Of a stretch of 32,348 bases of DNA, positions 1 through 32,348 are shown piece by piece. Numbering within the stretch: position 1 is the first letter of the stretch; each line of letters begins with the position of its first letter. The position numbers were made by a program, and so were the translations under genes. Under the pieces are notes generated by a model. The model saw nothing but the letters and a program-made list of their open reading frames with translations, did no database searches and was not told the DNA's origin. The DNA lies in contig JAOPWV010000086.1 of the NCBI GenBank assembly GCA_025965475.1, forward strand, positions 1-32,348, in the 5' to 3' direction. Source of the DNA: Frankiales bacterium. GTDB lineage: Bacteria > Actinomycetota > Actinomycetes > Mycobacteriales > SCTD01.

Positions 1-536
1 CGTTGCAGGATCTGTCGCAGACGCAGAGCGCGGCCCGGGAGTTGGCCGGTCTGTCGGGTGGGCTGACCAGTGTGGTCGGGCAGTTCCGGTTGCCGGCCGC
101 GCAGATCATCGAGCACCGGCTCGACGCGACCGGCGGCCTCGCCTTCGAAGTGCCCGGCGTCGTGTCGGTATCGGTCCTGCCGCGGTGCAATGCGGTCGTG
201 ACGAAGTGGCTGCGCTACGACGACTACGCCGTCAAGCCCGCCCTGGGCAAGCAGCTCGAGCTCATCGAGCAGTACGACCTGACGACGGTCATCGTCGACT
301 CCCAGGAGGCGATCGGGGCGTACTCCGAGGAGATGACGGAGTGGATCGGCGGCGAGTTCATCGGGAAGATGCTGCGCACCCGCGTCCGCTCTCTGATCAC
401 CGTCGTCCCGAAGAGCGCGCTGGCCAACATCTCCAACCAGGGGTGGCAGAGCGGCGGCGACGACGCCGGCTTCCGGATGATCGAGGTCGGCAGCATGGCC
501 GAGGCCGAGCAGCTCTGCCGGGTGCCGGTCGGCTGA
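1..536 (+). CDS. C-terminus of a methyl-accepting chemotaxis-type protein with a STAS-like tail domain (5' truncated)
   Basis: The frame is open at the left edge, so the true start lies outside the window; the TTG at 3 is only the first possible start codon inside it. The first 30 or so visible residues (ARELAGLSGGLTSVVGQFRL) look like the end of a chemoreceptor signalling domain, which typically closes with a coiled coil and VxxFRL. About 145 residues follow with no membrane segment and an alternating beta/alpha pattern (for example LTTVIVDSQEAIGAY and SLITVVPKSA), resembling the STAS/SpoIIAA-like fold. That would be a soluble sensory or partner-binding domain placed after the signalling tip, an unusual order. 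The chemoreceptor call rests on a short tail, and the STAS-like call on general pattern only. It ends 59 bases before the MFS gene and has no visible link to the pyrimidine genes. Confidence 0.55.
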   Translation, partial: LQDLSQTQSAARELAGLSGGLTSVVGQFRLPAAQIIEHRLDATGGLAFEVPGVVSVSVLPRCNAVVTKWLRYDDYAVKPALGKQLELIEQYDLTTVIVDSQEAIGAYSEEMTEWIGGEFIGKMLRTRVRSLITVVPKSALANISNQGWQSGGDDAGFRMIEVGSMAEAEQLCRVPVG

Positions 537-595
537 CCCGCAGGCTTAGGGTCGACAGGCGCCGGTGAGCGGCGCGGGTCGAGGGGAGGCTGCCG

Positions 596-1951
596 ATGTG
601 TTCCGCCTGCGGCATCCCTGCCCACGTCCCGCTGGCCGAGGCCCCGGCACCCGACCAGGTCGGCGCCGCGGGATCCGGGAGGTTCGCCGCGCTGCGGAAC
701 AAGGAGTGCCGGCGCTACCTCGGCGGTTCGATGCTGTCGATGATGGCGGACAACATCGAGCACGTCATCACCTACTGGGTGCTCTGGCAGACGTTCCACT
801 CACCCGCCCTGGCCGGGTTCGCCGTCATCAGCCACTGGGTCCCGTTCCTGCTGTTCTCCGTCTACTTCGGCGGCCTCGCTGACCGCTACGACTGCCGCCG
901 CGTCATCCAGGCCGCGCAGGCGCTGTTCATGGCCGTCTCGGTCCTCTGGGGCGTCCTGTTCCTGACCGGGACGCTCTCGGTCTGGGCGGCCTGCCTGCTG
1001 TTGATCGCACACGGCCTGGCGGGTGCGCTGTGGACGCCGGCCGAGCAGCTGATGCTGCACGACTTCGTCGGGTCGCGGGACCTGCCGAGCGCGGTCCGGC
1101 TCAACGCCACGGCACGCAGCCTCGGCCTGCTGCTGGGCCCGGTCGTGGGCTCGGCCCTGCTGCTGGGGCTGCACCCGACCGCCGGCATCTTCGTCAACAC
1201 GCTGATCTACCTGCCGCTGACCCTCTTCCTCGCCCGGACCCGGTTCACGGGCCACGTGCGCGATGCCGGTGTGCAGCGTCCCCGGCTGTCGCTCCGGGAC
1301 GCGGTGGGTGTGATCCGCGAGGTGGCCGACAACCCGACCCTCGTCAGCATGATCGCCCTCGGCGGGCTGGGCTCGTTCTTCATCGGGGCGTCCCTGCAGT
1401 CGGCGATGCCGATCTTCGCCCAGGGATACGGCGCCGCAGCCGGTACGGCGTACAGCGTCCTGCTCTTCGCCACCGCCGCGGGCGGCGTCATCGGCGGGCT
1501 GCTGCTCGAGGTGACCGGCCGGATCCGCCCGACCGTGCGGACCGCCGTCGTGAGCACCCTGGTGTACGGCGGCGCGATGCTCGTCTTCGCGAGCACGCAC
1601 GCCTACCCACTGGCCGTCGCGATGCTCGTGGTCGGTGGGGTCGCCAACCTCGCCTCGATGTCCATCGGGCAGACCCTCGTCCAGCTGCTCGCTCCGCCCG
1701 ACAAGCGCGGCCGGGTCGTCGGCGTCTACGGCATGTCGGCCAATGGACTGCGGGCGGGCAGCGGATTCACGGTCGGGCTGCTCGGCGCCGCCATCGGCGT
1801 CCACTGGTCGCTCGCGCTGTCCTCGCTGGCGCTGTGCGTCGGCACGGTCGCGGTGCTGCTCTTCACCGTCCGGGCGGCCCGCCGCGGGCCGGCGCCCGGT
1901 CCGAACGACCCCACCCTGCACGTTGCGTCCGCCCCGAGCGCGCTCGGCTGA
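596..1951 (+). CDS. MFS transporter, 12-helix, EntS/MFS_3-like exporter
   Basis: A 451-residue major facilitator superfamily protein. The sequence shows about 12 hydrophobic segments and the MFS motif-A loop between helices 2 and 3 (GGLADRYDCRRV, about residues 92-103). The overall pattern resembles the MFS_3 group that includes the enterobactin exporter EntS and macrolide-type efflux proteins. The ATG at 596 has a purine-rich ribosome site (GGGGAGG, 583-589) at good spacing. A TAGGGT at 547-552 could be the -10 element. The N-terminus carries an unusual CxxC (MCSACGIP) ahead of a short hydrophilic stretch. The substrate cannot be told from sequence. The gene converges on allG with only 39 bases between the stops and no clear hairpin there. 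It may be unrelated to the neighbouring pathway. Confidence 0.85.
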   Translation: MCSACGIPAHVPLAEAPAPDQVGAAGSGRFAALRNKECRRYLGGSMLSMMADNIEHVITYWVLWQTFHSPALAGFAVISHWVPFLLFSVYFGGLADRYDCRRVIQAAQALFMAVSVLWGVLFLTGTLSVWAACLLLIAHGLAGALWTPAEQLMLHDFVGSRDLPSAVRLNATARSLGLLLGPVVGSALLLGLHPTAGIFVNTLIYLPLTLFLARTRFTGHVRDAGVQRPRLSLRDAVGVIREVADNPTLVSMIALGGLGSFFIGASLQSAMPIFAQGYGAAAGTAYSVLLFATAAGGVIGGLLLEVTGRIRPTVRTAVVSTLVYGGAMLVFASTHAYPLAVAMLVVGGVANLASMSIGQTLVQLLAPPDKRGRVVGVYGMSANGLRAGSGFTVGLLGAAIGVHWSLALSSLALCVGTVAVLLFTVRAARRGPAPGPNDPTLHVASAPSALG

Positions 1952-1990
1952 GGTCCAGCGGGCGGGCGTCGTGCGGGAGGGCGGCGCGTC

Positions 1991-3409
1991 CTACAGCGGG
2001 GGTGCCAGCTGGGCGAGGCCCTCGATGGCGGCGGCGAAGCACTCGGCCGGCGGGGTGACCAGGCCGGCACCGACCTGGCCGGTGCCCGCGACCTTGCCGG
2101 CCATGCCGGTGTTGATCTGGGGCAGGATCCCGGTCCGGACGACCTTCGTGACGTCGATGCCGGTCGGCGCTCCGCGGAACTCCAGGATCGGGATCTGGTA
2201 GGCGCGGCTCTCGGCGAGCGTGATCTCGTACATACGCCGGGTCGTGGCGAGCGCGTCCGGCACGGCCCCGCCGACGAACCGCACGATGGCCGGCGCCGCG
2301 GCCATCGAGAAGCCGCCGATGCCACCGGTCTCGGTGATGGCCGAGTCGCCGATGTCGGGATTGGCGTCGTCCGGGCCGTACGACCCGAGGAACAGCCCGT
2401 CGGCGAGCTGCGCCGGACCGGTGAACCAGGTGTCGCCGGTGCCGGCGGTCTGGATGCCGAAGTCGGTGCCGTTGCGGGCCATCGTCACGACCATCGTCGA
2501 GCCCGGGATGTCGCGGGCCGCGTCCGTGGCCAGCTTGCACGCGGGCATGTCGAGGTTCAGGAAGAAGTGGTCGTTGCCCGAGACGAAGCGCACGCACTCG
2601 GCGACCTGGGACGACGGCACGTCCAGTTCGATGAGGTCCGGCAGGATCTCGCGCAGGAACATCAGCGTGCCGGCCCGGTTGCGGTTGTGGCCCTCGTCGC
2701 CCATCTGCAGCATCTGCGCGATGATCGCCTTGATGTCGATCGCGCCGTGCTTGCGCACCGCCTGGCCCAGCAGGGGACCCACGACGTCGGACATGAAGCG
2801 CAGCCGCTCGATGACCTCGGACGAGTAGGCGCCGTACCGCAGGACCTTGCCCAGGCCCTCGTTGATCGAGCACCAGGCCCGGCCGCCGTGCTCGGTGTCC
2901 TCCAGCTCGAACATCCACATCGACGGGGTGACGACGCCCGCCATCGGGCCGACCGTCCGGTGGTGGTGGCACGGGTCGAGGGTGATCCCGTCGCCCTTCT
3001 CGAGCAGCCGTTCCGCCTCCTCCGGGGTGTCGGCCAGGCCCTCGAGCAGCATCCCGCCGATGAGCGCGCCGCGCAGCGGGCCGGAGGTCCGGTCCCACGC
3101 GATCGGCGGCCCGGCGTGGAAGAACGTGCCCTTCTCGATGCCCAGCACCTCATGGGCCGGACGTACGTCGACGAGCTGCGCGGTGGCCGACAGCAGCCGC
3201 TCGACCGCCTTCGCGTTGGCCTCGTTGCGGCGCGGGTCGGCCATGACCCGGGCGAGGGCGGTCTCGGTGCCGTCGGCCGGCGGCCGCCAGTCGACCTGTT
3301 CGACGGGTGCGGCCTGCGCGCTGAGGGCGTCGGCGAACAGGGCGGCGCCCGCGGTGACGACGCGGGGGTCGGCGGAGAGCAGACCGGAGAGGGGGGCGGT
3401 GTCGGTCAC
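1991..3409 (-). CDS. allG: AllG-like DUF1116 protein, carbamoyltransferase subunit
   Basis: A 472-residue member of the DUF1116 family (YlbE/AllG and YahG in E. coli). AllF, AllG and AllH together form oxamate carbamoyltransferase, which splits oxalurate with phosphate into oxamate and carbamoyl phosphate. Visible conserved blocks are FHAGPPI (97-103), CHHHRTVGPMAG (147-158) and Gly-rich segments near the C-terminus (TGGIGGFSMAAAPA). There are no membrane segments or signal peptide, so it is cytoplasmic. The GTG start at 3409 has GGAGG about 7 bases upstream and overlaps the allF stop by 4 bases (GTGA), so the two are probably translationally coupled. The frame stays open further upstream, but that part lies over allF and reads as low-quality Arg-rich sequence. 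In this window the natural substrate may be ureidomalonate rather than oxalurate (inference). Confidence 0.88.
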   Translation of the reverse strand: MTDTAPLSGLLSADPRVVTAGAALFADALSAQAAPVEQVDWRPPADGTETALARVMADPRRNEANAKAVERLLSATAQLVDVRPAHEVLGIEKGTFFHAGPPIAWDRTSGPLRGALIGGMLLEGLADTPEEAERLLEKGDGITLDPCHHHRTVGPMAGVVTPSMWMFELEDTEHGGRAWCSINEGLGKVLRYGAYSSEVIERLRFMSDVVGPLLGQAVRKHGAIDIKAIIAQMLQMGDEGHNRNRAGTLMFLREILPDLIELDVPSSQVAECVRFVSGNDHFFLNLDMPACKLATDAARDIPGSTMVVTMARNGTDFGIQTAGTGDTWFTGPAQLADGLFLGSYGPDDANPDIGDSAITETGGIGGFSMAAAPAIVRFVGGAVPDALATTRRMYEITLAESRAYQIPILEFRGAPTGIDVTKVVRTGILPQINTGMAGKVAGTGQVGAGLVTPPAECFAAAIEGLAQLAPPL

Positions 3410-4905
3410 GCGGTCGCCTCCTGGCGGACGAGGGAGACCGCGTGCCTGGCGGCGGCGGCGTTGGACAGGAACACGGAGGCACCGGCGTCGAGGAGGGTGG
3501 CTGCCTGCCGGTCGAGCCCCTGCGGGTCGCTGCGGGTTCCGCAGAGCGACACGACGACGGCCAGATCGCGGCCGGCGGCAGTGGCGGTGGAGCGGGCACT
3601 GCGGATGGCGGCGGCAAGTCCGGTTGCCGGGTCCTCGTGGGCGCCGTACCCGAGGACGACGTCCATCAGGACGACGCCGACGGACGCGTCGGCGGCCTCC
3701 TGGGCCAGCCGCTCCAGTCGGAGGGACGGGTCGATCATCGGGTGTGGGCGGCCCTCGGTGAGCCGGTCGTCGCCGAAGTCGATCATGACGTGGCCGCCGG
3801 CCCGCAGGTCGTCGGGCAGGGCCCACTCGGGACGCAGCGGGATGTTCGACGCGATCGGGCCGAGGGCGCTGGCGGCCAGCACCATCGCCTCGTCGCACAG
3901 CGTGCCGCCGCTGAACAGGCCGCGCAGCGCACCTGCCCGCGGTGTCTGCTCCTCGGTGGAGGGCCAGGTCGGCCAGGTGGGGACCTGGCCGTCGACGGCG
4001 CGTACGGCCTCTTCGGTGACCGCGGTCAGGTCGGGCCGACCCTGGCCGAGCAGGGCGAACTGGACCGGCGTCGTGAGCTTCTCGGCGAACGCCCGGACCT
4101 CGTCCGCGACGTCGGCCGCCGGTGGCTTGGACACGACGACGATCAGGTCGGTGCCCGGGTCCGCGTCCAGGGCGGCGAGCGCCTGCCGGGTCGAACGGCC
4201 GCCGACCGCGGAGGACAGGTCGCGCCCGCCGACGCCGAGGCAGTGGCTCACGCCGACGCCGGCGGCGTCGAGCAGGCACATGAGTTCCTGGGCGCCGGTC
4301 CCGGACGCGGCGACGAGGCCGACCCGGCCCGGGCTGACGACGTTGGCGAAACCGAGCCCGAGCCCGCCCAGCGCCGCCGTGCCGCAGTCGGGGCCCATGA
4401 CGAGCAGGTTGCGGTCGGCGGCGGCGTCCTTGAGCAGGATCTCCTGCTCCACCGGCACGTTGTCGCTGAAGATCATGACGGACAGGCCCGAGTCCAGCGC
4501 ATCCATCGCCTCGGTGAAGGCGTGCCGGCCCGGGACCGAGATGACGGCCAGGTTCGCCTCGATGCGGGCCGCGGCGGTGCGGGTCGTCCGCGCGGGGGCC
4601 TCGTCGCCGAAGCCGCCCGAGCCGGGCCGCTGAGCGGAGAGGGCGACCAGCGCCGCCTCCATCGCGCGGACGGCGGCGTCCACCGCCGCCTCGTCGTCGG
4701 CGCGCAGGGCGATCAGCAGGTCGTTCGGGCCGGCGTCGCCCGGACCCGTCAGGCCCATCCCCGCGAGCAGCTCCAGGTTCAGCTCGGTGGCCATCGCCAC
4801 GAGCGCCACCTGTACGCCGGGGGAGTCCTGCACTGCCCGGCTCACCTGCATGAGGCTCACCGAGTCGCGGTAGGCGCCCCGTCGGACCTCGACGTGGTCG
4901 GTCAC
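3406..4905 (-). CDS. allF: AllF/FdrA-like acyl-CoA synthetase-fold carbamoyltransferase subunit
   Basis: A 499-residue FdrA-family protein, related in fold to succinyl-CoA synthetase but serving as a subunit of the AllFGH oxamate carbamoyltransferase. Visible signatures are GPDCGTA (171-177), GLGFANVVSPG (183-193), ASGTGAQE (200-207) and GVGGRDL (224-230), all in the order typical of FdrA. The second half (about 240-490) is the ligase-like domain. The GTG start at 4905 is preceded by AAGGAG at a 6-base gap. That site lies inside the last codons of allH, and the stop and start overlap by 4 bases. Its length is slightly below the E. coli protein. It was historically named as a suppressor of dominant-negative FtsH mutations; the metabolic role is the one that fits here, given the DUF1116, DUF2877 and carbamate kinase genes in the same window. 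Confidence 0.9.
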   Translation of the reverse strand: MTDHVEVRRGAYRDSVSLMQVSRAVQDSPGVQVALVAMATELNLELLAGMGLTGPGDAGPNDLLIALRADDEAAVDAAVRAMEAALVALSAQRPGSGGFGDEAPARTTRTAAARIEANLAVISVPGRHAFTEAMDALDSGLSVMIFSDNVPVEQEILLKDAAADRNLLVMGPDCGTAALGGLGLGFANVVSPGRVGLVAASGTGAQELMCLLDAAGVGVSHCLGVGGRDLSSAVGGRSTRQALAALDADPGTDLIVVVSKPPAADVADEVRAFAEKLTTPVQFALLGQGRPDLTAVTEEAVRAVDGQVPTWPTWPSTEEQTPRAGALRGLFSGGTLCDEAMVLAASALGPIASNIPLRPEWALPDDLRAGGHVMIDFGDDRLTEGRPHPMIDPSLRLERLAQEAADASVGVVLMDVVLGYGAHEDPATGLAAAIRSARSTATAAGRDLAVVVSLCGTRSDPQGLDRQAATLLDAGASVFLSNAAAARHAVSLVRQEATA

Positions 4906-5849
4906 CTGTGCTCCTTAGGGGCGGGGTTGCCGCCGATCGTGTGCCGGCCCAGCGAACTGTGGGCCATCAGTGCGTGGGCGCCCGCGAGCAGGCCGCGGGC
5001 GGTGTCGTGGCCGGACGAGTGCCCGACGGAGAGCAGTTCCCGCAGAGCGGGGGCCGGTGCGCGGATCCCGGCGAGGGCCTCGGTGACGGCCATGACCGGG
5101 TCCGCCGCCTCCCCGCGTCCGGCGTGCGCGAGCAGCGCGGCGGACAGCGCGGTGGTCCGGGTGGTGGCGCGCCCGGCGACGTACCGCCCGAGCCGGGCCG
5201 CCTGTGCGGTCACGACATGGGTCCCGGGCAGCCCGGCCAGCTGGTCGCAGGCGACGAGCACGCCGGCGAGGACGTCGTCGCCGGCCGGGGTCAGGCCGCG
5301 GCCGAGACCGAGCAGCGCGTCCGCGGCGGCCTCGGTGGCCGGGGCGTCCAGGGCGATGAGCGCGTCCCGCAGCCGGCCGGCGGCACTGGCCACCGGGGCG
5401 TCGAGCCGGAGGGGCTGGGCGTCGAGCAGGCGCTCCAGTTCGTGCACGGCCGGTGCCGTGCGCTCCGGCTCGAGCGGGACGTGGATCCGGCGGGGGCTCC
5501 AGGAGCGCACCGCGCGGTACCGCACCGCGCCGATGTGCAGGCAGTCCTCGCCGGTCCAGGCTGCGTCGCCGGCCGAGTGAGGAGCGAAGGGTGCCTGCGT
5601 GCTGGCCGCGGCGATCACCAGGGCGTTGGGCATGCGTACGCCGTCGCGGGCCACCACGGCCGCCACCGTGGCCTCGCGACCGCCGCCCGAGAGGGCGACG
5701 TACACCGCGGTGGGGAACACGGCCAGGACCTCGCCGGCGGCCCCGCTGTCGAGCAGCCCGCGCAACGCGATGCTGGCCGCCGCCGGATGCTCAGCGGCTC
5801 CCCGGACACCCGGGCGCGGCGGCGCTGCGGGTTCGATGAGCGTCGGCAT
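4902..5849 (-). CDS. allH: AllH-like DUF2877 protein, carbamoyltransferase subunit
   Basis: A 315-residue DUF2877 protein (YlbF/AllH in E. coli), the third component of the AllFGH carbamoyltransferase. The diagnostic motif GLGRGLTPAGDD sits at residues 181-192, with the C-terminal SVGHSSGHDTARGLLAGAHA block also present. It is the first gene of the minus-strand allH-allF-allG operon. The ATG at 5849 has no Shine-Dalgarno sequence. Instead a TAGCGT element lies 6 bases upstream of the ATG (5861-5856, minus strand), which is the geometry of a leaderless actinobacterial mRNA. The first 20 residues are Pro/Ala-rich and may be a poorly conserved extension. Divergent from a PucR regulator only 35 bases away, so it is probably controlled by it. 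Confidence 0.85.
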   Translation of the reverse strand: MPTLIEPAAPPRPGVRGAAEHPAAASIALRGLLDSGAAGEVLAVFPTAVYVALSGGGREATVAAVVARDGVRMPNALVIAAASTQAPFAPHSAGDAAWTGEDCLHIGAVRYRAVRSWSPRRIHVPLEPERTAPAVHELERLLDAQPLRLDAPVASAAGRLRDALIALDAPATEAAADALLGLGRGLTPAGDDVLAGVLVACDQLAGLPGTHVVTAQAARLGRYVAGRATTRTTALSAALLAHAGRGEAADPVMAVTEALAGIRAPAPALRELLSVGHSSGHDTARGLLAGAHALMAHSSLGRHTIGGNPAPKEHR

Positions 5850-5855
5850 GCGGCG

Positions 5856-5878
5856 ACGCTAGATCGCCGCGGTACCGT
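5856..5878. promoter_or_regulatory. Back-to-back leaderless promoters for allH and the PucR-family gene
   Basis: The 35-base gap between divergent allH and pucR holds two -10-like hexamers: TAGCGT on the minus strand (5861-5856) and TACCGT on the plus strand (5873-5878). Each lies exactly 6 bases from its ATG. Neither gene has a Shine-Dalgarno sequence, so both transcripts probably begin at or next to the start codon. The -35 regions would fall within or beyond the opposite promoter, so RNA polymerase could not easily sit on both at once. Assignment is by pattern only. Confidence 0.5.
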
Positions 5879-5884
5879 TCCCGC

Positions 5885-7645
5885 ATGGGCAAACTTGCCA
5901 ACGATCCGGCCGTTCCTTCGGCGGAGTTGCCTGTGCAACGTACGACGGAGGCGCAGGCCTTCCCGGACGGGATCGGGGCGGCGCCGGAGTCGTCCGGCGG
6001 CCGCAGCACGGGGACCTTGACGTACGGACTGCCGCTCGGTGAGGTGCTCGGGGCCTCCACCCTGCGCGGCGCGCGGGTGCTTGCCGGCGCAGGCGGGCTC
6101 GGCCGGGTCGTGCAGCGGCTGAACGTCATGGAGGTGCCCGACATCCTGCCGTGGGTCAAGCCGCACGAGCTGCTGTTGACCACGGGCTACCCGCTGCGCA
6201 ACACCCCCGGCGACCTGTCCGGCCTGGTGCTGGAGCTCGACCGGCGCGGGCTCGCCGGTCTGGCCATCAAGCTCGGCCGGTACCTCGACGTGCTGCCGCA
6301 GGAGATGCTCGACGAGGCGGACCGGCTGGGTTTCCCGATCGTCCAGCTGCCCGCGGGCGTCGGCTTCGACGACATCCTCAACCAGGTGCTCACGGATGTG
6401 CTCAACCGGCAGGCCGCCCTGCTGGCCAGGTCGGAGGAGGTCCACCGGGTCCTGGTCCAGATCGTGCTGGCCGGCGGCGGCCTGCAGGAGGTCACCGACG
6501 AACTCGTCGGCATCCTCGGCGGGGTCGTGCTGGCCACGACGCCGGACGGCCGCGTGCTCGCCGTGTCCGGCGAGCCCGAGGCGGTGGCGGGCGTGCTCGA
6601 AGGGGAGCACTTCGACGAGAGCGGCCGGTTCCGGGTGGAGCGCTCGCCCGAGGGGATCCGGACGGACCCGGCCGGCAGCCACGCCGTGGTGCCGATCGTC
6701 GCCGGTGGCGTGCATCACGGCAGGATCGCCGCCTTCTCGACCGACCTGATGGATGCCAGCGACGTGCATGCCCTGGAACGGGCCGCCACCGTGGCCGCGC
6801 TCGTCGTGACCAAGGCGCTCGCCGTCAGCGCCGTGGAGAGCAAGTACCAGGGCGACTTCATGCACGACCTGATCAACGGCCGGGCCGGCAGCGTCGAGCA
6901 CACCGTGCCGCACAGCGCCTCCCTCGGCTGGGACATCGACCGCCCGCTGATCGTCGTGGTGGCAGAGATCGACGGCGCCGAGCCGGCCGCCACGCCGTCG
7001 TCGCTGCAGGCGGTGCGGCCGGTGCAGGACCGGTTCGCCGCGGCCTGGTCGTCGGTCGTGCACGGCCGGGACGGCAAGGCCGCGGTGGTCGGGTTCGCCC
7101 AGGAGGTGGTCGCGCTCATCGGCGTCCCCGCCCACGGGGACGTCGACCGGTTCGTGCGTGATGTGGTGAGCCACGTCTCCGGTGACGGTGGTGGTGGTCG
7201 GCGCTCGTTCTCCACCGGGGTCAGCCGGGTGATCGCGTCGCCGCAGGCGCTGCCCGAGGCCTACGAGCAGGCCCGCAAGGCCGTGCACGTCGGCCGGCAG
7301 ATGCACGGCGCCGGCGCGGTCGCGCACTTCGACGGGCTCGGCGTCTTCCGGCTCCTCAGCCTCATCCCCGACAGCACCGAGCTGCAACAGTTCGTCAACG
7401 AGACGCTCGGGGAGCTGGCGGCGCGGGACGACGCCACGAACATCGACCTGCGCCGCACGCTGCAGGTGCTGCTCGAGACCAACCTGAACGTCGCGGAGAC
7501 GGCACGCAGCCTGCATTTCCACTACAACACGCTGCGGTACCGGATCGGCAAGCTGGAGCGGATGCTCGGCCCGTTCACCACCGATCCCACCCTCCGGCTG
7601 AACCTGGCCCTGGCCCTCCAGGTGATCCAGATGCGGGGCATCTGA
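5885..7645 (+). CDS. PucR-family transcriptional regulator (first copy)
   Basis: A 586-residue regulator. From about residue 50 it matches the N-terminal PucR purine-catabolism domain (LPLGEVLGASTLRGARVL, then NVMEVPDILPWVKPHELLLTTG). A central linker/GGDEF-like region follows. The C-terminus is a PucR-type helix-turn-helix at about 530-562 (NVAETARSLHFHYNTLRYRIGKLE), typically an activator of nucleobase or ureide catabolic operons. The first 45 residues are not part of the usual domain, so the start is uncertain: ATG 5885 (leaderless, TACCGT 6 bases upstream) or TTG 6017, immediately before the domain. Divergent from allHFG and upstream of the uracil permease, it is the likely regulator of both. 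Its ligand is unknown. Confidence 0.88.
   Translation: MGKLANDPAVPSAELPVQRTTEAQAFPDGIGAAPESSGGRSTGTLTYGLPLGEVLGASTLRGARVLAGAGGLGRVVQRLNVMEVPDILPWVKPHELLLTTGYPLRNTPGDLSGLVLELDRRGLAGLAIKLGRYLDVLPQEMLDEADRLGFPIVQLPAGVGFDDILNQVLTDVLNRQAALLARSEEVHRVLVQIVLAGGGLQEVTDELVGILGGVVLATTPDGRVLAVSGEPEAVAGVLEGEHFDESGRFRVERSPEGIRTDPAGSHAVVPIVAGGVHHGRIAAFSTDLMDASDVHALERAATVAALVVTKALAVSAVESKYQGDFMHDLINGRAGSVEHTVPHSASLGWDIDRPLIVVVAEIDGAEPAATPSSLQAVRPVQDRFAAAWSSVVHGRDGKAAVVGFAQEVVALIGVPAHGDVDRFVRDVVSHVSGDGGGGRRSFSTGVSRVIASPQALPEAYEQARKAVHVGRQMHGAGAVAHFDGLGVFRLLSLIPDSTELQQFVNETLGELAARDDATNIDLRRTLQVLLETNLNVAETARSLHFHYNTLRYRIGKLERMLGPFTTDPTLRLNLALALQVIQMRGI
5888..5899. promoter_or_regulatory. Small palindrome at the start of the first PucR gene
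   Basis: GGCAA-AC-TTGCC forms a perfect 5+2+5 inverted repeat directly after the ATG at 5885. A second GTTGC-N4-GCAAC repeat follows at 5926-5939. Both lie in the non-conserved N-terminal extension, so they may be operator DNA for autoregulation rather than chance coding sequence. Short palindromes also occur by chance in GC-rich DNA. Confidence 0.25.
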
Positions 7646-7735
7646 CCGCATCCGTCCCGTCTCACGGCAGGAACGGCCAAGACCGACCACGGCCCTCTGT
7701 CAGATCATGTCCGTGTCGGTGCCGGTCATCGGGCC

Positions 7736-7786
7736 TAGCGTGCCGGAAACTGCGCTGCTGTGACCCCGGTCACGAGGACACAGCAG
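7736..7786 (+). promoter_or_regulatory. Uracil permease promoter with overlapping palindromic operator candidates
   Basis: TAGCGT at 7736-7741 is a plausible -10 element; no good -35 is visible. Just downstream, at or after the expected transcription start, are two nested perfect inverted repeats: GTGACC-CC-GGTCAC (7760-7773), and CTGCTGTG (7755-7762) paired with CACAGCAG (7779-7786). Their position suits a repressor or roadblock operator for the permease gene. Confidence 0.4.
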
Positions 7787-7812
7787 TACCCGCAGTGAGT
7801 ACGTCGCGCGCA

Positions 7813-7829
7813 CCGGCCGTACGGGCCGG
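7813..7829 (+). promoter_or_regulatory. Hairpin in the permease 5' leader
   Basis: CCGGCC-GTACG-GGCCGG is a perfect 6-bp GC-only stem with a 5-base loop. It lies about 20 bases ahead of the ribosome site (GGAGGGG, 7850-7856). If transcription starts near 7748, it lies inside a leader of about 113 bases. It could affect mRNA stability or translation. I see no riboswitch class. Confidence 0.25.
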
Positions 7830-7861
7830 GCGCCAGGTCTGAGTCCCTTGGAGGGGCAGTC

Positions 7862-9325
7862 ATGTCGCTTGGTCTCGGTTGGAAGCTTCACGGAGACGGG
7901 AAGACCCCGCCTCCCGGCGAGGTGGTGCGTCCTGACGAGCGGCTCTCGTGGGGTCGCACCGCCGGTCTCGGCGCGCAGCACATCGTGGCGATGTTCGGCG
8001 CCACCTTCGTCTTCCCGCTGATCATGGGCCTCAGCCCGCAGCTCGCGATCATGATGAGCGGTATCGCGACCGTCCTGTTCCTGCTGATGGTGAAGGGGAA
8101 GGTCCCGAGCTACCTCGGCACCAGCGCGTCCTTCGTCGGCGGTGTCGCGGCGATCCGCGCGCAGGGCGGCACCAGCGCTCAGGTCACCGGCGCCATCCTC
8201 GTCGCCGCCGTCGTGCTGGCCATCGTCGGTGTGATCATCCACTTCGCCGGCTCCCGGGTGATCTACGCCGTGCTCCCGCCGGCCGTCACCGGCGCCGTCG
8301 TCATGCTCATCGGGTTCAACCTCGCCCCCGTCGTCGCCAACGTCTACTGGCCGCAGGACCAGTGGGTCGCGCTGATCGTGATGTTCGCCGTCATCTGCAT
8401 GAGCCTCGGCCTGCGTGGCTTCCTGGGCCGCATCTCGATCTTCCTCGGCCTCATCTTCGGCTACCTCCTGTCGTGGATCTTCGACGGGATCTTCGGCCAC
8501 ATCAGCTCGTTCAGCCCGGGCGTTGGCAAGATCACCGAGCACGCGCGGGTCGACTGGGCGGGGGTCAAGGCGGCCGACTGGCTCGGCTTCCCGCCGCACA
8601 CCGGCACCCTGGGTCCCGACGGCCATCCCCTGGTCGGCTGGCACACCCCCGACATCAAGCTCGCCTTCGTGCTGCTGGTGCTGCCCGCCGTCATCGCCCT
8701 GGTCGCCGAGAACACCGGCCACGTCAAGGCGGTCGCCGAGATGACCGGGACCAACCTCGACGACGTCATGGGCCGCGCGATCGCCGCCGACGGCATCGCC
8801 ACCGTGGTCACCAGCGCCGTCGGTGGTTCGCCGACCACGACCTACGCCGAGAACATCGGGGTCATGGCCGCGACCCGCGTCTACTCCACGGCGGCGTATT
8901 TCGTCGCCGCGGTCGTCGCGATCCTGTTCGGCCTGTCGCCGAAGTTCGGCGCCCTGATCTCGGCCACCCCGGGCGGTGTGCTCGGCGGCATCACCGTCGT
9001 CCTGTACGGCATGATCGGCCTGCTCGGGGCGAAGATCTGGAAGGAGAACGGGGTCGACTTCGGTAACCCCGTGAACCTCGTCCCGGTCGCCGCCGGCATC
9101 ATCATCGCCATCGGCGGGACGGCGCTGAAGATCACCGACAGCTTCGAGCTCAGCGGTATCGCGCTCGGCACGATCGTCACGATCGTCGGCTGGCACCTCG
9201 CCCGCCTGCTGGCTCCGCCGCACCTCAGCGAGGCAGCGGCCGCTGAGGGTCCGGTCGTCACGACGCCGGGCGTCTACAGGGAGCCCAGCCCGTACGACGA
9301 GGACGTCAAGCCGGTCGTCCGCTAG
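7862..9325 (+). CDS. Uracil permease, NCS2/UraA type
   Basis: A 487-residue NCS2 (nucleobase:cation symporter 2) membrane protein with about 14 hydrophobic segments. The substrate-site helices are recognisable: VAENTGHVKA (281-290), and GGSPTTTYAENIGVMAATRV (321-340) resembling the UraA GGxPxTTYxENIGVMAxTRVYS block. Glu283 and Glu330 plausibly correspond to the two uracil-binding glutamates of E. coli UraA. The AENIGVMA form favours uracil or related pyrimidines over the xanthine/urate subgroup. The ATG at 7862 is preceded by GGAGGGG. The C-terminal 30 residues are a hydrophilic cytoplasmic tail. The gene stands alone between its own promoter region and terminator, next to PucR and the Mo hydroxylase, as expected for nucleobase uptake. 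Confidence 0.88.
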   Translation: MSLGLGWKLHGDGKTPPPGEVVRPDERLSWGRTAGLGAQHIVAMFGATFVFPLIMGLSPQLAIMMSGIATVLFLLMVKGKVPSYLGTSASFVGGVAAIRAQGGTSAQVTGAILVAAVVLAIVGVIIHFAGSRVIYAVLPPAVTGAVVMLIGFNLAPVVANVYWPQDQWVALIVMFAVICMSLGLRGFLGRISIFLGLIFGYLLSWIFDGIFGHISSFSPGVGKITEHARVDWAGVKAADWLGFPPHTGTLGPDGHPLVGWHTPDIKLAFVLLVLPAVIALVAENTGHVKAVAEMTGTNLDDVMGRAIAADGIATVVTSAVGGSPTTTYAENIGVMAATRVYSTAAYFVAAVVAILFGLSPKFGALISATPGGVLGGITVVLYGMIGLLGAKIWKENGVDFGNPVNLVPVAAGIIIAIGGTALKITDSFELSGIALGTIVTIVGWHLARLLAPPHLSEAAAAEGPVVTTPGVYREPSPYDEDVKPVVR

Positions 9326-9340
9326 GACCGATCGCGTGGG

Positions 9341-9375
9341 AAGGGACGCGGGTGCCACGGCGCCCGCGTCCCTTT
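9341..9375 (+). terminator. Rho-independent-like terminator after the uracil permease
   Basis: AAGGGACGCGGG (9341-9352) pairs perfectly with CCCGCGTCCCTT (9363-9374). The stem can extend inward by about four pairs, and TTTC follows. It starts 15 bases after the permease stop. It separates the permease from the Mo hydroxylase operon. Confidence 0.8.
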
Positions 9376-9493
9376 CGCATGTCCCGTGTAGAAAGACCTT
9401 CCGTCGTCGGCGGCGACACGTCACAAGCCGACGCCCATCCTTCGGCACAACTCCACATCGTCCAGACGGTGGCGGGAGAGGCAGGATCGCCCT

Positions 9494-10377
9494 ATGAAGC
9501 CGGCACCGTTCACGTACCACGCGCCGACGACGCTGGCCGAGGCTCTCGACGCGCTGGACCGGGTCGGCGAGGACGGCAAGGTCCTGGCCGGCGGGCAGAG
9601 CCTGATCCCGATGCTGAACATGCGCCTCGCCTCGCCCGCGCACCTGGTCGACATCAACGGGGTGGCCGGCCTCGGCACCGTCGACGTCGACGCGACCGGT
9701 GTCCGCATCGGAGCGCTCGCCCGGCACGCGCAGGTGGCCGGCCACGACGCGGCGCACTCCGTCGTACCGCTGCTCCGGCAGGCCCTGCAGCTCGTCGCCC
9801 ACCCGGTGATCCGCAACCGCGGGACGACGGTCGGCAGCCTCGCGCACGCCGACCCGTCCGGCGAGATGACGGCCGTGCTCAGCCTGCTCGGCGGGAGCAT
9901 GGACCTGGCCCGCAAGGGGGCCGCCCGCACGGTCCCCGCCGCCGAGTTCTTCGTGGGCCCGCTGGAGTCCTGCCTGGAGCCGGGCGAGATGGCCGTCTCG
10001 GCCTGGTTCCCGGTCCCGCCGCCGCGGACGGGTACGACGTTCCGCGAGGTGGCCCGCCGGCACGGCGACTACGCCATGTGCGGGGTCGCCGCCGCCGTCA
10101 CCCTCGACGCCGACCAGCGGGTGCTCAGCGCCCGCACGTCGTACATCTCGATGACGGCCACGCCCCTCGTCCTCGACCTGACCGAGGCCGTCGCCGGCAA
10201 GCCCTTCGACGCCGCCGACTGGGCTGCCGCCGGGCAGCTGTCGGCCGATCAGCTCGACCCCGAGCCCGACATCCACGCCACCGCGGACTACCGGCGCCAT
10301 CTCGGCGTCGTACTCACCCGCCAGGCGCTCACCGACGCCGCGACCGTTGCGGCAGCTCAGCCTCAGGGAGCAACACG

Positions 10378-10381
<4 letters not shown>
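9494..10381 (+). CDS. Molybdenum hydroxylase FAD-binding subunit (CoxM/XdhB type)
   Basis: A 295-residue medium subunit of a xanthine oxidase-family hydroxylase. It carries the FAD and passes electrons from the iron-sulphur subunit. The two FAD motifs are visible: AGGQSLIPMLNMRL (32-45) and TVGSLAHADPSGE (112-124). The N-terminal KPAPFTYHAPTTLAEALDAL is typical of the family. It is the first gene of a 4-base-overlapping trio with the small and large subunits. A purine-rich stretch (GGCAGGA, 9480-9486) precedes the ATG. The 118 bases upstream, after the permease terminator, must contain the operon promoter, but I see no convincing -35/-10 pair. With cytosine deaminase and barbiturase nearby, the likely reaction is hydroxylation of uracil to barbiturate (and thymine to 5-methylbarbiturate). 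The substrate is inferred. Confidence 0.88.
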
Positions 10382-10898
<517 letters not shown>

Positions 10899-10902
<4 letters not shown>

Positions 10903-13358
10903 CCACCAAGCAGTTCGGTGCGCCGGTCCAGCGCACCGAGGACGTGCGCCTGCTCAAGGGCAACGGGCGCTACCTCGACGACCTCGGCCAGGACGCGCTC
11001 GCCGCCGCCTTCGTGCGCAGCCCGCACGCGCATGCCCGCATCGTCGACATCGACGTGACCGACGCGCTCGAGGTCGAGGGTCTGGTCGCCATCTACACGC
11101 ACGAGGACCTGCCGGGCCGCGTGGGGGAGCCGCTGCCGCTGCTCATCCCGCACCCGGCGATCGTCGCGGGCCGCACCGGCTACGCGCTCGCCAAGGACAG
11201 GGTGAACCATGTCGGCGAGCCGATCGTCATGGTCGTCGCGTCCGACCGGTACGTCGCCGAGGACGTCTGCGGCCGGATCACGGTCACGTACGAGGTGCTG
11301 CCGCCGGTCGTCGGGGTCGAGACCGCCCGCGACGCGAAGCACCTGGTGCACGAGGACGTGGCGGGCAACGTGGCCGGCCACCTGGTCCAGGAGGTGGGCG
11401 ACGCGCCGGCCGCCGTCGACAGCGCGCCGCACACGCTGGAGCTCGACCTCAAGGTCGAGCGCAGCGCCTGCATCCCCATGGAGGGCCGCGGCGTCTACGC
11501 CCGCTGGGACGCGGACGACGAGAGCCTGCGCATCTACACCTCGACGCAGACGACGACCGGCGTGCGGGCGGCGGTGGCCACGAAGCTCGATCTGCCGCTC
11601 AACCGGGTGGAGTGCATCGCCCCGGACGTCGGCGGCGGGTTCGGCGTCAAGATCATGCATCCGTGGCCGGAGGAGGTCCTCGTCCCCTGGGCGGCGCGGC
11701 TGCTCGACCGCGAGATCAAGTGGACAGAGGACCGCCGGGAGCACTTCGTCTCCTCCGCGCACGAGCGCGGCCAGGTGCAGAAGGTGCGGGTCGGCTTCGA
11801 CGACGAGGGCCGGGTACTCGGCCTCGACGTGAAGATCTGGCACGACAACGGCGCCTACGTCCCGTACGGCCTCATCGTCCCGATCATCACCTCGACCCAG
11901 CTGCTCGGCCCGTACAAGCCGGGTGCGTACAAGGTCGAGTTCTGGAGCCTCTACACGAACACGGTCATTGTCACGCCGTACCGCGGCGCCGGCCGTCCCC
12001 AGGGCGTCTACGCCATGGAACGCACGATGGACGCGATCGCGGACTACCTGGGCAAGGACCGGGTGGCGGTCCGTGAGGCGAACTTCATCCAGCCGGACGA
12101 GATGCCCTACGACCACCACATGATCTTCCAGGACGGGCGCCCGCTGATCTACGACTCGGGCGACTTCCCGGGGTCGATGGACAAGCTCAAGGCGCTGGTC
12201 GGCTGGCAGGACTTCGAGGACTACCGCGAGCAGGCCCGCGCCGAGGGGCGCCGGGTGGGCATCGGGGTCGCCTGCTACGTCGAGGGCACCGGTGTCGGCC
12301 CGTACGAGGGCGGCCACGTCGTGGTCGAGTCCACCGGCAAGGTCGTCGTCTCGACCGGGCTGACCTCGCAGGGCCAGGGGCACGAGACGGTGTTCGCACA
12401 GATCGTCGCCGACGAGCTGGGCGTGCCGCTGGAGGACATCAAGGTCACCACCGGCGACACCCGCAAGATGGGCTACTCGGTGGGCACCTTCGCCTCGCGG
12501 GCCGCGGTGATGAGCGGCAACGCGATCGGCATCGCCGCCCGCAACGTCCGGACCAAGGCGCTGCGGATCGCCGGCGAGGCGCTCGAGGTCGACCCGGGTG
12601 ACCTCGAGATCGTCGACGGCATCGTGCGCGTCAAGGGCAGCCCGACGTCGTCGATGCCCCTCGGCACCGTCGCCGTGTTGTCGAACCCGCTGCGCTACGC
12701 GTTCGACACCGCGTCCCAGGCGGCCACCCAGTTCGTCGTCGGCGACCCGGACAAGCCGCCGGTCGCCGAGGACGACGAGCCCGGCCTGGAGGACCGCGAC
12801 TTCTACTCGCCGGCCCAGTCGACGTACGCCAACGGCATGCACGCCGTCATCGTCGAGACCGACCCGGAGACCGCCGAGATCAAGATCCTGCGGTACTGCG
12901 TCGTGCACGACTGCGGCAACATCATCAACCCGATGATCGTCGAGGGCCAGATCCACGGCGGCGTCGCGCAGGGCGTCGGCGGCGCGCTGTACGAGCGCAT
13001 GGAGTACGACGAGAACGGCCAGCTGCTCAACGCGTCGTTCATGGACTTCCTCATGCCGTACGTCACCGAGGTGCCCGACCGGATCGAGATCGACCACCTC
13101 GAGACGCCCTCGCCGCTGAACCCGCTCGGTATCAAGGGGGCCGGCGAGGCCGGCGTCATCCCGTCCGCCGCGGTGTTCGCCTCGGCGATCGAGGACGCCG
13201 AGGGCTTCACGATCACGTCCATGCCCATCTCGCCCAGCGAGCTGTACGCCCTGCGCCAGCGGTTCGCCGCCGGCGAGATCCCGGCGCTGCGCGGCCGGTC
13301 CGCCACTGCCAGCACTGCCACCACCCCCACCCCGGTCACGGAGGCCACCACCCGATGA
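10899..13358 (+). CDS. Molybdenum hydroxylase catalytic large subunit (CoxL/XdhA type), candidate uracil dehydrogenase
   Basis: An 819-residue molybdopterin-binding subunit. Visible landmarks are the a/b hammerhead start (FGAPVQRTEDVRLLKGNGRYLDD), GGGFGVK (245-251, cofactor loop), the active-site loop TPYRGAGRPQ (359-368) and the C-terminal GIKGAGEAG with the expected catalytic Glu750. The loop is the YRGAGR type found in many aldehyde/heterocycle hydroxylases. It lacks the Cys-containing AYxCSFR of genuine aerobic CO dehydrogenase, so CO oxidation is unlikely. The ATG at 10899 overlaps the small-subunit stop (ATGA). Context (UraA, cytosine deaminase, barbiturase) points to a uracil/thymine-oxidising enzyme. 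Hydroxylation of another N-heterocycle such as hydantoin is an alternative. Confidence 0.88.
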
Positions 13359-14011
13359 AGATCGCCGGCAACGCAACGCTGCAGGCCACCCCGGAGCGCG
13401 TCTACGCGGCGCTGAACGACCCGGCCGTGCTCGTGCGCACGATCCCCGGGTGCCAGCAGCTCGAGCCGGTCGGCCAGGACTCCTACAAGATGACGATCAC
13501 CGCCGGGGTGGCCTCCATCAAGGGCGTCTACCAGGGCGAGGTCGCGCTGTCCGACCAGCAGGCGCCCGACTCGTTCCGGCTCAAGGCGTCCGGTGCCGGC
13601 GCGCCCGGCACCGTCAGCGCCGACGTCCTGGTGAAGCTCACCGATGCCGGCAACGGCACCACCCGGCTCGAGTACGACGCGGACGCCGTCGTCGGCGGCA
13701 TGGTCGGAGGTGTCGGCCAGCGCATGCTGACCGGCGTCGCGAAGAAGACCGCCGGCGAGTTCTTCAAGGCCGTCGACGGTGTGCTCACCGGCGCCCCGCC
13801 CGCGCCTGCCAAGGCCACCGCCAACGGCCAGGGCGCCCCGGCCGCGGCCGCCCAGCCCGGTGCCGCTGCTGCCCCGGCCACCTTCACCGCCCCGTCCGCG
13901 CCCGCCCTGGCGGGGGCCGTGTCAGGCGACTTCGCCAAGGGCGCCGTCTTCGGCGCCGTGATCGCACTGCTGGGCGCCCTCGTCGGCGGCCTGCTCGCCC
14001 GGCGCCGCTAG
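13355..14011 (+). CDS. CoxG-like SRPBCC protein with C-terminal membrane anchor
   Basis: A 218-residue protein whose first 145 residues are the CoxG/SRPBCC fold (MKIAGNATLQATPERVYAALNDPAVLVRTIPGC start, then YKMTITAGVASIKGVYQG). An Ala/Pro-rich linker follows, then one hydrophobic helix ending in a positive stop (VFGAVIALLGALVGGLLARRR). In CO dehydrogenase systems CoxG anchors the enzyme to the membrane, and homologues accompany many Mo hydroxylases. A role in tethering or electron delivery to the respiratory chain is the likely one here. It overlaps the large-subunit stop by 4 bases. No XdhC/CoxF-type or CoxD-type maturation gene follows, unlike many cox/xdh operons. Confidence 0.85.
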   Translation: MKIAGNATLQATPERVYAALNDPAVLVRTIPGCQQLEPVGQDSYKMTITAGVASIKGVYQGEVALSDQQAPDSFRLKASGAGAPGTVSADVLVKLTDAGNGTTRLEYDADAVVGGMVGGVGQRMLTGVAKKTAGEFFKAVDGVLTGAPPAPAKATANGQGAPAAAAQPGAAAAPATFTAPSAPALAGAVSGDFAKGAVFGAVIALLGALVGGLLARRR

Positions 14012-14058
14012 CCCGACTCCCGGCCGGCACCCAGCTCGACATCGAGAGGCTTCCGAGA

Positions 14059-15024
14059 ATGCGCACCTTCACCGCAGCCGCCATCCAGATCGCGCCCGTC
14101 GCCGGCCCGCTGACCCCGGAGGCGGTCAAGGCGAACTGCCAGAAGGCGGTCGAGTGGGTCGAGCGCTGCGTCGAGGCCACCGGCGCCGAGCTGGTGGTGC
14201 TGCCGGAGAGCGCCTCGACGGGGTTCACGCCGGCCTGCCCGCCGGAGCAGCTGTGGGACCTCATGAGCGAGATCCCGGGACCGGTGACGGAGCCGCTCCA
14301 GGAGGTGGCCCGCCGGCTCGGCGTGCACGTCGTGTGGGGGACCTACGAGCGCGGCCCGGAGCGCGGAGTCGTCTACAACGCCTCGGTCCTCATCGGTCCT
14401 GGCGGCGACGTGCTCGGCGTCTACCGCAAGACCCACCCGTTCGGCAGTGAGATGGCATCGCGCGGCGGCTGGGTCACGCCGGGCGACCAGGTCTGCGTCG
14501 TGGACACCGACCTGGGCCGCATCGGCATGATCATCTGCTTCGACGGCGACTACCCGGAGCTGTCCCGCATCCAGGCGGTGCAGGGTGCGGAGATCATCGT
14601 CCGGCCGTCCGCCCTGCTGCGCTCGGCCGACATCTGGGAGCTCACGACCCGGGCCCGCGCGTACGACAACCACGTCTATTTCGTCGCCGCGAACGCGACG
14701 GGCATCGACCCGGGCGGCGTCCTCTACTTCGGCAACTCCATGATCGTGACGCCCACCGCGGAGGTCGTCGCGCGCGCGGCCAGCCACGAGTCGTGGGTGT
14801 CGGCCGTCCTGGACCCCGACCGCGCGATGGCGTCCCTGACGCCCGGGTCGAGCGTGCCGCAGGTCTTCGACCACCTCGCCGAGCGCAACCTGGACCTGAT
14901 CCGCCGCTACCGCGAGGACCTCGAGGGACCGGCCACGACGTCGTTCCCGCACGGCGGCAAGGCGGCCGGGGCCGTCCGCGGCGCGGCGGCCAAGGCCTCC
15001 GAGGCCGGCGAGATCGTCGACTGA
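14059..15024 (+). CDS. Nitrilase-superfamily amidohydrolase, candidate malonamate or carbamoyl amidase
   Basis: A 321-residue carbon-nitrogen hydrolase with the complete Glu-Lys-Cys triad: Glu50 (VVLPES), Lys124 (YRKTHPF) and Cys160 (IICFDGDYPE). The family hydrolyses amides, nitriles or N-carbamoyl groups in the cytoplasm. I chose ATG 14059, preceded by GAGAGG (14044-14049) and directly followed by the typical RTFTAAAIQIAPV first strand. It lies 47 bases after the CoxG-like gene, so it is probably in the Mo hydroxylase operon. In the proposed pathway it could hydrolyse malonamate to malonate and ammonia. Direct hydrolysis of ureidomalonate is an alternative. In the classical pathway a different amidase-signature type enzyme does that step. 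Family certain, substrate inferred. Confidence 0.87.
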   Translation: MRTFTAAAIQIAPVAGPLTPEAVKANCQKAVEWVERCVEATGAELVVLPESASTGFTPACPPEQLWDLMSEIPGPVTEPLQEVARRLGVHVVWGTYERGPERGVVYNASVLIGPGGDVLGVYRKTHPFGSEMASRGGWVTPGDQVCVVDTDLGRIGMIICFDGDYPELSRIQAVQGAEIIVRPSALLRSADIWELTTRARAYDNHVYFVAANATGIDPGGVLYFGNSMIVTPTAEVVARAASHESWVSAVLDPDRAMASLTPGSSVPQVFDHLAERNLDLIRRYREDLEGPATTSFPHGGKAAGAVRGAAAKASEAGEIVD

Positions 15025-15062
15025 CCGGGAGGTAGGAGGCGGTTCCGAACCGTCCTGCCGGA

Positions 15063-15106
15063 CCTTGGCAGCAGTTGACAGGGCGTACGGCAACACCTGC
15101 CAGGTT
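15063..15106 (+). promoter_or_regulatory. Candidate hyuA promoter/activator region
   Basis: TTGACA (15075-15080) is an ideal -35 hexamer, preceded at 15065 by TTGGCAGC. A weak -10 such as CAGGTT (15101-15106) lies too far away (20 bases) for a strong unaided promoter. CTTGGCAG (15064-15071) pairs with CTGCCAGG (15097-15104) with one wobble, bracketing the -35 box. A close relative of the TYGGCAGC-NN-TTGAC block lies upstream of the CoA-transferase gene (27090-27105). Confidence 0.4.
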
Positions 15107-15184
15107 GAATGAGGACGTCGCCGCCGGGAGCCCCGCGGCTGACGGATCCCCTTCATCCACGCGCAGTCCGAGGAGCCCGCCACG

Positions 15185-17305
15185 ATGGCATCCGCGCCGC
15201 CCACCCCCCGCCGGATCCGCATCGGGATCGACACCGGTGGCACCTTCACCGACGTCGTCGCCCTGGACGAGGAGACCGGCGAGCTGGTCACCACGAAGAC
15301 GCCGTCCACGCCGTCGAACCCGGCGGACGGCTTCATGAACGGCATCGACAAGGTGCTCGACCTGCTCGGCGCGAGCGGTGCGGACGTCGCCGCCGTCAGC
15401 CACGGCACCACGGTCGCCACCAACCAGCTGCTCGAGGGCAAGCTGGACCGGATCGGCTTCGTCAGCACCGAGGGCTACGAGTTCGTCCTCGAGATCGCCC
15501 GCCAGTCGGTGCCGGACGGCTACGGCAACTCGTACTTCTGGGTGAAGCCGGACCGCATCGTCCCGGCCGACCTGGTCAAGACGGTCGGCGGCCGCATGGA
15601 CTTCCGCGGCAACGAGATCCGGCCCTTCGACGAGGAGCAGGCCGTCCGGGTCGCGCGCTGGTTCCGCGACCGGGGCGTCACCACCCTCGGCGTCTGCTTC
15701 CTGCACTCGTACGCCAACCCGGGCCACGAGCAGCGGATGCTCGCGGTGCTCCGGCGCGAGCACCCGGACGCCGTCGTGTCGATCTCCTCCGACGTCCTGC
15801 GCGAGTACCGGGAGTACGAGCGCAGTGTGACCACCCTCGTCGACGCGGCCGTGAAGCCGAAGGTCTCCCGCTACATCACCGGGATCAAGGACCGGCTCGA
15901 CGCATTCACCACCGCCGGCGAGCAGACCGCCCGGCGGGTGCCCTTCTACATCATGAAGTCGAACGGTGGTGTGCTCTCCGCCGAGGAGGTCGTCCACCAG
16001 CCGATCACGACGGTCCTGTCCGGTCCGGCGGCCGGCGCCCTCGGCGCCGCCCTCATCGCGATGCGGGCCGGCTTCGACCGGCTGCTCACCTGCGACGGCG
16101 GCGGTACGTCGACCGACGTCTCGGTCGTCCTCGCCGGCGAGCCGACGCTGACCACCGAGGGCAGCGTCGGGCAGTTCCCGTCCAAGATCCCGATGATCGA
16201 CGTCGTGACGGTCGGCGCCGGCGGCGGCTCCATCGCGTGGGTCTCCCCGGAAGGCACCCTGAAGGTCGGCCCCAGGTCGGCCGGCGCCGACCCGGGTCCG
16301 CTCTGCTACGCCAAGGGCGGCACCGAGCCGACGATCACCGACGCGCACGTCCTGCTCGGCCGGATCCCTCCGCACCTGCTCGGCGGCGAGATCCCGCTCG
16401 ACATCGAGGCCGCCCGTGCCGGCCTCGAGAAGCTGGCCGGCACCCTCGGCCTCGAGCTCGAGGCGCTGGCCACCGGCATCCTGGAGATCTCGGCCTGGAA
16501 CCAGGCGAACGCGCTGCGCCAGATCACCGTCAAGCGCGGTCTCGACGTCCGCAGCTTCATGATGGCGACCTTCGGCGGCTCCGGCTCGCTGCTGCTCTGC
16601 CGGCTCATCGACATCCTCGGCCTGCAGGGCGTCATCGTGCCGCCGAACCCGGGCAACGTCTCGGCGTTCGGCCTGCTGACCGTCGACGTGAAGAACGACT
16701 ACGTGCAGACCTCCGTCAGCCGGCACCGCGACCTCGACACGGACGCGGTCGCCGCGACCTTCGAGGCGCTGCAGACCCGGGCCACCGCGGCGCTCGACGC
16801 CGAGGGCTTTCCGGCCGAACAGCACCGCTTCGTCCGCACCGCCGACCTGCGCTACTTCGGGCAGGCCTTCGAGGTCCGCGTGCCGGTGGCGGACGGCCCG
16901 GTGGACAAGGCACTGGCCGACGGCGTCGCCGAGGCGTTCCACAGCGCCCACGAGCAGCTGTACGGCTACTGCTTCCGGGGCGACGAGCGGCAGCAGGTCG
17001 AGTGGGTCAATCTGCGCGTCTCCGGGATCGGCCCCATCCGCCGGCCCGAGATCCGTGAGATCGCGGGCCGCGACGGTGACGTCGAGCGGGCCCGCACCGG
17101 CACCCGCCGGGTGTTCTTCGAGGACCACCGGGAGACGCCGATCTACTGGCGGCCCGACCTCGCGGCCGGGGACGTCCTGACCGGCCCGGCGATCATCGAG
17201 GAGTTCGGCTCCACGATCCCGCTCCACCCCGGCTTCAGCGCCCGCGTGGACGCCTTCGGCAATGTCATCGTCACCCGCAGCAGCGACTCGGAGGCCGCCA
17301 AGTGA
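15185..17305 (+). CDS. hyuA: Hydantoinase/oxoprolinase subunit A (HyuA family)
   Basis: A 706-residue HyuA-type protein of the hydantoinase/5-oxoprolinase/acetone carboxylase superfamily. The ATP-binding actin-like motifs are present: DTGGTFTDV (16-24) and CDGGGTSTDV (303-312). So are VSHGTTVATNQLLEGK and MKSNGGVLSAEE. In characterised members this subunit phosphorylates or activates the substrate while subunit B completes hydrolysis or carboxylation. The ATG at 15185 has AGGAG (15171-15175) upstream. It overlaps hyuB as GTGA, so the two are coupled. Substrates of relatives include N-methylhydantoin, 5-oxoproline, caprolactam and acetone. Here a cyclic ureide or imide is likely, but sequence does not decide between them. 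Confidence 0.87.
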   Translation: MASAPPTPRRIRIGIDTGGTFTDVVALDEETGELVTTKTPSTPSNPADGFMNGIDKVLDLLGASGADVAAVSHGTTVATNQLLEGKLDRIGFVSTEGYEFVLEIARQSVPDGYGNSYFWVKPDRIVPADLVKTVGGRMDFRGNEIRPFDEEQAVRVARWFRDRGVTTLGVCFLHSYANPGHEQRMLAVLRREHPDAVVSISSDVLREYREYERSVTTLVDAAVKPKVSRYITGIKDRLDAFTTAGEQTARRVPFYIMKSNGGVLSAEEVVHQPITTVLSGPAAGALGAALIAMRAGFDRLLTCDGGGTSTDVSVVLAGEPTLTTEGSVGQFPSKIPMIDVVTVGAGGGSIAWVSPEGTLKVGPRSAGADPGPLCYAKGGTEPTITDAHVLLGRIPPHLLGGEIPLDIEAARAGLEKLAGTLGLELEALATGILEISAWNQANALRQITVKRGLDVRSFMMATFGGSGSLLLCRLIDILGLQGVIVPPNPGNVSAFGLLTVDVKNDYVQTSVSRHRDLDTDAVAATFEALQTRATAALDAEGFPAEQHRFVRTADLRYFGQAFEVRVPVADGPVDKALADGVAEAFHSAHEQLYGYCFRGDERQQVEWVNLRVSGIGPIRRPEIREIAGRDGDVERARTGTRRVFFEDHRETPIYWRPDLAAGDVLTGPAIIEEFGSTIPLHPGFSARVDAFGNVIVTRSSDSEAAK

Positions 17306-19176
17306 GCAGCACCAGCAACGCCCTGAAGGGGGTCGACCCGGTCGTCCTCGAGATCGTCGAGGGCAGCCTGGCGGCGGTCGAGATGGAGGTCGAGACGGCC
17401 ATCGGCCGGACGTCCCGCTCACCGATGATCCGCGACGCCCACGACTTCCGGGCCGGCATCCACGACCGCAAGCTGCGCAAGCTCACCGGCCGCTCGTACT
17501 CCGCGCTCGTCCACCCGGTCGTGCGGGACTTCCCGATCGAGACGATGAAGCCCGGCGACGTCTTCTTCCACAACGACGTCTACCGGTCCGAGGGCGGCAT
17601 CGGCCACCTGCCCGACCTGTGCGTGACGGTGCCGGTCTTCTTCGACGGCGAGGTCGTGGCCTTCGTGCAGGCCTTCGGCCACCACGACGACATCGGCGGC
17701 GCCTGCCCCGGCTCCATGCCGAGCAAGGCGACCGAGATCTACCAGGAGGGCCTGATGGTCCCTCCGATCAAGCTGTGGGACCAGGGCGTCCCGAACCAGG
17801 CCGCCCTGACGATCATGACGCGCAACTCCCGGATGCCCGACTCGCTCGCTGCCGACCTCGACGCCGAGTGCTCGGCCTGCCTGATGGGGTCGCGCCGGCT
17901 GACCGAGCTGTTCGAGCGGTACGGCCGCGAGACCGTCGAGGCCTGTTTCGACGCGATCATCGACAAGACCACCGAGACCTACCGCCGCGAGATCCTCACC
18001 AAGATCCCCGACGGCGAGTACGTCTGGGAGGACTACGCCGAGCACGACGGCGTCGACGAGCCGCAGCTGCACACCCAGCGGATCACGCTGACCAAGACGC
18101 CGGACAAGATCATCATCGACTTCACCGGCACGTCCAAGCAGGCGAAGGGCCCGATCAACCACGCGGGCGACTACGCGGACGGCAACTTCCTCAAGAAGTG
18201 GCTGGCCCCGATCCTGCGCAACCTCGCGGACACCCCCGAGCGGATGGCCGAGCTCGACGTCAACGAGGGGATCGTGCCGCTCATCGAGATGCGGTTCCCG
18301 GAGAAGGGGACGCTGCTGACGCCGATCTTCCCGGCGCCGGTCAACGCCCGCACCTTCGTCATCCTGCGGCTGCTCGGCGTCCTGGCGGGTGTCCTCGCCA
18401 AGGCCGTCGACGGCCGCATGCCGGCCGACCAGGAGACGATCCGCTACACCGGCGTCTACGGCCACGACCTGAACGGCGACGACTACCTCATGCGCGAGGT
18501 GCTCGGCGGCGGCTCCGGCGGCCGGTACTACGCCGACGGCGAGGACACCATCCACGTCGTCCCCGACTCGCGGAACCTGCCGACCGAGTTCACCGAGTCC
18601 CGCTTCCCGTTCCTCGTCGAGCGGCTCGGCCTGGCCAAGGACTCCGGCGGCGCGGGGGAGTTCCGCGGCGGCCTCGGCTACGAGAAGCACATCCGCATGC
18701 TGCGCGACGGCTACTTCATGTCGATCGCGGACCGCTCGATCCTGGCCTGCTGGGGCGTCAAGGGCGGCAAGGCCGGCAAGTCGTTCCAGGTCGTCATCGA
18801 CGCGGGCGGCCCGAACGAGCGGGAGATGGAGGGCCTGGTCGACGACGAGTTCGTCCGCGCCGGCGAGGTCATCCGTATCCGGACGACCGGCGGCGGCGGC
18901 TGGGGTGACCCGCTCGACCGCAAGGTGGAGTCCGTCGTCCGCGACGTCGTCTGGGGCAAGGTGTCCTTCGAGGCGGCGCGTGACGACTACGGAGTCCTGC
19001 TGTCCGGTCCGCAGGAGGAGCCGGACCTCGACGCCGCGGCCACAGAGGAGCTGCGCGCCCGGCTGCGCGCCGAGCGGCCGGAGATGCCGTTCTTCGACCG
19101 GGGTCCCGGCTACGCCCTGCTGTCCGGCGGCAAGCAGTACGCCGACGTCGACTGGGTCGGCAGCCCGCCGGCCTGA
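17302..19176 (+). CDS. hyuB: Hydantoinase/oxoprolinase subunit B (HyuB family)
   Basis: A 624-residue HyuB-type partner of HyuA. Conserved metal-site-like blocks are FHNDVY (89-94) followed by GGIGHLPD, and GHHDDIGG (126-133), where hydantoinases often have HWADIGG. The C-terminal core ends in TGGGGWGDPLDRKVE, a family hallmark. It continues for about 85 residues beyond that point (a region rich in acidic residues ending VDWVGSPPA). The GTG start at 17302 overlaps the hyuA stop. Together the pair probably forms an ATP-dependent cyclic amidase or a carboxylase. The strand-closing terminator at 19189-19227 ends the unit. The pair may be functionally linked to the Mo hydroxylase operon just upstream. 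Confidence 0.87.
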   Translation: MSSTSNALKGVDPVVLEIVEGSLAAVEMEVETAIGRTSRSPMIRDAHDFRAGIHDRKLRKLTGRSYSALVHPVVRDFPIETMKPGDVFFHNDVYRSEGGIGHLPDLCVTVPVFFDGEVVAFVQAFGHHDDIGGACPGSMPSKATEIYQEGLMVPPIKLWDQGVPNQAALTIMTRNSRMPDSLAADLDAECSACLMGSRRLTELFERYGRETVEACFDAIIDKTTETYRREILTKIPDGEYVWEDYAEHDGVDEPQLHTQRITLTKTPDKIIIDFTGTSKQAKGPINHAGDYADGNFLKKWLAPILRNLADTPERMAELDVNEGIVPLIEMRFPEKGTLLTPIFPAPVNARTFVILRLLGVLAGVLAKAVDGRMPADQETIRYTGVYGHDLNGDDYLMREVLGGGSGGRYYADGEDTIHVVPDSRNLPTEFTESRFPFLVERLGLAKDSGGAGEFRGGLGYEKHIRMLRDGYFMSIADRSILACWGVKGGKAGKSFQVVIDAGGPNEREMEGLVDDEFVRAGEVIRIRTTGGGGWGDPLDRKVESVVRDVVWGKVSFEAARDDYGVLLSGPQEEPDLDAAATEELRARLRAERPEMPFFDRGPGYALLSGGKQYADVDWVGSPPA

Positions 19177-19188
19177 CCCGCGCCCGTC

Positions 19189-19227
19189 GCTGACGCCCTC
19201 ACCGGCACCCCCGGTGGGGGCGTCAGC
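19189..19227. terminator. Bidirectional terminator between hyuB and the second PucR gene
   Basis: GCTGACGCCC (19189-19198) pairs perfectly with GGGCGTCAGC (19218-19227). Inside it CACCGG (19200-19205) pairs with CCGGTG (19211-19216), with one T-G wobble between the two stems, giving about 17 pairs and a 5-base loop. It sits 13 bases after the hyuB stop and contains the stop codon of the convergent regulator. There is no long T-tract on either side. Confidence 0.75.
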
Positions 19228-20824
19228 TGCGTGGTGCCGGGATCCGGCCCACCAGCGGCCGTCGCTCGGTCTCGTAGGTCGCCGCGCTCGACCGCAGCCG
19301 CCACGCGACGAGCGCCAGGTCCAGGGCGGTACGGCGTTCGCGCTGGCTGAGGTCGAGGCCGCCGAGCAGGCTCTGGATGCGCTCCAGCCGGTTGTAGAGC
19401 GTCTGGCGGCGGACCCCGAGCGCGTCCGCCGTACGCGTCTTGGACAGCCCGTGCCCGAGGTAGGCGTCGAGGCTGCGGACCAGGTCGGCCCCGTGCCGCG
19501 CGTCGTACTCGAGCAGGACGCCGAGCTGTTCGTCGACGAACCGTTCCAGCTGCGGGTCGCCCACCAGCCGGGACAGCAGGCGGTGCACGCCGACGTCCGG
19601 CGCCAGCAGCAGGCGTACGCCGGTGCCGAGCCGGCGGGCCAGGGCGCTGGCCTCCCGCGCCTCGCGCACGCTGCGGACCAGGCCGGACACGTCGGCGACA
19701 GACGGGCCGGCGGCGACCGCGACCGCGTGCCCGCCGGTCGTCGCGGCGAGCTCGCTGTCGATGGCGTCGGCGAGCTGCCCGAGCACCCGGCGCAGGGCGG
19801 TGTCATTGCCCGCGGCGGTCGCGCCGGCCAGCAGCACGTCCTCGTCCACGTCGGCGACGAGGGCCGTCCCGAAGACCCGGCGGCCGGCCTCGGTGGCGGC
19901 GTTGACGGCGGCCCGGGTCGAGGTGCCCGGGTCGACCCCGAAGCAGACGGCCACCAGGACCTGGCCGGGGCGCGGCGTCAGCCCGACCGCCGCCGCCCGG
20001 GCGGCCAGTTCGCCGACCGAGCCGAACCTGTTCCTGGCGATGTCGCGGAGCAGCTCCCGGCCGGCCTGTCGCCGGGCCGGGGCCAGGCCACCGCTGTGCA
20101 CGAGTTCGAGGGCCACCGCGACGACGCCCCGCTCCAGCACGATGTCGCGCTGCCGCCCGTGCCCGCCGTGCAGGACGAGGTGGCCCCACTCGACGCCGAA
20201 GACCTCCACCGGCCGCCGGGCGCTGTACGGGTCGTGCACACCTGGCTTGCTCCGGCCGCCGTCCTCCTCGCTGCTGGCGACGACCCGTCCCTCGCCCGAC
20301 ACCAGCGTCGCCGGGCACCCCGCCAGGGTCGCGACCCGGCGCAGCAGCCCGGGCAGGCCGCCACCGGCCAGCAGGCTGTCGGTGAGCTCGGCGCTGACCA
20401 GCTCCGCCGCCCGCAGCCCCTCCACCTCCCGGGTGATCAGGAGCTGGTGGACGGTCTCGGTGACCTCGATGAACGGGATGACCCCGTGGAACACCACGAG
20501 CGGGAGGTCGTGCTCCTTTGCCGCGTCGGCCAGCGGCTGCGGTGTGGCGGCGAAGGTGCGGCCCAGCTCCAGGCACAGGGCCGTGACGCCGCGCGCGGCG
20601 AGGCCGGCCGCGTAGCTGCGGACCTGTTCCGGGCTCGCACCGACCAGGCCGAGGCCGGTGGTGAGCAGGACCTCGCCGCCCTTGAGCAAAGGGCCGATGT
20701 CGTAGATCTCCGAGGTGTGCACCCAGCGGACCTCTCGCCGCTCCAGGTGCTCACCGTGCACGACCTGCGGGCGGGCCCGGGTCAGCACCGGGAGCGCGAG
20801 CAGGTCGGTCAGGGTGAGGGCCAT
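19223..20824 (-). CDS. PucR-family transcriptional regulator (second copy)
   Basis: A 533-residue regulator. It starts directly with the PucR domain (MALTLTDLLALPVLTRARPQVV). A central region contains GEGRVVAS and ASSEEDGG segments, and the C-terminal PucR helix-turn-helix lies at about 460-490 (SKTRTADALGVRRQTLYNRLERI). I chose ATG 20824 because the domain begins there. An upstream TTG at 20863 would add 13 residues, and neither has a clear ribosome site. It is divergent from the BMP ABC importer and convergent with hyuAB, so it probably regulates one or both. It differs from the first PucR copy in length and sequence, so the two probably respond to different ligands or act at different levels. 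The ligand is unknown. Confidence 0.87.
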   Translation of the reverse strand: MALTLTDLLALPVLTRARPQVVHGEHLERREVRWVHTSEIYDIGPLLKGGEVLLTTGLGLVGASPEQVRSYAAGLAARGVTALCLELGRTFAATPQPLADAAKEHDLPLVVFHGVIPFIEVTETVHQLLITREVEGLRAAELVSAELTDSLLAGGGLPGLLRRVATLAGCPATLVSGEGRVVASSEEDGGRSKPGVHDPYSARRPVEVFGVEWGHLVLHGGHGRQRDIVLERGVVAVALELVHSGGLAPARRQAGRELLRDIARNRFGSVGELAARAAAVGLTPRPGQVLVAVCFGVDPGTSTRAAVNAATEAGRRVFGTALVADVDEDVLLAGATAAGNDTALRRVLGQLADAIDSELAATTGGHAVAVAAGPSVADVSGLVRSVREAREASALARRLGTGVRLLLAPDVGVHRLLSRLVGDPQLERFVDEQLGVLLEYDARHGADLVRSLDAYLGHGLSKTRTADALGVRRQTLYNRLERIQSLLGGLDLSQRERRTALDLALVAWRLRSSAATYETERRPLVGRIPAPRS

Positions 20825-20877
20825 GCGGATACCGTGGCCGCAGCTGGACGGAACGTCAAACAACCCGAGGAGAATCT

Positions 20878-20928
20878 GGACAGACTGTCCCTTGAAGGGG
20901 TGCTACCTACGGCGGTGTGATCACCGCC
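20878..20928. promoter_or_regulatory. Intergenic control region between PucR (second copy) and the ABC importer
   Basis: Two perfect inverted repeats lie in the 167-base divergent gap: GGACAG-A-CTGTCC (20878-20890) and GGCGGTG-TGAT-CACCGCC (20911-20928). Between them TGCTACCTA (20901-20909) could hold a -10 element for the importer. These are operator candidates for the adjacent PucR protein or another regulator. The assignment is by symmetry only. Confidence 0.4.
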
Positions 20929-20991
20929 ACCAGATCCTCCCCCCGCGCCCCGGAGCAACCGGCGAGCCGGGGGGTCGCAGAAGGAGTGCTC

Positions 20992-22068
20992 ATGGCTCGT
21001 ACACGTCTCTGGCGCCGCTCCGCGGTCGCCCTGCTCGGCGCCGCCGCACTGGCGACCGTCGCGGCCTGCGGCGGCAACACCGGTACGACCACCGCCTCGT
21101 CCCCGGCCGCCGGCGCGAGCGCCGGGGCGAGCACGACCGCGAAGCCGCTCGTCTACGGCGCCTACGCGACCCCGATCGAGGAGCCGTGGGACGGCGTCAT
21201 CCACCGGGCGCTGCAGGCGGCCGCCGACAAGGGCGACATCACCTACAAGCACGTCGACAACATCGGCTACGCAGGCGGCATGGAGCGCACGCTGCGCGAC
21301 ATCGCCGCCAATGACAAGCCCGCCGTCGTCTTCGGTGACGCGTTCGGCAACGAGGCCGCGGTCCGCAAGGTGGCCAAGGACTTCCCGGCCATCGCCTTCG
21401 CGTTCGGCTCCGGGGAGAAGGAGCAGGCCCCGAACCTGTCGGTCTTCGACAACTGGATCCACGATCCGGCGTACCTGGCGGGCATGCTCGCCGGCGGCAC
21501 CACGAAGTCCAACGTCCTGGGCGTCGTCGGCGGCTACCCGGTGCCCGAGGTGAACCGCATCGTCAACGCCTTCATCGGCGGAGCCCAGTCGGTCAACCCG
21601 AAGGTCCAGGTCAAGGTCAGCTTCATCAACACCTGGTTCGACCCGGCCAAGGGCAAGCAGGCCGCGCAGGCGCAGATCGCCCAGAACGCGGACGTGCTGT
21701 TCGCCGAGCGCGCCGGCGTCATCGAGGCTGCCAAGGAGAAGGGCCTGCGCTCCATCGGCGCGATGGCCGACCAGAAGTCCCAGGGTCCCGACTCGGTCAT
21801 GACCAGCCTGCTGTGGGACATGGGCCCGACCGTCCAGGCTGTGCTGCAGCAGGTGCGTGACGGCAAGTACGTCGGCGCGAACCTCAAGGACTACAGCTTC
21901 CTCAAGAACGGCGGCTCCTCGCTGGCCGAGCTGAACACTGCCGTCAAGGGCGGCATCCCGGCTGACCTCATGGCCAAGGTGACCGCGAAGCAGGCCGAGC
22001 TGAAGTCCGGCTCCTTCACCACCCCGGTGGACGAGAAGACGCCCGCGGGATCCACCGAGATCAAGTGA
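20992..22068 (+). CDS. BMP-family ABC importer substrate-binding lipoprotein
   Basis: A 358-residue basic membrane protein (BMP/Med)-family lipoprotein, the family that binds nucleosides in several bacteria. The N-terminus has an Arg-rich n-region, a hydrophobic core and a lipobox ending in Cys (LATVAAC, Cys23), followed by a Ser/Thr/Ala-rich linker. The mature part starts LVYGAYATPIEEPWDG. The ATG at 20992 is preceded by AAGGAG (20981-20986), which is far better than the in-frame GTG at 20917. It overlaps the ATPase gene by 4 bases. With an ATPase and two permeases it forms a complete importer. In this cluster the cargo is probably a pyrimidine nucleoside, base or ureide. Confidence 0.9.
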   Translation: MARTRLWRRSAVALLGAAALATVAACGGNTGTTTASSPAAGASAGASTTAKPLVYGAYATPIEEPWDGVIHRALQAAADKGDITYKHVDNIGYAGGMERTLRDIAANDKPAVVFGDAFGNEAAVRKVAKDFPAIAFAFGSGEKEQAPNLSVFDNWIHDPAYLAGMLAGGTTKSNVLGVVGGYPVPEVNRIVNAFIGGAQSVNPKVQVKVSFINTWFDPAKGKQAAQAQIAQNADVLFAERAGVIEAAKEKGLRSIGAMADQKSQGPDSVMTSLLWDMGPTVQAVLQQVRDGKYVGANLKDYSFLKNGGSSLAELNTAVKGGIPADLMAKVTAKQAELKSGSFTTPVDEKTPAGSTEIK

Positions 22069-23657
22069 GTTCTGTGTCGTCAGCACCATCAGCACCAGGC
22101 ACGGCCGCTCGTCCGGTCGTCGAGCTCCGTGACATCCGCAAGAGTTACGGCGACCTGCTCGTCAACGACGGCGTGGACCTCTCCCTCGAGGAGGGGGAGG
22201 TCCACGCCGTGCTCGGCGAGAACGGCGCCGGCAAGACCACGCTCATGCGGATCCTCTACGGCCTGACCCGGCCCGACAGTGGCGAGATCAGGGTCGCCGG
22301 CGAACCGGTGACCATCGCCACGCCGAAGGACGCGATCGCGCACGGGATCGGCATGGTCACGCAGCACTTCGCGCTGGTGAAGCCGATGACCGTGACCGAG
22401 AACGTGGTCCTGTCCGAGATCGGTCTCGGCCGCGTGAACCTGGCCACGGCGCGCCGGAAGGTGCTCGAGGCGGCGGACCGCATCGGCGTGGCCGTCGACC
22501 CGGACGCCCGCGTCGGCTCGCTGTCCATCGGCGAGCAGCAGCGGGTGGAGATCCTCAAGGCCCTCTACAACGACTGCCGCGTGCTGATCCTCGACGAGCC
22601 GACGGCGGTCCTCGTGCCCCAGGACGTCGACGCCCTCTTCGCGACCGTGCACCGGCTCACCGAGCAGGGCATGGCCGTGCTGTTCATCAGCCACAAGCTG
22701 CACGAGGTCAGTGCGAACAGCACCCGGGTCAGCGTGCTCCGCCGCGGCCGCATCGTCGAGACGATGCCGACCGGCAACGCCGACCCGCGGGCGCTGGCCG
22801 AGCTGATGGTCGGCCGCCCCACCCTGGGCGTACGACGAGCCGACGCACCTGTCGCGGCTGACCCCGAGCTGGCCCTGGCGGAGCCGACCGGCACCACGTC
22901 GGAGCCGCCGCCCGCGAAGGACGTCGTACTACAGCTCGAGGAGGTCTCGCTCGGCGGCAGCGGGACCCGGCTCACCCTCGACGGGGTCAGCCTGTCCGTC
23001 CGGAGCGGCGAGATCGTCGGCGTGGCCGGCGTCTCCGGCAACGGCCAGCGCGAGCTCGTCGACGTGCTCTGCGGGATGGCCGCGCCCATCGCGGGGCGGG
23101 TCACCGTCGGCGGCACCGACATCACCGGACGCGGTCCGCGCGACGTGATGAACGCCGGGCTCGGCCGCATCCCGGAGGACCGCCACGGCAGTGTCGTCGG
23201 CGAGCTCTCCGTCGAGCACAACCTGGTCATCGAGGACCTCGACTCCTACCGGCGCGGGCCGTTCCTCGACCGCCGCCGGGTCCGGGCCCACGCCGAGGCG
23301 CTCATCGAGCGGTTCTCCATCAAGGCCAAGCCGACCGACCCGATCGGGTCGCTGTCTGGCGGCAACATGCAGAAGGTCCTGCTGGCCCGGGTGCTGTCCC
23401 GCGACCCGCGGGCCGTCGTCGTCGCCCAGCCCAGCCGCGGGCTGGACGTCGGGGCCACCGAGTTCGTCCACCGCGAGCTGCTGGACCGGCGCGCCGCCGG
23501 CGCCGCCGTACTGCTGGTCTCCGAGGACCTCGAGGAGCTGCTGGCGCTGGCCGACCGGCTCGTCGTGATGTTCGAGGGCCGGATCGTCGGCGAGGTCCCG
23601 ATCGCCGAGGCCACACCGGCCCGGCTGGGCCTGCTCATGGCTGGGGAGGCCGCATGA
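22065..23657 (+). CDS. ABC importer ATPase with two nucleotide-binding domains (nucleoside/sugar type)
   Basis: A 530-residue tandem ATPase of the RbsA/YufO type. Domain 1 has a full Walker A (GENGAGKT, 51-58), signature LSIGEQQRVEI and Walker B VLILDEPTA. Domain 2 has the usual degenerate Walker A (GVSGNGQREL), signature LSGGNMQKV and Walker B-like VVVAQPSRGLD. One degenerate site is normal for this subfamily. The GTG at 22065 overlaps the lipoprotein stop. A second GTG at 22074 is possible and would change only three residues. It is cytoplasmic and pairs with the two permeases that follow. Confidence 0.92.
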   Translation: MSSVSSAPSAPGTAARPVVELRDIRKSYGDLLVNDGVDLSLEEGEVHAVLGENGAGKTTLMRILYGLTRPDSGEIRVAGEPVTIATPKDAIAHGIGMVTQHFALVKPMTVTENVVLSEIGLGRVNLATARRKVLEAADRIGVAVDPDARVGSLSIGEQQRVEILKALYNDCRVLILDEPTAVLVPQDVDALFATVHRLTEQGMAVLFISHKLHEVSANSTRVSVLRRGRIVETMPTGNADPRALAELMVGRPTLGVRRADAPVAADPELALAEPTGTTSEPPPAKDVVLQLEEVSLGGSGTRLTLDGVSLSVRSGEIVGVAGVSGNGQRELVDVLCGMAAPIAGRVTVGGTDITGRGPRDVMNAGLGRIPEDRHGSVVGELSVEHNLVIEDLDSYRRGPFLDRRRVRAHAEALIERFSIKAKPTDPIGSLSGGNMQKVLLARVLSRDPRAVVVAQPSRGLDVGATEFVHRELLDRRAAGAAVLLVSEDLEELLALADRLVVMFEGRIVGEVPIAEATPARLGLLMAGEAA

Positions 23658-24769
23658 GACTCGCACTGCGCGGCACCGCTCCGCGCTGGCTGACCCCGGT
23701 GCTGCTGCTCATCACCGTGGTCGTGACGTTCGCGATCACCGCCGGGCCGATCCGCGCGGCCGGTGCCGCCCCCGGGGCGGCGTACGAGCGCTACGTGCTC
23801 ACCCCGCTGTCCTCGCCGGCGTCCTTCTACGAGGTGCTGCTCGCGGCGACCCCGTTGCTGTTCACCGGCCTGGCCGTGGCGATCGCCTTCCGCTCCGGCT
23901 ACTACAACATCGGTGCCGAGGGCCAGTTCCTCGCCGGCGCGATGGGCGCGACGGCCGTCGCGCTGGCCTGGCCGGACCTGCCGCGCGGGATCGCCCTGCC
24001 GGTCGCGTTCGTGGCCGGCGCGGCCGGGGGAGCCCTGTGGGCGCTGATCCCCGCGCTGCTGCGCGTCAAGTTGGACATCGACGAGGTCGTCACGACGCTG
24101 CTGCTCAACCCGGTCGCGCTGCTGCTGCTGCAGGGGATGCTGAACGGGCCGTGGCGCAACCCGGTGAACCAGTTCCCGGAGTCCCAGGCGTTCAGCGGCT
24201 CCTACGTCCTGCCGAGCGTCATCCCCGGTGCCCGCGTGCACCTCGGGTTCGTCATCGCCCTCGCCCTCGCGGTGCTCGCCTGGCTGGTGATCTCCCGGAC
24301 CGCCACCGGCCTGCGGATGCGCGCCGTCGGCCTCGCCGCTCCCGCCGCCCGGTTCAGCGGGGTCTCGGTGCAGCGCACCCTGCTCGGCTCGGCCCTGGCC
24401 AGCGGCGCGATCGCCGGCCTCGGCGGCATGAGCCAGGTATGCGGCCTGCAGGGCCAGCTCACCGGGGAGATCTCGTCCAACTTCGGCTACACCGGGATCG
24501 TCGTCGCCACCCTCGGCGGCCTGACGGCTCTGGGTGTCGTGCTCGTCGCGGTCCTGCTCGCCGACATCACGGTCGGCGCGGAGTCGGCGGCCCGGGTGCT
24601 GCAGCTGCCCCCGCAGATGGGTCAGGTGCTCACCGCCGTCCTGCTGCTGGTCACGGTCAGCCTGCTGGTCTTCCGGCGCTACCGACTGGTCCTGCGCCCG
24701 TCGCGGCCACCGGCGTCCACCCGGCAACCGTCCACACCGACCGCCGAGCACGCAGGAGTCAGTCCGTGA
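23654..24769 (+). CDS. ABC importer permease 1 (BMP/nucleoside type)
   Basis: A 371-residue multi-spanning permease of the branched-chain/ribose/nucleoside superfamily. The characteristic FRSGYYNIGAEGQFLAGA block occurs at about residues 76-93, and eight to ten hydrophobic segments are visible. The ATG at 23654 overlaps the ATPase stop (ATGA). The C-terminal 30 residues are hydrophilic and Pro/Thr-rich. It is the YufP-like partner of the next permease. Both are needed for a heterodimeric channel. Confidence 0.9.
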   Translation: MRLALRGTAPRWLTPVLLLITVVVTFAITAGPIRAAGAAPGAAYERYVLTPLSSPASFYEVLLAATPLLFTGLAVAIAFRSGYYNIGAEGQFLAGAMGATAVALAWPDLPRGIALPVAFVAGAAGGALWALIPALLRVKLDIDEVVTTLLLNPVALLLLQGMLNGPWRNPVNQFPESQAFSGSYVLPSVIPGARVHLGFVIALALAVLAWLVISRTATGLRMRAVGLAAPAARFSGVSVQRTLLGSALASGAIAGLGGMSQVCGLQGQLTGEISSNFGYTGIVVATLGGLTALGVVLVAVLLADITVGAESAARVLQLPPQMGQVLTAVLLLVTVSLLVFRRYRLVLRPSRPPASTRQPSTPTAEHAGVSP

Positions 24770-25662
24770 TCGACATCCTCGCGCTGATCGGCGCGATGCT
24801 CGTGGCGGCGACCCCGCTGATCTACGCGGCCACCGGCGAGGTGCTCACCGAGCGGGCCGGCATCCTCAACCTCGGCATCGAGGGCACGATGTACGCCGGT
24901 GCGTTCTCGGGCTTCCTCGTCGCGGCGAAGACCGGGTCGCCGTGGCTCGGCCTGGCGGCCGCGCTGGTCCTGGGCGTCGTGGCAGGTGCCCTGATGGGCC
25001 TGCTCGTCGTCACCCTCGGCGTCAACCAGCACGTCGCCGGCATCGGCACCACGCTGCTGCTCATCGGGGCCAGCGAGTTCACCAACCGCCTGCTGTACGG
25101 CGGCGGCGCCCTGGTCCAGATCGACAAGTTCGGGCTGCTGTTCCCCGACGTACCCGTGCTCGGTCAGTACGTCCTGACCTACGTCGCGCTGATCGTCGTC
25201 GTCCCGTTCGTGTGGTGGCTGCTGCGCGCCACCGGCTTCGGGCTGCGCGTCCGGGCCGTCGGGGAGAACCCCGAGGCGGCCGACGCGGCGGGCATCAGCG
25301 TGGCCCGGACCCGGTACGCCGCGCTCATGGGCGGCGGGGCCCTGATGGCGGCCGGCGGTGCCTTCCTCACGCTCGCCGTCGTCGGCACCTTCACGCTGAA
25401 CATCAGCAACGGCCGCGGCTGGGTGTGCATCGCCCTGGTCATCTTCGCCCGCTGGCGGGTCTGGCCCGCCGTCCTCGGTGCCCTGCTGTTCGCCGGGGTC
25501 GACGCGCTGCAGCTGCAGCTGGTCATCACGCCCGCGTTCTCCGGCATCCCGCGCGAGCTGATGCTCGCCCTGCCGTACCTCGTCGTCATCGCCGCGCTGG
25601 CCGCGTCCGGCCGCGGCCTCGTCTACCCCGGCGCCTACCTCAAGCCCTACCGCCGTGCCTGA
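24766..25662 (+). CDS. ABC importer permease 2 (BMP/nucleoside type)
   Basis: A 298-residue permease with the YufQ-type block VLTERAGILNLGIEGTMYAGA near residues 25-45 and about eight hydrophobic segments. I chose GTG 24766 because it overlaps the first permease stop as GTGA and has AGGAG (24754-24758) 7 bases ahead. Longer in-frame starts would run over the upstream gene. The C-terminus (RGLVYPGAYLKPYRRA) is typical. It completes the importer. The cytosine deaminase gene follows after 43 bases, so the importer and deaminase are probably cotranscribed. Confidence 0.9.
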   Translation: MIDILALIGAMLVAATPLIYAATGEVLTERAGILNLGIEGTMYAGAFSGFLVAAKTGSPWLGLAAALVLGVVAGALMGLLVVTLGVNQHVAGIGTTLLLIGASEFTNRLLYGGGALVQIDKFGLLFPDVPVLGQYVLTYVALIVVVPFVWWLLRATGFGLRVRAVGENPEAADAAGISVARTRYAALMGGGALMAAGGAFLTLAVVGTFTLNISNGRGWVCIALVIFARWRVWPAVLGALLFAGVDALQLQLVITPAFSGIPRELMLALPYLVVIAALAASGRGLVYPGAYLKPYRRA

Positions 25663-25705
25663 CCTCCACCCCCTTACGGCCACTCGTGGCACAACCGGAG
25701 TTGAT

Positions 25706-26158
25706 ATGAGCGACGACAAGACCTTCCTGGACCTCGCCATCGAGCAGGCCCGCATCGGCCTGGCCGAAGGCGGGATCCCGATCGGGGCGGCCCTGGTCGT
25801 CGACGGCGAGGTCCTCGCGGTCGGCCGCAACCGGCGGGTCCAGTTGGGCAGCGCGATCCGGCACGGCGAGACCGACTGCCTCGAGAACGCCGGCCGCCTG
25901 CCGGCCAGCGTCTACGCGCGGGCCACGATGTACACGACGCTGTCGCCGTGCCCGATGTGCACCGGCGCGATCCTGCTGTACGGCATCCCGCGGGTCGTCA
26001 TGGGCGAGAACGCCACCTTCGTGGGCGGCGAGGACACGCTGCGCGCCGGCGGGGTCGAGCTGGTCAACCTCGACTCGGCGGAGTGCCGCGACCTCATGGC
26101 CGGCTTCATCGCGGACCGGCCGTCGCTGTGGAACGAGGACATCGGCGTCGAGGAATGA
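25706..26158 (+). CDS. Cytosine deaminase, yeast Fcy1 type
   Basis: A 150-residue zinc deaminase of the CDA fold. It resembles yeast Fcy1 along its length rather than E. coli CodA (an unrelated amidohydrolase). Zinc ligands and catalytic residue are visible: His53 and Glu55 (RHGETDCLENAGRL), then Cys82 and Cys85 (TTLSPCPMCTGAILLYGIPR). The C-terminal FIADRPSLWNEDIG also matches the yeast enzyme's end. The reaction is cytosine to uracil plus ammonia, feeding the uracil-oxidising branch. The ATG at 25706 has GGAG at a 5-base gap. The stop overlaps the next gene as ATGA. Action on another aminopyrimidine or on creatinine-like compounds is less likely but possible. Confidence 0.9.
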   Translation: MSDDKTFLDLAIEQARIGLAEGGIPIGAALVVDGEVLAVGRNRRVQLGSAIRHGETDCLENAGRLPASVYARATMYTTLSPCPMCTGAILLYGIPRVVMGENATFVGGEDTLRAGGVELVNLDSAECRDLMAGFIADRPSLWNEDIGVEE

Positions 26159-27048
26159 CCTCGGCATCGGGCAGGGTCCGACCGACCTCACCGACCTCAT
26201 CGCCGGCCGGGCCACTCGTGGTCGTCGCGGGTGCGGCCGGCAAGACCGGGCTGGCCGTGACCCGGGCAGCGACGGCGGCCGGGCTGCGGGTCCGCGGGCT
26301 CGTCCACCGTCCGGAGCAGCGCGACGTGGTCCTCGCAGCCGGCGCCGTCGAGGCGGTCGTGACCGACCTGCGCGACGAGGCGTCGTTGACGGCGGCGTAC
26401 GGCGGGGCCGATGCGGTGTACCACCTGGCGCCGAACGTCGACGCCGAGGAGGTACCGCTGGGCGCCCTGGCCGTCCACGTGGCGCGGCGTACCGGCGTGC
26501 GACGGTTCGTCCTTCACTCGGTCATGCACCCGTACGTCCCGACGATGCCGCACCACGTGCGCAAGGCCGAGGTCGAGCACCTCGTGCGGACCAGCGGACT
26601 GCTGTGGACGGTGCTGCAACCCGCGGCCTACGTGCAGAACCTGGTCCCCTCCGACCGGCTCGCCGTGCCGTACTCGGTGGACGCGCCGTTCACCCTCGTG
26701 GACCTGCTCGACGTGGCGGCCGCCGCGGCGCGGGTCCTCACCGAGGACGAGCACCGCTATGCGACCTACGAGCTCGCCGGCCCGACGGTGACGAGCGTGG
26801 CCGACGTCGCCCGGCTGCTGACGGAGCGGACCGGTCGCGAGGTCGCCGCGGTGCGCCTGGACCCGGACGCGTGGCAGGCCGGCCCCGGCGCGGCCCTCCC
26901 GGTCGACGCGGCCCGGGCGCTGCGCGCGATGTTCGACCACTACGACCGGCACGGGCTGGTGGGTGGCTGCCGGCCGCTCGCCGACCTGCTCGGCCGGACG
27001 CCGAACGACGTGCGCGCCGTGATCGAGCGCGAGGTCCCCGCCTCCTGA
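26155..27048 (+). CDS. NmrA-like NAD(P)-binding protein (atypical SDR)
   Basis: A 297-residue atypical short-chain dehydrogenase of the NmrA/NAD(P)H-binding group. The dinucleotide motif is VVVAGAAGKTGLAV near residues 21-34. VTDLRDEASLTAAYGGADAVYHLAPN and the FVLHSVMHPY strand follow. The usual catalytic YxxxK is not evident (HHVRKAEVEHLV occurs where it would be), as in many NmrA members that sense redox state or reduce quinones. ATG 26155 overlaps the deaminase stop, so it is cotranscribed with pyrimidine genes. No step of the proposed pathway needs it. It might sense NAD(P) levels or act on a side product. Confidence 0.8.
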   Translation: MTSASGRVRPTSPTSSPAGPLVVVAGAAGKTGLAVTRAATAAGLRVRGLVHRPEQRDVVLAAGAVEAVVTDLRDEASLTAAYGGADAVYHLAPNVDAEEVPLGALAVHVARRTGVRRFVLHSVMHPYVPTMPHHVRKAEVEHLVRTSGLLWTVLQPAAYVQNLVPSDRLAVPYSVDAPFTLVDLLDVAAAAARVLTEDEHRYATYELAGPTVTSVADVARLLTERTGREVAAVRLDPDAWQAGPGAALPVDAARALRAMFDHYDRHGLVGGCRPLADLLGRTPNDVRAVIEREVPAS

Positions 27049-27066
27049 CCGACCGGTTGGGCGGGT

Positions 27067-27134
27067 GCTGCCAACCACGGGGGCATCCCTCGGCAGCGCT
27101 TGACGTCGCTGCGCGGACGTATCCGCCCTAGCCT
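27067..27134 (+). promoter_or_regulatory. Candidate promoter/activator region of the CoA-transferase operon
   Basis: TCGGCAGCGCTTGACG (27090-27105) matches 12 of 16 bases of the block upstream of hyuA at 15065-15080. TAGCCT (27129-27134) is a good -10 but lies 23 bases after TTGACG, too far for a standard pair, which suggests activator dependence. GTGCTGCC (27065-27072) pairs with GGCAGCGC (27092-27099), with one wobble. Confidence 0.4.
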
Positions 27135-27172
27135 GACGCCCACCGCAAGCCCGTCCGACCGGAGGAAACCGC

Positions 27173-28360
27173 GTGGCCGAGAAGCACTCGAACGGCCCGC
27201 TCGCGGGCATCGTCGTCGTCGACCTGTCGCGGGCGCTCGCCGGCCCGCACGCGGCGATGATGCTCGGCGACCTCGGGGCCCGCGTGATCAAGGTGGAGAC
27301 CCCCGGCACCGGCGACGACACGCGCGGCTGGGGGCCGCCGTTCGTCGGCCCGGAGGACGCGCAGGAGTCGACGTACTTCCTGTCCTGCAACCGCAACAAG
27401 GAGTCGATCACCCTCGACCTCAAGTCCGACGACGGTCGCGAGACCCTGACCCGGCTGGTGCGCAACGCGGACGTCCTCGTCGAGAACTTCCGGACCGGCG
27501 TCCTCGACCGGCTCGGCTTCTCGATGGAGCAGCTGCAGGAGCTGAACCCGCGGCTGGTCGTGCTGTCGATCACCGGGTTCGGGCACGACGGCCCGCAGGG
27601 CGGCCGGCCCGGCTACGACCAGATCGCGCAGGGCGAGGCCGGGCTGATGAGCCTGACCGGGCCGGGGCCGGACGACCCGACCCGCATCGGTGTCCCGATC
27701 GGCGACCTGCTCGCCGGGATGTACGGCGCGTATGGCGTCGCGGCCGCCCTCCACGAGCGGGACCGGACGGGCCGGGGCAAGGTCGTCCGCACCTCGCTGC
27801 TCGCGTCGATCGTAGGGGTCCACGCCTTCCAGGGGACCCGCTACACGGTGACCGGCGAGGTGCCGCGCGCGCAGGGCAACCACCACCCGTCGCTGGCGCC
27901 GTACGGCTCGTTCCGCTGCAGCGACGCCATCGTGCAGGTGGCCGTCGGCAGCGAGAGCCTGTGGCGTGCGTTCTCCCCGCTCGTCGGGCTCGACCCGGCG
28001 GACCCCCGGTTCTCGGTCAACCGGGACCGGGTGCAGCGCCGCGAGGAGCTCATCGACGAGATCAACGCCGCCTTCGCCGAGCGCAAGGTGGACGACGTGC
28101 TCGCCCAGCTCGACGCGGCCGGCGTACCGGCCGGTGAGGTGCGCACCCTGGACCGGGTCTACGAGTGGGACCAGACCCGTTCGCAGGGCCTGCTCGTCGA
28201 CGTCGAGCACGCGACCCTGGGCCGGGTCACGCTGCCCGGGCCGCCGCTGCGTTTCGACGGCGTCGACACCTCCGTCCACCAGGCGCCGCCGACCCTCGGC
28301 CAGCACAACGCGTCCGTACGCCGCTGGCTCGACGAGCAGGACGCGGAGGGGACCGCGTGA
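27173..28360 (+). CDS. CaiB/BaiF family (class III) CoA-transferase, candidate malonate CoA-transferase
   Basis: A 395-residue class III CoA-transferase. Visible family features are LAGIVVVDLSRALAGPHAAMMLGDLGARVIKVE at the start, LVENFRTGVLDRLG, and the likely catalytic Asp178 in GVPIGDLLAGMYG. The enzyme moves CoA from a donor thioester to a carboxylate through an aspartyl-CoA anhydride. The GTG at 27173 has GGAGGA (27161-27166) at a 6-base gap. It overlaps the carboxyltransferase gene by 4 bases (GTGA), so the two probably act in sequence. Malonate is the expected end product of barbiturate cleavage, so malonate to malonyl-CoA is the inferred reaction. Oxalate or another dicarboxylate is an alternative. 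Confidence 0.88.
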   Translation: MAEKHSNGPLAGIVVVDLSRALAGPHAAMMLGDLGARVIKVETPGTGDDTRGWGPPFVGPEDAQESTYFLSCNRNKESITLDLKSDDGRETLTRLVRNADVLVENFRTGVLDRLGFSMEQLQELNPRLVVLSITGFGHDGPQGGRPGYDQIAQGEAGLMSLTGPGPDDPTRIGVPIGDLLAGMYGAYGVAAALHERDRTGRGKVVRTSLLASIVGVHAFQGTRYTVTGEVPRAQGNHHPSLAPYGSFRCSDAIVQVAVGSESLWRAFSPLVGLDPADPRFSVNRDRVQRREELIDEINAAFAERKVDDVLAQLDAAGVPAGEVRTLDRVYEWDQTRSQGLLVDVEHATLGRVTLPGPPLRFDGVDTSVHQAPPTLGQHNASVRRWLDEQDAEGTA

Positions 28361-29859
28361 CCCGCGTCGACCGTCCGGGTGCTCTCGAGCTGCTGGACCG
28401 GGTCCTCGACCCGGGCAGCTGGAAGTCCTGGGACGAGCCACCGTCCGATCCGTCGCCGATCTCGCCCGAGTACGCGGCCGAGCTGGCCGCGGCGCGCGAG
28501 AAGACCGGTCTCGACGAGTCGCTGATCACCGGCAGCGGGACGATCCACGGCCGCCGGATCGCCGTCGTCGCCTGCGAGTTCGGCTTCCTGGCCGGCTCGA
28601 TCGGCGTGGCCGCCGCCGAGCGGCTGGTGCGGGCCGTCGAGCGGGCGACCGCGGAGGGGCTGCCGCTCGTCGCGGCGCCGACGTCCGGCGGCACCCGGAT
28701 GCAGGAGGGCACCGTCGCCTTCATGCAGATGGTCAAGATCTCGGCCGCCGTCGCGCTGCACCGCCAGGCGAAGTTGCCGTACCTCGTCTACCTGCGCCAC
28801 CCGACGACCGGCGGCGTGTTCGCGTCCTGGGGCTCGACCGGGCACATCACGGCGGCCGAGCCGGGCGCGCTGGTCGGGTTCCTGGGGCCACGCGTGTACG
28901 AGGCGCTGTACGGCGAGCCCTTCCCGGCCGGCGTCCAGGTCTCGGAGAACCTGCTCGAGCACGGGCTCATCGACGCCGTCGTCGCACCGGAGGACCTGCG
29001 CCAGATCGCCGCCGACGCGCTCGCCGTGCTGATGGCCCCGCGGGAAGGACTGCCGGAGGTGGCGCCGCTGCCCAAGGAGGAGCTGGCCGACATCCCCGCG
29101 TGGGAGTCCATCCAGCGCTCGCGGCGCGACGGGCGCCCGACGGTCCGCGGCCTGCTGCGGTCGGCCGCCAACACCGTCACCCCGCTCCAGGGCACCGGTG
29201 AGGGGGAGACCGAGCCCGGGCTGCTGCTCGCGCTGGCCAAGTTCGGCGGCGCGCCCTGCGTCGTACTCGGTCAGGACCGCCGGCGCCAGCAGTCCCAGGG
29301 CCCGCTCGGCCCGGCCGGCTTGCGCGAGGCGCGCCGCGGCATGCGGCTGGCCGCCGAGCTGAACCTGCCGCTCGTCACCGTGATCGACACGGCCGGGGCC
29401 GCCCTGTCGAAGGAGGCGGAGGAGGGCGGGCTCGCCGGCGAGATCGCCCGCTGCCTCGCCGAGCTCGTCGTGCTGCCCGCCCCGACGGTCTGCCTGCTGC
29501 TCGGCGAGGGCGCCGGCGGCGGGGCGCTGGCCCTGCTGCCGGCCGACCGGGTGCTGTGCGCGCAGCACTCCTGGCTGTCCCCGCTGCCGCCCGAGGGCGC
29601 GAGCGCGATCATCTACCGCGACACCGAGCACGCCGCCGAGGTGGCGGCCGCCCAGGGCGTGCGCTCGCTGGACCTGCTGCGCAACGGCCTGGTGGACCGC
29701 GTGGTCGCCGAGCGCCCCGACGCCGCCGACGAACCGGCCGCGTTCCTCGCCCGGCTCGGCCAGGTGCTCGAGTACGAGCTGGTCGAGCTGCTGCACCGGG
29801 ACCCCGCCGAGCGGCTGGCCGCCCGGCTGCGGCGCTACCGCACGCTCGGGACCGGATGA
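28357..29859 (+). CDS. Fused beta-alpha carboxyltransferase, candidate biotin-independent malonyl-CoA decarboxylase
   Basis: A 500-residue protein with an AccD-like half (about 1-240) joined to an AccA-like half (about 260-500). The beta half has SGGTRMQEG (110-118), HPTTGGVFASWGS and the SENLLEHGLIDAVV block. The alpha half has VIDTAGA, GEGAGGGALAL (383-393) and LPPEGASAIIYRD. The AccD zinc finger is absent. No biotin carboxylase or biotin carrier gene is nearby, which argues against fatty-acid carboxylase duty. The MdcD/MdcE subunits of malonate decarboxylase use the same fold without biotin transfer. Coupled by overlap to the CoA-transferase, it is best read as malonyl-CoA to acetyl-CoA plus CO2. 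The family is certain; the reaction is inferred. Confidence 0.85.
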   Translation: MTRVDRPGALELLDRVLDPGSWKSWDEPPSDPSPISPEYAAELAAAREKTGLDESLITGSGTIHGRRIAVVACEFGFLAGSIGVAAAERLVRAVERATAEGLPLVAAPTSGGTRMQEGTVAFMQMVKISAAVALHRQAKLPYLVYLRHPTTGGVFASWGSTGHITAAEPGALVGFLGPRVYEALYGEPFPAGVQVSENLLEHGLIDAVVAPEDLRQIAADALAVLMAPREGLPEVAPLPKEELADIPAWESIQRSRRDGRPTVRGLLRSAANTVTPLQGTGEGETEPGLLLALAKFGGAPCVVLGQDRRRQQSQGPLGPAGLREARRGMRLAAELNLPLVTVIDTAGAALSKEAEEGGLAGEIARCLAELVVLPAPTVCLLLGEGAGGGALALLPADRVLCAQHSWLSPLPPEGASAIIYRDTEHAAEVAAAQGVRSLDLLRNGLVDRVVAERPDAADEPAAFLARLGQVLEYELVELLHRDPAERLAARLRRYRTLGTG

Positions 29860-29870
29860 GCCCCGAGGGC

Positions 29871-29946
29871 TGGCGGAAGCCGCCAAAGCAAGGCCGTTCG
29901 TTCGGCATCCCATGCCCGTGGTCGGCGGGCCTCGCGCCCGTACGCT
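29871..29946 (+). promoter_or_regulatory. Candidate internal promoter region ahead of the carbamate kinase
   Basis: A perfect TGGCGG-AAG-CCGCCA inverted repeat (29871-29885) lies 12 bases after the carboxyltransferase stop. GGCAT-CCC-ATGCC follows near 29904-29916, and a TACGCT -10-like hexamer at 29941-29946. The 145-base gap is the longest in this part of the cluster, so the kinase and barbiturase genes may have their own control. The first repeat could instead weaken read-through. Confidence 0.3.
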
Positions 29947-30004
29947 GCGGGAGACCGTCCGGCTCCCGCCGCCGGGTCACCCCCTGTCGCGAGGAGCAGC
30001 CGAC

Positions 30005-30949
30005 GTGCGTGCGTTGATCGCCCTGGGCGGCAACGCCATGACCTCCGCCGACGGACAGGCCACCCCGCAGGCGCAGGAAGGCGCAATCGCGGCGGCCATG
30101 GAACGCGTCGCCGACCTGGTGGCCGCCGGCGTCGATGTCGTCCTGACGCACGGCAACGGGCCCCAGGTCGGCAACCTGCTCGTGAAGAACGAGCTGGCCG
30201 CGCACGTGGTCCCGCCCGTACCGCTCGACTGGTGCGGCGCGCAGACCCAGGCCACCGTCGGCTTCACCGTGCTGGACACCCTGGAGGCCAGCCTGTCCCG
30301 GCGCGGCATCGACCGGCGGGTCGCGGCGGTCGTGACCCGCACGCTGGTCGACCTCGACGATCCCGGCTTCAGCCGTCCGACCAAGCCGGTCGGGCGCTTC
30401 CTGCCGCGCGAGCAGGCCGAGCCGCTCATCGCGCACGGCGAGACGTGGGAGGACCGCGGCGAGAAGGGCTGGCGCCGGGTGGTCGCCTCCCCGCAGCCGG
30501 TGGAGGTGCTGGACGCGCCGGCGGTCGACGCGCTGATCGGGGCCGGCTTCCTCGTCGTCGCCGCGGGCGGCGGGGGCATCCCGGTGGCCCGCCGCGAGGA
30601 CGGCTCGCTGCACGGCGTCGAGTGCGTCCTCGACAAGGACCTCACGGCGGCGCTGCTGGCCCGGACCGTCGGCGCCGACACCCTGGTGATCGCCACCGAC
30701 GTGGACAACGCGATCATCGGCTACGGCACGCCGGACGCCCGTCCGCTCGGCCGGGTCACGACCAAGCAGATGCGTGCGTACGCCGACGAGGGCCACTTCG
30801 CCAGCGGCAGCATGGGCCCGAAGGTCGAGGCCGCGGTGCGCTTCGTCGAGGCCGGCGGCCGGCGCGCCGTGATCACGTCCCTCGACCGCATCACCGAGGC
30901 CGTCACCGGCCCCGACGGCGCCGGGACCGTGATCCAGAACCAGACCTGA
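30005..30949 (+). CDS. Carbamate kinase
   Basis: A 314-residue amino-acid-kinase-fold carbamate kinase. Family blocks are visible in order: ALGGNAM at the N-terminus, [76 protein letters not shown] and [15 protein letters not shown]. It makes ATP from carbamoyl phosphate and ADP, releasing ammonia and CO2. I chose GTG 30005, with GAGGAG (29991-29996) 8 bases ahead and the first strand following at once. An in-frame ATG at 29912 would add 31 unconserved residues. No arginine deiminase or ornithine carbamoyltransferase is present, so the carbamoyl phosphate source in this window is AllFGH, as with E. coli AllK. Confidence 0.92.
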
Positions 30950-31022
30950 GCCGCCGGCGCGCCGGGGGCCGATCGTCCAGACCGTCAACATCGTCAGCCA
31001 GTCCGTACGAGAGGTGGAACCA

Positions 31023-32141
31023 GTGCCAGAGACCCCGCAGCCCATCGAGGTCCGGAAGGTCCCGCTGCTGAACGTGAGCGACGCCTCCGGGCTCGCCCAG
31101 CTCATCGACGACGGGATCCTCGACGCCGACCGCGTCGTGGCGGTCATCGGCAAGACCGAGGGCAACGGCGGCGTGAACGACTACACCCGCATCCTCGCCG
31201 ACCGCGCGTTCCGCGAGGTGCTGGTGGCCAAGGGCAGCCGGCCCATGGACGAGGTCAAGCAGATCCCGATCGTCTGGTCGGGCGGCACCGACGGGATCAT
31301 CTCGCCCCACGCCACCATCTTCGCGACGGTGCCGGCCGAGTCGGCCCCGAAGTCGGACGAGCCGCGCCTGTCGGTCGGCTTCGCGATGAGCGAGAAGATC
31401 CTCCCCGAGGACATCGGCCGCGTGAAGATGATCGAGACCGTCGCCGCCGGCGTGAAGGTCGCGATGGAGCGGGCCGGGATCACCGACCCGGCCGACGTGC
31501 ACTACGTCCAGACCAAGACCCCGCTGCTCACCATCGACACCATCCGGGACGCGAAGAGCCGCGGCAAGAAGGTGTGGACCGAGCACACCCACGAGTCGAT
31601 GGACCTGTCCAACGCCACCACCGCGCTCGGCATCGCCGTCGCGCTCGGCGAGATCGAGATGCCGACCGACGAGCAGGTGATGGAGGACCTGTCGCTGTTC
31701 TCCGCCGTCGCGTCCTGCTCGTCCGGCGTCGAGCTGGACCAGGCGCAGATCGTCGTGGTCGGCAACGTCCGCGGCATCGGCGGCCGCTACCGCATCGGCC
31801 ACTCGGTCATGAAGGACGCCCTCGACCAGGACGGCATCTGGGAGGCGATCAAGGCGGCCGGCCTCGAGCTGCCCGACCGCCCGCACCACACCGACCTCGA
31901 CGGCCGGCTGGTCAACGTGTTCCTCAAGTGCGAGGCCGACCCCTCCGGCGGCGTCCGGGGCCGGCGCAACGCGATGCTCGACGACTCCGACGTGCACTGG
32001 CACCGCCAGATCAAGTCGGCCGTCGGCGGCGTCACCGCTGCGGTCACCGGCGACCCGGCCGTCTTCGTGTCGGTCGCCGCAGTGCACCAGGGCCCGTCCG
32101 GTGGCGGCCCCGTGTCCGCCATCGTCGACATGGGCGCCTGA
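31023..32141 (+). CDS. Barbiturase / cyanuric acid amidohydrolase family ring-opening hydrolase
   Basis: A 372-residue protein of the small AtzD/TrzD/barbiturase family, built of three pseudo-repeats with a Lys-Ser pair in each. Candidates here are Lys44 (IGKTEGNG) with Ser86 (WSGGTDG), Lys165 (QTKTPLL) with Ser233/234 (SCSSGVE), and Lys331 (RQIKSAVGG) with Ser359 (QGPSGGGP). The reaction would be barbiturate plus water to ureidomalonate. I chose GTG 31023 because GAGAGG (31009-31014) lies 8 bases upstream; GTG 31014 is possible. Family assignment is firm. Barbiturase rather than cyanuric acid hydrolase is inferred from the cytosine deaminase, Mo hydroxylase and UraA-like genes. It is the last gene before a strong terminator. 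Confidence 0.88.
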
Positions 32142-32191
32142 CCGCTACCTCTCCACCCGCTCGCCCGGCAGTGATCACGCGGCCATGAACG

Positions 32192-32228
32192 ACGAACGCC
32201 CCGACCGAGACCCGGTCGGGGCGTTCGT
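32192..32228. terminator. Terminator after the barbiturase gene
   Basis: A perfect 16-bp stem runs ACGAACGCCCCGACCG (32192-32207) with its complement at 32213-32228 and loop AGACC. It lies 50 bases after the barbiturase stop. No T-tract follows on the plus strand. It could also serve a convergent minus-strand gene ending at 32266. Confidence 0.82.
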
Positions 32229-32265
32229 GTCGTGCGGGCTGGCTGAGCTCTTCTTGGCGGGCTGC

Positions 32266-32348
32266 TTAGCGGGCCCTGCGGGCGGCCGGCGCCTGACCGG
32301 CGCGGGCTGCCAGCTCGGCCCGGGTGCGGGCCGGGCCGGCCGGGGTGC
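32266..32348 (-). CDS. Possible C-terminal fragment of a convergent gene, unidentified
   Basis: On the minus strand one frame runs from the window edge to a TAA at 32268-32266 and reads TPAGPARTRAELAARAGQ followed by APAARRAR. The stop lies 37 bases from the strong hairpin at 32192-32228, a sensible position for a gene end. Only 26 residues are visible, so no family can be named. Another minus-strand frame, ending in a Lys-rich AKQPAKKSSAS stretch, also stays open here but runs through the terminator, which makes it less likely. Confidence 0.35.
   Translation of the reverse strand, partial: TPAGPARTRAELAARAGQAPAARRAR

What the first reader, a model, noticed from the sequence alone, without database searches (positions are those of the whole stretch)
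1991..32141. A complete, possibly ATP-yielding oxidative pyrimidine catabolic cluster
Seen: a UraA-type permease, BMP-ABC importer, yeast-type cytosine deaminase, three-subunit Mo hydroxylase, barbiturase-family hydrolase, AllFGH, carbamate kinase, nitrilase-type amidase, class III CoA-transferase and fused carboxyltransferase, with two PucR regulators, all in about 30 kb. Known: oxidative pyrimidine degradation goes uracil, barbiturate, ureidomalonate, then malonate plus urea through a hydrolytic ureidomalonase. Inference: here the hydrolytic last step is replaced by phosphorolysis. Ureidomalonate + Pi gives malonamate + carbamoyl phosphate, which makes ATP, and malonamate is carried through malonate and malonyl-CoA to acetyl-CoA. 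Every step then has a candidate gene, and urea is never made.
Basis: partly seen in the sequence, partly recalled or inferred. Interest (0 to 1): 0.87.

Follow-up and report, generated by a model that had tools for sequence, protein, structure and literature searches.

The report
Uracil breakdown that may skip urea
Many actinobacteria, this one included, carry a conserved gene cluster that seems to break down uracil through an energy-carrying intermediate (carbamoyl phosphate) instead of urea, a different ending from the textbook route.

Summary
Gene inventory confirmed, with one large omission: an ATP-dependent hydantoinase-type pair (HyuA/HyuB, 15185-19176), plus CoxG and an NmrA-like protein. 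The last gene is a barbiturase by sequence: 81% identical to the solved barbiturase 5hwe, with the published residue signature. The central idea passes a strong test. Of 394 genomes of the class, 82 hold the AtzD/barbiturase family, 88 AllG, 75 both, often in one collinear cluster; five of the seven exceptions lack the barbiturase signature. AllG from barbiturase genomes forms one clade (100/95) apart from E. coli AllG and two paralogues in the window's genome. Rhodococcus, the genus of the classical hydrolytic route, lacks this AllG and the cluster carbamate kinase and has an amidase beside barbiturase; such lineages are nested in a barbiturase tree, so the hydrolytic ending may be derived. 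The window's genome shows no urease and no urea carboxylase over cut-off. The amidase slot holds a nitrilase here, an amidase-signature enzyme elsewhere; the latter is related to the Rhodococcus amidase, so it could still be a ureidomalonase. No activity is shown; HyuAB, NmrA and the malonyl-CoA step are unassigned. New variant of a known pathway.

The parts
1991..3409 (-). AllG (DUF1116), subunit of a predicted ureidomalonate transcarbamoylase, in the barbiturase-linked AllG clade
   Evidence: PF06545 323-327 bits; 45% identity over 409 aa to E. coli AllG; clade of 50 rows, 100/95
3406..4905 (-). AllF (FdrA) subunit
   Evidence: PF00549 129.6 bits; NF004760 424.1 bits, just under cut-off 433; 38% to E. 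coli AllF
4902..5849 (-). AllH (DUF2877) subunit
   Evidence: PF11392 79.5 bits over cut-off 25; 35% over 115 aa to E. coli AllH
5885..7645 (+). PucR-type regulator, divergent from allHFG; found in most related clusters
   Evidence: PF07905, PF13556
7862..9325 (+). NCS2 uracil/xanthine-type permease (UraA/RutG-like)
   Evidence: PF00860 240.8 bits; TIGR03616 RutG 336 bits, under cut-off
9494..10381 (+). Mo hydroxylase FAD subunit (candidate uracil dehydrogenase)
   Evidence: PF00941, PF03450
10378..10902 (+). Mo hydroxylase 2Fe-2S subunit
   Evidence: best of 11 FeS-subunit models NF041020, 198 bits, under cut-off
10899..13358 (+). Mo hydroxylase molybdenum subunit (sequence PYRGAGR)
   Evidence: PF02738, PF20256, PF01315; NF040766 'CODH_aero_grp5' 1537 bits; sequence
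13355..14011 (+). CoxG-like protein
   Evidence: PF06240 84.3 bits
14059..15024 (+). Nitrilase-superfamily amidase in the amidase slot (candidate malonamate amidase)
   Evidence: PF00795 169.2 bits; slot taken by amidase-signature enzymes in other clusters
15185..17305 (+). HyuA, ATP-dependent hydantoinase/oxoprolinase-type subunit; role unassigned
   Evidence: PF01968, PF05378; closest solved chain N-methylhydantoinase 7hk5 486 bits
17302..19176 (+). HyuB subunit; role unassigned
   Evidence: PF02538 471 bits
19223..20863 (-). Second PucR-type regulator
   Evidence: PF07905, PF13556
20917..25662 (+). BMP-type ABC importer: binding protein 20917-22068, ATPase 22065-23657, permeases 23654-24769 and 24766-25662
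   Evidence: PF02608, PF00005, PF02653
25655..26158 (+). Yeast-type cytosine deaminase (cytosine to uracil)
   Evidence: PF00383; 149.7 bits to yeast-type cytosine deaminase 1uaq
26155..27048 (+). NmrA-like NAD(P)-binding protein; role unassigned, a homologue (41%) follows HyuB in R. erythropolis
   Evidence: PF05368 92 bits
27173..28360 (+). Class III CoA-transferase (candidate malonate CoA-transferase)
   Evidence: PF02515 420 bits
28357..29859 (+). Fused AccD/AccA-like carboxyltransferase (candidate malonyl-CoA decarboxylating step)
   Evidence: PF01039, PF03255; TIGR00515 194 bits and PRK05724 167 bits, both under cut-off
29912..30949 (+). Carbamate kinase
   Evidence: NF009007 325 bits over cut-off 266; TIGR00746 338.9 under cut-off 358; 41% to E. 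coli AllK
31014..32141 (+). Barbiturase
   Evidence: PF09663 489 bits; 81% identity to barbiturase 5hwe; signature N/H/K/V/A at AtzD 195/321/325/345/346

Best explanation
An oxidative pyrimidine pathway with a carbamoyl-phosphate ending. Cytosine is deaminated to uracil, the Mo hydroxylase oxidises uracil to barbiturate, and barbiturase opens it to ureidomalonate. An AllFGH of a distinct clade then phosphorolyses ureidomalonate to malonamate plus carbamoyl phosphate, as E. coli AllFGH does with the one-carbon-shorter oxalurate. Carbamate kinase makes ATP, CO2 and ammonia from carbamoyl phosphate. The nitrilase-type amidase hydrolyses malonamate to malonate and ammonia, and malonate goes through the CoA-transferase to malonyl-CoA. 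Barbiturase identity, cluster conservation, the AllG clade and the lineage pattern are shown here by sequence. All reactions are inferred, those of barbiturase and cytosine deaminase from close homology; the final decarboxylation and the HyuAB and NmrA roles are open.
For: Barbiturase residue signature and 81% identity to 5hwe. Barbiturase family and AllG together in 75 of 394 genomes, 82 and 88 singly; by genus, counted by hand from those lists, 35 both, 6, 8, 89 neither (tested). The five low-scoring barbiturase-family genomes without AllG lack the signature. In 40 of the 75 the two lie on one contig within 60 kb. One AllG clade of 50 rows, all from barbiturase genomes, 100/95. Carbamate kinase lies in 71 of 80 named barbiturase loci. 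Of 40 tree rows with both states known it is there in 30 of 32 with this AllG and 0 of 8 without. R. erythropolis keeps UraA, Mo hydroxylase, CoxG, HyuAB, NmrA, CoA-transferase and carboxyltransferase homologues, and five Rhodococcus loci have no carbamate kinase but an amidase next to barbiturase. 44 of the 75 genomes, the window's included, have neither urease alpha nor an over-cut-off urea carboxylase. In the loci fetched, the nitrilase amidase is seen in the slot only with AllFGH or carbamate kinase. Chemistry precedent: E. coli AllFGH (PMC11326118: abstract, discussion and kinetics section) and AllK (PMC9843812: passages).
Against: The amidase-signature enzyme in many AllFGH clusters belongs to the same NCBIfam subfamily as the R. 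erythropolis barbiturase-adjacent amidase (NF005686), so a ureidomalonase may coexist with AllFGH. Urease is not rarer in these genomes than elsewhere (28 of 75 against 125 of 299). Haloechinothrix (G399) lacks AllG but also lacks urease. G014 has barbiturase but no AllG, no urease and no Rhodococcus-type amidase, in a 72% complete assembly. G200 has AllFGH but no match at a carbamate-kinase score in its genome. In eight genomes the two genes share a contig but lie 65 kb to 1.7 Mb apart. Kinship-aware pairs are only 3 (median p 0.25). HyuAB and NmrA are not explained.
Confidence: 0.72

Rival explanations
1. The slot amidase is a ureidomalonase in all these genomes and releases urea and malonate; AllFGH and carbamate kinase serve another ureido compound of the same regulon.
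For: An f32-type amidase (488 bits) and the R. erythropolis amidase (703 bits) both pass the cut-off of NF005686 and the two groups are about 40% identical; nearly all barbiturase genomes examined have some candidate amidase.
Against: No other acylurea source is evident in the conserved core; 44 of 75 genomes could not use urea by the two routes tested; eight AllFGH genomes have a slot nitrilase and no f32-type amidase; this AllG and the cluster carbamate kinase are absent together.
Confidence: 0.15
2. AllFGH acts on a carbamoyl product of HyuAB (a hydantoin or dihydropyrimidine branch), not on ureidomalonate.
For: HyuA is closest among solved chains to N-methylhydantoinase; HyuAB lies in 18 of 19 full clusters.
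Against: HyuAB is kept in R. erythropolis, Haloechinothrix and L174, which lack AllG; G390 has AllFGH but no HyuAB in about 50 kb around it.
Confidence: 0.06
3. The cluster degrades a different heterocycle and the barbiturase homologue has another substrate.
For: The Mo subunit is named aerobic CO dehydrogenase by NCBIfam; the substrate of the Mo hydroxylase is untested.
Against: Barbiturase signature and 81% identity to the solved barbiturase, yeast-type cytosine deaminase, uracil-type permease; R. erythropolis CCM2595 (= JCM3132) is reported to use pyrimidines as carbon source (PMC3961730, passages) and another strain of the species carries homologues of the upstream genes.
Confidence: 0.07

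Closest known systems
Oxidative pyrimidine pathway (barbiturase, then ureidomalonase to malonate and urea; PMC3758960 passages; its ureidomalonase in R. erythropolis JCM3132 is recalled)
   Same: R. erythropolis has permease, Mo hydroxylase, CoxG, HyuAB, NmrA-like, barbiturase, CoA-transferase and carboxyltransferase homologues
   Different: Five Rhodococcus genomes have no AllG of this clade and no cluster carbamate kinase, an amidase beside barbiturase, and urease
E. coli allantoin oxamate branch: oxamic transcarbamylase AllFGH and carbamate kinase AllK
   Same: Three subunits plus carbamate kinase; AllG 45%, AllF 38%, AllH 35% over 115 aa, kinase 41% identical
   Different: No allantoin genes in the window; AllG in another clade with clade-specific residues such as R245, W165 and R425; predicted substrate one carbon longer
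allFGHK beside biuret/triuret genes in nitrifiers (PMC12625717, passages)
   Same: AllFGH and carbamate kinase outside a known allantoin gene set
   Different: Those authors report no atzD in their nitrifier genomes; linked to biuret hydrolases, not barbiturase

Membership tests
Barbiturase (AtzD/TrzD family, group VI) | AtzD/TrzD sequence family | tested here: met
   PF09663 489 bits; TIGR02714 576 bits over 153
Barbiturase (AtzD/TrzD family, group VI) | Asn, His, Lys, Val, Ser/Ala at AtzD positions 195, 321, 325, 345, 346 (PMC3758960, section 12) | tested here: met
   N/H/K/V/A in the window; N-H-K-V-[A/S] in 63 of 63 barbiturase rows
Barbiturase (AtzD/TrzD family, group VI) | hydrolyses barbiturate, not cyanuric acid | not testable with these tools
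   needs an assay
Oxamic transcarbamylase AllFGH | all three subunits plus carbamate kinase | tested here: met
Oxamic transcarbamylase AllFGH | AllG groups with the E. coli oxalurate enzyme | tested here: not met
   the 50-row clade of the window's AllG excludes E. coli AllG (the E. coli row is a long branch)
Oxamic transcarbamylase AllFGH | oxalurate/oxamate activity | not testable with these tools
   needs an assay
Classical (Rhodococcus) pathway | NF005686-type amidase beside barbiturase (a pattern seen here, not a published definition) | tested here: not met
   best hit of the R. erythropolis amidase in the window's genome is 172.5 bits on another contig; the contig ends just after barbiturase, so an edge gene cannot be ruled out
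Classical (Rhodococcus) pathway | a route to use the urea made | tested here: not met
   no urease alpha and no over-cut-off urea carboxylase in G000, 98% complete
Carbamate kinase | curated carbamate kinase models | tested here: inconclusive
   over NF009007 cut-off (325 against 266), just under TIGR00746 (339 against 358)
Biotin-independent malonate decarboxylase MdcDE | TIGR03133/TIGR03134 match | tested here: not met
   44 and 35 bits against 278 and 237
Aerobic CO dehydrogenase | form I active-site loop AYxCSFR (recalled) | tested here: not met
   sequence reads PYRGAGR, although NF040766 scores 1537 over 950

The most novel reading that the evidence does not exclude
AllFGH is a broader family of acylurea phosphorolases. 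In actinobacteria the barbiturase pathway ancestrally ended in malonamate plus carbamoyl phosphate, with ATP recovery and no urea. The textbook route to urea is a derived minority version that arose several times by loss of AllFGH and carbamate kinase.
Probability: 0.5. Interest if true: 0.82.

Novelty: new variant of a known kind. Interest (0 to 1): 0.72.

Why it matters
If true, it supplies a predicted new enzyme activity (ureidomalonate transcarbamoylase), explains a widespread conserved cluster whose genes carry piecemeal names (CO dehydrogenase, FdrA, DUF1116), changes the nitrogen and energy balance of uracil use in many actinobacteria, and makes the textbook pathway a special case. The Rhodococcus contrast also offers a candidate gene for ureidomalonase, a name found in only 6 papers of the held library.

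Tried and rejected
Cyanuric acid hydrolase was rejected for the window gene: the residue signature is that of barbiturase. Malonate decarboxylase was rejected for the fused carboxyltransferase. Urease absence as an association was tried and not supported: 28 of 75 against 125 of 299 with urease. Kinship-aware pairs were too few (3) to be significant. Literature: ten searches ran. Barbiturase with carbamoyl phosphate gave 0 papers; no title or abstract in the lists, and no passage that I opened, describes this route. The library lacks most subscription journals, and two key papers are not held, so this is no proof that it is not in print. One search was a mistaken 31-residue query and says nothing. 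The residue numbering used an offset of 20 and is one position off; the letters were read from the alignment by motif (offset 19) and agree with the motif-based check.

Rows dropped before counts. Amidase comparison (10 of 22 AllFGH genomes with a non-f32 amidase against 0 of 8 without, p 0.029, not corrected for kinship): I left out G028 and G005 (slot not seen) and G014 (72% complete, no AllG, no f32-type hit; it counts against), and the five non-barbiturase genomes. AllG count: G051 has only a divergent copy (202 bits) and G020 a partial one. Ten weak urease rows (E above 1e-20) were counted as no urease. Barbiturase tree: four non-barbiturase rows and a duplicate of the window row left out, three non-barbiturase rows kept; G051 in no group. 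G200, G315 and G241, which have AllFGH but no carbamate kinase in the cluster, are not among the 40 rows; rows with short loci were left out there. For six of those 40 rows the AllG clade was taken from 65-68% identity to the window's AllG, not from the tree. The AllG tree holds a part of the AllG genes, not all. No genome-wide search for the nitrilase was made.


Full report
What is there. They add four genes it did not name: CoxG (13355-14011), HyuA and HyuB (15185-19176), and an NmrA-like protein (26155-27048). An MFS transporter lies at 596-1951.

The ring opener is a barbiturase. The product of 31014-32141 is 81% identical to the solved barbiturase 5hwe over 368 residues. At the five positions that Peat et al. 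(PMC3758960, section 12 read) tie to specificity, it has N, H, K, V, A, the barbiturase pattern. Cyanuric acid hydrolases have R, T, R, G, G. The N-H-K-V-[A/S] pattern is in 63 of 63 barbiturase rows examined, a few of them duplicates of one gene. It is absent from seven low-scoring rows: six from the five low-scoring genomes without AllG and one second copy in G313. The 63 rows cover 35 of the 77 survey genomes left after the five low-scoring ones (one of the 77, G023, shows only a short fragment, and G209 a split gene).

Co-occurrence. In 394 genomes drawn from the class, the AtzD/barbiturase family is in 82, AllG in 88, both in 75 (Fisher p 3e-58, not corrected for kinship). By genus, counted by hand from those lists: 35 both, 6 barbiturase family only, 8 AllG only, 89 neither (tested). 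Of the seven genomes with the barbiturase family and no AllG, five score low and lack the barbiturase signature. The two true exceptions are G206 (100% complete) and G014 (72% complete). Of the 75, 40 have the two genes on one contig within 60 kb, 8 farther apart on one contig (65 kb to 1.74 Mb), 27 on different contigs. One of the 75 (G051) has only a divergent AllG.

Anatomy of the cluster. In 19 clusters seen from AllG to barbiturase (window included), AllG, AllF, the three Mo hydroxylase subunits, CoxG and barbiturase are in 19 of 19. HyuA/HyuB are in 18 of 19 (not in about 50 kb of G390). Carbamate kinase is in 15 of 19; G354, G315 and G241 have one elsewhere and G200 has none at such a score. 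The CoA-transferase is in 10 and the carboxyltransferase in 7. AllH is divergent and was not found by translated search in every cluster. Between CoxG and HyuA sits an amidase slot: the window-type nitrilase in 7, an amidase-signature enzyme of type f32 in 5, another (f59) in 2; the other 5 carry an f32-type enzyme elsewhere. In G030 that distant copy lies with the CoA-transferase and carboxyltransferase, which fits an amidase that makes malonate. In 80 named barbiturase loci with up to 10 kb on each side, carbamate kinase is in 71; the nine without are five Rhodococcus, L168, L174, L189 and L190. The window's cytosine deaminase was found in none of those 80 and the importer's ATPase and permeases in 2, so these are local additions; two of the 80 loci have a homologue of the cytosine-deaminase-like amidohydrolase of G019.

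A separate AllG clade. In a tree of 69 AllG rows, 50 form one clade (100/95), and all 50 come from barbiturase genomes (some rows repeat a genome). E. coli AllG, the two paralogues on contigs C85 and C143 of the window's own genome, second copies in three other barbiturase genomes, the R. jostii copy, and AllG from genomes without barbiturase fall outside. Several outside rows are long branches, so their own order is unsure. Thirty-two positions are shared by nearly all rows (at most one exception in each set), so the chemistry may be kept. R245, W165, R425, L341, A108, D58 and P453 mark the barbiturase-linked clade. R245 follows the shared G237-D238-H241-R243 motif, a possible site for a longer substrate (inference).

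The natural contrast. The hydrolytic route to urea and malonate is cited in PMC3758960 (passages); that its ureidomalonase was found in R. erythropolis JCM3132 is recalled, as the original papers are not held. That strain (= CCM2595) is reported to use pyrimidines (PMC3961730, passages). The R. erythropolis genome examined here is another strain, NBRC 15567. It keeps barbiturase, UraA, Mo hydroxylase, CoxG, HyuA, HyuB, an NmrA-like gene, CoA-transferase and carboxyltransferase homologues; the other four Rhodococcus loci show parts of this set. None of the five genomes has AllG of this clade (R. jostii has one divergent copy outside it) and none has carbamate kinase in the fetched locus; four of the five have none in the genome at such a score. 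Directly after barbiturase all five have an amidase; the R. erythropolis one passes the cut-off of NF005686 and the others are 78-97% identical to it. HyuAB and NmrA therefore belong to the shared upstream part, not to AllFGH. G206, Haloechinothrix (L190) and a MAG (L174) also have no AllG. In a barbiturase tree the lineages without AllG of this clade are scattered among those with it, 5 changes, at least 4 forced by supported branches. The simplest reading is repeated loss, so that the hydrolytic ending is derived; the root is far away and two of these lineages are incomplete or metagenome assemblies. Carbamate kinase follows AllG: 30 of 32 with, 0 of 8 without (Fisher 6e-7, not kinship-corrected; independent pairs 3, median p 0.25).

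Urea. The window's genome has no urease alpha and no urea carboxylase over cut-off. Of the 75 genomes with both genes, 47 lack urease and 44 of these also lack an over-cut-off urea carboxylase. By these two routes urea would be a nitrogen dead end there, but urease is not rarer than in the other genomes (28 of 75 against 125 of 299). Five of five Rhodococcus genomes have urease, and G206 has two copies, one on the barbiturase contig. Haloechinothrix has none, which does not fit.

The amidase problem. Searching 38 genomes with the R. erythropolis amidase, an f32-type hit (295 bits or more) is in 8 of the 9 true-barbiturase genomes without AllG of this clade (not G014) and in 12 of 24 with it. 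The 8 nitrilase genomes, window included, and the 2 f59 genomes have only weaker hits (below 200 bits). Malonamate and ureidomalonate share the same malonyl-amide bond, so one enzyme lineage could serve either route. This is the weakest point: in f32 genomes the amidase could still make urea. Amidase-signature hydrolysis of malonamate has precedent in malonamidase E2 (PMC8393822, passage).

How it likely works. Cytosine to uracil (deaminase), uracil to barbiturate (Mo hydroxylase), barbiturate to ureidomalonate (barbiturase), ureidomalonate + phosphate to malonamate + carbamoyl phosphate (AllFGH), carbamoyl phosphate + ADP to ATP + carbamate (kinase), malonamate to malonate + ammonia (amidase), malonate to malonyl-CoA (CoA-transferase). 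The precedent is E. coli AllFGH, assayed in the reverse direction with oxamate and carbamoyl phosphate (PMC11326118, sections read), and AllK (PMC9843812, passages). The last step to acetyl-CoA is unproven: the carboxyltransferase resembles AccD/AccA. Net ATP is uncertain because HyuAB relatives hydrolyse ATP (recalled).

Verdict. It is a new variant of a known pathway with one predicted new enzyme activity.

Noticed in passing
window 15185-19176: HyuA/HyuB pair kept with the Mo hydroxylase in both pathway variants; no role assigned. A thymine (5-methylbarbiturate) branch or another ring is a guess.
   Followed up: partly
window 10899-13358: The Mo subunit scores 1537 bits to NCBIfam NF040766, named aerobic CO dehydrogenase; if it is a uracil hydroxylase, some CO-oxidation annotations in actinobacteria may be wrong.
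   Followed up: no
L206 (G000 contig C118): A second set in the same genome: CoxG, Mo hydroxylase FeS and FAD subunits (78-79%), CoxE/CoxD-like genes (named by eye), an amidase-signature enzyme, a divergent AtzD-family protein and an 8-oxoguanine-deaminase-like protein (below cut-off). It suggests a parallel pathway for another ring.
   Followed up: partly
L204 (G000 contig C85): A divergent AllG next to a Mo hydroxylase large subunit (56%) and a BMP-ABC-type importer; may belong with the C118 set, link not shown.
   Followed up: no
L205 (G000 contig C143): A third AllG with AllF- and carbamate-kinase-like genes (43-44%) and two lyase-like genes (named by eye); function unknown.
   Followed up: no
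L238 (R. jostii, G395 contig C2): A divergent AllG followed within 1 kb by an f32-type amidase; no barbiturase in this 18 kb stretch.
   Followed up: no
L251 (G093): Two AtzD-family genes about 7 kb apart, the first with the cyanuric acid hydrolase signature (RTR, GG), and a urease alpha gene about 5 kb from it.
   Followed up: no

Follow-up and report, generated by a model that had tools for sequence, protein, structure and literature searches.

The window, by which is meant the whole stretch of DNA analysed here (32,348 nucleotides), is the entire contig JAOPWV010000086.1 of a 3.9-Mb assembly that is 98% complete. Three genes on its minus strand are arranged in the order H-F-G with 4-base overlaps between neighbours: allH (4902-5849; 315 aa, DUF2877/YlbF), allF (3406-4905; 499 aa, FdrA) and allG (1991-3409; 472 aa, DUF1116/YlbE). 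The first-pass annotation had assigned 1991-5849 to AllFGH homologues; these coordinates coincide exactly with the three genes, and the Pfam families of all subunits were matched (AllH, PF11392, 3.5e-22; AllF, Ligase_CoA/CoA_binding PF00549/PF02629, 1e-37; AllG, PF06545, 2.6e-97). AllF also matches PRK06091 FdrA (7.8e-127), and solved relatives exist for AllF (3DMY) and AllG (3CLQ). Both allF and allG begin with GTG and are preceded by Shine-Dalgarno-like sequences (AGGAGG/AAGGAG), and third-position GC is 92-97% in all three genes. The AlphaFold model of AllH (pLDDT 84.5) gave no clear fold match when compared to solved structures, the best being a helical bundle (VIA Z 5.1).

In E. coli, AllFGH (fdrA-ylbE-ylbF) is the oxamic transcarbamylase, which interconverts oxalurate plus Pi and oxamate plus carbamoyl phosphate and works with carbamate kinase (PMC11326118, Kim and Kim 2024). 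The window likewise encodes three homologous subunits together, with a carbamate kinase on the same contig, and by homology its AllFGH belongs to this family.

Gene neighbourhood of allHFG

The neighbouring genes discussed here, unless stated otherwise, are on the plus strand. A PucR-type regulator (5885-7645; weak PmfR/CdaR family matches) is divergent from allHFG and is followed by an NCS2 nucleobase permease (7862-9325), nearest to RutG/uracil permeases (TIGR03616 RutG, 2e-100, under the model cut-off), and by a three-subunit Mo-hydroxylase made up of an FAD subunit (9494-10381), a 2Fe-2S subunit (10378-10902) and a large subunit (10899-13358; NF040766). NCBIfam places the large subunit with aerobic CO dehydrogenase ('group 5'). 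The active-site motif of aerobic CO dehydrogenase is CSFR; this is absent from the window's protein, which has PYRGAGR, and the assignment was rejected. The enzyme is instead a candidate uracil/thymine dehydrogenase. Next are a CoxG-like protein (13355-14011; PF06240, 8.7e-24), a CN-hydrolase of the nitrilase family (14059-15024; PF00795, 3.6e-50) that is a candidate malonamate amidase, and HyuA (15185-17305; ATP-dependent hydantoinase/caprolactamase-like) and HyuB (17302-19176). A BMP-type ABC transporter lies between HyuAB and a yeast-type cytosine deaminase (25655-26158), the best PDB matches of which are fungal-type (1.7e-43; next family 2e-16). Further along are a class III CoA-transferase (27173-28360; PF02515, 8.8e-126), a candidate for malonate activation; a fused acyl-CoA carboxyltransferase AccD-AccA (28357-29859; PF01039/PF03255), a candidate for malonyl-CoA decarboxylation; a carbamate kinase (30005-30949; TIGR00746, 1.2e-101); and a ring-opening amidohydrolase (31014-32141).

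This last protein shares 81% identity over 368 residues with 5HWE, a structure deposited as barbiturase. In AtzD numbering, barbiturases carry N195, H321, K325, V345 and S/A346, whereas cyanuric acid hydrolases carry R195, T321, R325, G345 and G346 (Peat et al., PMC3758960). The window's protein carries N-H-K-V-A, i.e. all five barbiturase residues and none of the cyanurate set. By this signature it is a barbiturase, which contradicts the name of cyanuric acid amidohydrolase suggested by an NCBIfam model whose threshold it exceeds (473 over 360 bits). A second, distant ring-opening amidohydrolase is found elsewhere in the genome (G000:C118:5581-6648, L272; 200 bits).

Seventeen clusters with AllFG, from at least 10 families, were read. 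AllF, AllG, the Mo-hydroxylase (including its FAD and 2Fe-2S subunits), CoxG and barbiturase are present in all 17, the PucR-type regulator in 15, carbamate kinase in 13 within the stretches read, and HyuAB in most. No AllH was found in what was read of genomes G038, G059 and G050, and three genomes of family f16 (L035, L039, L041) have AllF and AllG with no recognisable AllH in the stretch read. The slot after CoxG is filled in 12 of the 17 clusters, by a CN-hydrolase in 7 and by an amidase-signature protein in 5. The two never occur together (chance about 0.04 by simple arithmetic), as would be expected if two unrelated amidases share one role. The amidase-signature protein was also considered as a malonamidase, but its PDB matches are generic amidase-signature enzymes, among which malonamidase E2 is not the nearest.

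Association of AllG with barbiturase

To place the cluster in a wider context, 395 genomes drawn from the window's class were searched for AllG and the ring-opener family. AllG was found in 89 and a ring opener in 83; 76 genomes had both, 13 only AllG, 7 only the opener and 299 neither, giving an odds ratio of 250 and a Fisher p of 8e-59, a value that is too small given shared ancestry, since the counts are not independent events. In the 48 genomes where both are on one contig, they are no more than 150 kb apart in 47, with a median of 30 kb. Among the seven genomes with an opener and no AllG, the openers of G043, G150, G156, G178 and G402 score below the barbiturase-signature proteins read, and the assembly of G073 is 72% complete. 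G262 is a real exception: it has a barbiturase, but the 60 kb read contain none of AllFGH, carbamate kinase, HyuAB and the CoA enzymes. It also has two urease matches, one of them about 34 kb from the barbiturase. G108, an assembly in about 430 pieces, has an opener of barbiturase-like score and a sole AllG that is of another type. Nine genomes from outside the class have a protein with the barbiturase signature, and AllG is present in every one of them. In the most compact of these loci the barbiturase, permease, carbamate kinase, AllH, AllF, AllG and Mo-hydroxylase are on one strand, with carbamate kinase adjoining AllH.

The first-pass annotation had asked whether barbiturase-linked DUF1116 proteins form a clade of their own, and in the tree they do. 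Among 170 AllG proteins from many phyla, 64 were counted as barbiturase-linked, from several Actinomycetota classes, and a single branch (98% SH-aLRT) sets all 64 apart, without an outsider among them. Eleven clade members were at first unlabelled; ten of these have a full-length ring-opener match in their genome and in one the gene is split over contig ends. The AllG of G164 was counted among the 64 though no ring opener was found in that genome, on the grounds that the genome is 80% complete and the contig 4.7 kb. The AllG of E. coli falls outside the clade, as do the plasmid and Firmicute types and further AllG proteins of actinobacteria. The AllF tree shows the same split, with 57 of 57 barbiturase-linked proteins together and one change.

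The clade of the window's class also differs from the near-invariant rest of the family at five AllG positions: M to A/T at 108, P to W at 165, N to D at 171, mostly E to R at 425, and H to G at 438. The window's own residues are T108, W165, D171, R425 and G438; E. coli AllG has M, E and H at 108, 425 and 438, as does most of the family. A/T108, R425 and G438 occur together in every barbiturase-linked AllG read over these positions. No other AllG has this combination, a few distant paralogues differing at one or two of the five positions. In held-out genomes from outside the class, positions 108, 425 and 438 are A, R and G in nine AllG proteins linked to barbiturase, whereas six from the same phylum without barbiturase carry M at the first, D or H at the second and H at the third. 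These same genomes led to W165 and D171 being discarded as barbiturase markers, as they proved specific to the window's class.

The AllG type follows the barbiturase and not HyuAB. G038 and G059 have a barbiturase and AllFG without HyuAB in the stretch read, and their AllG is of the A-R-G type; in G476, G571 and G591, AllFG lies next to HyuAB and a related Mo-hydroxylase, the AllG is M-H-H, and a genome-wide search found no ring opener. Two of the three changes replace a large side chain by a small one and would fit a longer substrate. AllF has few clade-specific changes at conserved sites, so that the shift in specificity, if real, probably lies in AllG. The M/E/H set, in turn, may be a mark of oxalurate use. 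Loci that pair AllFG with HyuAB and such a Mo-hydroxylase, and for which a ring opener was not found (L301, L303, L304), may hint at a further ring-opening route feeding AllFGH.

A proposed ureidomalonate route and its alternatives

Ureidomalonate (H2N-CO-NH-CO-CH2-COO-) has the terminal acylurea of oxalurate plus one CH2, and the window could encode a route that leads to it and beyond. The substrates, products and steps of the Mo-hydroxylase, AllFGH, the amidases and the CoA enzymes given here are predicted from gene content and sequence. Cytosine would be deaminated to uracil by the yeast-type cytosine deaminase, uracil would be oxidised to barbiturate by the three-subunit Mo-hydroxylase, and the ring of barbiturate would be opened by barbiturase to give ureidomalonate. 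AllFGH would then direct the attack of phosphate on the N-carbamoyl group of ureidomalonate, releasing carbamoyl phosphate and malonamate. Carbamate kinase would use the carbamoyl phosphate, with ADP, to make ATP, NH3 and CO2, while malonamate would be converted to malonate, probably by the CN-hydrolase or, in other genomes, by the amidase-signature enzyme in the same slot, malonamate hydrolysis being a guess at the role that the two share; malonate would pass to acetyl-CoA via the CoA-transferase and the carboxyltransferase. We consider it probable that AllFGH here is a ureidomalonate carbamoyltransferase of oxidative pyrimidine catabolism, with recovery of ATP.

Such an enzyme would be like that of E. 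coli in the class of its substrate, an N-carbamoyl amide with a distal carboxylate. Unlike the E. coli genes, those of the window are linked to barbiturase rather than to allantoin, belong to a separate clade, are in the order H-F-G and have the M to A/T, E to R and H to G changes in AllG; further, carbamate kinase is 24 kb from allHFG in the window, whereas it is adjacent in several other classes. With the oxidative pyrimidine pathway (uracil to barbiturate, barbiturase, ureidomalonase; Soong et al. 2001/2002, as cited in PMC3758960) the window shares a barbiturase and a candidate uracil-oxidising Mo-hydroxylase, which it has in one cluster. The known third step of that pathway is carried out by a hydrolytic ureidomalonase that forms malonate and urea (Soong 2001, cited in PMC3758960), which means that ureidomalonate can also be broken down by another route; the step proposed for the window is instead phosphorolytic and would allow ATP to be recovered.

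One alternative is that this is an ordinary oxamate/oxalurate AllFGH which lies near barbiturase only through PucR-type co-regulation of nitrogen salvage, with oxalurate being imported or made elsewhere. Each of the three subunits is a true homologue of its E. coli counterpart, the two substrates are one CH2 apart, and the cluster has purine-type regulators and permeases, all of which this reading would accommodate. However, the clade is coextensive with barbiturase and differs where E. coli agrees with nearly all other members. In addition, the earlier remark that the window has no allantoin enzyme is consistent with what was seen, AllD has no match genome-wide (in a search without its own positive control), and the single AllB-like protein of the genome, tried as an allantoinase, scores as a dihydroorotase. 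The genome-wide search for the allantoin route covered AllB and AllD. We regard this reading as unlikely.

Alternatively, the CN-hydrolase or amidase could itself be the hydrolytic ureidomalonase, and AllFGH could take what HyuAB makes, such as oxalurate from parabanate. The presence of one or other of two unrelated amidase families in most clusters, never both, would suit the first part, and the AllFG genes beside HyuAB in G476, G571 and G591 the second. Against this, the AllG residues track barbiturase, including in the two genomes where HyuAB is missing from the stretch read, and carbamate kinase accompanies AllFG in most clusters. Hydrolysis would also produce urea. Urease has no match in the window's genome, and among 28 barbiturase/AllFGH genomes tested it is lacking in this and 16 others, where a urea route would strand nitrogen; in 10 there is a clear urease and urea would be no dead end, so that the absence of urease is supportive only. 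This alternative, too, appears improbable. The notion that cyanuric acid is the substrate of the ring opener and carboxybiuret that of AllFGH, as proposed below for plasmid operons, would agree with the NCBIfam model match and with the AllFGH and carbamate kinase genes that adjoin cyanurate-type openers on plasmids, but the window's opener has N-H-K-V-A where the plasmid enzymes have R-T-R-G-G, and pyrimidines are what the cytosine deaminase, the Mo-hydroxylase and the RutG-like permease suggest; we think it very improbable.

The earlier proposal of a shift in substrate from oxalurate to ureidomalonate is thus supported, as a genomic reading, by the clade, the residues, the barbiturase and the allantoin route not being found. 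The AllFGH variant would be new by its substrate and pathway, within a known carbamoyltransferase family. A literature search, in which subscription journals were thinly covered, found no report linking AllFGH to barbiturase, and Barba 2013 (PMC4016543) mentions neither barbiturate nor FdrA.

Descriptions of the oxidative pyrimidine route go back to the 1950s. Its third step is given as hydrolysis to malonate and urea, and we know of no gene for that hydrolysis of ureidomalonate. If the ureidomalonate reading is true, most barbiturase-bearing Actinomycetota would bypass urea and, as allantoin fermenters do, save energy in the form of carbamoyl phosphate. Many DUF1116/FdrA/DUF2877 genes that are at present assigned to allantoin would gain a function, and there would be a candidate for uracil dehydrogenase. 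The reading would also help to account for AllFGHK sets where the allantoin pathway is lacking, as in the nitrifiers of PMC12625717.

The wider AllFGH family

Plasmids of Citrobacter, Klebsiella and relatives carry AllH-AllF-AllG-carbamate kinase with a permease and a cyanurate-type opener (R-T-R-G-G). There are dozens of such plasmids, from Citrobacter, Klebsiella, Enterobacter, Leclercia and Raoultella (e.g. L023, L050), of clinical and wet-room origin; speculatively, these operons possibly use residues of chlorinated isocyanurate disinfectants as a nitrogen source. The same gene set is found in Aminobacter SR38 and on a K. quasipneumoniae plasmid, which has allophanate hydrolase upstream of them. 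A cysteine hydrolase takes the place of the ring opener in E. coli plasmids and Peptoclostridium; for the E. coli plasmid protein the nearest solved structure is the triuret hydrolase TrtA, ahead of biuret hydrolase. Many E. coli plasmids have an AllG homologue; on the one that was read (L027) it is accompanied by AllH, AllF, carbamate kinase and a cysteine hydrolase of TrtA/BiuH-like type.

Carboxybiuret is the product of both cyanurate hydrolase and TrtA (PMC7948467). The next enzyme that they share, AllFGH, may therefore make carbamoyl phosphate and allophanate from carboxybiuret. The cyanurate and triuret pathways (AtzD, TrtA, TrtB, AtzF; PMC7948467) resemble that proposed for the window in having a ring opener of the same family and a next-step substrate of the form H2N-CO-NH-CO-X-COO-, in which X is NH there and CH2 in ureidomalonate; their known next steps are decarboxylation or deamination, in contrast to the carbamoyl transfer proposed here. 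Those comammox contigs that have AllFGHK but not the carboxybiuret decarboxylase TrtB were read by their authors as degrading oxalurate (PMC12625717); they would also fit a carboxybiuret role of AllFGH. We lean towards the view that AllFGH is a general phosphorolytic family for H2N-CO-NH-CO-X-COO-, acting on oxalurate (X = bond), ureidomalonate (CH2) and carboxybiuret (NH), a proposal that is less tested than that for the barbiturase-linked enzymes. Were it true, the breakdown of pyrimidines, triazines and triuret would all give ATP through carbamate kinase.

Other members of the family are in less familiar surroundings. In Clostridia, Spirochaetes, Elusimicrobia and others (L126-L187), AllFGH is often near distant xanthine-dehydrogenase-type enzymes and NCS2 permeases, in loci that are mostly without allantoin genes by the similarity used. 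The window's own genome has two further loci: at L028 (G000:C85, 79-9170) a divergent AllG adjoins a Mo-hydroxylase large subunit and a BMP/ABC transporter, and at L029 (G000:C143, 1032-13306) a distant AllF, a carbamate kinase and an AllG lie beside an MSMEG_0568-family radical SAM protein and XcbE-like and XcbC-like proteins.
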